Source of the DNA: Dactylorhiza incarnata
Taxonomy: Eukaryota > Streptophyta > Magnoliopsida > Asparagales > Orchidaceae
DNA length: 64,000 bases
NCBI GenBank assembly: GCA_033032865.1
Contig: JAWHQI010000201.1
Coordinates: forward strand, 1,675,501-1,739,500
Direction: 5' to 3'
Part shown: in pieces, positions 1 through 64,000 of the stretch
Layout of the letters: each line of letters begins with the position of its first letter
Numbering within the stretch: the stretch's first letter is position 1
Made by a program: the position numbers and the translations under genes
Notes under the pieces: model-generated
Told to the model about the DNA's origin: nothing
Databases searched by the model: none
The model's input: the letters and a program-made list of their open reading frames with translations, nothing else

Positions 1-18
1 CCCCCCCCCCCCCCCCCC
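1..18. other. C18 homopolymer at window edge
   Basis: The window opens with 18 consecutive C residues directly before integrase-like sequence. A similar C run sits in the Tat-A antisense ORF near 3761-3777. It may be a real homopolymer or an assembly or sequencing artefact; nothing here decides which. Confidence 0.6.
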
Positions 19-602
19 TCTAGAGTAAATCTAAGATCTAACCTCCACTTTCAAAATCGATCCACTCTAATAGAAATAAATGGGCAATGAGGGTGGACGA
101 TGCATTGTTGGCATACCGAACTGCTTTCAAGACCCCTATCGGGATGCCCCCATTTCAGCTAGTTTACGGAAAGGCATGCCACTTACCAGTAGAATTAGAA
201 CATAAAGCTTTGTGGGCAACTACATTATTGAACATGGACATCCATGCCACAGCAGATCGACGTCTCACCCAGTTAAACGAACTTGACGAATTTCGCCAGT
301 TTGCCTATGAAAATGCACGCATATATAAAGAAAGGATGAAGCGGTGGCATGATAAGTGTATTGCGCAAAAAGAATTCAAAATTGGAGATCATGTTCTTCT
401 TTACAATTCCCGTCTCCGTTTATTCCCTGGAAAGCTGAAGTCACGATGGAGTGGTCCCTTCGTGGTAACCGACGTTGCGCCTTTCGGAGCAACTGAGATA
501 TCCAGCAAAAAAGAAGGCAAATTCAAGGTGAACGGTCATCGCTGAAAGATCTACGAGGGAAGCACTGCCTTGTCTGATTGTCAAATTGTACATTTACTTG
601 AC
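19..602 (+). pseudogene. Athila-type integrase, C-terminal part
   Basis: This encodes the end of a Ty3/gypsy integrase, the enzyme that inserts retrotransposon cDNA into the nucleus. The readable stretch runs from the core domain ([20 protein letters not shown], then [12 protein letters not shown], a wording usual in Athila) to the C-terminal domain with its [12 protein letters not shown] fold ([12 protein letters not shown]). The D,D,E catalytic residues would lie upstream of the window. A stop codon appears in frame near 48-50. A second, TGA at 543-545, comes just after NGHR, where the family normally continues. The same frame stays open after it for about 18 more codons, to a TGA at 600-602. 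So this is a decayed copy. The ATG at 87 is internal, not a real start. Confidence 0.85.
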
Positions 603-605
603 TAA

Positions 606-1743
606 ATATTGCTACTCTACATCAAGAGTGTGTGGTTAATTTATTTGGACAGTTTTTATTTTTTTATTTTTTTTGATGTAATTGTAATCTGCTTCATAAG
701 ACTTGATCATGTCGGCCAGGGCCTTGTTCCAATGTGGTGACTCTTATTTCAGATACTTTGCAATTTTATCTTTGATGTGTTGTGTCATCTGTTATGTTAT
801 TGTACTTCTTTATTTTGCTATGCTGTGTCGCACCATCTTAATCAGTTTTGAACAATCATTATAATTATTGCTTTCAGACTTTAATACAGGTATTTGGTCC
901 ACCCTCAGGACGTTACACAAAAGGGCTCTTGGGAGACAACCCATTGGGACTGCTTGGTTCCGTTCAATCGATCTTTTTTATTTTCTTTACTATATTTTTG
1001 TTGTGCCTGGGGAACTCTTTAATCGCAGGTCCGTATTTCTTGGAGTAAGGCGGAACAACCGCATTCAGGACAAAACGCCATATCTTCTGGTATGGTCATT
1101 TCTGAGCATGGGGTAACCTCTCACCCTAGCCTTCTTAAGCGTATGCCGCTACAAAAACATATTTTGCACTTAGATTAAGTCTGGGGGAATGTGAGTGTCA
1201 TTACCACGTGCACATGCATAGTGCACAGCATACTAGGATTTATAAATTAATTTATGTATTGTAATATTGTTCATCTTCATGGCACACCACGACACCCACT
1301 TGAGCGCGCACTTGACTGTAGGCGCGTGACGAGTATAACTCGTCTCGGTTGTGTGAATGGGAAATTACGGTGCTGGGTTAGGATTGCAAAACGGAGTACT
1401 TTGTTGACTCGTGTAGTGCTCTAGTCAATTATTCATGTCTCGCATAGAAAATCGGTGTAAAATAAATTTTTCTTTATGCTTTTAGTTGTATATTTTTTTC
1501 TTTCGACGTAATTTTAGTTTATTCTACTCAAAAGTGGTGAATCCGGTGCGAACCAAATGGTAGTGTATGGATGTGTGTAGATAGGTGCTAGGCTCGTATT
1601 GCTTGAGTCGGGAGGAAGAATTATCTTTCTCGGTGGCTAAGAACTTGCCCCAAGCCACTCTCGAAGCATAGGTATGACTTGGTCCAGTGCGTGAGTATGA
1701 CGTAGGCCATCATGTTGGCCATCTTGAGCTTTTTATACCAGTC
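606..1743 (+). other. Athila post-pol spacer, non-coding
   Basis: About 1.1 kb with no convincing gene; two short overlapping open frames near 848-1116 resemble nothing I know and are rejected. The stretch contains a purine-rich motif, TAAGTCTGGGGGAAT at 1176-1190. Motifs of this form recur at 25602-25613 and directly before the 3' LTR at 26123-26135. Spacers of this sort are usual in Athila elements, and an envelope-like ORF sometimes occupies them. None is visible here. Confidence 0.6.
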
Positions 1744-1748
1744 CTATC
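1744..1748. repeat. TSD CTATC, left copy (Tat-A)
   Basis: CTATC directly precedes the TGTTGAATCC end of Tat-A and is repeated exactly at 25257-25261 after its other end. This is the target-site duplication of the Tat-A insertion into the Athila element. Confidence 0.92.
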
Positions 1749-2590
1749 TGTTGAATCCGAAATCGCACCTCCGAAGGAAATCGGAGGCTGCGGGATGCCG
1801 GTTACTTTTTAGTTAGAGAGAGAGAGAGAGAGAGACCGCTAGCAGCGGTCAAGGCCAGACTTCGCCCGTCACGGTGAATGCCACTCCTGTGACGGGCTTT
1901 CCTTTGATTAAGAAGAAGCGGTTACAGCGAGTTACAGATGCAGGAAAGCAGAAGCTGGCCGGTCAGACAGGTCGCAAGACAGGAAACTCAAGACCGCAGC
2001 TCAGAAAAGCGAGCTCCTGGATTCGAGTGTGCGTGTCTTGGGAGCGTCGCCGTCCCCTATTTATAGGCTTGGGGGCCTGCCTGAATGGGCAGGGATAAAA
2101 TAACCGCCTGCCCGGGTACAGGAGAAACGGGCAGGCAGAGACGAGATACAAAAAGGAAAAAGAAAGAAGCCGCGCGACTTGGCGGCTTGTGCTTCCGATC
2201 TGTCTTGACCAGGGCGAAGATGCTGCGACCAAGGCGATGATGCAACCCGGGCAGTCTCCGACTTGAGACCGCGACGTGTCTTTCGGACTTGGCCTTAGTA
2301 GTCTTCATGGCAAAACCCGGACGGTCTCCAACCTGAGACGCGTCTTGCCCTTTAGACTTGGCCTTGGTAGTCTTCATGGCGCGACCCGGGCGGTCTACGA
2401 CCTGAGACCGCGGCTTGCCTTTTGGACTTGGCCTTGGTGATCTTCAATCTTTGGAGCGATCTGAATCATGTCAGACCGCATGGTTTGTGCTTGTTGGTGC
2501 TGATGGACCTTGTTAAATCTGAACCAGGTGTATCCGCAGACCGCCCGGTCTGCGAGTAGTGCTATTCGGAAGTGGTCTTCTAGGTTAACA
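1749..2590 (-). repeat. Tat-A 3' LTR
   Basis: This 842-bp LTR matches 24411-25256 along its length with scattered substitutions and small indels. On the plus strand it begins TGTTGAATCC and ends TTAACA, a short inverted terminal repeat. A GA microsatellite sits near 1814-1834. A TATA-like box in the symmetrical form CCTATTTATAGG lies at 2056-2067. The hairpin array lies upstream of that box in the element's own direction. Confidence 0.92.
2236..2560 (-). repeat. Inverted-repeat array in Tat-A U3
   Basis: Three units of about 70 bp each carry a dyad of the form GGTCTC, a 6-base loop, GAGACC; in the best copies the arms extend to GCGGTCTC and GAGACCGC. A separate perfect dyad at 2535-2554 has 9-bp arms, CGCAGACCG and CGGTCTGCG, with CC between. 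The 5' LTR copy (about 24895-25210) has the same layout. In element orientation the array lies upstream of the TATA-like box at 2056-2067. Confidence 0.8.
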
Positions 2591-2674
2591 TAATCCCCGC
2601 ATATTTTCTGATATTGGAGAGATTTCGAAAATATTAGTTCTAGCCGGGAGACCGCGCCCGCCTTGTACTCATGC

Positions 2675-2682
2675 CTATAAAA
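2675..2682 (+). promoter_or_regulatory. TATA-like box before antisense ORF 1
   Basis: CTATAAAA on the plus strand lies about 100 bp upstream of the ATG at 2784, just outside the Tat-A 3' LTR. It faces opposite to Tat-A transcription. It would suit an independent promoter for the antisense ORF. This is inference from position only. Confidence 0.45.
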
Positions 2683-2783
2683 TTGCCTGAGAGCTCTCCA
2701 CTTTGCATAATTCCTCTGAGATCACGGGTCGCTACTCGCCGATTGCGGTTAGAATTTTTCAGGCCGGCACCTCTTTGATCAGA

Positions 2784-3713
2784 ATGGATTTCTTTGATTC
2801 CCTTCAAACCCGTGTGGATAAGGGCAATGAACGAAAGAAGGATGAAGAACGGAAGGAGAAAGATGCCAGGAAAAGAAGAAAGGGTCACCGGTCTGAGAAG
2901 ACCGGGCGATCTCCCAAGGTGGAAACTTCTATTGATAAAAAGAATACAGATGGAGAAAAGACCGCAGTGGAGAGAGCAGAAGAATTCAAAGCTGCCGAGG
3001 AGTTAATGGATAAAAAGAGGGTTGCGGAGGAAAAAGAAGCATGGGCGAAGGCCGTGGAAAAAGAGGCGGCGATAGCCAAGGCCGCGAAGTTAGAGGCGGC
3101 GAGAGCCAAAGCCGCGGAGGTAGAGGCAACGAGAGCCAAGGCCGCGGAGGTAGAGGCGGCGAGAGCCAAGGCCGCGGAGGTAGAGGCGGCGAGAGCCAAG
3201 GCCGCGGAGGAAGAGGCGGCGAGAGCCAAGGCCGCGAAGGTCTTATTATCTGAAGAGAAGATCGCCAAGAAGATGGTGGCAGAACTCGGCACAGACCATT
3301 CTACCCCTGCTTTTGTCATGGAGTTTACTCCGTCGGGGACTCCTCATTTAAAGTTAAATGTCGAGGAAGAAGGGGAAGTTGTCTCCTCTAAGCCGGATAG
3401 GTTTTCCTCCTTGCCGATGGTGATCCATGATGATGACTCCAGCCCTTCAAAGCGGATCACTCCAGAATCGGGGAAGAAGAAGAGAAAAAGAGGCCATTCA
3501 ACGACAGAGCGAATTGCCAGGAAGCTTCAGAGTTTGAAGGCCAAAAATAAAGCCTTCAAAAAACCAACAGCGGCCTGTCTTCAAAGCGACTCACGCGTGA
3601 AGGAGGAGCCTGACGAGCCTGACCCCCCCTTGTCCAATCGGACGGTCTTATTCCGTATTCCGCAAACAGTATGTCGATTGATGGTATTTTCAGGTGAATG
3701 GACGATTTCGTGA
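2784..3713 (+). CDS. Tat-A antisense ORF 1, first part (charged coiled-coil protein)
   Basis: This ORF lies opposite to gag-pol in Tat-A's 3' region, where Tat elements are known to carry extra antisense ORFs of unclear role. From the ATG at 2784 the protein is very rich in Lys, Glu and Arg. A central stretch is built of about six 10-residue repeats of the type AKAAEVEAAR, encoded by a 30-bp tandem repeat at about 3064-3240 and expected to form a long helix. A basic segment follows (KKKRKRGH, a possible nuclear signal). I see no PF04195-type domain in it, although the second antisense ORF has one, so this may be a copy that lost its N-terminal part. An upstream ATG at 2703 is in the same frame. 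The frame ends at 3713, but likely related exons follow. Confidence 0.55.
   Translation: MDFFDSLQTRVDKGNERKKDEERKEKDARKRRKGHRSEKTGRSPKVETSIDKKNTDGEKTAVERAEEFKAAEELMDKKRVAEEKEAWAKAVEKEAAIAKAAKLEAARAKAAEVEATRAKAAEVEAARAKAAEVEAARAKAAEEEAARAKAAKVLLSEEKIAKKMVAELGTDHSTPAFVMEFTPSGTPHLKLNVEEEGEVVSSKPDRFSSLPMVIHDDDSSPSKRITPESGKKKRKRGHSTTERIARKLQSLKAKNKAFKKPTAACLQSDSRVKEEPDEPDPPLSNRTVLFRIPQTVCRLMVFSGEWTIS
3061..3240 (+). repeat. 30-bp coding tandem repeat
   Basis: About six copies of a GC-rich 30-bp unit (GAGGCGGCGAGAGCCAAGGC plus 10 bp) encode the AKAAEVEAAR helix repeats of antisense ORF 1. The copies keep the frame and differ by few bases, so they expanded recently. Confidence 0.8.
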
Positions 3714-3915
3714 AGCAAGACAAGTTACTCGACAGTCCTGCGACTTCGAGTCAAACTATCCCCCCCCCCCCCCCCCGGCAAGAATGTGGACAATCCCGGA
3801 ATGGCTGTGAGGGAAGAGACTGACCATACACTGGCCGGGTTGCGTTTGATGGGGATAAAGGCGGAAAAGATGCGGGCTCAGGGCAAGTCGCAACTGCCCG
3901 ACCTATTTGCCCCAG
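3697..3915 (+). pseudogene. Antisense ORF 1, middle exon with poly-C tract
   Basis: A plus-strand frame (starting MDDFVKQDKLLDSP) runs into a 17-base C tract at 3761-3777 that would encode a proline run. Past the tract a protein-like frame continues (MAVREETDHTLAGLRLMGIK) up to a GTAAGT splice donor at 3916. The C-tract length as given shifts the frame, so slippage or a sequencing error is likely. The frame after the tract joins the next exon exactly across the 3916-4192 intron. Confidence 0.5.
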
Positions 3916-4192
3916 GTAAGTGCGATGCGGGTTACGAACCTGTTCGTTTCTTCGTTTTGCGTCCTCGAAAAAAGCAAAATATGTTGCTATTGAATCCGCC
4001 ACCGATCTTCTTTCTGCCCATAACTCAAGCCTTAGCCATTAGATGGAAGAATAATGAAAGAATCTGGCGAGAACAACATCGGAGAATGGACCCAGAACAG
4101 TCGAAGCGACCTGTTTACTCAGGCATTAATCTTATAGTCCTTTTGTTGTTCTATTCGCCTTTGGCTGTGTTAATTATAACTTTTACTTGTAG
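3916..4192 (+). other. Probable intron in antisense ORF 1
   Basis: The sequence starts GTAAGTGCG and ends TTTACTTGTAG after a T-rich stretch, with a length of 277 bp usual for plant introns. Removing it joins the two flanking frames in phase: a codon is split after its first base, and the downstream frame stays open for 59 codons. This agreement between splice signals and frame is the main support. Confidence 0.6.
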
Positions 4193-4983
4193 ACAAGCCG
4201 GAAGACAGAGTAAAACTGGGCAACCTTGTATCTAGCCTTCCGCCTCTGTCCCAGGTGTCAGGCCTCGTGCCGAGATCAAACTCTGGACAGGAGGAGCTGG
4301 CCGACTTTCAACTCCTTCTGAATAACTTGAAGGTGAAGGTAAGCGAGATGGAAGGCAGAGAAGAGGCCGCCTGAGTTGCATTGGAGGTCGAGAAGAAAGA
4401 GCAGCGAGAAGAACATCTGATGATTAGAGCCCAGCTGGAGGCCGCGCGGGCTGAACTGGAGGCCGAGAAGAAAGGGCGGCCGGAAAGAGAGAAGGCGCTG
4501 GAGGGCCAATTGGAAACCGAGAAGAAGGAGCGGCTTGACAAGGAAAAGATATTGGTAGATCAGATCCCCACCATAACCGGGTGCCTTGATAGGGAGAAGA
4601 AAATGTCTTTGAAATTTGAAGAAGACTGCAAGTACTATCAGGAGAAATATCTCCGCTTGACCAGGGAAGTCGGTGGAAGCTGGCGTCCCACCAATGATGA
4701 GAGGGTCTGGATATCGAACCGCCCGGCTGCTTGGGCGACCTCAAATCCCCCGCCAGTCAGGGCGGCCGATCCGGCTACTGATGAATCCGCCGCAGCTCCT
4801 ACTCATACAGTTCCTGCTGTTCGAGTAGAGCGAGATGCCGCGCGACTTCATAGCACGCTTAATCATCTCCATTATCATTCGAGTCAGATATATAGTCTTC
4901 TTATTCAAACCGGCGATCAAGTCGCACGCCTTCACCGTGAAGAGCCTCCCCAGAGCGCCGTCAGCCGTAAATGTCTTTTTTAA
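4193..4983 (+). pseudogene. Antisense ORF 1, coiled-coil exon
   Basis: The plus-strand frame continues from the predicted intron. After a short non-repetitive lead (DKPEDRVKLGNLVSSLPPLS) comes a long Glu/Lys/Arg coiled-coil. It shows heptad-like spacing and internal repeats of the form LExExKKxRxExE, up to about residue 155. A less charged tail ends at 4983. A TGA at 4372-4374 interrupts the frame, between EEAA and VALEVEKK, so this copy is not intact. Long coiled coils are common in the C-terminal halves of Tat antisense-ORF products. No enzyme motif is visible and the function is unknown. Confidence 0.55.
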
Positions 4984-5440
4984 TTTTTGAAGACATTGCT
5001 TGTAATATAATTCGTTTGCTTCTCGGGACGATCTGACGTTTAGATCTGTCGGACAATATTTTCTTTAACGCTTTCTGATATATAAGTCGTTCAATTATGA
5101 TTGGATAATCTAGACTTTTTCATTAAAGTCTTTAGAAAATAATCTGAATTGTTATGCAGGTCGCGCTACTTGTGCGAATTGCTTGAGATTCCTTCCCATT
5201 GAATTTTACTAATATAATGATTGCAAACTGCTGCCCGATTGGCTTGTTCTGCTTATTCGCGGCTTTTCCATTTAACTTATTTTATATACCAGGTCCAGGC
5301 CGAGCGGCTACAAAGTATGTGGTTGTGGTTTGACGTATCTATGTGCAAATCATTGAATATTCTGACTCTGTATTGCGATATAACCGCGCGGGTTGATTCC
5401 ATATCCGCCCCATAATTTTATTATTTGCAGATCGCTGGCT
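4984..5440 (+). other. Spacer between the two antisense ORFs
   Basis: About 450 bp of AT-richer sequence with no supported gene. It leads to the TATA-like box of antisense ORF 2. Confidence 0.5.
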
Positions 5441-5450
5441 CTATAAGTAG
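5441..5450 (+). promoter_or_regulatory. TATA-like box before antisense ORF 2
   Basis: CTATAAGTAG lies 43 bp before the ATG at 5484, a spacing that fits a short 5' leader. With the similar box at 2675 it suggests that both antisense ORFs have their own promoters. Inference from position only. Confidence 0.5.
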
Positions 5451-5483
5451 CAACCATTACGGAGACGTATTCATGTTCTTGAA

Positions 5484-6599
5484 ATGGCGCGAGCTGAGAG
5501 CAAGTCGAAGCGGTGTGAGAAGATCCATGCGGTCCGAACTGAAGCGGCCTCTGCTTTTAGATCAGCCGATCATAAAGAATATCACTTAACTCAAGGCGAG
5601 ATGGACGACTTTATTAAAGAGTATATGGTTGGAAGTAATCTATCAGCCCGGCTTCCATATCGTGACGAGCGGATTAACTCCTCGTCTTCCACAAAAATTG
5701 CCATCCCCATTGACCACTTCAAATACGGCTTCAGGTTCCCTCCGCCACTCGAGGTTATTGCTATTTTCGATCACTATGGGGTTGTGCCCGGACAACTCCC
5801 GCCGAATTCCATTGCCTCTATCTATAGCTTTATCTCGTATCTGCGGTCAGAGCGAGTCAAGTTTTCGATTTCCTTGTTCCGAAAATTCTTCTCCGTGCGG
5901 TCTACTTCGGACGCCAGAACCTCCATTTTCAGAGGTCATATTTATTTCAGATGCTGGGGGATGAAAGTTATCAATCTCGCGAACAAGGTGGCGAGTTGGT
6001 CTGAGCGTTACCTAATGTTCGAAGGCCCCCTTGGGTTACTGCAAGTCAGCTCGCAGATGAGGACTACGGCGGATTTTCAATCGGTCAAGCTTGGAGAGGC
6101 CGAGAAAGAGATCTTCGAATCTCTTGAGAATGAGCGGCTTAACGGGAATTATTTCATTCCGCTGTTCGCGGAGCTGGTAGACGTCCGCCATGAGGATAGT
6201 AAGCTTTTCTCAACTCGTCATTCTATAACCGTGCGGACTTGTTTTTCTAAGCTTTCAGTCTTTGCAGCTGCCACCGTTGTTCCTCTGAATAAGCCGGTCA
6301 GTCCGGCCGACCCGGTTTTAACCCAAAGGGAGAAGCGACAGAGGAAAAGCGACCCACAGTCATCCGATGAGGAGGGCCCGGCCTCCCCACGCGAGTTCGA
6401 GCTCCTACATTCTTGTAGCAATCCGCACGACCTGCGGGGCAAGCCGACAGTCCTTTGGCACAAGGATGGGGATTGTGTGCAAGTATCCACTGCTCTCCCA
6501 TTCTGGGGGAGCGACAAGATTAACCGACATGCACTAGCTGCTGGAGCTGCTATGTATGGCCGGAAAACTTTAAAGAGACTGAAGAAGATTATAGAATAA
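5484..6599 (+). CDS. Tat-A antisense ORF 2, 'putative gypsy type transposon' domain protein
   Basis: The frame of 371 codons starts at an ATG just after a TATA-like box. Residues of about 40-165 match the layout of the plant domain known as 'putative gypsy type transposon' (PF04195, Transposase_28): a short N-terminal helix (MDDFIKEYMV), a loop with F-x-FPPPLEV, then PGQLPPNS and YSFISYLR, and a GWYYF-like end (GHIYFRCWGM). That domain is well known from antisense ORFs of Tat elements; its function is not established and it lacks a recognised transposase catalytic triad. A Ser/Pro-rich linker and a basic helix follow. A stop at 6597-6599 ends it, yet the same frame continues with sensible sequence (6600-6758), so the copy is probably truncated by mutation. 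Confidence 0.7.
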   Translation: MARAESKSKRCEKIHAVRTEAASAFRSADHKEYHLTQGEMDDFIKEYMVGSNLSARLPYRDERINSSSSTKIAIPIDHFKYGFRFPPPLEVIAIFDHYGVVPGQLPPNSIASIYSFISYLRSERVKFSISLFRKFFSVRSTSDARTSIFRGHIYFRCWGMKVINLANKVASWSERYLMFEGPLGLLQVSSQMRTTADFQSVKLGEAEKEIFESLENERLNGNYFIPLFAELVDVRHEDSKLFSTRHSITVRTCFSKLSVFAAATVVPLNKPVSPADPVLTQREKRQRKSDPQSSDEEGPASPREFELLHSCSNPHDLRGKPTVLWHKDGDCVQVSTALPFWGSDKINRHALAAGAAMYGRKTLKRLKKIIE

Positions 6600-6758
6600 G
6601 AGCTTTCCCGAGTAGCCGCGCAGGCCGGTGCATGGGGATTTGCGGCCAATCACTTCTTGGCGCTTTAATACAAGCAGCTAGTCTCAGCCCATACCTACCT
6701 GGAGAAGAAGTCTGTCGACCAGGCTGATGAGATCGCCAGACTGAAGGAGATCATAGCA
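6600..6758 (+). pseudogene. Antisense ORF 2, continuation after stop
   Basis: The frame of the preceding ORF goes on past its stop as a helical, charged stretch (YLEKKSVDQADEIARLKEII) with one more stop near 6667. It ends at a GTAAGT donor-like sequence at 6759. Several AG acceptors lie downstream (up to about 6862), so the exact exon junction to the acidic tail is not resolved. Confidence 0.45.
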
Positions 6759-6826
6759 GTAAGTCGTTTGTCGAACACTTCAGGCTTATCATTTTCAGGC
6801 CGAGCGATCTGACTCATTTCTTTTTA

Positions 6827-7312
6827 TTGCATCAATATGATATGGTCAATCCGGACTTCCAGGACGAGTTCTTCCCCCATGTTGCTAAGGGAATTGATGG
6901 TGCCCTAGATCGCCTGAGAGGCCGGGACGGCCTGGCTGTGGGTTTTGAAGATACAACCTTCTCGGACCTTTATCCCAGTCTGAAGGACAAACTGGACAAA
7001 GTAACCCGCCGAATCAAGGGGAAGGACAAAGTCAAATCCAACAGTTCAGAGGAAGAGAGCGACGATGAAGAGGTCGTAAAGGAACCCGCCGCGGCTGACG
7101 AAGAAAAAGAAGGTTTTGATGCAAAGTCCACTGATTCCGATGAAACCGGGCGGTCTAAGTCCCGCAAGTCGGGCGGCTCGGGTAGCTCGAGTAGCTCGGG
7201 CTGCAGTTTCTCAAGTTCATCTTCCAGCAAAGGATATTCACCCGATGTAGACATAGATGGCAGCGATGGTTCAAGTTCTCCTGCGGCCAAAAAGCTCAAA
7301 CCAGACGAATAG
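6827..7312 (+). CDS. Antisense ORF 2, acidic Ser-rich C-terminal part
   Basis: A frame of 161 codons follows the PF04195-type ORF on the same strand. It starts with an ordered segment (VNPDFQDEFFPHVAKGIDGA), then a Lys/Glu stretch, and ends in a Ser/Asp/Glu-rich tail with serine runs and a basic patch (KSRKSGGSG). It is probably the last exon of antisense ORF 2. The true exon start is likely downstream of the ATG shown. No domain is recognised. Confidence 0.5.
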   Translation: MHQYDMVNPDFQDEFFPHVAKGIDGALDRLRGRDGLAVGFEDTTFSDLYPSLKDKLDKVTRRIKGKDKVKSNSSEEESDDEEVVKEPAAADEEKEGFDAKSTDSDETGRSKSRKSGGSGSSSSSGCSFSSSSSSKGYSPDVDIDGSDGSSSPAAKKLKPDE

Positions 7313-8341
7313 CTGCGATTGTCATTTCTTGCATTTTTTGTTTATTTTGCATAGCCGACGGCTAGGTTTTGTTAGCCGGTCGGTCACAAAACAATGTAAA
7401 GATATTTCGATGATGAAATGAAAAGTTTTTACCTGTAACTGTTCGTTTTTTGTGACTTACTTGTGTTTGTTGCGTTCTTCTCTTCTTTTAACCAAGTCGT
7501 GCGGTTTGATAGTCACCCGGTCGGTCAGAGCGTTGAACTCCATAAAATTCCCGTTAAGTAGTCATTTTTAACATTAGAAACTCTATTCGCACGGCTTGTT
7601 TCTTCGATCCGGATTAAGCGAATTTGATATATCCCGAAAAAGTATCAATTATGATATTTTGATGCGTAGTCGACATGGCTTAGATACATAATTGAGAGGA
7701 TAGAAATTCGAGCACTGCCTCATTATATTGTGAATGCCTCATAATAACCAGGAAACCGAACACAACCAAGCCGCACAATTATTACCCGACTTTTCACAAT
7801 TGCTTCACAAGATAGAGAATGTCAAGTCATCAGAAAACAATCAACAGGTTGCGCGGCTAGCATTTAATCCAGACGACTTATACGACTCAGATTTTTGCAA
7901 GTCCCGTCCTTCTGAATATAAACATTGACTGAGAAACCCGCGCGGTCTATATATACCCAATGCGGTTAGTGATTTGATATTTGTAATGATCTCCTTTCCG
8001 CAAGGACCATAATTGCTCAACTGTGAAGATCCCGTTATTAACCGAACGGGTTTAAATTAATATCCGTAAGGAGGGTAGATTTAACAAATCGAATGACAAA
8101 ACCGACCGATCATAGTTATGGCATTTCATGATACCATGCTCATTTAAAATCGATCGGTTTAACAACCAAGTCGCTTGATAATTATAGTACTTGCATATTT
8201 CAAACCGCTAGGTTTAAAAAACAAACCGACCGGTCTGCGATATACCTGTAAAAAATCCTATTTTCTCCTCCAATGGTCCAGAAGGACCATACGAGATGAG
8301 ATAACTCCCTGTAATACGGTGAAAAGTAGCTACAGACCCAG
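7313..8341. other. Tat-A 3' non-coding region with CCGACCGG-type motifs
   Basis: About 1 kb with no supported gene. Short dyad-like strings containing ACCGACCGG, CGATCGGTT or ACCGCGCGG are scattered through it (for example near 7498-7525, 8101-8160 and 8221-8240). They resemble the AGACCG/CGGTCT palindromes of the Tat-A LTR. Confidence 0.5.
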
Positions 8342-8754
8342 ATGACCAAGTGGGCAGGTGGGCTACGCGGCAACCATTGCTTTCCTCAGGTGGTCATAAG
8401 AGTTGTGGAAAATAAAGAAAAGAGGTAAGTACCGGCCCAGATGACCAAGTGGGCAGGTGGGCCTAGGCGGCAACCATTGCTTTCCTCAAGTGGTCATGAG
8501 GGCTGTAAGCGACTCAACTGCTCCCCTGCCTAGGGTTACAAGCCGAGTTGATCAATTGGGACGGTGTGGTTATGCCGCGAGGGCTATACCGACATTGCTT
8601 TCCTCAGAGAGCTCAACTCAGTTGTGGGTCCCACTTAGACATCGCTTGAGAGTACCTAGGAGTATTCGATGGTCACAGACTAGGATGATCAGTTGGGCAG
8701 GTGTGGTTATGCCGCGAAGGCTATACCGACATTGCTTTCCTCAGAAAGATCATC
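8342..8754. repeat. Four diverged hairpin units with conserved core
   Basis: Four units share a core (GGGCAGGTG or a variant, then CATTGCTTTCCTCA) between inverted arms. Unit 1 arms: ATGACCA 8342-8348 and TGGTCAT 8391-8397. Unit 2: the same arms at 8441-8447 and 8491-8497. Unit 3: GAGTTGA 8545-8551 and TCAACTC 8613-8619. Unit 4: GATGATC 8684-8690 and GATCATC 8748-8754. The arms differ between units yet each pair is fully complementary. The cores of units 3 and 4 share an extra block (GTGTGGTTATGCCGCG). This is the pattern expected of a conserved structure. The strand cannot be chosen from the sequence; Tat-A sense is minus. Confidence 0.7.
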
Positions 8755-9049
8755 AAAGCTGTAACTATATCCCTTTCGGGGCATGATAGAGCCGACATTC
8801 ACCTAGACCTCCCTTGATGCAGGGGTGTGTCGGATATCACCAGGGATCCAAGGTTCCGAAGACCACCGCACTGGAATTGGCAAGCTACCACTACACGTCC
8901 GAGGGGGTTCGAGCAGAACATGGCGATGTCTCTGCGGTTCAGTGAGGGAGATATATAAAGAAGTGTACAAAAGAGTCACCAGACATGGAGAAGTGTCAGT
9001 ATGGGGCTTTTCATTGAATATCCAAAAAATGCAAGAAATGGAGAAGATA
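8755..9049. other. No supported feature
   Basis: Sequence between the hairpin units and the integrase end of Tat-A. Short plus-strand frames here look like chance. Confidence 0.5.
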
Positions 9050-10349
9050 TTTCAAGGATTGAACCGTTTAAGGTCGTCACCGCTCCAGGTGCGTGAGATG
9101 TCTTCTCCTTCGCTTGTCTGGAGACGATAAGCCCCGCTTTTCAGTACCTCCTTGACAATGAAAGGTCCAGCCCAGTTAGGATTTAACTTTCTGACGTTGC
9201 CTGTTCTGGCTGCGGCATCCACTTTCTTTAATACAACATCACCAACTGCGAATTGCTTAACCCTGAGTACTTGGCCATTCTCCTTTTAACTTCTTCCTGC
9301 CTGATTGTCGCCTCATCTTGAAGATCTTCGATCAGATCCAGACTATATTTGATAGCTTCATCATTATCTTATATCCATGCCTCTCCTCCCTCCTTTGCAT
9401 ACACAACCCCGGGGGTGACCACCTCAAACTCTACAGGAACAACAGCCTCCGAACCATGAGATAATTTGAATGGTGTCTCCCCCGTAGCTGAAGACGAACT
9501 ATTACGGAGAGTCCAGAGGATGGAAGGGAGTTGATCTGCCCAATTTCCTCTTTGGTTCAAGACCCTCTTCATCAAAAGCTGCTGGATTTGCCTGTTCGCT
9601 GCTTCTACCTGACCATTAGTCATTGGATGATATACTGAGGCGAATAAGATCAATTCCAACCTGATCACAAAAGTTTATCATTTCTGGATTATTGAACTGT
9701 GGACCATTGTTAGTGACAATTGCCAGCGAAATTCCATGTCGGCACACTATTTCCCCCCAAATGAAGTTTCTGATGACCTGTGTCATAGTTTTTGCTAGTG
9801 CATTCGCCTCAATTCATTTTCTGAAATAATCGATCATCACAATTATAAAACGACACTGGCCGCTAGCCATTGGGAAGGATCCGATGAGATCCATCCCCCA
9901 AACCGCGAAGGGCCAAGGTGCAGTTATTGATCTGAGTGATTGAGCAGGTAGATGTTGAAGAGGGGCAAACTTTTGACACTGAACACATCGCTTGACAAAT
10001 GCTTCGGCATCTTTCCTCATGGTTGGCCAAAAATACCCCAGCCTCAAGATTCTTTTCTCCAAAGTCTTCGCCCTTGAATGGCTACCACATTCCTCGGAAT
10101 AAACCTCGTGAAGTATGGTTGGAATTTCTTCCTCAGAAACACATCGCGCTGAGGGAAAGATCAAAGTTTTCCTTTAGAGAGCTCCTGCTATCAGATAATA
10201 ATATGCCGCTTTTCTTCTAAATCTTCTTCTATCTTTAATAGAATGATGGAATTCCCCCTTTAACAGAAACAACTCGTAAGGGTCCTTCCATGAAGGATTC
10301 TGATCGATCTGCATAAGTTCTCCTTCATCTGTTGCCGGATGGAAAAGTT
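9050..10349 (-). pseudogene. Tat-A integrase
   Basis: Minus-strand integrase of Tat-A. The zinc-binding HHCC domain is readable at about 10164-9960 (H-x-x-Y-SEECGSH, CVQCQKFA). The first catalytic Asp lies in GMDLIG near 9890. The frame is broken between about 9814 and 9668. It resumes with the E-containing region, where the glutamate is in NGQVEAANR. The C-terminal domain continues to about 9080 with a WAGPFIV-type segment. Upstream, the frame runs from the RNase H side of the solo-LTR insertion, which cuts in at 10354/20049. Stops and at least one frameshift make it inactive as written. Confidence 0.85.
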
Positions 10350-10833
10350 CAAAGTGTTGGGTTTTCTAGACCCCTCGAAAGGGATGACATATCAAATATG
10401 CGCAGAGGAAATAACAAGAACAACCCAAAAGAAGCTAACGGATCTTGCGTTTTTCATGATTCAAGAGAATAAGCAAATCGAAATACAAGGTACCTTTGCG
10501 GGATTGAGTCAACACTCAACCAAGGTGCTCCAAAGAGAAATCTGAAATCTGCCTTTGAGTTCTTCAAGAATCGAAATGGATCGATCCCTCTACAGAAGTC
10601 CACACAAGCAAAGGAGAACCCTAGCTTCTTATCACATAAGAACTAGGTCGGAGAAGGAAGCTCTCAACGTCCTCACGGACTGCTAGGTCCGATCCAGAGG
10701 AGGCGGCGACCGACGACGACGACTAGCAGCGGCGTACGGATCGAGAGCGATCGGAACACTTCCGTCTTCGGCTCTCCAGAAATCGCGAATGGCTCGATCT
10801 AAAACCGTCGTCATCTGAAGCCCTAATCACGTC

Positions 10834-10843
10834 CCTTTTATAC
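10834..10843 (-). promoter_or_regulatory. TATA-like box of solo LTR
   Basis: The minus-strand string GTATAAAAGG lies just downstream, in minus direction, of the ATTCGG palindrome array at 10911-11215. Confidence 0.55.
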
Positions 10844-10910
10844 GCAAGGCATAAAATAGGCTATCCGCAGACTAGAGGAAAACAGAACATTTCTATCCAG
10901 ATTTACATTC

Positions 10911-11215
10911 GCCGAATTCAACTAATCGATATAACCGAATTCGACTCAGATTCGGCGAAACTATTTCGACGAATTCGTCTATATAAATTCGGCTATATAA
11001 ATTCGGCGAAACCCTTTCGTCGAACTGACATGATTCGGCTAAACCCTTTAGTCGAATCTGTTATAATTCGGTTAATCACATTAGCCGAATCTCATTAGTC
11101 GAAAACAACATTATTCGGTTAATCACATTAGCCGAATTTGACACAATTCGGTTAAACCCTTTAGCCGAATTTGTCAAGTATAAACCCATTCGTTTAAACC
11201 CTTTAAATGATTTCC
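10911..11215 (-). repeat. ATTCGGC-type palindrome array in solo LTR
   Basis: At least five inverted repeats of the form ATTCGGYTAA, short spacer, TTAGCCGAAT lie here in tandem, with related half sites. The clearest copy, 11145-11171, has 12-bp arms with one mismatch around CCC. Spacers alternate between CCC and CAC forms. Confidence 0.8.
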
Positions 11216-11240
11216 CGTTGAGACATTCTCAACTTAATTC

Positions 11241-11245
11241 CAAGC
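11241..11245. repeat. TSD CAAGC, left copy (Tekay element)
   Basis: CAAGC is repeated exactly at 19881-19885 on the other side of the Tekay element. Confidence 0.92.
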
Positions 11246-11273
11246 TGTAACACCCCAAAACTTCGAAGCAGAT

Positions 11274-11545
11274 TTGGGTTGCTGGGAGCTAGCGCAGGCG
11301 GTAGCACTACCGCCTGGCGCTAGCCATCTCGACGCTTGCAAGCGTCGAGACAAAGGCTGTAAGCGTCGACAGACGCTAGCATCGAGAAGGAAGCTATCGT
11401 AGGCGCTAGCGCTAGCGCCGGCGCTAGCCATCTCGACGGTTGCTAGCGTCGAGACGGAAGCCTTAATCGTCGACAGACGCTAGCGTCGAGACGGAAGCTA
11501 GCGCAGGCGCTAGCGCAAGCGCCGGCGCTAGCGCGCGATACAGAT
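11274..11545 (+). repeat. GCTAGC/GCGCCGGCGC palindrome array in Tekay U3
   Basis: Repeated dyads built from GCTAGCGC, GGCGCTAGC and GCCGGC alternate with hairpins such as CGACGCTTGC/GCAAGCGTCG. The array lies about 100 bp upstream of the TATA-like box. The 3' LTR copy is at 18074-18325. Part of the wording (CTACCGCC, GGCGCTAGC) is shared with the copia elements D and E. Confidence 0.85.
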
Positions 11546-12201
11546 CCGTGATCTGAAATCGTGGCCGTCAAATCCTTATGCTCTTAGATCTGATGGCTGG
11601 GTTTTAATCCGGGATTTCTTAAGCCTTGACCAGAGAGACATTCTCATTATTATAAAGTCTTATCCCTCTTCAAGCTTGAGAAAGAGGAAAGCCAAGAAGG
11701 AAGAAGAAGGTGCCTTCCACAATTGACGGAGCTCCGAAGCTCCGAATCGCGAGCCGTTTGCAGATCCATGGAGAGCAGCCCGGTGCGGTCCTTTCAATCC
11801 GATTAGAATCTTAGATTCTCATGGTGAACAAGAAAACGACAAGGGTAACGATCTTCTACTTGGACAAGTGAAGTCCTCCTTTTTATGGCATGTTTGCATG
11901 GAAAATCCCCCACCGCTTGGTGGAGAAAAGGGAGTTTTCCAGCGGGTTGATCATTTCGATCCCCTTTGGTCACTTGCATTAGCATCCGGAATCGTAGTAC
12001 GGATATAGGCATTGTGTGTGAAACCCATCCGGACAGGTTGGTCGGGATTGGTGATGGCTATAGTGATTAATTATGCCGGAGAAGACTCCGTGTTTTGTTT
12101 GCACTATTTTCGGGTTCTGTGTACAGTAGAGTACTGCAGGGAGTCCTGGAGGTAACCTCCAGGAAATACCCAAAGTTGTGGGTGGATTCGGAGATCTGCC
12201 A

Positions 12202-12236
12202 CTACCGCCCGGCGCTAGCGCTAGCGCCGGCGGTAG
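12202..12236 (+). repeat. Long near-perfect inverted repeat in Tekay leader
   Basis: Two 17-bp arms, beginning CTACCGCC and ending GGCGGTAG, meet at GCTAGC|GCTAGC with a single extra C in the left arm. The same structure is present in the 3' LTR at 18988-19022. It lies downstream of the TATA-like box, so it would be in the transcript and could form a strong hairpin. Confidence 0.85.
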
Positions 12237-13092
12237 CTCCCAGTGAACTGGTTGTGGAGTTGTGAAACCTCCTTTCGTTATTCGGGCCAAGGTGAAGCTG
12301 TACCCGCGTCGCGACGATTGATTCTGACGATTTGAGCACAGGCAAAGCTGAACCGAACCCGCTCCCATACCAAATCGGTGAAGAGGTAGCTCCTCGGTGC
12401 ACCGTATGATGTTGGGATTGGTCCGTTAGGCAAGTTAGTCTTGACGGTCAAAGCTCATGCGAACTCTTTGTTTAAGGAGTTGTTAGGTGTAGTTCGGCGA
12501 GTACACCGTGAGAGTGCCTTGAGAGTATGAAATGTGTGGCCGTGCATGCCCACGTTGGTGTTGATTGCTCGTACATGTGGTGTTTGAATGCACCTTGACA
12601 ATCTATGCCTATACTGTATGCCTGCTGGGAAGGAGTACCACCACCCCGACTTTAGGGGTGGGGTCGTTATAATTTTGGTCAGCTTTAGCTGACCGGTTAC
12701 CTGTTTGCCACTTCTTGGTGGATTGTTGTTGCAGGTGCAGGTGAGCCAAGCGGGAAATAGCGGGCGGTGGCCCTTTTGCTGTGTTGGCCCTCGACGACCA
12801 GCCTCTTTTCTGCTTTTCCTGTATTGCCGGCCTGCGTGCCGATGCATGTTTTGAGTTTCTATACATTTGTTAAATGTAAGGCCTTAAGGCCGTTACTCTT
12901 TTGTTTCATTCCTGGGATAGTGGACAATTTTTAAAAGAAATGTTAAATCTTTATGCTTCCGCTTATGTTTAGTATATTCTGGTGTAGTTCTTTTCTGTAT
13001 ATCTCCTTTTAACGCCTAGCTAGTGTGGTTAGTATAACATGGGGTCCCGGCCGGACCTACTGTTATATTATTTGTACTGGCAGGGTGTTACA

Positions 13093-13110
13093 ATTTGGTA
13101 TCGGACTTGG
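13093..13110 (+). promoter_or_regulatory. Primer-binding site of Tekay element
   Basis: TTTGGTATCGGACTTGG directly follows the 5' LTR. It resembles TGGTATCAGAGC, the usual site complementary to the 3' end of initiator tRNA-Met, with mutations. Confidence 0.7.
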
Positions 13111-13315
13111 GGCGTCGATCCATAGTTTAGCGAATTCGGGATGAATTCCTTTTAAGGGGTGGTGTGCACGGGATGTGCATTCACCTAAAATGACAAAAAC
13201 TAATAAGAATGTCCACTTAGGAATGGAAAAACGTACTTGTTTGCGGAAACTGAGCGTTCCATGATTGTTGTTTGCTATGTTTTCGTTCTCTAAATTGTGT
13301 TTTGCACGATTATAA

Positions 13316-14557
13316 GTGACTAGGAGTGTTGCGGGGCAGTCTCGACCCCGTAACACTGCTGAAAGTAGTGCGTCGGCTGAGGTGCCAGCGACCACTCCTC
13401 CTGCTGAGATGATCAAGTTAATCGCAGAAGCTGTCTTCGCGATGATCAATGCTCAACCGCAAAGGCTTACACAGCCTGCTATGCCTAATCCGGCTGTGGC
13501 CCCGGTGGCGGCTGCCGCAGTGGAACCTGCAGTGGAACCTGCAATGGAACCAAGGGTGGTGATCCCTGTACCAGTGGCTGCAGTGGAACCTGCGGTGGAG
13601 CCAAGGGTGGAATGTCGAGTAGAGCGGGTAGTTGTTGCGCGAGCACATGATCAACAACTTCAGCACTTTCTAAGTTTCCATCCTCCAACCTTTTCGGGGA
13701 CCGGATCCCCAATGGAGACGGAGGACTGGCTGTCAACGGTTAGAAAAACTCTAAAGGCGACAGCAACGGAAGAAGCTATGATGGTCACCCTGGCCACCTT
13801 TCTCCTTAACGGAGAAGCAGAGCTTTGGTGGACTGAGCAGGAAGCGCATAAGTTTTAAGGTAAGGATATTACCGAGATCACTTTGGCGGAGTTCTCAAAG
13901 TCGTTTCTTCAGAGATTTATTCCCTCTGCCCAACGCATTGCGTTGCAGAACCAGTTCTTGAAGTTAACTCATGGCAATAGCTCGGTGGACGAGTACTTGC
14001 ACGAGTTCTCTAGATTGGGCCGCTTTGCGGGGTTTTTGGTGGAAGATGAGGAAATGAAGACGAACAAGTTTTATGAAGGTCTTCGGGATGAGTTGAGGCT
14101 GCTTCTTGCAGGCCCAATGACGTTTGGCTTCCATGTGGTGGTGCAAAGCGCCAGATCTCTGGAGTTGGACATGAAGAGAGTGCAAGCACTGGGCGTGGCA
14201 AAGAAACCCGAGTTTCATGCGCCGGCCTCTCAGTCCAAGTCGGAGTTCAGGAGGAACAAAAGTAAGTTCAAGTCTGCGGAACCAACTCGCTCATCTGTGT
14301 CGGGAGCTACGACTGCACATGGTCCAATTACATGTTTCACTTGCGGAAAGGTGGGACATAAAGCAAGCGTGTGTCGCAGTGGTCCCCCGAGGCCAGAGAA
14401 CCGAGCGATTGACTATGCTCGTGCTGCGGGTCATGCGGAAAAGGGCAAAGCTGCGGAGTCTGTTGCTTCCCAGCACATTCCGACCCAGCCGAGAGTTTAC
14501 ACGCTTGGCCAGCAAGAAGCCATACGACAAACTGATGTCGTCACATGTATGAATTAA
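13316..14557 (+). pseudogene. Tekay gag
   Basis: This is the structural (capsid-nucleocapsid) protein of the element. The frame runs from about 13316 with one stop at 13856-13858, after which it continues in the same frame from 13883. A Val/Pro-rich N-terminal stretch (repeats of VEPAVEP) comes first. Next is the retrotransposon gag core with WLSTVRKTLKA, FLLNGEAELWW and SRLGRFAGFLV. A single zinc knuckle follows, CFTCGKVGHKASVC (CX2CX4HX4C), near 14333-14375. The C-terminus is short. A single stop is the only visible fault; the first codon is not certain. Confidence 0.88.
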
Positions 14558-14609
14558 ATGTTAGCTTTTTCATAGCTATGTGTGATTGATATTGTTGTGC
14601 GACCTTATG

Positions 14610-15190
14610 CTTTTTTGTGTGCAATTAGGTTTTGTCCTAATTTTCAACTATCCGGCGAGAGCTCTATTTGATACGGGAGAATCGCACTCTTTTCTGTCTA
14701 CCGGCTTCGTGGTGCGAATCGGAGTGCCGTCAACCTTAGCAAAAGATAGATTGGAGGTAGTGCTACCTAACGGGTCTCGCATGAGCGTGGATAGGAAGAG
14801 CCGTGTGAAGGTGCGGATCGGAAATCAGGATTTCGAATTGGAAGCGTCGTTATTACCGTTAGCTGAATTTGATGTGATCTTCGGCATGGACTGGCTCTCG
14901 GAGCAGCGAGCATGCATAGATTGCAATTCAAAGGAGATCACTCTGGGAAAGAACATCGAAGATGAAACCACGTTCGCAGGTATGCGAGGAGCGAGCAAGA
15001 CGCTGATGTCTGCTCTCCAGGTGGTTAAGGCGGTGTGAAAAGGCGCTGAGTTGTTCTTCACTTTGTTGGAGGCTTCGGAGCCAAAGCCCAGGTTATGTGA
15101 TTGCCCAGTTGTAGCGGAGTACGCCGACGTGTTTCCTAACGAACTCCCTAGGGCTCCGCCTCAGAGGGAGATCGATTTCTGTATCGAGTT
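14610..15190 (+). pseudogene. Tekay aspartic protease
   Basis: The protease that would cut the polyprotein is in the frame at 14586-15038. The active site reads LFDTGESHSF near 14660, with DTG kept. A flap-like segment (GSRMSVDRKSRVKVRIG) and the ILG-like FGMDWL follow. A stop at 15036-15038 separates it from the next block (15051 onward, [19 protein letters not shown]), which is the usual link to RT. At about 15205 the reading shifts frame. Confidence 0.85.
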
Positions 15191-15198
15191 GGTGTCAG

Positions 15199-16452
15199 GT
15201 GCTAAAGGAATTGGCAGAGCTGAAGGTTCAATTGCAAGAACTGCTAGAGCAAGGCTACGTACGTCCAAGTTCATCGCCTTGGAGTGCACCGGTCCTCTTT
15301 GTGAAAAAGAAGGACGGGAGCTTGCGTCTATGTATCGACTATCGAAAGCTGAATAAGTTGACCGAGAAGAACCGATACCCGATTCCAAGAATCGACGATT
15401 TATTCGACCAACTGGTTGGGTCGACGGTATACTCTAAGCTAGACTTAAGGTCCGGCTACTATCAGCTGCGTATAAGGGAATGTGACATTCCAAAGACAGC
15501 GTTCAGTACCCGCTTTGGGCACTATGAGTTCACCGTTATGCCGTTCGGTCTCTCTAATGCACCGTCGGTATTAATGGACTTAATGAATAGAACGTTCCGA
15601 GAGTATTTGGATCAATTTGTGATCGTCTTCATCGACGACATTTTGGTATACTCTCAGTCGGAGGAGGAGCATGCAGAGCATCTGCACGCAGTTTTGAGCA
15701 CCCTGAGGAGGAGCCAACAATATGCCAAGTTCTCCAAGTGCGAGTTTTGGCTACCGTCAGTAGCATTCCTGGGTCATGTTGTTAGTGGGGAGGGAATTGC
15801 GGTTGATCCGTCGAAAATAGAAGCGATCCGAGCGTGGCCTGTGTTGAAAAATGTAGCGGAAGTCCGAAGTTTCTTAGGACTTGCAGGCTATTATAGGCGC
15901 TTTGTGGAGAACTTCTCGAGGGTCGCACTCCCTCTCACTAAACTGACTAGGAAAGATCACAAGTTCGACTGGTCGCCCGAGTGCGCTCGAGCTTTTGAAG
16001 AACTGAAAGGTCGTCTGACCACGGCGCCCATTCTATGCTCGCCATGTGGTACGGAAGGCTATGAATTTTATAGTGACGCCTCGGGGAGTGGTTTGGGTTG
16101 CGTCCTAGTGCAGTTCGGAAAGGTAATTGCCTACGGCTCCCGACAACTGAAGGTTCATGAAAGGAACTACCCGGTCCATGATTTGGAGCTAGCGGCCGTG
16201 GTTTTCGCCCTTAAGCTTTGGAGGCATTACTTGTATGGCGTGTAGATCGATATCTTTATTGACCACAAGAGCCTCAAGTACCTGCTGGATCAAAGGGAGT
16301 TAAATATGCGTCAGAGGAGGTGGATGGAGTTCCTTGGGGACTACACCTTCGACATCAAATATACTCCTGGTAAGGGAAATGTAGTTGCGGACGCGTTGAG
16401 TCGTCGGGCTCCTGCTCAAGCAAACTGGATTTTGATGCATGATGACGTCTAA
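15199..16452 (+). pseudogene. Tekay reverse transcriptase and RNase H
   Basis: RT copies the element RNA into DNA. Readable blocks include [31 protein letters not shown] and MPFGLSNAP, with the catalytic box [11 protein letters not shown] intact near 15630. RNase H follows with [11 protein letters not shown] and [11 protein letters not shown], then a TAG at 16243-16245 (most simply CAG to TAG), after which the frame continues to [11 protein letters not shown] and ADALSRR. At the start of RT, about a dozen residues usual in Tekay elements between the ELVPGT-like motif and [12 protein letters not shown] are missing, with a frame change. So the copy is inactive. Confidence 0.9.
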
Positions 16453-16469
16453 TCCGCGAGCTAGAAGTT

Positions 16470-17924
16470 ATGGAGATCATTTGCGTCGATAGAAGAGCGT
16501 CTCCTTCAGCATGCTTGAACTGGATGGAGGTTCAATACGACCTTGCCAACGGAGTTCGACAAGCATTGGAGCTGGATGAGAGCATGAAACGCTATAAAGC
16601 GGAGACCGTTGATGGGTCAAACGCTGATTTCTCTTTCGAAGATGGCCTTATGTGGAAGAATGACAGATTGTGTGTCCCAAATGTTGGTACATTATGGGCG
16701 GAGTTGTTGTACGAGGCTCATCATACCAAGTACTCGATCCACCCTGGGAGCACGAAAATGTACATGGATATGAAGAAACTCTTCTGGTGGCCGAGTATGA
16801 AGAAAGACATTGCCCTCTACGTGGCCAAGTGTCATACGTGCGCATTGGTGAAGGTGGAATGTCAATGTCCCGGTGGGTTTCTGAAGTCATTGCCGATTCT
16901 GGAATGGAAGTTCGATGATTTTTCGATGGATTTCGTGCACGGGTTGCCGAGATCGCAACATGGAACCGACGCCATCTGGGTGATCGTGGACCGATTGACG
17001 AAGGTATCACACTTTATTCCAAACCAGAAGGATGATTCTGTGGAAAAGCTGGCAAAGTTATACGTTGATAATATCGTACGGTTGCACGGGATTCCCCGTA
17101 GCATCGTCAGTGATCGCGATGGGCGGTTCACATCAAATGATTGGAGGCTGATTCATTAATTATTGGGTACCAAGCTAAAGTTTAGCACGGCCTTCCACCC
17201 GCAAATGGATGGACAGACCGAAAGGACCAATAGGACGATGGAGGACATGCTGAGGATGTGCGCCCTGGACTTCGGAAAGAGATGGGAGGACCATCTCTAT
17301 ATGATTGAGTTTGCTTACAATAATAGCTACCAAACAAGTATAAAGATGGCACCTTTCGAGGCTCTTTATGGTAGGAAATGTCGCACACTGTTATCTTGGG
17401 CTGAAATGGGCGTCACTAAGTTGTTAAAACGCAAAGACGTGGATGAGGCAAATACATCAATTCGGGCTATTCGGGAGCGGTTGCTCATTGCCCAGGATAG
17501 GCAAGCAAAATACTACAATGCAAATCACCGGAATGTCGAGTTTGCCGTTGGCGAATGGGTTTATCTCAAGATCAAACCTTTCAAACGAGTATCGAGGATC
17601 CGACGCTTGAAAAAGCTAAGTCCGAGGTACTTAGGACTGTTCGAGATCTTGGAGCGCATTGGTGAAGCTGCCTACCGGCTTGCTCTATCTTCGGAGCTAA
17701 GCGGGCTTCATGACGTATTTAACATTTCTATTTTGCGGAAGGCTGTAAAAGAGCTTACTCATGTTGTTGTGGTCAGCGAAGTGGTAGATGGTGGGCTAGC
17801 GACGAAAGTCAAACCCTTTCGCATTGAAGACACTGCAGTGAAGCAGTTGCGGAACAAGTCCATTCGGATGGTGAAGGTCCGTTGGAACAACTGCGGAAAA
17901 GAGGAACTCTCTTGGGAAAGATAG
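16470..17924 (+). pseudogene. Tekay integrase with chromodomain-like end
   Basis: The HHCC zinc domain (EAHHTKYSIHPG, CHTCALVK) is near 16710-16855. The catalytic core has D in SMDFVHGLP, D in VSDRDGRFT and E in QTERTNR; a stop at 17157-17159 lies between the second and third. The GPY/F-like region is present ([20 protein letters not shown]). The end of the frame ([20 protein letters not shown]) corresponds to the chromodomain of Tekay-type chromoviruses. In that group the chromodomain is thought to guide insertion to heterochromatin. The frame ends at 17924. Confidence 0.9.
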
Positions 17925-18018
17925 CAAAAAATGATTGCAGAGAACCCCGAGCTTTTCCTTTCAGGTATAATCTTTTTGTACCTTTCTGTTTTCGGAATTT
18001 CGGGCCGAAATTCTGTTA

Positions 18019-18030
18019 AGGGGGGTGGAG
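18019..18030 (+). promoter_or_regulatory. Polypurine tract of Tekay element
   Basis: AGGGGGGTGGAG lies one base before the 3' LTR start (TGTAACACC at 18032). It would prime plus-strand DNA synthesis. Confidence 0.8.
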
Positions 18031-18031
18031 T

Positions 18032-19880
18032 TGTAACACCCCAAAACTTTGAAGCAGATTTGGGTTGCTGGGAGCTAGCGCAGGCGGTAGCGCTACCGCC
18101 TGGCGCTAGCCATCTCGACGCTTGCTAGCGTCGATACAGAGGCTGTAAGCGTCGACATACACTAGCGTCGAGAAGGAAGCTAGCGCAGGCGCTGGCGCGA
18201 GCGACGGCGCTAGCCATCTCGACGGTTGCTACCGTCGAGACGGAAGCCTTAAGCGTCAACAGACGCTAGCGTCGAGACAGAAGCTAGCGCAGGCGCTAGC
18301 ACTAGCGCCGGCGCTAGCGCGCGATACAGATCCGTGATCTGAAATCGTGGCCGTCAAATCCTTATGCTCTTAGATCCGATGGCTGGGTTTTAATCCGGGA
18401 ATTCTTAAGCCTTGACCAGAGGAGACATTCTCATTATTCTAAAGTCTTATCCCTCTTCAAGCTTGAGAAAGAGGAAAGCCAAGAAGGAAGAAGAAGGTGC
18501 CTTCCATGATTGACGGAACTCCGAAGCTCCGAATCGCGAGCCGTTTGCAGATCCACGGAGAGCAGCCCGGTGCGGTCCTTTCCATCCGATTAGAATCTTG
18601 GATTCTCATGGTGAACAAGAAAACAACAAGGGTAACGATCTTCTACTTGGACAAGTGAAGTCCTCCTTTTTATGGCATGTTTGCATGGAAAATCCCCCAC
18701 CGCTTGGTGGAGAAAAGGGAGTTTTCCAGCGGGTTGATCGTTTCGATCCCCTTTGGTCACTTGCATTAGCATCCGGAATCGTAGTACAGATATAAGCATT
18801 GTGTGTGAAACCCATCCGGACAGGTTGGTCGGGATTGGTGATGGCTATAGTGATTAATTATGCCGGAGAAGACTCCGTGTTTTGTTTGCGCTATTTTCGG
18901 GTTCTGTGTACAGTAGAGTACTGCAGGGAGTCCTGGAGGTAACCTCCAGGAAATACCCGAAGTTGTGGGTGGATTTAGAGATCTGCCACTACCGCCCGGC
19001 GCTAGCGCTAGCGCCGGCGGTAGCTCCCAGTGAACTGGTTGTGGAGTTGTGAAACCTCCTTTCGTTATTCGGGCCGAGGTGAAGCTGTACCCGCGTCGCG
19101 ATGATTGATTCTGACGATTTGAGCACAGGCAAAGCTGAACCGAACCCGCTCCCATACCAAATCGGTGAAGAGGTAGCTCCTCGGTGCACCGTATGATGTT
19201 GGGATTGGTCCGTAAGGCAAGTTAGTCTTGACGGTCAAAGCTCATGCGAACTCTTTGTTTAAGGAGTTGTTAGGTGTAGTTCAGCGAGTACACCGTGAGA
19301 GTGCCTTGAGAGCATGAAATGTGTGGCCGTGCGTGCCCACGTTGGTGTTGATTGCTCGTACATGTGGTGTTTGAATGCACCTTGACAATCTATGCCTATA
19401 TTGTATGCCTGCTGGGAAGGAGTACCACCACCCCGGCTTTAGGGGTGGGGTCGTTATAATTTTGGTCAGCTTTAGCTGACCGGTTACCTGTTTGCCACTT
19501 CTTGGTGGATTGTTGTTGCAGGTGCAGGTGAGCCAAGCGGGAAATAGCGGGCGGTGGCCCTTTTGCTATGTTGGCCCTCGACGGCCAACCTCTTTTCTGC
19601 TTTTCCTGTATTGCCGGCCTGCATTCCGATGCATGTTTTGAGTTTCTATACATTTGTTAAATGTAAGGCCTTAAGGCAGTAACTCTTTTGTTTCATTCCT
19701 GGGATAGTGGACAATTTTTAAAAGAAATGTTAAATCTTTATGCTTCCGCTTATGTTTAGTATACTCTGGTGTAGTTTTTTTTCTGTATATCTCCTTTTAA
19801 CGCCTAGCTAGTGTGGTTAGTATAACGTGGGGTCCCGGCCAGACCTACTGTTATGTAATTTGTACTGGCAGGGTGTTACA
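18032..19880 (+). repeat. Tekay 3' LTR
   Basis: A copy of 11246-13092, ending GGGTGTTACA directly before CAAGC. The TATA-like region reads ATTATTCTAAAG here instead of ATTATTATAAAG, so the box is changed in this LTR. Confidence 0.92.
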
Positions 19881-20053
19881 CAAGCAGTCACAGGATTGGT
19901 CCTCCACTCATATCCAATATGAGTAAGGCCAACACAATCCTTTCTCCAATTTCTCCAAACGCTTTTATGTGCGACCCTATAGGCTCATATTGCATTGGCA
20001 GCAAAACTAACTATTGATTGCTTTGAGATCACCTCAGAAACTCCAACACAAAG

Positions 20054-20565
20054 GTCACTCCTCCTGATGGAAGACCGGATTTTGACAACTCATCTGCTTC
20101 CTCATTTTGCGTTCTTGGAATATGCTCGATAATGAATGACTTGAATCTTCCGATCTCTCTTTTGGCTAGCAGCAGATATTTCCTCAGAATTGGCTCCCTT
20201 GTTTCGTAGTTCCCCAGAACCTGAGAGGCCATTACTAGTGAATCCATTTTAACATGTACACGTTCTATGCCCAGCTCTTTTTCGAGCCTCAGACCAGCCA
20301 GAAGTGCCTCATATTCTGCCTGATTATTCGTAACTGGAAAGAAGAATTTGATAGCTTGTTCCAGCTTGATGCCATTTGGACTGACTAAAACTACTCCGGC
20401 TCCCACGGAGTTTTTACCAGAAGCCCCATCCACGTAAACAACCCAAGCCAAAGGAGATCTCTCCACTTGTTCAGGACTAGATTCTGTTGTATCAACCAAG
20501 AAATCTGCCAAGACTTGTGCTTTGATCGCCGTTCTAGGAATGTAAGATATTTCAAACTCGCTCAA
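20054..20565 (-). pseudogene. Tat-A second RNase H (Tat-type)
   Basis: Tat elements carry an extra RNase H after the first; this minus-strand block fits it. Visible motifs are WVVYVDGASGKNSVGAGVVL with the first Asp, NNQAEYEALLAGL with the Glu, VKMDSLVMASQVLG with the next Asp, and RTQNEEADELSK at the end. The listed frame ends at 20029, inside the solo LTR; the natural frame carries on into the integrase region at 10349, which shows where the insertion happened. A stop at its upstream edge (20563-20565) separates it from the first RNase H. Confidence 0.87.
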
Positions 20566-21327
20566 TTAAATAGCCCATTTGGCCAGCCTCCCTGAATGAT
20601 CTGGTTTTTCAAGAATACTTTTCAGAGGATGATCGGTAATTATTTGGATAGGATGAGCCTGAAAATAAGGACGGAGCCTTCGTGATGACATAACCAAAGC
20701 CAAAGCTAGCTTTTCCAAGATTGAATATCTGGTCTCTGCATCCTTGAGGATATGGCTGGCATAGTATATTGGAAATTGCTTCTTCTTTTCCTCCCGGACG
20801 AGGACAGAACTTACTGCATCTGGGCCGACCCCCAGGTATAAGAATAATATCTCCCCCTCAGAAGGACTTTGAAGTAGAGGATTTGAAGTCAATTGCACTT
20901 TTAACTGTTCGAAAGCCCTTCTGCATTCTTCATTCCATTCAAACTTTGATCCTCCCCAGAGTATTTTAAAGAACGGGGCACTTTTATCTCCCGATTTGGA
21001 GATAAACCTGCTCATTCCCGCCAGCCTTCCTCCACGTTGTTGAACCTCCTTGGTATTACGAGGAGGAATCATATCGAGGATGGCCTTCACCTTCTCTGGG
21101 TTCGGTGCAAGGCCATCGGGAGTGAGGAGATGTCCGAGAAACTTCCCTTTGTTTTCCCCGAACACACATTTCAACGGGTTTAATTTTAATTTGAACCTCC
21201 GTAGAGTAGCGAACGCCTCTATGAGGTCTTTCAAATGTATCGAGAATGTTTTACTTTTTAGGAGGAGATCATCAACATAAACTTCAAGATTCCTGGCTTT
21301 TTGATGTGTAAAGACGGTGTCCATCAT
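20566..21327 (-). pseudogene. Tat-A RT palm end and first RNase H
   Basis: The minus-strand frame begins in RT with the catalytic YVDDLLLKSK. It goes on through LNPLKCVFGENKGKFLGHL (connection) and into RNase H (LYLGVGPDAVSSVLVREE, YSILEKLALALV, IQIITDHPLKSIL). The frame stops at WAI before LSEFEISYIPRTAIKAQ, where the family continues. It overlaps the preceding RT frame by a frameshift at about 21324. Confidence 0.88.
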
Positions 21328-22829
21328 TTTTGATATGTTGCACCCACATTCTTAAGGCCGAAGGGCATTACATGATAGCAGTAACACCCATCATTCATGA
21401 TAAATGAGGTATGCGGGATATCGGGTTTGTGCATTTTGATTTGGTGGTACCCCGAAAATGCGTCAAGAAAGCTCATAAAATTATACCCAACCGTGGAATC
21501 TACCAAAACATCTATCCGAGGCAAGGGGTAGCAATATTTGGGGCACGCTTTATTGAGTTTAGTAAAATCCACACACATGCGCCATTTTCCAACGGATTTC
21601 TTAACCATTACAACATTTGACATCCACGTGGGATATTGAATTTCAGAAATAAAGCTTGCTTTTAGGAGTTTGGCAACCTCCTCTCTGATGGGCACTGCCA
21701 GCTTGGTTGACACTTCTCTTTTCTTCTGCTGGGCTGGCATGAACTCAGGAGATATGTTCAGATGATGGCAAGCCACGTCCGGATCTACTCCCGGCATATC
21801 CTCCGTCGACCAGGCGAAGATATCCAGGTTCTCCAAAAGACAGGAGATCAGCTGCTCTTTTTCCTCTTCCAGCAACTCAGCATTGATGGTTAGCTTCTTG
21901 TCTTCCCCTTCAGTAATAGGAAACTCTTGGGTTGCCTGGGCAGGTTCTAGGTGAGCCCCTTCTCGATCCTTCCTCTCCTCAGCAGCTTTTGAAGATTCAG
22001 CAACTTCGAAAACTTCAACCGTGGCCTCGGGGAGTGAAACGTCGGTGATCATGTTAACGGTTAACACGTAACACTCCCGAGCCACCTTCCGGTTGCTTCT
22101 GATCCGATACTGCCTTCCTTCGGCAACAAATTTAAGAGCAAGTTGGAAAGTGGATATTATCGCTCTGTATGCATTAAGAATTGGCCTTCCGAAGATGGCG
22201 CGGTAGTTTCTTGGGGCATCCACCAGTACGAAGTTGATCAGCTTTATTACTCCCCCAAGAGAGACTAGGAGTTTTACTGAACCCTCCACTTCTTTCTTCT
22301 CTCCAAAAAAACCATAGAGGGGCCCATCGGTGGAAAGCAGAGGCTTCCCAGTCTTCAGGGCTTCAAAAGTTGGGCGGAAGAGAAGATTGACAGAGCTGCC
22401 CGTGTCGATCAAGATTTTGTGAACAGTATAATTCTCAATGACGGCTTTGATGACCACGACATCGTCGAAGGGATTGGCGTTTGGTGGAAGGTCATCTTGA
22501 CCAAAAGTGACAATGGTACTTTCAGGGGGTGAACTTGTGGTTGCTGCCACTTCTTGTTTCAGGACCCTCGCAATGCTGGATTTGCGAGACGACTCAGGCC
22601 CAGCTCCTCCATGAATGCAATAAATGTCCCCCAGGGGCCCCACATCACTGACTTCAATGCATTCAGTCGTAGGGTGGATGTCCCCATAGCAGGCGGCGTC
22701 TTCAACATCGGCGAATTCCCAAGTTACCTCGACTGCCTCTTTTTTCTTCTCAGCGGCCGGTTCACCAGTTGCCTCTTTCCAAACCAGGCCCCGGAGCTTT
22801 CCTTCTCCCAAGAACCTTTCTATCAACAA
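21324..22829 (-). pseudogene. Tat-A protease and RT N-terminal part
   Basis: The aspartic protease is readable with ILIDTGSSVNLLF near 22420, so the catalytic DTG is kept. A long linker follows with LEEEKEQLISCLLENLDIFAWSTEDMPG. RT starts at VAKLLKASFISEI and has KWRMCVDFTKLNKACPK, FMSFLDAFSGYHQI and MPFGLKNVGATYQ. A frameshift after this separates it from the YVDD box. No gross deletion is seen. Confidence 0.88.
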
Positions 22830-23183
22830 GCGGAGGGCCCGACAATTTTAGGTCAGATGACCTCCCTCCTTGTGATATTCGCAGAAAATGTTCGGATTTC
22901 GGTTTTGGACATCTGATCTCAGAGGAGCGGGTCTTCTGAAATCCGGCCTCTTCTAGAGGATTTGGACGACTTCGTCCATAGTAACATTTAGTGGAGTAAA
23001 TGACTCTTGCGAGTCATCATACTTGATGGAAGGAACAGCTGGAGGTGGCTGCGCAGCATACTGTGGCAGGTATACCGCCATGATTTGCGGAAGAGGAACA
23101 GATGGAGCGGGTGCGATGGCCAACGGCGGTTTCTGATCTTGAAACCGTTGATGGCCAATGAAGGGTTGCTTATTTTTGTAATT
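22830..23183 (-). pseudogene. Tat-A gag C-terminus with zinc knuckle
   Basis: The minus-strand reading gives a zinc-knuckle-like segment near 22890-22845 of the form CEYH-x5-H-x3-C, the usual end of Tat gag. A stop falls inside it. It links the gag block above 23184 to the protease frame below 22829. Confidence 0.6.
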
Positions 23184-24400
23184 TCATCCCCTCTGCGAAC
23201 GGGGCTCAAAGTGGGATTGGTTTGATGGTGGATGATGGAAGGATGGGTTAGATTGTTCCTTGTCGCTCACTAGCTTCACAACGTAACCAAGATTACTCTT
23301 TTCTCCTCTGATGAACATGTTTGCCAAACTTATCATTTCTTGATAAGTTTTTGGCTCCCTTATGTTTGCTTCAAATTTCAGGGGGCCTCCCTCAAGCCAT
23401 GAATGAGGGCTACCCTGTACAACTCCTGATCCATGTTCTGGACTTCCATGATTTCCTTCTGGAAGCGGTCCACGAAACGGGCCCACGTTTCGTCTTCTCG
23501 CTGCCTTATATCAAAAAGGGCCGCAGGGCCACTTTTTCTTTTTCTCGAAGTAGAGAATCTCAGCAGAAATTCCCTGCGCAGCTTAAAAAAACAACTGATC
23601 GACCTGGGGTGCAACCCGTAAAACCACTCCCTTGCTTGTCCTTCGAAGGATGTCACAAGGAGTTTACACTTGGTTGCATCTGATAGGGTTCTCAGAGCAA
23701 TGGCCGACTCGAAGGCCTGTAGATGAACAGTGGGATCAGTTTCTCCATTGAAAGCTGACAGAGAAGGCTCTCTGAAGTTATTCGGGGCTGGCTCCCCTCG
23801 GACTTCATCCACGAAGGGAGAAGTTTCTTCAATATCTTCGTATAGAGGAGCAGAATAGTAAGCCGCCTGAGCTGCGGCTACTCGCGGACAAGCCGCCTGG
23901 TAGGAGGAGCGGACAACGGCTTCTGGAGGGTAGGAAGGATGAACAGCGACCTCAGGCGGGTAGGAAAAGCGAGTTGCTCCTTCTGGCAAATAGGACAGGT
24001 GGGCTTCGTGAGAAGTCGCCCCCTGGAAATCAAGGACTCGAGCCGGCATGCTGTGCGCGGCTTCCTGGTAAAAGTTTTGCCTAGCCGCAAAACCTTCTTG
24101 TAGTGGCGGGAAGTTGGTGATTTGAGGTAGCGGATAAGGAGGAGGTGGAGGAGGGATCGGAGTAACCGCCTGGTTGACCGCGGTTTGCTGTGGGACTAAC
24201 CGCTCGGTTAGTACTGCTAAAGCCTGACTGAATGCATCAAGACGCTGGTCAGTAGCTTTCCGAGCCCGCTCGGCTTCTCGTTTTGATTGATCCAAAGCCT
24301 CCCACAGGGAATCTTCACTGTGGTCGGAGCAGTCTCCAAGGGGGAACTGGCGGTCTGATATTATGGCAAGGATTTCACCGACAATCCGCGATCTGAAGGT
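23184..24400 (-). pseudogene. Tat-A gag
   Basis: Minus-strand gag. A lead with charged helix (DQSKREAERARKATDQRLDA) precedes a Pro/Tyr-rich stretch with short repeats of the form YPPEAxVxxS. The retrotransposon gag core (PF03732 type) follows, with FNGETDPTVHLQAFES, CKLLVTSFEGQAREWF and EFLLRF. The frame changes near 23378-23486 and resumes with TYQEMISLANMFIRGE. No clear ATG starts it; the open frame runs back into the 5' LTR, so the start is uncertain. Confidence 0.85.
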
Positions 24401-24410
24401 CGCGTGTTTC

Positions 24411-25256
24411 TGTTGAATCCGAAATCGCACCTCCGAAGGAAATCGGAAGCTGCGGGATGTCGGTTACTAATTAGTTAGAGAGAGAGAGAGAGAGACCGCT
24501 AGCAGCGGTCAAGGCCAGACTTCGCCCGTCACGGTGAATGCCACTCCTATGACGGGCTTTCCTTTGATTAAGAAGAAGCGGTTACAGCGGGTTACAGATG
24601 CAGGAAAGCAGAAGCCAGCCGGTCAGACAGGTCGCAAGACAGGAAACTCGAGATCGCAGCTCAGACAAGCGAGCTCCTGGATTCGAGTGTGCGTGTCTTG
24701 GGAGCGTCGACGTCCCCTATTTATATGATTGGGGGCCTGCCCGAATGGGCAGGGATAAAATAACCGCCTGCCCGGGTACAGGAGAAACGGGCAGGAGGTG
24801 ACGGGATACAGAAAGGAAAAAGAAAGAAGCTGCGCGGCTTAGCGGCTTGTGCTTCCGATCTGTCTTGACCATGGCGAAGATGCTGCGACCAAGGAGATGA
24901 TGCAACCCGGGCGGTCTCCGATTTGAGACCGCGACTTGTTTTCGGACTTGGCCTTGGTAGTCTTCATGGCACAACCCGGGCGGTCTCCGATCTGAGACCG
25001 CGGCTTTCCCTTTGGACTTGGCCTTGGTAGTCTTCATGGCGCAACCCGGGCGGTCTCCGATCTAAGACCGCGGCTTGCCTTTTAGACTTGGCCTTGGTGA
25101 TCTTCAATCTTTGGAGGCGATCTCAATCATGTCAGACCGCCCGGTTTGTGCTGGTTAGTGTTGATGGACCTTGTTAAATCTGAACCGGGCGACTTGTATC
25201 CGCAGACCGCTCGGTCTGTGAGTTGTGCTATTCGGAAGTGGTCTTCTGGGTAAACA
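24411..25256 (-). repeat. Tat-A 5' LTR
   Basis: An 846-bp partner of 1749-2590, ending TAAACA directly before CTATC. It holds three GGTCTC/GAGACC dyads and the TATA-like CTATTTATA near 24717. Confidence 0.92.
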
Positions 25257-26135
25257 CTATCATATAATCCTTGCTAGCCCTTTGTGCCTACCCGATCCTG
25301 TTGATTCAACTCCACTTTCATTCCACCAAAGCCAAACAGCCAATCCTAATCGCACACCCAAACCCAAGCTTGAGTTTAATTATTTTTAGTTTGAGGGTGT
25401 TGATGTGGTGCAAAATTAAAATGTGGTTATGCTTCCTTGCACATTTGCTGAAAGTGAAAAAGAAAATTTGAAAAAATAGAAGAGAAAAAGAAAAGAGAAT
25501 TTAAATGAAAAACAAATGATTAAAAGTAGTTAAGTTAAAAAAAAATTGTTTGAAATTGATATCTGTGTGTAGGCGGTGCACACGCCCGTGTGTTAAAGTT
25601 CAAGTCTGGGGGTGTGACGCACCCGCGCTCGTAGTGGCTGCTTGGATCAAATATTTGGTATCAGCTCAATTGGGTTGTGTGTAGCCTTCATTTTTATCAT
25701 TGTATACCGCACCTAAACCCAAGCCTTATCTCAACCTAAAGTCCTACCGACTCACGCATCGAACCTGATGAATACCGTGGAGAGAGTGCGAACGGGTGAG
25801 CTTATGGTCACCGACATTGATGGATTTCAGTGGAGGTTGTTCTGAACCCCGGTGTTGAGTAATGTTCGCCTTATCATTCATTCTACTTTCTTCCTACGCG
25901 TGACCGGGTGATTCCCCGTGATTCAACTCTTGAGTAGGAATAATATATCTTTACGCTCCTATAATTGTGTACACGATTTTTGTATAACTAAAAATTCTTT
26001 CTGCTAGATTTCTATGCTCATGAGTATGTGACTTCGCATATTTCTCCGCCCTCACAATTTCTAGACCAGCTATGCTGTTTCTCACTCCGCCGGACTTGTT
26101 TGCTCGGGACGCGCAAATAGGTAAGTCTAGGGGTG
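25257..26135 (+). other. Athila post-pol spacer, right segment
   Basis: About 880 bp without a supported gene. It starts with the second copy of the CTATC target duplication. A purine motif AAGTCTGGGGGTGTG is at 25602-25616. The polypurine tract AAGTCTAGGGGTG lies at 26123-26135 directly before the LTR. Confidence 0.65.
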
Positions 26136-27606
26136 TGATGAGTCCGGTTTATATTGTGATTTCCGGGCTCATCTGGGTTGTTTATCTTTCCATTGCACTT
26201 CATTTACTGCTCATCTATGCTTTTATTGATAACATTTCATATTTTCAACTATAGTGCATTCCCTACCCTCTTCGTGGCGTGATTTCATTATGTATTACTT
26301 TATGCCTGTTCTGTGGATCCTGTGGTGTGCACGGATCAGTGGTCTTGTATGTTTTCATGCAGGTACAAGGATCATGTGAACGCTCAGAATGGTGTGGGGC
26401 GAATTTTGGCCTAAAAAGCCACAGATGGTGCGTTCTCCTTCGCGCACGATCAGGCGCACGACCACTGGTCGTGTGTTAATTCCCTTTACCAGACAGAGAA
26501 GTTCGCACGATCAGGCGCACGACCACTGGTCGTGCGCCATTGACCGTGCGTTAATTTCCTATCTTCCCCCTGCTGCAGGTTGACCACGCACGATCTTAAG
26601 CATTACTTCGCGCACGACCACTGGTCGTGCGGCACTGATCGTGCGCAGTGTTTACTCTGCTCTGTATTTAAAGACCGGCTCCGCGATTCTAGGGCATTCA
26701 GACAGTTTTGGGCGCGAGTTCTTCCGCAAGCTTTCACCGTTTTTCCTCTCCAAGCTCCATCCATCCATCTCCTTCCTTGGGAAAGCTTCTTCCATCGATC
26801 CTAAGCTCCATCAAGGGTTCCGGAAGCATTCCCCGCCATCTACAACAAGTATTTCAAGGTGTGGCATCTCCATTGGGCTAAGTGGAAGAGACCCATCTCT
26901 GAGAAGAAGACGGATGATGTTTGGAGGTAGTGATAGCCTCTGAACCCCGGAAGCAACCATGAATTGAGCTCGGAGGAGGCGTGACGACCCCCCATTTTGG
27001 CCAAGATCTACGATGAGGCTTCTCATCTCGTGGTTTCCTCTACCCTCTCTCTTTTTGGAAATGTATTCTTAATTGTTGTACTGAACTAGATTAATCTCAA
27101 TTTTTCTATGAATGGAAGCTTACTCTTGTTGTATTCTTCACTTGATGCTTTGCTGTGATGCGCTCCGCCCCCACACCAATTCCATACACACGTTCTAGCT
27201 AGCTCACTCTAGCAAAAGCTAGAGGTGAGAGTGAAGAGGTGCCTTCGACCCTCAAACACCATTACCACTCACTTCCCCCATTTGCTCACCGTCCATCCGC
27301 TAAACGAAGCACGACATCGCGGCCTGCAATAACCTCATCCACCAAGCAAAGCGGTGATTACGACCCACATAGTTAATATAGTTTTACTTCTTCTGGTCTC
27401 TACAAAACCAACCAAACTCCCTTTTATTAATTTAGTAATCCTCATAATTAATTTCCTAATAAGCAAATCATACTACCCAACTTGCGGTCCTTTGAGAATG
27501 ATATTTGGGGAATTTCTCCCTACTTTTATTACTTGACAACGACCGGTGCACTGCTATCGTACCGTATTTTGCGCTCGCTAATTAGCGGTGTTGAAATAAC
27601 GCGTCA
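26136..27606 (+). repeat. Athila 3' LTR
   Basis: About 1.47 kb from TGATGAGTCC (after the polypurine tract) to ACGCGTCA. The TATA-like TATTTAAAG lies at 26665-26673, right after a palindrome array. The downstream end contains GACAACGACCGGTGCACT, close to the wording of Athila LTR ends. The right boundary is inferred from where the 95-bp array begins; the matching 5' LTR and the other TSD copy are outside the window. Confidence 0.7.
26440..26650 (+). repeat. GCACGACCA palindrome array in Athila U3
   Basis: Three copies of a dyad with arms GCGCACGACCA and TGGTCGTGCGC around a central C. The middle copy, 26515-26537, is perfect over 11-bp arms. The third is perfect over 10-bp arms at 26611-26631. 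Related GCACGATC half sites lie between them. The array ends just before the TATA-like box. Confidence 0.85.
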
Positions 27607-27709
27607 GGGCACTCCAGCACCAAACACTTTCCACCTAGCCAGCCTCTCCAGAGATCAACCTGACACACCGTCCATTAGAGCCCGACAGCGGAATCAATCT
27701 GGGGCACTC
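27607..27709. repeat. 95-bp tandem array, left piece (Tat-B 3' region)
   Basis: One unit, starting CACTCCAGCACC at about 27610, remains between the Athila LTR and the LARD. It is continued at 33812 after the LARD. The last five bases, CACTC at 27705-27709, are the LARD target site. Confidence 0.85.
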
Positions 27710-29316
27710 TGATGCGCAAAACTATATTTGCAAATGACAACGACAAGTGTACCGTATCGAAAATAGTATAGGTTTATACAACCAAGGTCGTATTAGACTC
27801 GGAGTGGTTGAGTACTCTTACTTTAAGAAAGTCTTTATTATTTTATCAATAAATCTTTGAGTTGGATTTTGCAATAAAGAGGATTTAAAATAATGATTAA
27901 CACAATAACAAAAGCGATTATCACTTGATCTTTGAATCACCTTAGAGATAAAAATAAGAAGAAAGAACAAAATCGCAATCTCTTAATAAAATAGCTTTGA
28001 CCGTGTAGATTCCTGAATTATGAACGCACCATAGGTCAAGGATACGCCCAACTAAGATTAGGAAATATCAACCGAATTCTCATTCTATAATCGATAACCT
28101 AATACTTGCTTTACCGGGTGAATCCCGCTATTGGCTTTTACTCAAATCCGGAAGGGTAACGTCATCCTCTCTCAAGGATTACATTCTACTCTTTTTTATC
28201 CTTGAGTGATCGATTCGTCTTACGAGCCTCTCGGCTAACTAAAGAACGAAAACAAGAACAAGAATTATATATCGAAAATATAATCTCGTTATCTTAAAAT
28301 CAAGGATAGATCTTAAGCTTTTTAGAAAAGAGAAAGAGCAATTCTAAATTACTTCAAAACTTTTATTATTCCTTGGATCATCTCGATCGAGTACTAATAA
28401 TATTTTAGTTACTCATGGAGATGGAGGAATCAAAAGACATAAAAGAGTACATAATAAAATAAGAGGAGAATAAGAAGCTAAGAGAACTAATTTTATTGAT
28501 TCGCAAATGAAAATTACAAAATAAGGAATTGAGATTACAAACTATTTAATTGAAATTACAATTGGAAGAATAAAAAGAAGTGCAAGAACTACAAAAACAT
28601 GAAAATAATACATGAAAAGAATAGTCTAAGTCCTAAAAATTCGTCCCTAATCAGCTGGAGAAGCTCCCTTTAAATAGCTGAAAATTTGGTGTTACACGCC
28701 CTTGGTCATGCCCGTGACCAAGGGGCATGATCAAAGCAGCAGCGGAGAGGGCGCCTTCTGGAGTAATAATGAGCATTACGTGTGTATCATGCCCCTTGGT
28801 CACGCCCGTGACCCTGGGGCGTGTAATCTTTAAAATAGGCTGATGGCGGGAGGCTTCGGCGGGAAGTGGCACGGGATGAGTCACGCCCGTGTACTGGATG
28901 ACACGCCCCCTGGTCACGCCCGTGACCTGGGGCGTGTAATTTTAATTGACGTGGTAGGCTTGTTCTGATCGAAGGAGTCGGGTCATGGTCGTAACCATTG
29001 GTCACGCCCCCAGGTCACGCCCGTGACCTAGGGCGTGGACTTGGCAAATCTTCACGGAATGCGCCCGGGGTGGTGGAATTGGGTCTGAAACACATCAAGG
29101 CTGTCGCGCCCCTTGGTCACGCCCGTGACCTTGGGCGTGTATTTGACAATCTTGCTCAGAGTGCCCAGAAAACCTGAAAAATATAGAAAACCTTAAGTTA
29201 GTTTATGAAATCAAAAAGGGAATGATTTATACTATATAATTCATATAATTTATATCATTTCATATTAAAAATATATTAAAACTATACTAAAAGATGAGTA
29301 TATAAACTACTCATCA
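27710..29316 (-). repeat. LARD 3' LTR
   Basis: 1607 bp. The TATA-like CTATTTAAAGGG (minus, 28678-28667) lies directly downstream of the palindrome array in element orientation. It is near-identical in layout to 32206-33811. Confidence 0.92.
28690..29140 (-). repeat. GGTCACGCCCGTGACC palindrome array in LARD U3
   Basis: About five copies of GGTCACG CCC GTGACC occur. Several are nested inside an outer pair CACGCCC ... GGGCGTG, so the full dyad reaches about 34 bp. One copy near 28707 has a C-to-T change (CATGCCC). The other LTR repeats the array at 33185-33640. Confidence 0.85.
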
Positions 29317-30915
29317 AATACCCCCATACTTAAGCTTTTGCTATTCTAGAGCAAAAGAATGAGGAAAGAATTACAAGACATCGATATTATTTCTAATTAA
29401 CTAAAATTTCGTTAAACCAAGAGTTAGTTAAAAGTAAATTCTAGAATTCAATAATTAAGTCATAAGTTATGGTGATAATTTAAGAAGAGAAATATGTTTA
29501 GCTATATACTTCTCAAGATGACTATTTAGCAAACGAAATCATAGAAATTTTCAAACAAAATTAGATTGAAATTATAAACACTCTAACATAAAAGAAACTT
29601 AAGGAAATGACACCTACCAAAATATTGCCCTCTTAATAATTTAGTTTAGGACTAGAAACGATGAAATTGGCTAGGGATGAGTTTAAACGAAATGGCAAAA
29701 TGAAGAGATACAAAAATAACGGTGATGAATTTTATCCTCTCACCTTATTTGAATACGAAATTGTATATGTTTAAGAAAGTAATGAATTTTATCCTCTTAT
29801 TTTCCATGCCATATAATCTTTTTTTTTTTAATTTCTCTTCAACCGAAAACCCAAAATGTATATGTTTTAGATGTAATGAATTTTATCCTCTTACATCATG
29901 ACATATAATCTTTTGAATGATTTTGGGTGCATATGTTTAGGAAATAATGAATTTTATCCTCTTATTCCCATGACATATGATCTTTTTTTCTACATTTTCT
30001 TATTTGCCAACAAAGGGTAAGGGTAAAGAAATACTTCTAGTTTATAAATTAAACTATTTTGAGATCAACTTTTTAGTGGAATGAAATTTCCTTAGATCTT
30101 AAAGTTAATAGAGAATATAATCAAAATCTACAAATGTTTAGCCAATTTACCACAAAGTTGAGTTATTTAAAATTAAAATGAGAAGTGGTGCTAAATAGAT
30201 TCTCTAATCGAATTAAAAACATAAAATGTTTCTTAAAACAAAATTACTTCAAATTTAAATTTAAAAAATTCTGATAAAACAAAATATTAGCCAAATCAAA
30301 AATGTAGGAATACTTATAATCAGACCTCAAACTAGATTTCTAGAAAAATAAAAACAATAAGTAAAAGGGAGATATATCAATAAATATACATATATTTATT
30401 ATTCTTGGACTTCCCAAGGTCTACCCGGTGAAGGGAGTTCAAGCCCAAACCTCTCTTTCCAAGATATTAGATTTCTTATGATTTTTATAAATATTTTTTT
30501 TCTTTCTATAGATTGAAAACATAGCCTAGAAAGCTATTCTACACTCCCATACTTAAAATAAAACATTGTCCCCAATGTTTAAAACTAAGGATGAAGAATA
30601 CGTAGGGAAATGCGTAAAAAAATGCATGAACATTTAAAGATAAGCAAGGGGTGCCTACCAAGAGCGCTTTCATTTTCCCGTCTTTAAGCTAGATGGTTAT
30701 TGTTAGCTAAACGGAAATTAAAAAGAGAAGTGCACATCCAACTCCCTTAATTCACATTTAGGTGAATGTGCCGTCATCAGTCGTTCGGCTACTCCTCCGT
30801 TTATCATGTGATTCTCCTTTTGTCCTTGAATTTGAATATGTAAATCCAAATCACCAATACATACTTGAGGTGATTTGGATAAATAAAGATGAGCGGCATA
30901 TGGATCATTGATTAT
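29317..30915 (-). other. LARD 3' interior, non-coding
   Basis: About 1.6 kb of AT-rich sequence without a supported gene. A 20-bp motif, TAATGAATTTTATCCTCTTA or close variants, recurs at least four times at about 29725-29965. A shortened copy of the 85-bp mobile module (see 31990) lies at 30407-30470. Confidence 0.65.
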
Positions 30916-31839
30916 TTAGGGTGGCAACGCCTCATCTTCAACCTGAATATTATTAGTGTGTAAAGAATCACAAATAAACGATTCAGTAAAAATTTTGCAA
31001 GGAGGAGGCGCTTGCGAAAATATAAAATTAAGCTTCGGTTGTTCCTTTTCTAAAATAAAATTTTCTTTAAGAAAATATAATGCATTACCAAGTGGAATAA
31101 AAGTTTCGGGCTCAAGATTTACATGAATTTTCGGTTGAACTAAAATAGAAGAAATTTGCGAAAATTCATGACAAAGAACAGAATATCCGGGTGAAGTAAG
31201 GGAAGAAACTTGTTCTTCTTCTATTTCATCCGGGGTGCCCATAACATTAAGAAAATCTTGGTAAGAAATTTTTTCTTCATCTTTGGTAAATGAAGTTATG
31301 GGATTACATGAAAATACATGTTCCTCCATAACTAAATTATCAAAAGATGGAGAAAAAGCACTAGATGAAAAAATATGTTCCTCTAAATTTTGGGGGGAAG
31401 GATTAAATTGAATTAGTGGAAATTCCCCAAAATTAAAGCACGAAAATTGCGTCGCATAAGAAGAAGAACAAAAGTTTGGATCTAAAGATTTATCTTCATT
31501 GCTCTGAGAACTATCCGGATGAGCTTGCCACCAAGAATAATCTACTTCTGGGCTAGAGGAAAAATTATTAAAAGCCAAAAAATTATTCTTGTGAAAATTA
31601 GAAAAAACATCTTCATCAAAGTTTGAAAAATTATTTTCATGAAAAGAGGAAAAATTATGATCGTAATTATTATTAAAATTATTCGCATAATATTGAGAAA
31701 AATTATTTTCATAAAAATTATTATGAGAATATGAATGTAAATAACATTTCTCAATTTGATGAGGCGCCACATTAATAACAACTATTTTGGCGGTTTTGTG
31801 CGGCTTCCAAAAGATTGGTTTTGTTTTGAAGCTCAGCAA
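30916..31839 (-). CDS. LARD ORF, Asn/Phe-rich protein
   Basis: This is the only long ORF of the element: about 300 codons, open throughout, on the element's sense strand. The N-terminal third is built from degenerate repeats of the type ENNFSNFxE and HKNNF, very rich in Asn, Phe and Tyr. The rest is acidic and Phe/Ser-rich with no domain I recognise. The listed start is not an ATG. Just upstream another frame begins with an ATG and a short helix ending in LQNKTN, and the Cys/His residues around the junction (CY, CGA, H, C) are spaced like an Athila gag zinc knuckle. So this is probably the gag C-terminal region of an Athila relative after a frame change. Function unknown. Confidence 0.55.
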   Translation of the reverse strand: MLSFKTKPIFWKPHKTAKIVVINVAPHQIEKCYLHSYSHNNFYENNFSQYYANNFNNNYDHNFSSFHENNFSNFDEDVFSNFHKNNFLAFNNFSSSPEVDYSWWQAHPDSSQSNEDKSLDPNFCSSSYATQFSCFNFGEFPLIQFNPSPQNLEEHIFSSSAFSPSFDNLVMEEHVFSCNPITSFTKDEEKISYQDFLNVMGTPDEIEEEQVSSLTSPGYSVLCHEFSQISSILVQPKIHVNLEPETFIPLGNALYFLKENFILEKEQPKLNFIFSQAPPPCKIFTESFICDSLHTNNIQVEDEALPP

Positions 31840-31989
31840 CTTTTACGGCCAATTCAGATAACTTCATTTCATAAAATGAAAAGAAAACAACCTTCACATA
31901 AATGAATGGAATTTTAGAAAATTATTATAATATAAGAAAAAATATTTATAAAATTTCTTTTTTTTCAAAAAGCGGGTTAAGTTAGTCCC

Positions 31990-32075
31990 GGACTTCCCAA
32001 GGTCTACCCTGTGAAGGGTTCACAAGGTACTAGGACATGAGATGGGAGTTCAAGCCCAAATTTCCCTTTCCGAGA
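31990..32075 (-). repeat. 85-bp mobile module, LARD 5' copy
   Basis: The plus-strand reading GGACTTCCCAAGG...GGTACTAGG...GATGGG...CCCAAA...CCCTTTCC lies about 130 bp inside the 5' LTR, near the primer-binding site. It aligns with copies at 30407-30470 (middle deleted), 42123-42210 in element E, and 61095-61188. Confidence 0.75.
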
Positions 32076-32205
32076 ATTTAAATTACACCTTTTAAGATTT
32101 TTAAAAAATTTAAGAGAAGGGGGAGAAGAAATAGGACGATAAAATTAATAGATATATCTTTTTTCGAAATATCAACCGTGTTCCTCGGAAATGACGCCAA
32201 AAACT

Positions 32206-33811
32206 TGATGCGCAAAACTATATCCGCAAATGACAACGGCAAGTGTACCGTATCGAAAGTAGTAGAGGTTTATAAAACCAAGGTCGTATTAGACTCGCGG
32301 CGGTTGAGTACTCTTACTTTAAGAAAGTCTCTATTATTTTATCAATAGATCTTTGAGTTGGATTTTGCACTAAAGAGGATTTAAAATAATGATTATCACA
32401 ATAACAAGAGCGATTAGCACTTGATCTTTGAATCACCTCGGAGATAAAAATAAGAAGAAAGAACAAAATTGCATTCTTGTAATAAAATTGCTTTTACCGT
32501 GGAGATTCCCGAATTATGAACCCACCTTAGGTCGAGGATACGCCCAAGTAAGATTAGGAAATATCAACCGAATTCTCATTCTATAATTGATAACCTAATA
32601 CTTGCTTTACGGGGTGAATCCCGCTATTGGCTTTTACTCCAATCCGGAAGGGTAACGTCATCGTCTCTCGAGGATTGCATTCTACTCTTTTTTATCCTTG
32701 AGTGATCGATTCGTCTTACGAGCCTCTCAGCTAACTAAAGAATGAAAACAAGAACAAGAATTATATATCGAAAATATAATCTCGTTATCTTAAAATCAAG
32801 GATAGATCTTAAGCTTTTTAGAAAAGAGAAAGATCAATTCTAAATTACTTCAAAATTTTATTATTCCTTGGATCATCTCGATCGAGTACTAATAATATTT
32901 TAGTTACTCATGGAGATGGAGGAATCAAAAGACATAAAGGAGTACATAATAAAATAAGAGGAGAATAAGAAGCTAGGAGAACTAATTTTATTGATTCGCA
33001 AATGAAAATTACAAACTAAGGAATTGAGATTATGAACTATTTAATTGAAATTACAATTGCAAGAATAAAAAGAAGTGTAAGAACTACTAAAACATGAAAA
33101 TAAAACATGAAAAGAAGAGTCTAAGTCCTAAAAATTCGTCCCTGATCAGCTGGAGAAGCTCCCTTTAAATAGCTAAGAATTTGGTGTTACACGCCCTTGG
33201 TCACGCCCATAACCAAGGGGCGTGATCGAATCAGCAGCGGAGAGGGCGCCTTTTGGAGTAATTGCGGGCGTTACGTGTGTGACACGCCACTGGGTCACGC
33301 CCGTGACCCTGGGGCGTGTAATCTTTAAATTTGGCTGATGGCGGGAGGCTTCGGCGAGAAGTGGCGCGGGATGAGTCACGCCCGTGTACTGGATGACACG
33401 CCCCCTGGTCACGCCCGTGACCTGGGGCGTTTAATTTTAATTGATGTGGCATGCTTGTTCTGACCGAAGGAGGCGGGTCATGGCCATGACCATTGGTCAC
33501 GCCCCCAGGTCACGCCCGTGACCTAGGGCGTGGACTTGGCAAATCTTCACGAAATGCGCCCGGGGTGGTGGAATCTGGTCTGGAACACATATAGGCTATC
33601 ACGCCCCTTGGTCACGCCCGTGACCTTGGGCATGTACTTGACAATCTTGCTCAGAGTGCCCAGAAAACCTGAAAAACATAGAAAAGCTTAAGTTAGATTA
33701 TGAAATCAAAAAGGGAATGATTTATATGATATAATTCATATAATTTATATCATTTCATATTAAAAATATATTAAAACTATACTAAAAGATGAGTATATAA
33801 ACTACTCATCA
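32206..33811 (-). repeat. LARD 5' LTR
   Basis: 1606 bp, the partner of 27710-29316. The TATA-like box is at about 33172-33161 on the minus strand, with the palindrome array just upstream in element orientation (33185-33640). Confidence 0.92.
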
Positions 33812-34300
33812 CACTCCAGCACCAAAAACTTTCCACCTTGCCAGCCTCTCCAGAGATCAACCTGACCCACCGTCTATGAGAGCCTGGCAGCGGAATCGAT
33901 CTGGGGCACTCCAACACCAAAAACTTTCAACCTTGCCAGCCTCTCTAGAGATCAACCTGACCCACCGTCTATGAGAGCCCGGCAGCGGAACCGGTCTGGG
34001 GCACTCCAGCACATAAAACTTTCCACCTTGCCACCCTCTCTAGAGATCATTCTGACCCAACATCTATGAAAGCCCGACAGCGGAATCGATCTGGGGCACT
34101 CCAGCACCAGGAAATTTTCCACCTTGCCAGCCTCTCCAGAGATCAACCTGACCCACCGTCTATGAAAGCCTGGAAGCGGAATTGATCTGGGGCACTCCAG
34201 CACCAAGAAATTTTCCACCTTGACAACCTCTACATAGATGAACCTGACCCAACGTCTATGAGGGCCCGACAGGGGAATCGATCTGGGGAACTCCAACACC
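33812..34300. repeat. 95-bp tandem array (Tat-B 3' region)
   Basis: Units start at about 33812, 33907, 34002, 34097, 34193 and 34289, so the period is 95-96 bp. Each carries CACTCCAGCACC, TTTCCACCTTG and GAATCGATCTGGGG or variants. With the piece at 27610 at least six full units are visible. It lies downstream of the Tat-B integrase, where Tat elements often carry tandem repeats. Confidence 0.88.
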
Positions 34301-34399
34301 AAAAACTTGGGGATTCCTGCTTAGAAAAAACTTCCAAACCAATATATTGAGAGTAGAACATATAACAAGTCAATTTCAAAAAACTTCAAGGATAGAATC

Positions 34400-35660
34400 A
34401 TTTCAGGTCTCCCCGCTCCTGGCCAGGCCAATGAGTACCCCATCCAAATCCCAGAGGTGTTACACTCCTGACTTGAGTGCCTCATCTACAATATGTGTCC
34501 CCTCCTTGTTAGGATTGATTTTTTCCTACTGCGGCTCCTCTTCCGGCCGCGTCAACCTTCTTCAGCACCGGGTCTCCTTTCTCGAACTATTTTTCTCGGA
34601 TGTGCTTGTCCAAGTACCGAGTCATCCATTATTTGACCTCTTCTTGTCGGACGGTGGCTAAGTCTCGGAGCTCTTCCACTAGGTCCAGAGATAGCCTTTG
34701 CTCTTCACCATTTCCACTAGCCATTCTTCATCCCCCTCGGCCGCGGTGACCACCCTGGGGGTCTTCACTTCAAACTCCACAGGGAGAACGGCCTCGGACC
34801 CGTGGGAAAGCTTGAACAGAATATCTCCCATGGTCGTGTTCGGAGTGGTCCTCAGAGCCCAGAGGATCGATGGTAACTTCTCTACCCAGTTCCCGTTGAG
34901 GTTCTCGACATTCTTCATCAGCAAGTTCACGAAAATTTTGTTTGCCTCCTCCACCTGCCCATTGCTGGGTGTAGAAGCTGACGAACTCGTCACTATCAAA
35001 CTGCGGCCCGTTGTCTATAACTATGGCTAGCGGGAGCCCATGCCTACATATAATCTCACCCCATATGAAATTTCTAACTACTTGGGATGTTACCTTGGCC
35101 AGCGCCTTTACCTCCAGCCACTTGGAGAAATAATCAATCATCACCAACAAGAACCTTCTTTGGCAACTCGCTTGCGGGAAAGGACCTACAAGGTCCAAAC
35201 CCCATATAGGAAAGGGCCAGGGTGCTGTGATGGACCGGAGCCTTTGGGCTGGAAGGAGCTAGAGAGGAGCGAACAACTGGCACTTTGAACATTTCCTTGC
35301 GAACTCCGTCGCATCCTTATTGATGGTAGGCTAAAAGTAGCTCTGCGTCAACACTCTCCCCTCCAAGTTTCGGCCCCCGGAGTGGCTGCCACACTCGCCC
35401 GAGTGAATTTTCTCCTGGACCCTTGGGACCTCCCCCTCTGATACACAACGGGTTAGGAGTCCTGAGAGTGTTTTCCTGTACAGTCCTCCTGCATGCAAGG
35501 AATAATATGCCGATTTATACCTGAAGCGCCGCCTATCCATCTCCCCTTCATGTAACTTTCCCGATGTCAAGAAGGTGATGAAGGGATCCATCCATGATGC
35601 CCATTGGTCCACCTCCATTAGCTCACCCTCCTCGATGGATGGCCTGAAGAGGTCCGACAC
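34400..35660 (-). pseudogene. Tat-B integrase
   Basis: The upstream part has DRRRFRYKSAYYSLHAGGLY and SGECGSHSGGRNL of the zinc domain. The catalytic core follows with MDLVGPFPQ and the D in VIDNGPQFDSDEF, then NGQVEEANK with the expected Glu and AVLPVEFEV. The blocks lie in at least three frames (35660-35331, 35198-34770, 34999-34679), so the gene is broken by small indels. The C-terminal end fades at about 34400. Confidence 0.85.
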
Positions 35661-35689
35661 CGTCCCCGTGCCCTGGGACCGAACTTGGC

Positions 35690-36158
35690 TAGGAGGCCCG
35701 CCGCGACACTCTCCTCCCTTGGCACGTGATGGATTAAGAAGGTCCGGAACTACCCTATGAGCCCATTGTCCTTTTTCAGGTATCGCTGAAGAGTCAACTC
35801 CTTCACCTCAAACTCCCCCTAACCTGGCAAGCCACCACCATGGAATCTGTCGAGACCTACACATCCTGTACTCCCAATTCCCGGGCCACCCGCAGGCCGA
35901 CCACTACTGCCTCATACTTTGCCTGGTTGTTGGTCAGAGGAAAATGAATAATGATGGCCTGCTCGATCCTCGTCCCATGGGGCTTACCAAAACCACCCCT
36001 CCCCTGAAGAAATTCTTTCATGAGGCCCCGTCCACCAACATCCTCCAAGCCACCGAGCTGGGCAGCTCGGACTCTCCCACTTCGGTCACATTATCCGCCA
36101 AAAAGTCCGCCACCGCTTGGGCATTAATTGACAACCGGGGCACATATGAAATATCAAA
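35690..36158 (-). pseudogene. Tat-B second RNase H
   Basis: A minus-strand stretch with FPLTNNQAKYEAVVVGLRVA near 35970-35890, where the family's Glu is replaced by Lys in QAKYE, and neighbouring blocks interrupted by stops. It lies between RNase H and integrase, the position of the extra Tat RNase H. Confidence 0.75.
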
Positions 36159-36805
36159 TTAACTCAGCTCTACCGACCACTTTGACAACCTCCCGGAGTT
36201 CTCCACCCCTTCCATGATGTTGCGAAGGGGGTGGTCGGTCACAAACTTGTTCAAATACGCTTGGAAATAGGGCTGGAGCTTCCGGGACGACAATACCAAG
36301 GTGAAGGCCAACTTCTCCAGGATGGGGTACCGAAGCTCCGTCTTCCTTAGGACGCGGTTAACATAGTAGATTGGGAGTTGCCTTCTACCTTCTTCCCGGA
36401 CCAGCACCGAACTTACTGCCTCGGGTACTACCCCCAAGTATAGGGACAAGTCCTCTCCTTATCTTGGCCCTTGCAGCAGGGGAGCTTGGGTCAATTGTTC
36501 CTTCAGTGCTTGAAACACCCTCTCGCACTCAGGGGTCCATTCAAACTTTTGATTCCCCCGCAGCACCTTAAAGAAGGGTACACACTTCTCTCTCGCCCTG
36601 GAGAGGAACCTACTGAGCCCGGCAAACTTTCCCGTGAGGCATTGAACCTCCTTCGCGTTCCTTGGCGACCCCAACTCTATGATGGCCCTGACTTTGTCTG
36701 GATTGGGCTCCACCCCCACTAGGGTGAGCAAGTGGCCGAGGAACTTTCCCCGGCTAGCCCCGAAGACACACTTCTGGGTGTTGAGCTTCATCTTAAATCT
36801 TCTCA
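36159..36805 (-). pseudogene. Tat-B RT end and first RNase H
   Basis: The RT connection region starts at the truncation edge (KMKLNTQKCVFGASRGKFLG) and continues with PNPDKVRAIIELGSPRNAKEV. RNase H follows (LYLGVVPEAVSSVLVREEG, YPILEKLAFTLVLSSRKLQP, VTDHPLRNIM). A frame break near 36450 separates the two. The YVDD catalytic box would lie just upstream of the truncation and is absent. Confidence 0.85.
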
Positions 36806-37264
36806 AGAATTTCTCATGGCATTTATGTCATTAATTCAAAAAATTGACAAATGATAATCATCAATTTATGCAAGCTATATGACCACCAAATATTCATTAC
36901 AAATGCCCAGGGACTCAACATGATGTTACTAGGGATTTATCAAACTTTCACTATTTCTTATTTTGTTTTATCCATAATTATTTCAAAATTACATAAAGGG
37001 AATATATCTTGACTTATGCCATTATTTAGGGTTTTAGATCTCAAAGATCCTAATTTCCTATGAGATGATGTATTATACCATCACAAATGTGGGGTTAAAA
37101 TTTCAGAGGCTGAGGCCAAGCCAAATGGACTAGGTTCACAAATTACCCATTTGGGCTATATGCACACCACTCCATCACCATGCAAAGACATGCAAGTGGA
37201 ATAACCCAACATGTATTGGTCCAGTTGCACTCAAATTTTTACCAAGGCTAATTGATGACCTAAT
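36806..37264. other. Unclassified non-coding remnant F, left piece
   Basis: About 460 bp of AT-rich sequence with no gene. It is the left flank of Sirevirus D and continues at 55603, as the CTAAT duplication shows. It has no visible TG start at its junction with Tat-B. Confidence 0.6.
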
Positions 37265-38579
37265 TGTTGGAACATGCTTTCCGCATCTCTTAGTTTGACA
37301 ATAACAAATCCTATTGTAATTGATCATACATGCATTGTGTTTATATTGTGCAGGATCTTCAACATTCAATCCCCAAATGACTGTGAAAAAGAAAGACCTC
37401 GAAGCGACATCAGGATGATTCTTTGTTGATACCGCAGAGCATTAGAACTACCGCTGGCGCTAGCGAATCGACAAAATAGTGTTCGACGAAAATAGATGTC
37501 GTTCGACGAAAATGCCATTCGACGAAATTGTGTTCGACGAAAGTAGATGTCCTTCGACGAACTGGCGTTCGACGAAATGAAACCAGCGTTCGATGAAATC
37601 TGAGGACGTCCGACAAAATTGAGTTTGATGAAATGAAAACGGCGTTCGACGAAATGAGATGTGTTCGATGAATTGTGAAGACGTTCGACGAAATGTGTTC
37701 GATGAAAGGAGAGGTCGTTCGACGAAAATGGCGTTCGACAAAATAAGCTGTTGTTCGACGAAAAGAGATGTGCTCTACAGCGGAGCGTTAGAACTAACAC
37801 TGCGCTAGCATAAATGGAAACAATTGACGAGAAGGAAACATTGGAGAAACAGGAATGTCGACGGGATGCTATTTTGGCAAGTACTATCGCGGCGCGTTAA
37901 GGACTAACCCACGGCGGTAGCTTTTGGAATCCTTCCGTCTGCATGTGATTGAGGAGCAAATATGGAAGGAGATATTGGCTGAAGGAAGGTTATCTCACTA
38001 TCGCGGAGCATTAGCGTTACCGCGGCGTGCTAGTCGGAGCTCAAGGTTTGGCGGTCAAAAGTTTCCTAAGTTGCCACGATCCGTGTGCTTGATCATTGCC
38101 TAATGTGGCTACCGCGGGGCGGTAGTACTACCGCAGGCGGTTGCGGCTGATTCTATTTAAAAATGTGCGCCTCCTCCGTTGTTGCTTGCTGTTAGAGAAC
38201 GAATTGAAGCCATATATTCAAAGCACTCGTGAGAGCCTTCTCCAAGCGGCCCGAAGAACTCCGTCAAGGTTCGTGAACGCACAGAACTTGAAGACCGATC
38301 CGATCTCATCTACATCGACAACAAGTTCTTCTTATTGAGGGAGTTTCTAGTTTCTAATTGTAACCTTTATATCTTTTGTTTCGGTAGAGGAATTCGCCAC
38401 ACGGCGACTAGGGCCTTGCGGGGACTAGGTGGAAATTCGCCTCGTGTTGGCGACTAGGTCTAGGGAGTAGATCTAGGGATGCTCGAGGCCTTCTAGTGAT
38501 AGATTGGCTAGAGCGGCTTGAGGCCTTATCTAGGGAGAGATAGGCTAAAGCCAATCGGTCCTTGGGAGAAGGGTCAGTA
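37265..38579 (+). repeat. D 5' LTR, first part (split by E)
   Basis: It starts TGTTGGAACATGC and matches 53968 onward up to the E insertion. The TATA-like CTATTTAAAA at about 38152-38161 follows directly on the palindrome arrays. Confidence 0.9.
37436..38140 (+). repeat. TTCGACGAA and CTACCGC/GCGGTAG arrays in D U3
   Basis: About 16 copies of TTCGACGAA or single-base variants (mostly CG to TG or CA) lie at 37470-37775, spaced about 11-25 bp apart. They are flanked by larger dyads built from CTACCGC and GCGGTAG, notably at 38109-38143. The 3' LTR copy is at about 54134-54850. The TATA-like box follows within about 15 bp. Confidence 0.85.
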
Positions 38580-39690
38580 TGTTGGATCGGTCGGCGCCCT
38601 TAGAGGGTGGGGCGGGGGGTGAATAAGGGTTTTCAAAAACTTTAGATTATATTTATAAAAACTTTGAAATATTGCAAGATTAATAAAGAGACATCAAGTA
38701 AAACAATAATAAAGAGATATGCTTTATTAATATCAAATAATGTTTTACAAAACTTGATTTCTATGACGCTAGAAATCGGGGGCGACTAATAAAAATTCTT
38801 TTTCGTTTTCTATACCGACTCGTATCCCCACGAACCGGTTGGCTTTAGCCGATCTCTCCCCAGATACAGCCTCAAGCCGCTCTAGCCAATCTATCCCCAG
38901 AAAGGCCTCGAGCACCCCCTAGACCTAGCCTAGATCTAGTCGCCAACACGAGGCGAATTTCAGCCCTAAGTCCTACCCCAGACCTAGTCGCCAACACGAG
39001 GCGATTTCACTACCGTTTACAGAAAAGATATGAAATGAAAAGACAATAATATAAAAACTCCCACTATGTGGATCTCTTGGAGAAGTGGACGAAGGCCCGC
39101 AGAGTATGATCGTAGTCGATGCAGCCTTTCATCATGATGATGACGCGTGTTGAAATCTTCTCCACGGATCTCCTTAAGGATTTATGGAATTGTGGGAGTA
39201 TCGCTCTGAATCTTCCTCTCTCTGCTGAGGCACGAAGCTCTGGAGTTTGGGATTGGAGGAGGATAAAGAATTCGGAGCCAAAGCATCCAATTTATAGACT
39301 TAGCGCTACCGCCGGCGCTAGTAGCTACCGTCGGCGCTATCCCCGATTAAGAAACTTCTTGCGCGGTAGGATCTTCAATCTGCGGTAACGAGGCTTTCAT
39401 TCCTTCTGTGTTCACCGATACCGCCGGCGTTATCCGCTACCGCCAGACGTTAGCGCCTTCCATAACAGCTCCCGGAAATGTGCTCATCATCGCTAGCGCC
39501 TGGCGCTAGTTGCTACCGCCTGCGCTAGTGAGCCTCTTCGAATTTTGGCCTCAATTTTGGGGGCATTCATCATGTGTACTCCTTGAGTCATGTGGACCTA
39601 GTAAACCTGCAAACTTGAACACACAAGATCAGATACACATAGGATTTGTTATTCTCAAACCTAGGAGATGCGGATGACCATGTTCCAACA
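38580..39690 (-). repeat. E 3' LTR
   Basis: 1111 bp. Its palindrome array is at 39300-39535 (CTACCG, CGGCGCTAG). The minus-strand TATA-like CTATAAATTGG at 39297-39287 is directly downstream of the array in element orientation. Confidence 0.92.
39300..39535 (-). repeat. GCTACCGCCGGCGCTAG array in E U3
   Basis: Five or six dyads and half sites of GCTACCGCC / GGCGCTAGT and GCTAGCGCC. The same array is at 46085-46312 in the other LTR. The wording is shared with D and with the Tekay element. Confidence 0.85.
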
Positions 39691-40160
39691 AACTCCCCTT
39701 TTTGATAATAACAAATCCATTAATGATAAATAAAAGCATTAATAAATAAGCATGATGAAACTCTACTTGTGTGTGTGTGAGAGTGATGACTTAGGATAAT
39801 TATTGATTTTAGCATTTAGAATTGCTCCCCCTAAATATATGCTCCCCCTATGTGAATGCTCCCCTAATATGTATGCTATCAACTTAATCAATCATGTTGT
39901 GTTTGCATTTTGATAGCGGATTATATATTTATCATGTTAGTTCTCCCCCTTTTGCATTTTATCATGTTAGTTCTCCCCCTTTGTTATTAGCAAAAGTGGG
40001 TAGGGAAACAAAGCACTAAAAAATGTGTAAATAAAAGAGGAGGCATGATCGAGCTTTTGAAGTAAATGATAAGGAGTTTTAGATTTGTCTTTCATTGAAA
40101 ATGATCAGAGTTATGACTTATTTTATCCCTTTTGTTTGTAGTTCTCCCCCTTTTATAAAT
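39691..40160 (-). promoter_or_regulatory. Polypurine tract cluster of E
   Basis: On the minus strand, AAGGGGAGTT abuts the 3' LTR. Related GGGGGAGAA or GGGGGAGCA strings recur at least six times up to about 40155. Repeated polypurine tracts are a known Sirevirus trait. Confidence 0.75.
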
Positions 40161-41362
40161 CAGAGTTTAGCAAAAAATAATGATTTTCCCTTTAAATAAG
40201 AGTTTTAAGCCCAAAAAAATCATGATTTCCAAGTAACCAATCTACCCAGACAATATGTCAACACACTAGCCCCGTACTAAGTGACGGATGGGCATGAGGA
40301 GCTGCAAACATGCCGTAGGTTGGGGTGTTAATCCCATATGCAAACACTAGACAAAAAACTTAACCTAGCACTCTTTCCCCCCAGTGCCTCGCAAGGCCCC
40401 ACTGGAACCCTCCCCGGTTAAGGACAAGACATGACTAGAGATAAGGTTATCTAATGTCTACAACCCTACGCCCCCGCTATGGTGAGAAATGAAGTCATGG
40501 ATAACAATTATTGGAAACATTAAGCATTTAAATCTAATGGGAAATATGATAGCATATGGGTTTATATTTTTATTTGAATTTTTGAAATAAAACTCACATA
40601 GCTATATTGAAATTCATGAATGAATCAGAGTTTTAGTATTTCGGAAGATTTCGAAAAAGAAACATCATAATACTAAATAAGAGTTTAAGTTAAAAAGAGA
40701 TGTTTTATAAACAATATTTCACTTGTTGGAGGAGTGTTTAGAATAGAAATAAAAAAATTCAACCAATATAAAGTTTACCAAGCAAGTCTACCACTTGTTG
40801 CAAGAAAGGAATTTGAAGATTCAAGTGATGATGCACACAAGATGAAAGATTTTAAATAAGTATTAAAGTGCAAGGTAAAACAATTATATGGTAATGATGC
40901 GGAAGACATATAGAAGTACAAAAAACATCTTATGGTAATCAATGATGGTTCATAAAAAGATATATGAGTTCAATTTCAAAAAGAAGATGTTTTTGTAAAT
41001 CATTTTGTATTTAAAATTTTTGTTTTTACAATACAGTAACCAAGCATGAAATAATCTTATCAAAAAGAGATTACTACAATGTTACTTTAATTCACAATTT
41101 CAAAACATACCAAACATTGTAGAAAGCATGCTAGGTTATCTAGTGCATTTCATAAATAAAGAGTAGTATAGAATTAGCATTAGGATCCAATACTCATGAG
41201 AAGAAGTGTTATGGAAGATACTGATGTGCATAAAAGTGTATTTTGAATAGAGTAAACAAATGTTCTAATCAAAAATATAAGTAATATGTAAAGTAAAGAG
41301 CACAATAAAACACAAATAATTTTACTTCCACTCACTTCAATGCACAAAAAAATGTACAACTA

Positions 41363-41605
41363 CCAAGGTGCTTTGCACACACAATGCTCATTAAGACTTA
41401 TCAGGGTGCAAAGTAGTGCTTGGGGGATCACATAATTTTATTGTTCAATATTGTTTTTTTTATTGTGATCCGGTGTACTTATGAATAAGTGGTTTTTATT
41501 TTGAAAGAAAGTTATGGTTTGCACAAGATACTTTATTATTCTTTCCAAGGTGCTCAACCTCACAACGCTTATTAAGACTTATCAGGAGGTTCAAGTAGTG
41601 CTTGG
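41363..41605 (-). ncRNA. Pair of conserved hairpin modules in E
   Basis: Copy 1 (41363-41423) has inner arms TTTGCAC and GTGCAAA. Copy 2 (41545-41605) has inner arms AACCTC and GAGGTT. Both have outer CCAAG/CTTGG arms and share the loop CTGATAAGTCTTAAT followed by GAGC or AAGC and RTTGTG, read in element sense. The arms change together while the loop is kept. A matching pair is in D at 52789-53009. This is a candidate structured RNA; no transcript evidence is available here. Confidence 0.65.
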
Positions 41606-42122
41606 TAGTGTTATCTTTGTCACTTTATTTTATGATTTTGTTTTGTACAAAGTTCTCCGAATACACTTGTTTTGCAAACCAATATAATTTATGAAAAAGA
41701 TAACCACTTTTCTTAACTTTTAAAAGTGCAAATAAAGGTTGTGTAGGTAAGATACTTGTGTAATTTTAATTCATTGTACTATTACAAAACATACACAAAC
41801 ATTCTTAGATTAAACACATAAGTAGACAATGCCTAAATAAGTGAGTGAATTGCGATCATTATCAAACATAAAACATTACTCATACTTAGAGGCATGCTAC
41901 GCATAGTTCTACACAACTTTTTCAATATAAATTATGCACATATTAATAGATGTATCAAAGCATGATAAAGGCAATGTTCAAAGTAGTTTGAAAAGATAAA
42001 TTGCAACATTATAGAAGTTCTAACTAATAGATTAAATCATGCTTGATTTTTACAATAAAGTCCATACAGTATTTTTTGAAAAATAATTTTTATTTAAAGT
42101 TTGAACTTATAAAATTGATCTT

Positions 42123-42210
42123 GGACTTCCCGAGGACTACCTTGTGAGAGGTTCGCCCGGTACTAGGTGATATGATGGGATGATAGCCCAAATCACCCTT
42201 TCGCAAGATA
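42123..42210 (-). repeat. 85-bp mobile module, E copy
   Basis: The plus-strand text GGACTTCCCGAGGACTACC...GGTACTAGG...GATGGG...GCCCAAATCACCCTTTC aligns with the LARD copies and with 61095-61188. Confidence 0.75.
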
Positions 42211-43806
42211 CATAGAAAAGTTAAGTTCAGAAGAATAATTTTGATACTTGTTTTTGTTTTGTTTTATATTTTTGTAGTTGATTTTTACAAATAAAAGCAT
42301 ATTTTTGTAATTTGGCTTTTGTATTTTTGTATTTGATTTTTCAAAAAATAAAGAAAAACAGAAGTGCAAAAACTAAATAGAAAATATAGATTTATATATT
42401 TTTATGGATTTTTCGAATTTTAAAAAATACAGAAAATCGAACATGGACGCTAGCGCCTGAGGTAGCGCTAGCGCGGGAGACAGTAAGTGATTTTTGAGGA
42501 TATTGGAAATTTTGATTCTTGATCTTGATTAGGTGTCCCATTAGGAGTGTCTTGCTGAAATTGCAGAATTTAAGGAGATGTTTTTGATGGTTAAACACCA
42601 AAAAAAATGCATTTTTGAATTTGTGTTAATTTGAAAGATCTAGGACACCTAATCATCGCATGAAACATATTTTCTTATATCTTTATTATGATTTTTCAAA
42701 GGCTTGTGTTTACCAAAATAATGTAATAGATAGAGAATGTAGCCACAAGACATCATGTTTGAATTCACCAAATAAGCATGATTTTTTAATTATGAACTAA
42801 TGTATATGCGAAGAATAAACTAGGTATGCCCTAGATACCAATATCCAGACAATATGTCTTGACAAAAACTTATAAAACCTATCATAGACACAAATGTTCT
42901 TTAGGTACCAATGTTAGTATGATAAGTTTGAGATTAATGTTATGCCAAAGTTTGATAGTGTTTCAATTTATAAACCTAAAATGGAGTGACAATTCTATTT
43001 GGTTTGATATCAAAATGATTTATAGGTCTAAACTAGAAATAAATCACAATACACACATAATACACCATAACACCAACCATGGTAAACAATTATAATGTCA
43101 ATTGTTATCATATAATTTGTGATAGTTGTTTATAGATGATACTTGATATGGATTATGATTTTAGAGATGTTTAGCAAAAGATATCACTAGATCATGGTGG
43201 TGTTTGTCAATTCAATATTCATTATGAAGATAACTTTTTTCAACACATTTTAGTGATTTTCCTTTAATTAAGAATTTTGAATATATATATGTGATTTTTT
43301 GATAGGTGAACAATAGTGATGGTTTAGATCATGTTTGACATTAAGGAGAGAACACAATATAATTTTTTGTTGTGAACAATGACACCCATATTGAAAGTTG
43401 AGCTTTTATTTAAATCTTGAATTTTCTTTTAGATCAAGTTATTTCACTAAACCACTTGTTGGTGAAGGCTAAGAATCTTAATAGCCTAATAACCGGATTT
43501 AATTTGAAATATCTTATAGCAAATTTAGAGTTTGATTCATATGGATAATATAAGATATTTATAATAATAAAAGATAGGTCATCAAAATAAAAATATGATT
43601 TTGAATTTTGATCAAAAATGATTTATAAACTCATTAAGCTTTATGAGATAAAATCATATTTCCAATACTATATAGGATGACCATGGCATGATAGTTTAAA
43701 AAGAACACAAAAAGAAAAAGATAGAAAAGACATTAAAGCACATCATGAAGTAGAAATTTGTGTATTTCATTTTAATTGATTTCTACTTCATGCAAATGAT
43801 GGGATA

Positions 43807-44304
43807 CTAATGAATAAGAGATTTAGGTATCCAAAGAGGACCGGGAGTGACGGTTCCTTTGGGTACCCAAATACATCGTGTTTTCTTTTGGGGAGATAGT
43901 GATGAGTGGACCCTTTCTTTTGACATTAGTGTGTTATTCTTAAGAATGGGTCTCCATTCATACTTTGGTTTAATGTTATTCTTATATGTCAAATTTCCAT
44001 TATGATAATCTTTATATTGATGATTATGATTGTAATGATTATTGAAGGTATTTTTCATAGGAAATTTGTGAACGTTTAATTTTTTGTTGGGAGAAGATTG
44101 ATATTGTAAATGATGATGATGATAGTGTTTTGGAATTTCATTTACAATCTTTTGATGTTTTTTATTCCCATTGTTTGGTTTATTCATATTTTGAGATATC
44201 ATATTTAACTTGCTTTTAGAGTTTGTTTGATATTGAGAATTTTTCTTTAAGATTTTCTTAAGCAAGATAATTTTAGTTTCTGATTCATTGTTCTTAAGTT
44301 TCAA
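43807..44304 (-). CDS. E gag-like ORF, C-terminal part
   Basis: A minus-strand frame of 165 codons, rich in Asn, Lys and His (HHHHLQYQ, NHYNHNHQYKDYHNGN). It ends in CIWVPKGTVTPGPLWIPKS, which resembles the gag-pol linker of Sirevirus elements. It overlaps the upstream gag-like frame by four bases at 44301-44304 and is likely its continuation after a frame change. No zinc knuckle is readable. Confidence 0.55.
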   Translation of the reverse strand: MKLKNNESETKIILLKKILKKNSQYQTNSKSKLNMISQNMNKPNNGNKKHQKIVNEIPKHYHHHHLQYQSSPNKKLNVHKFPMKNTFNNHYNHNHQYKDYHNGNLTYKNNIKPKYEWRPILKNNTLMSKERVHSSLSPQKKTRCIWVPKGTVTPGPLWIPKSLIH

Positions 44305-45209
44305 GTTATGTCTAGCTTTGTTATACGCAATTGTGCTATTTTTAAGAGAGAAACAATTAAATCAATATGGTTTTGGTATTCATTTCTGTATTCCTCAAAT
44401 GTTTCATCCATCTCTTCAATTTCAATTTTATAACTTTTGCATGTAGCACAATCACCTTTTAAAGATGAATTTTCTAAAGATAATTTTTCATTATGTTCTT
44501 TTATACAAATAATTTCTTTTTCAAGTTCCTTAAGTTTTTCCTTAAAATTATCACAATCAAAACAAGGTTTTGTGTTTTCAAGTAAAGGACAAGATGGTGA
44601 AACCACATCACAATTAGATTCTAAATTAACATTAGTTTTTAATCTCTTATTTTCTAAACGTAAATTTTTATTAGTAATTTTCAATTTCTTGATCTTACGT
44701 TTAGCAGTTTTTAGTATATTGAAACTAGAAATGGAAGTTATCACACAAGAAGAAGATTTTGACTTTCTTACAGCGCTTTTGGTAGAGGCAAAATGTGTGC
44801 ATGAAGTTCCTTCGTTATCTTTTGCGCCTTCCTCCATTATAGATGAATTTTCATCTTCTTTTTCTTTTGATGTGTTGCTCTCTTTTTCCAAGTTAGTCTC
44901 CATGATTTCCATGGCTTTGCAACGAGAGAGATCTTCTTGAATAGTAGTGGATGCTTGTATGTTCTTCTCCTCCTGTGTTTGATCTATACCTGCGAGAGGA
45001 AAATCATACATTTCTTTAATAAATTGCCAAACTTTGTATGCACTAGAAAAGCAATATATTAATTTGAAAATTTCATTTGATAGAGCACAAAATAAATAAT
45101 GTTTGGCTTTTGCATTTAGTTGACGTTCATTTTTATTTAATTCATCCGCTGGTCTAACTATTGCTATATCCCATGCATTGATATCTAAGCTTTTAATAAA
45201 TTTTTCCAT
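44301..45209 (-). CDS. E gag-like ORF, N-terminal part
   Basis: A minus-strand frame of 302 codons, open throughout. The first 70 residues (NAKAKHYLFCALSNEIFKLI, YKVWQFIKEMYD) match the gag core of copia/Sirevirus elements (UBN2-like). Acidic sequence follows, then a long coiled coil (KRKIKKLKITNKNLRLENKR and KEKLKELEKEIICIKEHNEK) with a Cys-rich patch (CFDCDNF). It is a single intact frame, unusual among the broken genes here, and could still supply a particle protein. Confidence 0.7.
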   Translation of the reverse strand: MEKFIKSLDINAWDIAIVRPADELNKNERQLNAKAKHYLFCALSNEIFKLIYCFSSAYKVWQFIKEMYDFPLAGIDQTQEEKNIQASTTIQEDLSRCKAMEIMETNLEKESNTSKEKEDENSSIMEEGAKDNEGTSCTHFASTKSAVRKSKSSSCVITSISSFNILKTAKRKIKKLKITNKNLRLENKRLKTNVNLESNCDVVSPSCPLLENTKPCFDCDNFKEKLKELEKEIICIKEHNEKLSLENSSLKGDCATCKSYKIEIEEMDETFEEYRNEYQNHIDLIVSLLKIAQLRITKLDIT

Positions 45210-45344
45210 TAATAATTTCCACCCTTTATAATTTTTCCCTTCGAATAAAGGTGGTTTAGGAGATTTTTCTTCTTCATAAAGATTTACCCCACTAGTAGAA
45301 GCGAGATCATGAGACGCTATTATTCCCGGTTGTTAAGCCAATTT

Positions 45345-45369
45345 GGAATAACACCCCTCTGATACCACT
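45345..45369 (-). promoter_or_regulatory. Primer-binding site of E
   Basis: In minus sense AGTGGTATCAGAGGGG follows directly on the 5' LTR. It matches the tRNA-Met-type site. Confidence 0.8.
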
Positions 45370-46475
45370 TGTTGGATCGGTCGGCGCCCTTAGAGGGGGG
45401 GGGGTGAATAAGGGTTTTCAAAAACTTTAGATTATATTTATAAAAACTTTGGAATATTGCAAGATTAATAAAGAGACATAAAGTAAAACAATAATAAAGA
45501 GATATGCTTTATTAATATCAAATAATGTTTTACAAAACTTGATTTCTATGACGCTAGAAATCGGGGGCGACTAATAAAAATTCTTTTTCGTTTTCTATAC
45601 CGACTCGTATCCCCACGAACCGGTTGGCTTTAGCCGATCTCTCCCCAGATACAGCCTTAAGCCGCTCTAGCCAATCTATCCCCAGAAAGGCCTCGAGCAC
45701 CCCCTAGACCTAGCCTAGATCTAGTCGCCAACACGAGGCGAATTTCAGCCCTAAGTCCTACCCCAGACCTAGTCGCCAACACGAGGCAATTTCACTACCG
45801 TTTACAGAAAAGATATGAAATGAAAAGACAATAATATAAAAACTCCCTCTATGTGGATCTCTTGGAGAAGTGGAAGAAGGCCCGCAGAGTATGATCGTAG
45901 TCGATGCGGCCTTTCATCATGATGATGATGCGTGTTGAAATCTTCTCCATGGATCTCCTTCAGGCTTTATGGAATTGTGGGAGTATCGCTCTGAATCTTC
46001 CTCTCTCTGCTGTGGCACGAAGCTCTGGAGTTTGGGATTGGAGGAGGATAAAGAATTCGGAGCCAAAGCATCCAATTTATAGCCTTAAAGCTACCGCCGG
46101 CGCTAGTAGCTACCGCCGGCGCTATCCTCGATTAAGAAACTTCTTGCGCGGCAGGATCTTCAATCCGCGACAACGAGGCTTTCATTCCTTCTGTGTTCAC
46201 CGATACCGCCGGCGTTATCCGCTACCGCCAGGCGTTAGCGCCTTCCATAATAGCTCCCGGAAACGCGCTCATCATCGCTAGCGCCCGGGGCTAGTTGCTA
46301 CCGCCGGCGCTAGTGAGCCTCTTCGAATTTTGGCCTCAATTTTGGGGGCAGTCATCATGTGTACTCCTTGAGTCATGTGGACCTAGTAAACTTGCACACT
46401 TGAACACACAAGATCAAATACACATAGGATTTGTTATTCTCAAACCTAGGAGCTGCGGAAGACCATGTTCCAACA
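45370..46475 (-). repeat. E 5' LTR
   Basis: 1106 bp, the partner of 38580-39690. It shows the same array and the TATA-like box at about 46083-46072 on the minus strand. Confidence 0.92.
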
Positions 46476-46480
46476 CGGTA

Positions 46481-46768
46481 TAGAAAACCAAAAGTGTTTT
46501 CATTTGTAGCCTCTTTCCAAGCGTCATTGGGAAAACTTGTAATCATAACTATGTCATTTTAATATTAATGAAAATATGTTTGTTTCTTCATCTCTGATTC
46601 GTGCTCTCTGATTTTCATTGGTTTAACCTAAACGTATTTTCTCTGTCACTAACGCCGAGCGGTAACACTATCGGTGGCGGTAGCAACAAAGAATTATTTT
46701 CTCTAAATAATCTCGAAAATTTTAAAACCCTTATTCACCCCCCTCTAAGGGGGCCTACAGATCCAACA
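46481..46768 (+). repeat. D 5' LTR, second part
   Basis: It resumes after E and ends ATCCAACA at 46768. It carries a CACTAACGCC/GCGGTAAC dyad at 46650-46690 that is repeated in the post-pol region at 51969-52009. Confidence 0.9.
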
Positions 46769-46786
46769 AGTAGTATCATAGCCAGG
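46769..46786 (+). promoter_or_regulatory. Primer-binding site of D
   Basis: AGTAGTATCATAGCCAGG directly follows the 5' LTR. It resembles the tRNA-Met-type GTGGTATCAGAGCC with two changes. Confidence 0.8.
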
Positions 46787-46817
46787 TTTTTCCAATTAGG
46801 TCTAACAACCGTGAATA

Positions 46818-47594
46818 ATGGCGCTCCGTGACCTCGCTTTCTATGAGGGGCAGCGAATTAGTAAACCTCCGTTGTTTACTGGAACTGATTATAATTACTG
46901 GAGAACGCGTATGCGTTGTTTTTTGATAAACTTAGATCTAGATGTATGGGCATGTGTTGAAACTCCATACACTTCTCATACATATATTGTTGGAGAAGTA
47001 ACCATGGAAAAACCTTGGGATAAATGGGATGATGGAGATAAGGCTAGCTGGAAGAATAATGCAAAAGCGATGAATGCATTGTTCTGTGCTCATGATAGGA
47101 CTGAATTTAATAGAGTAAGTGCATGTGAAACTGCTTATGATATTTGGAACTTATTAGAAATAACGCATGAAGGTACCTCGCAGGTCAAAGATTCAAAACT
47201 ATTCCAACTGGAATCCGAATTTGAGAGGTTCAGGATGGATCCAAATGAGGACGTCGACGTCCTGTACACTCGATTCACCAAGATCGTCAATGCCTCAAAA
47301 ATTCTTGGAAAAACATTTTCAAACGGCGACTTGGTGAGAAAGCTTCTTTGATCAGTCCCACCAAAGTTCGATCCAAAGGTTACGACCATTTTCGAATCGC
47401 ATGATCTTATGCGGCTCCAAATTAAGAGCCTCATTGGGAACCTCAAAACCCATGAGGTAGATATCAAGATTCAAGTAGAAGAGTACAACAAGGAGCCAAA
47501 GAAGAAAGCCTTGGCACTGAAGTCAAGAAAAGAAGATGAATACAAGGAAGATGACGAGGAGAGTCGCTTTGTGAAGAACTCACTAAGTTCATGA
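46818..47594 (+). pseudogene. D gag, N-terminal part
   Basis: Starts MALRDLAFYEGQRISKPPLF, then FTGTDYNYWRTRMRCFL, a standard copia gag opening. The gag core (UBN2 type) follows: NAKAMNALFCAHDRTEFNRV, YDIWNLLEITHEGT, FERFRMDPNEDVDVLYTRF. A TGA at 47349-47351 stops it after RKLL; the frame continues behind the stop to an acidic segment (RKEDEYKEDDEESRF). The stop is most simply CGA to TGA. The ATG at 46818 is 49 bp after the LTR and fits the normal start. Confidence 0.88.
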
Positions 47595-48788
47595 TGAATA
47601 CGGAAAGGAGGAACACCTTCTGGAAATTTTTCTGAAAGGGCTCCTCATCCAAAAGAGAGAAGAAGGAAAAGTCCAGCGACGACGACGAAGAGCGGCCATC
47701 TCCCGAGTGCTTCCACTGTAGGAAGACCGGGCATATTAGAAGTCAATGCCCAAAATTCTTAAAGGAGCAAGAAGAAAAAATGACTTAAAGGAAAGGAGAA
47801 GAAGAAGGTCTTAAAAGCTGCAACATGGGATGACTCTTCCTCCGGGTGCTCAAGTGAATCAAGCTCAAGCGATGATGATGAGGCAAACTTGTGCCTTATG
47901 GGGAAAAGCAATGAATCAGCCGATGACGAGTGCAGTGTCCAAAGCGACACTGAGGTAATCCCTTCTAACTATGATGATCATTATTCTGAATACTTAAAAA
48001 CATGTAAATCTTTTGGCAAAACTTTAAATGATCTTGATCTACTTAAAACTGAAAATAAAATCCTTCTAAAACAAAATCAAAAATTAAATAAGTAAGTTTT
48101 TTCCTTGGGAAAGGAGATGGAGTCTTGCCAAAGGAATGATGATCTTTTGGCAAGGACTAGCAAACTTAAAATTGATCTTTCTAATGCTCTCTCCAATATC
48201 GAATCACTCGCGAAACAAAAGAGAGACTTAGAAAGAAATTTGAAACTCTCACTTTCTAATGTTGAAAATGAAAAGAAAAACTTTGCAAATAGATGCGGAA
48301 ATTTAGATAGTGAAAATTTTGCATTAAAACCCCAAATCCATGACCTTAACTTAGCCATAGAAAAATTTGGTGTTGGCCAGAAAAGTCTTGATATGATTTT
48401 GGCCAACCAAAGGCATGGTGGTGCAAAAATTGGGCTAGGTTATGTCTCTGCTAGCTACCGCCCGGCGGTAACAGTTAGCGCTGGCGGTAGTAACAAAACT
48501 CATTATTCATGTAATGATCATAAATCTGGAATTTTTTCTGCTGATTCCCGTCCTCCAGCAAGAGTCCACAACAAAAACGGAAAAAGGTCTCAACCCCTTT
48601 TGTGTTATGTGCCAAGTGTCATCACTTCGGGGATACCTTGGACTCTTGCAGGAAGAAGGGTCGATGTACCGTCAAGCAAATTTGGGTGCCTAAGGTTTCC
48701 ACCTATTCTATGTGAGGAACCACTTGGGTATCCAGATCTTTACTCTCATCTTCTTGTTAGGTATGTTGGCAGGCTAAGGAAAAGGAAG
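47595..48788 (+). pseudogene. D gag C-terminal part, zinc knuckle and coiled coil
   Basis: A zinc knuckle, CFHCRKTGHIRSQC (CX2CX4HX4C), lies at 47708-47749. An acidic Ser-rich stretch follows (47889-48095), then a coiled coil with NIESLAKQKRDLERNLKLSL and NVENEKKNFANRCGNLDSEN (48105 onward). The blocks lie in different frames, so several indels have hit it. A palindrome of the LTR type (TACCGCC C GGCGGTA, 48456-48470) sits inside the coding sequence. Confidence 0.8.
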
Positions 48789-50357
48789 ACATGTGGTACT
48801 TGTTCTCAGGGTACTCCAAACACATGACGGGCGATAAAGCAAAATTCCTTAGCCTCACTAAGAAGAAATGAGGAATGGTGACATTTGGGGACAATGGAAA
48901 GGGAAGGATTTTAGGCACTGGTACTGTGGGTAACAATTCTTTCTCTCTTACTAATGTCTTATATGTAGAAGGTTTGAAACATAACTTGATTTTTATTAGT
49001 CAACTTTGCGATAAAGGTCTAAATGTCTTATTTGAGTCTTCTACTGATTTATGTAAAATTATAGATCCTAAAACCAATAGTATTGTACTCACTGCACCAC
49101 AAATTCAAAATGTGTATCTAATTGCCTTTCATATTCTATCACGTACGTCACTCAAATATCTTATATCAAAATATGATGAACTTGAATTATGGCATAGGCG
49201 TCTCGGTCACTCTAGCACCAAGTTAATCTTAAAACTATCAAAGAATAAACTCATTAAAGGTTTGCCTATGCTAAATGTAAATCTATCTTCCTTATGCTCG
49301 CCATGCCAAAAAGGAAAATTTTCAAAAACATCGTTTAAGAGTAAAAAAGAAATATCCACCTCAAGACCCTTACAACTAATTCACATGGATCTTTTTGGAC
49401 CTATTAGCACATGTAGTCTTGGTGGTAAAAAGTACAATTTTGTATTAATTAATGATTATTCTAGATTTACTTGGACCTTATTTCTTACCTCCAAATCCGA
49501 TGCATTTTCTGAATTTACAAAGCTTTGCAATCGTATTCAAAATGAATCAGATCTAAAAATCAAGTGTATACGATCAGATCATGGAGGAGAATTTAAAAAT
49601 GATAACTTCACCACATACTATAATAATCTAGGTATTAAACATGAATTTTCCGCTCCACGCACCCCCGAACAAAATAGTGTGTTGGAGAGGAAAAATAGAA
49701 CTCTTCAAGAACTCGCACGCACTATGCTATCCGAGTATGGGTTGCCTAGATATTTTTGGGCTGAAGCCGTAAATACATCATGTTATGTCATAAATCGTGT
49801 CATGCTTCACCCTATTTTGAAATTAACTCAATATGAATTGTATTTTCAAAAGAAATCTAATGTATCATATTTTTCATGTTTTTGGTTGTAAATGTTTTAT
49901 CCTAAACATCAAGGATGCATTAGCTAAATTTGATGAAAAATGTGATGACAGTATTTTTCTTGGTTACTCTTCCACTAGCAAAGCATATAAAATATATAAT
50001 AAAAAATCTAAAAAGGTTGAAGAGTCTATTCATGTGAAGTTTGATGAACTTGTGCCTTGTGTAGATTCTACTTGTGCAGGTAATGAAGATGAACCTCTTT
50101 CACCATTGGAGCATGATAATGATTAACCAGTTGGAGAAGAATAAGAAGTAGAGCCGGTGCGAGAGGAGTTCGTGCCTCCAAGTGTGATTCGATTTACAAG
50201 AGATCATCCAAGGGAGCTTATCATTGGAGAACCATCAAGGGGGGTAATGACACGTTCTTCTTTTAATGAATCCATTTCAAACTTATGCTTTGTTTCCGAA
50301 ATAGAACCGAAAAATGTTTACACCGCTTTGAATGATGATTTTGGTTTATTGCTATGA
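48789..50357 (+). pseudogene. D protease and integrase
   Basis: The protease active site, normally DSG in copia (WYLDSG), reads FSG at about 48790-48805, so the catalytic Asp is lost. A stop follows at 48868. From 48875 the frame holds the protease tail (GNNSFSLTNVLYVEGLKHNL), the integrase zinc domain (LWHRRLGHSS, CSPCQKGK) and the catalytic core, with D in HMDLFGP, D in IRSDHGGEF and E in NSVLERKNR. A frameshift near 49885 moves the C-terminal part (VFGCKCFILNIKDALAKFDE) to another frame. The linker to RT (50157-50357) is acidic and interrupted. Confidence 0.87.
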
Positions 50358-51833
50358 ATGACGAATTGAATAAATTTGAATGCAATAGGGTTTGGAAACT
50401 AGTTGAAAGACCATTTAATCTCCCGGTTATTGGTGTCAAATGGATATTTAAAAATAAATTAGATGGAGAGTCTAGAATAACTAGGAACAAAGCTCGATTA
50501 GTGGCACAAGGTTACTCTCAAATCGAGGGGGTAGATTTTGATGAAACATTTGCACCATTTGCTCGCCTTGAATCGATTAGATTTTTTCTAGCTTTTGCGA
50601 GTTATAAGAAGTTTAAATTATTTCAAATGGATGTTAAAAGTGCTTTCTTAAACCGGATAATTAAAGAAGAAGTCTATGTTGAACAACCCCCCCGGATTTA
50701 TTGATGAAAATTTTCCAAATCATGTATATAGATTAGAAAAAGCGCTTTATGGTCTAAAACAAGCGCCCCGTGCTTGGTATGAATGCTTAACATCTTTTTA
50801 ATTAAAGCACGATTATAAAATGGGTAGTGTTGATAACACGCTCTTCATTAAGCATTTTGATAATGATTTGATTATTTTACAAATATATGTTGATGATATT
50901 ATTTTTGGAGCCAGTAATGAAGAGTTGTGTAATGAAGTTGTTCTAGTGATGCAAAATGAATTTGAGATGAGTCTAGTGGGTGAACTAACATATTTTTAAG
51001 GATTTCAAATAACCCAAAGAAATGATGGAATTTTTATATGTCAATCCAAATATGTCCATGATATGCTAAAACGCTTTGGTTTTGAAAACTTGAAACATGC
51101 TAGTACTCCAATGAGCGCATCACTAAAATTAGGAAAAGATGAAGACGGAATTTCGATTGACCAAACATTATATAGAGGAATGATTGGATCCCTATTATAC
51201 CTTAGTGCATCTAGACCCGATATTATGTTTGTCGTATGCTTATGCGCTAGATTTCAAGCAAATCCAAAAGAATCACATTTAAAAGTGGTGAAACAAATTT
51301 TTTGATATATTATCGGCACATCTAAATTAGGACTTTGGTATCCAAATAATGATTCTTTTCTCTTGCATGGGTATTCAGATTCTGATTATGCGGGTTGTTC
51401 ATTAGATAGGAAAAGCACTAGTGGTACCTATCATTTCTTAGGTCCTTCTCTAGTTGCATGGTCAAGTAGAAAGCCAAATTCTGTTGCCCTCTCCACCACC
51501 GAGGCCGAATATATTGCACTAGGAAGTTGTTGTGCCCAAGCATTATGGATGACTCAAACCTTAGAAGAATTTGGTGTTCATTTAACTAATATTGAACATA
51601 AGTGTGACAACAAGAGTGTTATTGACTTAACAAACAACTTTGTTCATCACTCACGATCTAAACACATAGACGTAAGACACCACTTCATTAGGGATCACAT
51701 CAAAAAGGAACATGTTCATGTAAACTTCATTGGCACTAAATCGCAACTTGCGGACATCTTTACCATGCCACTACCCGATTCACGATTTGCTCTACTTAGA
51801 CTTGAACTAGGGGTCTTGGACATTCATACTTAA
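50354..51833 (+). pseudogene. D reverse transcriptase and RNase H
   Basis: RT begins [20 protein letters not shown] and continues with [20 protein letters not shown] and [20 protein letters not shown]. After a frameshift near 50695 come EKALYGLKQAPRAWYE and the catalytic box IYVDDIIFGASN near 50890. Stops at about 50800, 50998 and 51303 break the frame. RNase H follows with GYSDSDYAGCSLDRKSTSG, ALSTTEAEYIALG, IEHKCDNKSVIDL and HSRSKHIDVRHHFI, all catalytic positions apparently kept. The frame ends at 51833. Confidence 0.9.
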
Positions 51834-53757
51834 TCGTGTAAAATCCGTGTTCTTATGACCTCACATGTCTAATTTCTGTACTGAATCACATTGTCACTAA
51901 TTTGCACAACTATATTCATAAGAAAAATTCTGAAAAATTTCACGTTTTCCCAAAAATTCGAGTTCTGTCACTAACGCCCAGCGATAGATGGGTACCGCTA
52001 GCGTTAGTGGGTATTTTCTGAATTTCCAGTTTCTTTTTCATTTTTTATTTTTTCAGTTCCTATTATTTTCTTTTAAAATTCTAAAAACAAAAAAAAACTA
52101 TAAAACAAATCAAAATCCAACCAAAAACATGCTTTGTGTTTCTATATATCAAAACCAACTACAAAATTGAATACCAATTAAAACAACAAAAACAAGCTTT
52201 ATGTTTCTATATATCAAAACCAACTACAAAATTGAAAAAAAAAACAATTAAAACAACAAAAACATGCTTTATATTTATTTTATTTTTTTGTTTTTGAAAA
52301 ACTTAAATTTTTTATAAAAACTGATGTGCTTTTCAATGTTTCAAGGATGATATGGTTTATCTTGCCTTGTTTAGAACGCAATGTTTCATTCTCTATTTCA
52401 AGTATCTTAATAACATTGTTTTGTATCATGCCTTGATCATTATCTTATGTGTGCTTTGAAATTAATTATAGAAATCATGTGTAGTATTGCATAGCATGCC
52501 TCAGTGTATGAGTAAATGGCTTATATTTGCTAATGATTTATTCACTCACATTTTTAATAAACTACATATGAATTTAATCTACTCTTACATGATTGTGTAG
52601 TGTAACAACATAATATTTTTGATAGGCATGCTTAGTTTTACCTACACCACAAGTAAAAATCTTTTTCATGCTCCTATTTTTGAAGAAGTATGTCATTTCA
52701 AAAATCTTTTGTTTGCACATACAAGTGAATTCGGAGACCTTTGTCGTTAAGCAAAAATTCAAATGAATAATTGACAAAGATAACTCCACCAAGCACTACT
52801 CACCCTCCTGATAAGTCTTAATGAGCATTGTGAGGTTGAGCACCTTGGAGAGAATTATAAAGTGCCTTGTTGCAAACATTTTTTTCACTACTTCTTATTG
52901 ATTACCGGATCACAAATAACTAAAATTCAAAATAATAATTGTGATTCCCCATGCACTACTTTGCACCCTGATAAGTCTTAATAAGCATTGTGTGTGCAGA
53001 GCACCTTGGTAGTTGTACTATTTTTCTATGTGCATTGAAAAACTTATATAGCTTTGTGGGTAGAAGTAACTCTAAAAACCCATTTTCAATAATACTGTGT
53101 TTATTCCATTATACATGTCACGTGTTTTGATTAGCTCATATGTATACTTTTATCAAAAACACTATTTTGTACACATCATTATCACTTGTAAGCCTTCTAC
53201 ACATGAGAATTGGAGTCTACTGCATATCTACATGTTTTCTCTAAATTCTTAAGTAAATGACTAGATAGCTTTGCATGATCAAAACAATGTACAAGTGTAC
53301 TTGATTTCTCAATTTATGACATTGTATTCTTCTATCTTGACTTGATATGTTGTATCATGCTTACATATTTTTTCCCACTACGCCATGTGTACTCTTTGTT
53401 GCTTACTTTTCAAAACAAGTGTATGGTTATGTTGCAACTGAAATCATTTTGTGTACTTAAATTACTACAACATCTATTTTTTATATCTAAAACTCTTAAT
53501 CATCTACTATGCTTCACCATTCTTATATAGATGTTCACTTCAAAAATATATTTCTTCATGCTTTCCACCACTTTACTACTTGTACGTTCGATCATGAATA
53601 CGTTTTTCCAACAAGTGGTTTCCTTATGACAATTTCTTCACATTCCTTTCTTTTTTCACTCCTTTTTCCTAAGCGTTTAACTATTTATCATGTTCATTCC
53701 CTCTCTACACATTTATTGCACACTTTAACGTTTGACTTTATCTCCACCCTCTTTTGA
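51834..53757 (+). other. D post-pol region, non-coding
   Basis: About 1.9 kb after RNase H without a supported gene, although Sirevirus relatives can carry an envelope-like ORF here. It holds a CACTAACGC/GCGTTAGTG dyad (51969-52009) and two hairpin modules (52789-53009). Confidence 0.7.
52789..53009 (+). ncRNA. Pair of conserved hairpin modules in D
   Basis: Copy 1 (52789-52848) has outer arms CCAAG and CTTGG and inner arms CACCCTC/GAGGTTG with one mismatch. Copy 2 (52949-53009) has inner arms TTTGCAC/GTGCAGA, all pairing if one U-G pair is allowed. Both keep the loop CTGATAAGTCTTAAT, then GAGC or AAGC, and ATTGTG. The module order matches element E. Confidence 0.65.
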
Positions 53758-53967
53758 TAATACCAAAAGGGGGAGAATAAATTTGAAAGAAATTCACATG
53801 TTTGGGGAAGTCAAGTTCATAGGAAGTTTTGTTGTAGAGGGAGCATTCAATTAGGGGGAGCATATGCACATATCTTAAATTTCATGCTTATCCTTTTTAA
53901 AAAACACAATTCCTATCATTTGAAGTATTTCTTTCTAAAGGGATTTGTTATAATCAAAAGGGGAGTT
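53758..53967 (+). promoter_or_regulatory. Polypurine tract cluster of D
   Basis: AAAAGGGGGAGAA at 53764-53776, TTAGGGGGAGCAT near 53851 and AAAAGGGGAG at 53956-53965 directly before the 3' LTR. Several tracts are usual in Sirevirus elements. Confidence 0.8.
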
Positions 53968-55597
53968 TGATGGAACATGCTTTCTGCATCTCTTGGTTTG
54001 ACAATAATAAATCATATTGTATTTGATCATACTTGCATTGTGTTTATAGTGTGCAGGATCTTAAACATTCAATCCCCAAAGGAGTGTGAAAAAGAAAGAC
54101 GTCAAAGCGACATCAGGATGATTCTCTGTTGATACCGCGGAGCGTTAGAACTACCGCTGGTGCTAGCGATTCGACGAAATAGTGTTTGACAAAAATAGAT
54201 GTCATTCGACGAAAATGTTGTTCGATGAAATTGTGTTCGACGAAAGTAAATGCCGTTCGACGAACTGGCATTCGACGAAATGAAACCAGCGTTCGACGAA
54301 ATCTGAGGACGTCTGACGAAATTGAGTTCGACGAAATGAAAATGGAGTTCGACGAAATGAGATGCGTTCGATGAATTGTGAAGCCGTTCGACGAAATGTC
54401 TTCGACGAAAGGAGAGGTTGTTCGACGAAAATGGCGTTCGACAAAATAACCTACTGTTCGACGAAAAGAGATGTGCTCTACCGCGGAGCGTTAGCACTAA
54501 CACTGGCGCTAGCATAAATGAAAACAATTGACGAGAAGGAAACATTGGAGAAAAAGGAATGTCGACGGGACGCAATTTTGGCAAGTACTATCGCGGCGCG
54601 TTAAGGACTAACGCCCGACGGTAGCTTTTGGAATCCTCCCGTCTGCATGTGATTGAGGAGCAAATATGGAAGGAGATATTGGCTGAAGGAAGGTTATCTC
54701 GCTATCGCAGAGCGTTAGCGTTACCGCAACGCGCTAGTCGGAGCTCAAGGTTTGGCGATCAAAAGTTGCCTAAGTTGCCACGATTCGTGTGCTTGATCAT
54801 TGTCTAATGTGGCTACCGCGGGGCGGTAGTACTACCGCAGGTGGTAGCGGCTGATTCTATTTATAGATGCGTTCCTCCTCCGTTGTTGCTTGCTGTTAGA
54901 GAATGAATTGAAGCCATATTATCCGAGCACTCGTGAGAGCCTTCTCCAAGCAGCCCGAAGAACTCCGTCAACTTTCATGAACGCACAAAACTTGAAGACC
55001 GATCCGTTCGCATCTACATCGACATCAAGTTCTTCTTTTTGAGGGAGTTTTTAGTTTGTGTTTTGTTGTTAGTTTCTAATTGTAACCTTTATATCTTTTG
55101 TTTCGGTAGAGGAATTCGCCACACAGCGACTAGGGCCTTGCGGGGACTAGGGGAAATTCGCCTCGTGTTTGCGACTGGGTTTAGGGAGTAGGTCTAGGGG
55201 GTGCTCGAGGCCTTTCTGGTGATAGATTGGCTAGAGCGGCTTGAGGCCTTATCTGGGGAGAGATAGGCTAAAGCCAACGGGTCCTTGGGAGAAGGGTCGG
55301 TATATAAAACCAAAAGAGTTTTCATTGGTCGCCTCTTTCCAAGGGTCACTGGGAAAAGTTTTTGTAATCATAACTGTGTCATTTTAATATTAATGAAAAT
55401 ATGTTTGTTTCTTCATCTCTGATTCGTGCTCTCTGATTTTCATTGGTTTAACCTAAACGTATTTTCTCTGTCACTAACGCTGAGCGGTAACACTACCGCT
55501 GGCGGTAACAACAGAGAATTATTTTCTCTAAATAATCTCGAAAATTTTAAAACCCTTATTCACCCCCCCCCCTCTAAGGGCGCCTACAGATCCAACA
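53968..55597 (+). repeat. D 3' LTR
   Basis: 1630 bp, starting TGATGGAACATGC (one change from TGTTGG) and ending ATCCAACA. The TATA-like CTATTTATAG at 54857-54866 directly follows the arrays (54134-54850). A C10 run lies near 55563-55572. Confidence 0.92.
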
Positions 55598-57319
55598 CTA
55601 ATAAGCATGCCACCAAAATTTGGGGACAATTTCAAGTGACTAGCTCCGTAAATCACATTAATTTGATAAATTAAATAATGAACAAAACTATAGAAATATA
55701 TTCTCCTAAAAATTTGAATTTTTGACACAAGGTAGTCCTAGGGAATATACATGCATGGCCCAAATTTTGGCCTAATTAGAGTTTCCATTTGAGAGATATT
55801 AAAATCTAAGCTCTGGTCTACTCTAAGATCAGTCCCACCAAAAATGGTGCTGAGGGAGCTACAGTTCTCTAAATTGTGTGTACTCAATTTCTAAAAAAAA
55901 CTAGAGACCAAGGGCTACAAGTTTGATGTTGGACACATTTTGTGTTAAAGCCTCTAAGTATTTTCTACAAATTATTTAAGATCAGGCAATTTTATACATA
56001 AACAGGATAAATAAAATACATTGGTCTACGATTAGGGATCTCCCCAGATCCGACGGCTGGGGAGTTGTCTTCTTCATTGAGCCAAGTGCTCTGATTTCTT
56101 CTTCCTGGGCTGAGTTCTCTCGCCATTTCCAGCCACCTGAGGGTGGAGAATGGAACTCTAGTACTAGAGGAGGAGAGGAGGAATACATGCCTTGATTGGG
56201 CTTGAGGATGAGGGAAGCTCGGCTTTGCCATTGCTGGATTTCTTAAGGTCGACCCTTGCCAAAAGTGCCATTCTCCACCAATTTCCTTGATCTCAGGTTC
56301 GTTTCCAGCTCCTTCCAAGCTTCTGAAGTTGCTCGTGACCTTAATTTGAGCTGTGGTGGAGTGTTTAAGGAGCTCTCATTAAGGCCACCTCTTGGCCGAC
56401 CAATGGGCTCCAATTTCAGCTCCACTTGGCCATTTCCATGCGTGAAAGCTGCTGGGAAATACTGAGGGAGCTCAGATTTCAGCTTTGGGAGAAGGATTGA
56501 GTGCCAATTGGCACTTAATTTTCAAATCCCCTTTTGACCCTAAGTGAAAAATTGGGGGAAATCTCAATTTCACCCTTGCATGCTAAATCTCCCCAGAAAA
56601 TTGGGGGCATGATATGTATTCTGATCATTGTATCTCAAATTGGGCATCAATTGAGTGCCTTCGCCCATGGGAAATTGACTTAGTTTCACATAAGCCCAAT
56701 TTAGGCTTATTTGACCAAGTGGTGACTTTTGAGTTGACTTGGTCAAATTATTGAGTGGGCTGACCCCAAATGGTGGTCATGGGTCCATGAGCGCAAAGAA
56801 TGGTGGATTGGGCCATGGTTGGGTCCACATTGTGTCAATTTAGCCCAATTAGGCCAATTTGGGTTGATGTTGACCAAGGGTGAACTTTGGTCAATATGAT
56901 GAAATTGAATGGCCTATTGAGTCAAAGTTGGCTCCTTTGGACTCCCTTGATGGCTAAGTGGACTAGAGGAATTCAATTAGGTCAATTGAGCCTTAATTGA
57001 CCCTAAATTGAGTGGTTTGACCTATTTGGGGGTAGAGTTGACTTTGGTCATATTGATCAATTGGGTTGACCCCAATGGGTCCTAAATGACCCCAGGGACT
57101 CCATAAGGGGTTTAGGGAGAGTTGGTGGGGTCAACTTGTCATTTTAAAGCTTACAATTCAAGCCCTAAGTCTCAGACTCAAATTTGGCTATTTGCACACG
57201 AAGGTGATTTTTACCTATTCACCTTGGTTCTTAGGGCTATTTTTGTTTATTAGAGTAATGTCATGACCTTGTCATGACAAAATGTATCTTAGGGGTCAAA
57301 TTGTTCTAGGGATGTTACA
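55598..57319. other. Unclassified non-coding remnant F, right piece
   Basis: About 1.7 kb without a supported gene. It begins with the right copy of the CTAAT duplication of D. It ends GGATGTTACA, which resembles the end of a chromovirus LTR (TGTTACA). No matching TGTAACA start is found at the left edge (36806), so if it is an LTR it is 5'-truncated. It is rich in TTGACC/GGTCAA strings. Confidence 0.45.
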
Positions 57320-60300
57320 AATCCCAATAAACGAATAAACAATTTCGACCCCGAAATTCATGTTAGGTCTACGGGAGCTAGAGTTCAGAATCTACGCGGA
57401 AGATTTAATAGTTCTTGTGCACCATGACTCCCAATTAACATTGGAAATTGTTATATATAATCCACATTGCCTCATCCTCAATTTGTTTTCCTAAGTACAC
57501 TTTTGTTAGACCTCATTATGTTCGTAATCAAGATCTTCTTCCTGAGGGTTCTTAAATAATTCCAAATTTGATGAAGATATACGTAGTGGGGGGAAGACAT
57601 AGATGGAAGTGAACTTACACATTCATATGGAGAGTGTATTACTCAATCGAGCCTTATAATCTATAGTATGATGTCTTCATAAGTATACAGTTCTCGATCC
57701 AGAGGGTATATCATCAAGTTCACCGGTAATATCTTTAATACACACCTTAATAATACTTTGTATCCAAACTCTTCCATTGTTCACAATCATTGTACACGTG
57801 ATGTCATTATTCTTGTTTGTTAGGTATTGGAAATTAGAAACTAGACCCATCTTCCAAGGTCATGATATGTTTATTGCTTATGTAACATTGGGTCTTCTAA
57901 TTTAAAGATATCGTCGTTCACTTAACATTTAATGTCACGATCAATCATGCTTCTAGAATCTGAATTTCTATAACTAAGTTTAAATATGACCACTGTCTTA
58001 GTAATAAATGAGCTTAGTTCTAGTATTTAAATTCATGTGGGTCTTCAACTCCAAGGCTCACAAAGTTCATATATTGTAAATTTTTCAAAATTATTTCTTG
58101 AAGCGCACCTAATCGTGTTAATGTCCTGAAATCTCATTTTAATCAAACACAAACCAAGATCAATATTGCACGAGACTGGTCATTTATGAATCAATTATCC
58201 AAAAAAATATGTCATCAAATGGTCTCTAAATCTTTCCTGAAGTTTTGTAAATGATAATTTATTGATTTAAACTTTTCATTTAACATAAAGTCTTATTCTT
58301 GGGCCTATTTCTTATTCCTTCTTATAATTATGGAGTCCACCAATTTGTGCACAAGGTATCAATTATCATGGCCCAATAGGTTAAATAGAATTTCTAGAGA
58401 CTGATTATGATCCAAATCAGTGTTTTGCAGTAATTCATCGTTTTCTCCCTATTGATTCTTCAGAAAATTATTTATTAACCGAGGGAGCTAGTTATTTACT
58501 CATTATGATGGTGTCTTCTGTAAGTCATCTGAGGGTAATTTTAGTAAAATTACCAGAGCATTATTGTGCTCCAACAAGCCTACTGCCGAAATCTCATAAT
58601 TTTTCCAAGTTTCATCTGTATCCATTGTAAACACTTGGTGAATCTCTTAGAGGTTTTGTGAACAACCTACAAAACGCCTTGAATAGTCGATGTTATCACG
58701 TACTAATGAAGATACAATCTCTTTGTATGTTGTGCATTACGTAGTTATCCGCTTCATTTTACTTGAAAGTTTAAGAGGTTCTTAATACCTTATGTCTATC
58801 TCTTGATGGTAACAATCCTCATTGCTCAGAAGGAGATGAGTTTTTCTGGCTCACAGACCCTAAAAATTTGAAGATTGTGATGACTCGTGGGAGAAACTTG
58901 TTTTAGTAATAACGAGGGAGTTATATTGCAGATGCTGTAATGTTCCTAAAACCTCCCAAGTTAATATGATAGTGGCCCAATAAATGAAGAAACAAGATTA
59001 GCCTCCCGTAAATCTTGAGCTGAGTTTCTTATATCCGGAATTTTTGACATTTCACGTGTGTACATAATCCTTATGGGTATACAGTCCTTAAGATATGTGG
59101 ATAAGGTAAGGTTCTCTGCCCACAAAACTACCATTTATCGCAACTTTTCCATGGGTTGCGTGCTTCTTATCATATTAAATGGTTTTCTCTAGGTTGGAAT
59201 TCTCATTCCACATTCAACATCCTCTCCTTTTGATGGATTTTATGGGGATGGAAATGGGGAATATCAACTTCTAGGCACAGGAGTTAAACCTACGAGTCTC
59301 CTACTAAGTTAAACAAATATGGTTGTACTAGTAGGTTGGCCTAATCTGATCGTTAAGTGGACACATTTGTGTGATTTCCCGTATGGGCACACCATTGCTT
59401 CCGCTGCTAGTTTGTCCTCAAACTAAGCTCGAGCGGGGTGGCCCAGGGTTTGTGGAATGCTTTACTTGGATCGATAGTCGGCTAAACTAATACCAGTTTG
59501 TAAGACCCACTTTTTTCATTCGTTCCAGAGTCTTACCCCCAAAAACACCGTCTTGCGGTGGCACACCCTCATGGGATGGTCGCCACCACAATACGCAGAT
59601 TGTGTCGGCTCATCAACATCATCCAAGCCAACTATATATCACTGTATTAGAAGCGTTAAAAGAAATAAGTCCACAAAATCACATTATATATATATCATAA
59701 TATAAATGTCCACGATGAGAAAGTACTAAAGGAATAAGGGCTTATGCCTAGTACATCAACATCCTCACTACAAAAGTCACTCATCTCTATTGCTGCAACA
59801 GCTGTGATAATGGATATTGGTTGCATTGCTTCATCCTGTCCTCCTGTCCTAGCTCCTCAATGGGGTTCTGCTGCTATGGCATAATGGTTCCTAAAATTAT
59901 ATGGTCCGCCAACCATTAGTCAAAAGACTAAGCCAAATTCCCCATCCCGTCCCCCCTCGACTCCTAGGCACCGGGCGGCAGGAAGAAGCGGAGGACAACA
60001 AGGTGTAACTAACATATATCAAGCAGGTGACAAGTGGCGAGACTAGCAATGTATAAATATACCAAATAAGTATTAGAAATAGCTCTACGCTAGCACAAGT
60101 ATGATATTCCAGCATTAAATAAAAGGCAGTACAAAATAAATGGAGCAAATATAATACTAATAAAGAGTGGCTACAAATGTAACCTTACCTTATATGAATA
60201 CCCATACAAACTTATAAGTTAAGGGATCTGGTACTAAGGTAAACTCATCATATAAAAGAGCCCATACTAATTTATACGATGAAGTCTTGTTATGAATTGA

Positions 60301-60400
60301 TGCTATGTCATGCTATGTTGTGCAATGCAATGATGCAACTCACACACACGACTCTGCATGTACAGACCTTTTGATAGTTCCCTCTGTTCGGGTGTGCCAA
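57320..60400. other. No recognisable gene
   Basis: About 3.1 kb in which all frames are short and nothing matches a family I know. A TGTAAGACCC string at 59499 could be an LTR start, but no matching end was found. It is probably old decayed repeat. Confidence 0.45.
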
Positions 60401-60890
60401 CTCAGGTACCCAGTTGAGGAAACAGGGCAGTGGACTGGGATGTCCACTTTAGGCTTGTGTAACACACCCAACCTCGACCTTACGTACGCCCCTAAGAACA
60501 CATAGTGTATCCACGTACTATCTGGTAAGAAACACCTCTAACCCTCTATTTGAGTCTTCGCTCAGGTACCCAGTTGAGGGAAACCGGGCAGTGGACCGAG
60601 CTGTCCACTTCTAGGCTTGTGTAACACCACCCACCCTAGACCGTACGCACGCCCCTATGAACACACATGGTATACGCGTACTTTCTAGTAAGCACCACCT
60701 CTAGCCCTCTATTCGAGTCTTTGCTCAGGTACCCAGTTGAGGAAAACAGGGCAATGGACCGGGCTGTCCACTTCTAGGCTTGTGTAACACCACCCAACCT
60801 AGACCTTAAGTACGCCCCTAAAGAACACACCAGGATATCCACGTACTACTTGATACAACAACGCCTCTAAGTGAAACACCAAGCTCTTGG
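60401..60890. repeat. 162-bp tandem repeat, three copies
   Basis: Copies begin CTCAGGTACCCAGTTGAGG at about 60401, 60561 and 60724, so the period is 160-163 bp. Each includes GTCCACTT, GGCTTGTGTAACAC and ACGCCCCTA. No coding sense is seen. Confidence 0.85.
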
Positions 60891-61094
60891 CTCAGAGGGC
60901 TCAGCCAGTCCTTTCTTATACTACCGTGTCTACCGCAGTAGGATCTACCAGTCCTTATCACACCAAGCCTATGGCTCCTAGGATTATACCAATCCCCCAC
61001 TCAATCTTCCTACCCTAATAGGGAGTGATTCATTCTATGATTAGGTTTCTCTTATCTACTAGTTCACAATGCCCTTGCAATTTAGGGTTAACTC

Positions 61095-61188
61095 TGGGCT
61101 TCCCGAGGATTACCCTATGAGGGGCTCGCAGTGGTACTAGGGAGTGTGATGGGCTGACATCCCAAACTCCCTGCTTCCCAGACAACTT
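61095..61188. repeat. 85-bp mobile module, copy beside G
   Basis: GGGCTTCCCGAGGATTACCC...GGTACTAGG...GATGGG...CCCAAACTCCCTGCTTCC aligns along its length with the modules in the LARD (31990-32075) and in E (42123-42210). Confidence 0.75.
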
Positions 61189-61193
61189 AGCTT

Positions 61194-63263
61194 TTGTTGG
61201 TATCTACCCTTCTTCACAACCCCGCACTCTATTATTACTTCTGCTACTTAGGTGATTTATCCTTACAAAGTTTTCTTGCTCCAAATTTTGGAAGAATTAT
61301 CAGTCTGCTTCTGAATAGTAGTAATCCAGATTTTTTCAATCTTGGAAGAGGCATCCCCATCCACCACACAAAGAAGATCAACTCAACCATTTTCTCCAAA
61401 TGGGAAAGGGTAATTCCCAAGGGCTTAGGGAATGCTGGAGTTAGGGCTGCTGTAAGTGATGATGAGGCCCCTCTGCTTGATGAGCATAGGTCTATTGAAG
61501 CAGGGCAATCCTCCAGGGGGAGTGGACTTAGTCCAGCTCCTGCACAGGGCAGAGATGCACATGTTGAGGGGGAGTTTCCAACCCCAAGAGACATTGATGC
61601 AGGAAGTGGTGCTGCAGAAGATGTTCCTCCAAGTGATGCTGATCAAGTACCTCTTGATCCTGTTGATTTTGTTGTCCCTGATGCTGGTCTTGACTTGGAG
61701 GGCCCAGAGGATGCTGCTGATTTTGATGAGGCTCCTCAGCTGGAAGATTCAAGGAGATCACCTGCCATGGTTGATTCTCATTCTGAAGATCATGAAATCT
61801 TACCAGACTCTCCTAATGAGCAATCTGATTCTGTGGAGAGGGGCAGCTTTGGTGCCAGGCTGGAGTTGGCTAAGGAGATGTCTCTACTTGAGGGGGAGAA
61901 AGACCAGGAAGATATCTTCTTGGCTGAATCTGTTCTTCCTGAAGTCTTTCCTTCTGTGCTGCTTTTGCCTCCTCCAGAAGTTCTTGTGGCTAGGAGCACT
62001 TCTCCAAGGGCAACTGTGCTTGACAAGCAAGCACAGTCCTCAAGTTTTGTAGCTGATAGAAATTCTCCTGAAGAGGTTGAGACTGGTGATAGCTCTCACT
62101 CTTCTTTGCTGAAGTCCATAGCAGGGCTGCTAAAGGTTCAGACTGATCACTTTGATCAGTCTATCAAGCAAGTCTATAAGAAGATTGACTCTGTTGATAG
62201 TTCTCTGAAGAAGGAAATGGCTGAGATCAAGCATGAAATGGGAAGATTCAATAGTGATCAAGAAGCCTGGATGCTAACTGCAGGGAAAGCTTTGAATCAT
62301 ACAAATAAAGCAGTTGGGCATGCTCTTACCAACTTGCATCAGGTCAGTGAAGATGTTCTTCATCTCACCTCTGTTCATAAAGTTCTTAGTTCTGCTCATG
62401 ATCAAGGGATCTCTTACTTGGATGATCAAGTTGTAACTCAGCTGAAGAAATTATATACCCTCCTGCATGAAGATGTCATAAAGGGGGAGGAGAGTGTGGT
62501 ATCCAAGTTAGAAGAAAGTGCAAGCAAAATGAATGATTTGAATGAAAGTGTAGCTACTCAAATGCAAGATCTCATGGAAAACATCTTACAAAATGTTAAG
62601 GATGTCAATTGGTATACTCATGAAGCCCAAAGCTGGTTGTTCAAGCAAGTGGCTGGAATGCTTGGGTTTACTATTGTGGATAAAGGGTCAGTTTTTCCCT
62701 CATCAAGTGCTCCAGGACCCAGGGCTCCTAGTTTCTCTCCAAATCCTGTTGAGGATTCTGTTCCTGCTGATGAAGTCATTCCTGCTTCAACTTATCAAGA
62801 ATTTTGGGATGATCCATTCCCTGTTCAAGATCCTGACAACTCACATTTTGCTGAACCCTCTGAGAAGTCATTAAAAAGGAAGCTATTTGCTGATAAGCCA
62901 TCTGCTAAGAGGTCTAATCCACATAAGAAGATCAGAGAATTTTATGATAGGCCTCCTCCTAGAAACTTCCAAGAAAGTTGGAGTCCCATCTCCAAAAGTA
63001 TTATTCTCTCTGTTTTTGATAAAGTCAGCAATCAGAATGAAAAAGTCAGTGACCATTATAGTTCAGAAGAATGGAGCAAGTTTGAGAAGAGGACAAATGA
63101 AAGAAGAATTCACTTCAAGAATGGTGGATCTAAAGAGTCTGCTCCTGACAAATACTGGCCTAAGCCAAAGGCATTCTTTGAGAGAATGGATTCTGAACTG
63201 AAGAAGAAAGCTGAGGCAGTGGACAGAATGCTTGCAAAGAAGAAAGGCAAAGGTCATGAATAA
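61194..63263 (+). CDS. Sirevirus G envelope-like ORF
   Basis: An uninterrupted frame of 689 codons ends 200 bp before a polypurine tract and LTR, the place of the envelope-like ORF in some Sirevirus elements. The first 60 residues include hydrophobic stretches, but may be chance upstream sequence; the frame becomes convincing from about KKINSTIFSKWERV. An acidic Pro/Asp-rich region follows, then a helical region at about residues 300-490 with heptad-like spacing (QSIKQVYKKIDSVDSSLKKE, VVSKLEESASKMNDLNESVA). The basic C-terminus ends in ELKKKAEAVDRMLAKKKGKG. The role of such proteins is not established; no proof of envelope function is visible. No pol lies upstream, so G is truncated. Confidence 0.65.
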   Translation: MLVSTLLHNPALYYYFCYLGDLSLQSFLAPNFGRIISLLLNSSNPDFFNLGRGIPIHHTKKINSTIFSKWERVIPKGLGNAGVRAAVSDDEAPLLDEHRSIEAGQSSRGSGLSPAPAQGRDAHVEGEFPTPRDIDAGSGAAEDVPPSDADQVPLDPVDFVVPDAGLDLEGPEDAADFDEAPQLEDSRRSPAMVDSHSEDHEILPDSPNEQSDSVERGSFGARLELAKEMSLLEGEKDQEDIFLAESVLPEVFPSVLLLPPPEVLVARSTSPRATVLDKQAQSSSFVADRNSPEEVETGDSSHSSLLKSIAGLLKVQTDHFDQSIKQVYKKIDSVDSSLKKEMAEIKHEMGRFNSDQEAWMLTAGKALNHTNKAVGHALTNLHQVSEDVLHLTSVHKVLSSAHDQGISYLDDQVVTQLKKLYTLLHEDVIKGEESVVSKLEESASKMNDLNESVATQMQDLMENILQNVKDVNWYTHEAQSWLFKQVAGMLGFTIVDKGSVFPSSSAPGPRAPSFSPNPVEDSVPADEVIPASTYQEFWDDPFPVQDPDNSHFAEPSEKSLKRKLFADKPSAKRSNPHKKIREFYDRPPPRNFQESWSPISKSIILSVFDKVSNQNEKVSDHYSSEEWSKFEKRTNERRIHFKNGGSKESAPDKYWPKPKAFFERMDSELKKKAEAVDRMLAKKKGKGHE

Positions 63264-63462
63264 GCTGTGATTATCTGGATTCATGATGTTTTCTTTGCTT
63301 ATATATATATATACACATTTCTTTTGTGTTAAGTTAAAACATTCAGTCCTATTCTGTTTTTTCTTATATATTACTGCCTGGGTTATGCATTCTTATTTAG
63401 TATTCTTTCTGTGCAATTCAAGTTAGTGCCTAGGGTTATGACATCTTCAAATAGGGGGAGAT
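63264..63462 (+). promoter_or_regulatory. G 3' untranslated stretch and polypurine tract
   Basis: About 200 bp from the ORF stop to the LTR, with a TA microsatellite at 63299-63313 and the tract AATAGGGGGAGAT directly before TGTTGGG at 63463. Confidence 0.75.
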
Positions 63463-64000
63463 TGTTGGGTATTGTGTCCACAATCACCTTGATTTGAAGA
63501 TGCCCCCTAGTAAACTAAAATGAATTGTATTTGTATTTGATGACTTTTGTTTAGATGTGTTATGACAGGCCTTAATGCTAAGTGCTCACCAAAGTCAGGT
63601 CGCAATGGATCACCAAACACAGTTCTAGACAATGTAATCCCTCATTGTATAGAACAAAGTGTTGGTCCATGTGTAATCTCTCTTTTGGGGTGCACTTCAT
63701 ATACTCATAACTGAAGGCTTTCAAGGTTGAGGAGTGAAGCAGGTTTTCAGAAGAAAAGAAAAATTCTGCTGAGTCAATTCGTCGAGATGACTCGGGTCAT
63801 TCCGACGAATCCCGACGAATGCTGACAGAGGTCATTTTGGCTGGGTTGTGAAGAAAATTCTGCAGCCAAGTCCATTCGTCGAGATGACTCGGGTCATTCC
63901 GACGAATCCCGACGAATGCTGACAGAGGTCATTTTGGCTGGGTTGTGAAGAAAATTCTGCAGCCAAGTCCATTCGTCGAGATGACTCGGGTCATTCCGAC
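63463..64000 (+). repeat. G 3' LTR, cut by window end
   Basis: Starts TGTTGGGTATTGTG right after the polypurine tract. From 63777 it holds a 97-bp tandem repeat (copies at 63777, 63874 and 63971) containing ATTCGTCG ... CGACGAAT inverted arms. The TATA region and LTR end lie outside the window. Confidence 0.8.

Follow-up and report, generated by a model that had tools for sequence, protein, structure and literature searches.

The window, the whole 64,000-nt stretch of DNA that was analyzed, carries LTR retrotransposons of eight families, each with a palindrome array. Element A encodes a Ty3 pol and, between pol and the 3′ LTR, an antisense TRP28 frame (PF04195, 5451-6599, on the strand opposite gag and pol), an arrangement that assigns it to Retand (Tat). 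The U3 array of its 3′ LTR (2236-2560, minus strand) consists of tandem ~69-bp units with GCGGTCTC/GAGACCGC, and the sister array of the 5′ LTR lies at 24902-25106. The solo LTR B contains inverted repeats of the ATTCGGYTAA/TTAGYCGAAT type (10911-11215, minus strand), and no target-site duplication was found for the ends adopted. The Athila-type LTR has an array of GCGCACGACCA/TGGTCGTGCGC (26440-26650, plus strand), and the LARD U3 array (28690-29140, minus strand; sister at about 33190-33630) is built from a palindrome around GGTCACG-CC-CGTGACC in five copies, one of them mismatched. The names Athila and LARD are those of the initial annotation; no Pfam match was returned for frame 42-545 on the Athila side or for frame 30916-31842 of the LARD. 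The 3′ LTR array of element G (63777-64000, plus strand), which is ended by the window edge, consists of ~97-bp tandem units with ATTCGTCG/CGACGAAT. G has AGGGGGAG-AT-TG at 63453-63464 and an 11-bp perfect inverted repeat, a polypurine tract (PPT) and attachment site that fit the marks of a Sirevirus. A pol related to that of element D was looked for in the window for G and none was seen, and a protein search with the 690-aa frame of G gave one relative with 27% identity. Further PPT-like sites of G fall within this frame.

Element C (Tekay) is Ty3-type, with RVT_1, RT_RNaseH_2, Retrotrans_gag, Integrase_H2C2 and SH3_Tf2-1 domains; the matches listed in its search were RT proteins with RVT_1 (PF00078). 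Its U3 array (11274-11545, plus strand; sister at about 18070-18327) contains quartets of the half-site CTANCGC at 11289-11323, 11394-11427 and 11498-11531. Element D encodes RVT_2, and its 5′ LTR U3 (37436-38143, plus strand) carries quartets with a TTCGACGAA direct-repeat array in between; the 3′ LTR U3 (54132-54847, plus strand) has five CTANCGC quartets, at 54132, 54478, 54588, 54702 and 54813, and again the TTCGACGAA array. The 3′ LTR U3 array of element E (39300-39535, minus strand; sister 46091-46313) has quartets from 39306, 39418 and 39493, and a search with the pol proteins of D detected no pol in E. Three PPT-like sites precede the 3′ LTR of D and six that of E, together with inverted repeats as in Sireviruses: in E an 18-bp inverted repeat with one mismatch adjoins the PPT, and in D the repeat was read by eye, the program having given a different match. 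Because the terminal PPT is followed not by an AT/TG attachment site but by TT/TG at the 3′ LTR of both elements, we term D and E, judged by these sequence features, Sirevirus-like.

The palindrome arrays of all eight families are real. U3 was taken from the LTR start to the TATA-like box, and 13 LTR copies were examined in U3 and 12 in RU5, the LTR ends of B and Athila being estimates and the LTR of G, which starts at 63463, having been entered from 63473. With imperfect arms (length 9, one mismatch allowed, scored by the sequence they cover against 200 shuffles per LTR copy), U3 exceeded shuffled sequence in eight of eight families; the coverage was matched by none of 200 shuffles in 12 of the 13 copies and by 18 of 200 in E3. 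Perfect arms of at least 6 gave 0-3 of 200 shuffles in U3 of A, B, C, Athila, LARD and G, and were not significant in D and E (D5 104, D3 23, E3 40 and E5 13 of 200). In RU5, clear enrichment is confined to Tekay (0 and 1 of 200 in its two copies, both with arms of 9 and with perfect arms). Outside Tekay, RU5 enrichment with arms of 9 was weak or null (E5 11, A3 19, E3 22, A5 36, the rest at least 73 of 200), and with perfect arms A3 gave 7 of 200.

Much of the palindrome count is supplied by tandem duplication of one unit. Single isolated units, one per array, were palindromic beyond shuffles in 9 of 10 cases (0-31 of 1000), the exception being the TTCGACGAA unit of D (434 of 1000), whose arms are only 4 bp. 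When stems with a common 6-mer were scored once (200 shuffles), the U3 of B (4 of 200) and of LARD (1 and 0 of 200) was clearly significant, C was borderline (32 and 23 of 200), and A, Athila, D, E and G were not significant; on this count Tekay is more significant in RU5 (0 and 8 of 200) than in its own U3. The word positions given previously held for most words, but two of those of E are not exactly as written: within 39300-39535, GGCGCTAGC has no exact copy, and a single one was found of GCTAGCGCC, its reverse complement.

Seven families have a TATA-like box, and in each of them the array lies upstream of it in element orientation, as had been noted. The distance is not fixed, ranging from 4 to 171 bp: 171 bp in A, 69 in B, 106 in C, 15 in Athila, 14 in LARD, about 11 in D and 4-10 in E, with array edges taken from the earlier coordinates or the module search and the box from the pattern match beside the array. 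In D and E the last module is about 10-11 bp from the box. Further matches of the TATA pattern fall in B (two sites within the array), D3 and E, and at several places in LARD, some upstream of the array; a scan of C3 with it gave zero matches. Nor are the modules exclusive to the promoter, 5 of 16 sites being outside U3. Tekay has a quartet 3′ of TATA (12202-12236, plus strand; sister 18989-19023), and D has one near the LTR 3′ end, likewise 3′ of TATA (55474-55508, plus strand; partial sister 46649-46683), one of 36 bp within its open gag frame (48455-48490, plus strand; frame 48096-48827) and one in the linker between RNase H and the 3′ LTR (51971-52007, plus strand). A module of three half-sites is internal to E (42450-42474, minus strand). 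A protein search with the D gag frame that carries the quartet found nothing. None of these sites, whether in gag, the linker, U5 or R/U5, is at a known promoter.

Analysis of the words themselves revealed that Tekay (Ty3) and D and E (both Ty1/copia) use one half-site and one architecture, contrary to the initial view that each family has its own wording. In this module, which spans ~36 bp, the half-site CTANCGC occurs four times, its orientation switching from one copy to the next at intervals of 9-10 bp; all 15 full modules alternate, every step being 9-10 bp except for one of 11, and this architecture persists when no gap is imposed. The window contains 77 half-site pairs, all in C, D and E, against a mean of 0.3 and a maximum of 2 in 20 shuffles. 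Exact half-sites, counted in the same data from which the half-site was derived, number 37 in C (3.7 expected), 52 in D and E (3.2 expected) and 3 in the other 37 kb (6.6 expected). The sharing of the code exceeds palindrome-preserving controls, with scores of 58 for C-E and 38 for C-D against a maximum of 26 in 84 relabellings, values reached by 0 and 0.1% of 10,000 simulated quartet-array pairs, respectively. Private words in every family are thus ruled out by the half-site counts and the cross-family scores. A pattern scan of viral contigs gave 32 loci, none of those listed having matches at two places. B contains two TTCGWCGAA sites (10965 and 11016, within its array) against 0.03 expected (2 of 5000 shuffles), and its alignment score with D was reached by 10 of 500 shuffles among 28 family pairs compared; that B and D have this motif in common is only suggestive.

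The arrays of D are loose, many half-sites having one mismatch. Module identity is 0.746 between C and D, 0.757 between D and E, 0.806 between C and E and 0.744 within D, compared with 0.755 (sd 0.047) for a null of the same half-sites with random spacers. The identity of 0.852 within C is above this half-sites-alone level, as tandem duplication would predict. Of 50 arm pairs, 16 have complementary N bases (19.6 on average under permutation), and of 35 pair-wise deviations at fixed positions 4 are compensated, although modules were picked by half-site likeness, which leaves fewer deviations visible. Arms that do not covary at N and show few compensated changes favor protein recognition over hairpin pairing as the probable basis of the C, D and E modules.

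Palindromes near the TATA box have indeed been published for Sireviruses (PMC2829016), and G, D and E are themselves Sirevirus or Sirevirus-like. The RM boxes (repeated motifs) described by Bousios et al. 2010, presented there as Sirevirus-specific among Ty1/copia, resemble the present arrays in being short, multi-copy, CpG-rich palindromes in U3 just before TATA and also in the linker (PMC2829016). Their CGG-CCG core can be read by eye in words of A, B, C, D and E, but not in those of Athila, LARD and G. The present arrays differ in occurring also in Tekay, Retand, Athila and LARD, and in the four-half-site unit of C, D and E. RM boxes occur in at least 8 copies; D3 has 15 and E5 8 overlapping half-site pairs in U3, besides internal ones, and their 5 and 3 U3 quartets amount to 10 and 6 non-overlapping palindromes. 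RM clusters start 200-400 bp inside the LTR, whereas the first quartet is 42 bp inside in Tekay, which being Ty3-type is also not the Sirevirus host element of an RM array, and about 162 bp inside in D and E. A comparison of 12 distinct published RM consensi with the window gave no clear match; HOPIE was the only one in excess (9 matches against 2.5 expected, maximum 6 in 10 shuffles), with 6 of the 9 outside LTRs. The module is not the RM of Inga, a wheat element, as AGCGGTASTACCGCT had 0 matches at up to 3 mismatches and only the core GCGGTA is alike. Half-sites of heat shock elements are set at steps of 5 bp. Those in the ONSEN LTR (nTTCnnGAAn) are likewise inverted and are bound by an oligomeric (trimeric) host factor (PMC3907296), whereas the CTANCGC half-site has 7 bp, contains CpG and recurs at steps of 9-10 bp, and TTCGACGAA of D has three bases between TTC and GAA where the ONSEN element has two. 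Palindromes are also treated together with insertions in PMC6911290, with regard to target sites rather than LTR arrays. With Retand, Tekay, Athila, LARD and a solo LTR, the published pattern reaches beyond Sireviruses.

An RNA-level explanation has been proposed for maize Sireviruses, in which Bousios et al. 2016 described a palindromic cis-region with small-RNA hot spots (as related in PMC5311732 and PMC10760457). There, too, palindromes cluster in the LTR's regulatory part, and the region is described as fast-evolving, but it concerns one lineage, whereas here several lineages lie at one locus and a code crosses superfamilies. Applied to the present arrays, the genomic RNA would end in a U3 transcript whose palindromes form stems that are diced to small RNAs and draw silencing, which we consider unlikely as the main explanation. 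Predicted RNA folding of the complete arrays surpassed every shuffle (60 or 100 each) in six families, with z of -4.5/-4.4 for A, -5.4 for B, -8.6/-7.7 for C, -12.6 for Athila, -5.6/-6.3 for LARD and -7.1 for G, and in B units paired positions are altered on both sides, as read by eye. Array RNAs of D and E, by contrast, are predicted to fold hardly better than shuffles (D3 -1.6, D5 +0.3, E -1.8 in both copies), and of the five U3 modules of D taken alone one clearly beats them (1 of 100; the others 5, 9, 56 and 72 of 100). Over the first 300 array bases LARD reaches -2.0 and A -3.4, the latter not surpassing the remainder of the A LTR (-3.6). The arms of C, D and E, moreover, lack the covariation that pairing would leave, and covariation was dropped as hairpin evidence there. 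Since silencing is of no benefit to the element, hairpins would account for the cost of the arrays and not for their upkeep. Decay of CG sites between LTR pairs was 53 of 446 in arrays and 47 of 446 elsewhere, which rules out a general excess as a sign of stronger methylation; A alone decays clearly more in its array (6 of 55 against 3 of 75).

Descent rather than convergence would explain the common code if template switching or gene conversion had carried the module into Tekay from a Sirevirus-like LTR, or in the opposite direction. A Ty1-to-Ty3 LTR transfer has been proposed for RLG_Quinta of einkorn (PMC11302176). The best C-E match covers 36 of 40 columns, and one E module (E3 copy) has 0.92 identity to C1 against a null maximum of 0.919 in 1000 pairs, the pair having been picked as the best. 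On average, however, between-family identity is near the half-sites-alone level and cross-family matches end at the module edge, leaving exchange, in our estimate, a rather improbable source. An old exchange followed by drift is compatible with the data, and exchange and enhancer reading are not mutually exclusive. An element-encoded reader is a further candidate. The VANC proteins of VANDAL elements bind DNA and counter silencing, and most families here differ in wording, as a private code would. The arrays could then be targets of anti-silencing proteins such as the one encoded by the antisense TRP28 frame of A, a domain predicted to be DNA-binding in Retand elements in the account of PMC11963269; a single code common to C, D and E argues against this, and a scan of their longer frames for an extra common protein found none, so that we hold it very unlikely. 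An origin free of selection, by quasi-palindrome correction and by tandem slippage while the element is reverse-transcribed or replicated, seems the most improbable of all. The arrays are tandem repeats, and non-CG differences between sister LTRs are 98 of 1552 in arrays and 141 of 4263 elsewhere (five pairs pooled), but D opposes this trend (0.051 in the array, 0.064 in the rest, the repeats making alignment uncertain). A mutational origin predicts arms that match each other and no fixed half-site, whereas C, D and E arms mismatch at N, and it accounts neither for one code in two superfamilies nor for the U3 bias.

We therefore favor, with somewhat better than even confidence, the reading that oligomeric DNA-binding factors use the U3 arrays as enhancers or control regions, and that one such factor is exploited by unrelated elements. 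Clustered short inverted half-sites in U3, often amplified by tandem duplication, would be read by dimeric or higher-oligomer proteins adjoining the core promoter, presumably for activation rather than repression. In Tekay, D and E the one code of four alternating CTANCGC half-sites at 9-10 bp steps would most likely be read by a host factor conserved enough to serve Ty3 and Ty1 elements, with the half-sites presumably held by selection in the live families while the N base and most spacers drift; the analysis covered one element per family. The same principle may extend to the other five families, and in the six strongly folding families hairpin-derived small RNAs could be a by-product or a second role. 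Of the shared pressure suggested at the outset, the factor-binding form is supported by the half-site code common to Tekay, D and E, and the hairpin or cruciform form is weakened for their modules, whose arms do not covary; RNA folding further weakens it for D and E, but not for A, B, C, Athila, LARD or G. More tentatively, and with distinctly less than even confidence, one host-read CTANCGC quartet code may have been adopted by both superfamilies in one plant lineage, at promoters and at internal and coding sites, which would place unrelated elements under the joint control of one tetramer-binding factor.

If true, this factor would be searchable with a single probe, a feature described as Sirevirus-specific would become more general, and the persistence of LTR palindromes would be open to a clean test of protein binding against hairpin silencing. 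If one factor reads the module in both Ty3 and Ty1 elements, one switch could coordinate the retrotransposon activity of the plant.

The window content is plant DNA, mostly nested LTR retrotransposons, whose LTR pairs were defined by self-comparison of the window. Each family is represented by a single element from this window; the LTR ends of the solo LTR (B) and the Athila element are estimates, and the labels Athila, LARD and Tekay are those of the initial annotation. On its minus strand, element A (LTRs 1747-2590 and 24409-25256) encodes gag, RVT_1 and RNase H; a plus-strand TRP28 frame (PF04195, 5451-6599), given in PMC11963269 as a mark of Retand elements, lies antisense to its gag and pol. 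A plus-strand frame of A contains 30-bp tandem repeats (3048-3241) encoding a repetitive Ala/Glu/Arg/Lys-rich stretch. The Tekay element C (LTRs 11243-13092 and 18029-19880) lies within B, and B within A (10359-19929); target duplications, by reading, are CAAGC for C and CTATC for A. C, a Ty3 element, carries RVT_1, gag and RNase H along with integrase zinc and Tf2-like SH3 domains. Among the best 120 of 7991 matches to its RT frame, the highest identities belong to Platanthera zijinensis (orchid) proteins, at 79% over 95% of the query and 80% over 92%, so that the host is probably an orchid or close to one. The LARD (LTRs 27706-29316 and 32203-33811) was apparently inserted into a 95-bp tandem array (27607-27709 and 33812-34308).

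Element D (5′ LTR 37264-38580, resuming at 46476-46768; 3′ LTR 53967-55597), with RVT_2, copia gag and copia integrase domains, is Ty1/copia. Nested within its 5′ LTR is element E (38580-46475; LTRs 38580-39690 and 45370-46475), carrying a gag-like frame 25% identical to the D gag over 172 columns (E-value 1e-15); self-comparison also relates the two through LTR stretches. Searching E with the pol proteins of D detected no pol, so that E looks non-autonomous. The 3′ LTR of G is preceded by a 690-aa frame without a Pfam match (61191-63263), with 163-bp tandem repeats (60401-60848) upstream of that frame.

LTRs were cut at the TATA-like box into U3 (LTR start to box) and downstream parts, and scored for arms of 9 with at most one mismatch against 200 shuffles. 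The inverted-repeat arrays proposed for every family were borne out: U3 exceeded its shuffles in 8/8 families, with 12 of 13 copies at 0/200 and the 3′ LTR of E at 18/200. Downstream of the box, C was the only element with a clear excess. Much of the U3 excess is a single palindrome multiplied in tandem; when stems sharing a 6-mer were counted once, U3 was clearly significant in B and LARD and borderline in C, the others not being significant, and Tekay RU5 (the part downstream of TATA) was significant (0 and 8 of 200). Isolated repeat units were palindromic in 9/10 cases, the TTCGACGAA unit of D being no more so than its shuffles. When 639 overlapping blocks of 200 bp were scanned (perfect arms of at least 6, 100 shuffles), coverage averaged 18.6 bases versus 13.3 in shuffles, and 44 blocks lay above all 100 shuffles. 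Among these are arrays from B, C, Athila, LARD and the 5′ LTR of A, but also blocks in the A interior (22901 to 24300), A RU5, D U5, the modules internal to D and E, and several further regions, of which some are AT-rich; with these arm settings, no U3 array of D, E or G was among them.

The TATA-like boxes used, found by pattern match, were A 2065, B 10842, C 11651 (5′ LTR), Athila 26665, LARD 28676, D 38154 and 54858, and E 39296 and 46081; the pattern had further matches in B, LARD, the D 3′ LTR and E, where the array-adjacent match was chosen. As initially described, the array lies upstream of the box in every family with one. Its distance is not fixed, the array edge falling 4 to 171 bp upstream. 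A plus-strand TATAAAA-like site near 2676 stands just past the LTR array of A, so that the array may be positioned between two divergent promoters.

The initial annotation gave each family its own wording, but Tekay GCTAGCGC, D CTACCGC and E GCTACCGCC/GGCGCTAGC are one half-site, CTANCGC. The 8-mer GCTASCGC occurs in 53 copies, confined to C, D and E. Pairs of oppositely oriented half-sites (gap 0-4, no more than one mismatch per pair) number 77 in the window, all of them likewise in C, D and E; 20 shuffles of the whole window averaged 0.3 such pairs and never exceeded 2. Chaining, applied to a single LTR copy of each family together with the internal sites, gave 19 rows: three fragments of two sites, one three-site module (E, 42450-42474) and 15 modules of four half-sites. 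In each of these 15 the orientation alternates, and successive starts are 9 or 10 bp apart save for a single step of 11. Spacing histograms made without the gap rule peak at 9-10 (opposite), 18-20 (same) and 28-30 (opposite), and additional overlaps at 3 and 6 are a consequence of the CTANCGC word itself. Eleven of the 16 module sites are in U3 and the rest in Tekay R/U5, D U5, the D gag frame, the D linker and the E interior. The quartet in the open D gag frame (36 bp, 48455-48490) leaves it unbroken. Between Tekay quartets (11327-11350) stands a further palindrome of its own wording, TCTCGACGCTTGCAAGCGTCGAGA, whose score was matched by 0/1000 shuffles of the unit.

Best local alignments scored 58 (C-E), 38 (C-D) and 32 (D-E), equalled by 0, 0 and 1 of 500 dinucleotide shuffles. 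Because palindromes raise similarity scores, stricter nulls were used: palindromy-keeping relabellings (84 comparisons) reached at most 26, and 10,000 simulated quartet-array pairs with random half-sites reached 38 or more in 0.1% and 58 or more in none, with a maximum of 50. Sharing of the module between the Ty3 and Ty1 superfamilies withstands both nulls.

Variation within the modules bears on whether a protein site or a hairpin is maintained. The N base was complementary in 16/50 half-site pairs versus 19.6 by permutation, and at fixed positions the partner matched only 4/35 deviations, tallied per pair so that inner half-sites count twice. Between-family module identity (C-D 0.746, D-E 0.757, C-E 0.806) is close to that within D (0.744) and to the 0.755 (sd 0.047) of a null of the same half-sites with random spacers; modules within C (0.852) and within E (0.796) resemble each other more, as tandem duplication predicts. 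Little besides the half-sites is conserved, most of all in D. As read from sequence, the C, D and E modules vary in the manner of a protein-bound site, since half-sites are conserved without the arm covariation that a pairing-maintained stem would show. The predicted folding of D and E agrees with a protein site: their whole-array RNAs stay near shuffles (D, z -1.6 and +0.3; E, -1.8 in both copies). The array RNAs of A, B, C, Athila, LARD and G outfold every shuffle (z -4.4 to -12.6), so that in these six families hairpins may still play a part, either as a by-product or in an additional role; in C, such a reading has to be squared with the absent covariation.

Between sister LTRs, CG-site transitions were similar in arrays (53/446) and outside (47/446), being clearly higher in the array for A alone (6/55 vs 3/75). 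Non-CG differences, in a pool of five LTR pairs, were commoner in arrays (98/1552 vs 141/4263), with D as the exception; this divergence rests on repeat alignment, which is uncertain.

PPT-like sites ahead of the 3′ LTR number 3 in D and 6 in E, and an inverted repeat adjoins the terminal PPT in E and G and, found by eye, in D; multiple PPT-like sites and a PPT-abutting inverted repeat are Sirevirus marks in PMC2829016. D and E are termed Sirevirus-like, because their attachment site is TT/TG while that of G is AT/TG. That paper describes repeated motifs, palindromic and CpG-rich, ahead of the Sirevirus TATA box and calls them specific to Sireviruses, since the classic elements in its comparison lacked them; 0/12 of the published motifs clearly match sequences here. 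In a literature search of partial coverage, arrays of this kind were not seen for the LTRs of Tekay, Athila, Retand or LARD, and neither was a module common to Ty3 and Ty1 LTRs. Arrays in other lineages and a module shared by Ty3 and Ty1 elements would extend this known Sirevirus feature.
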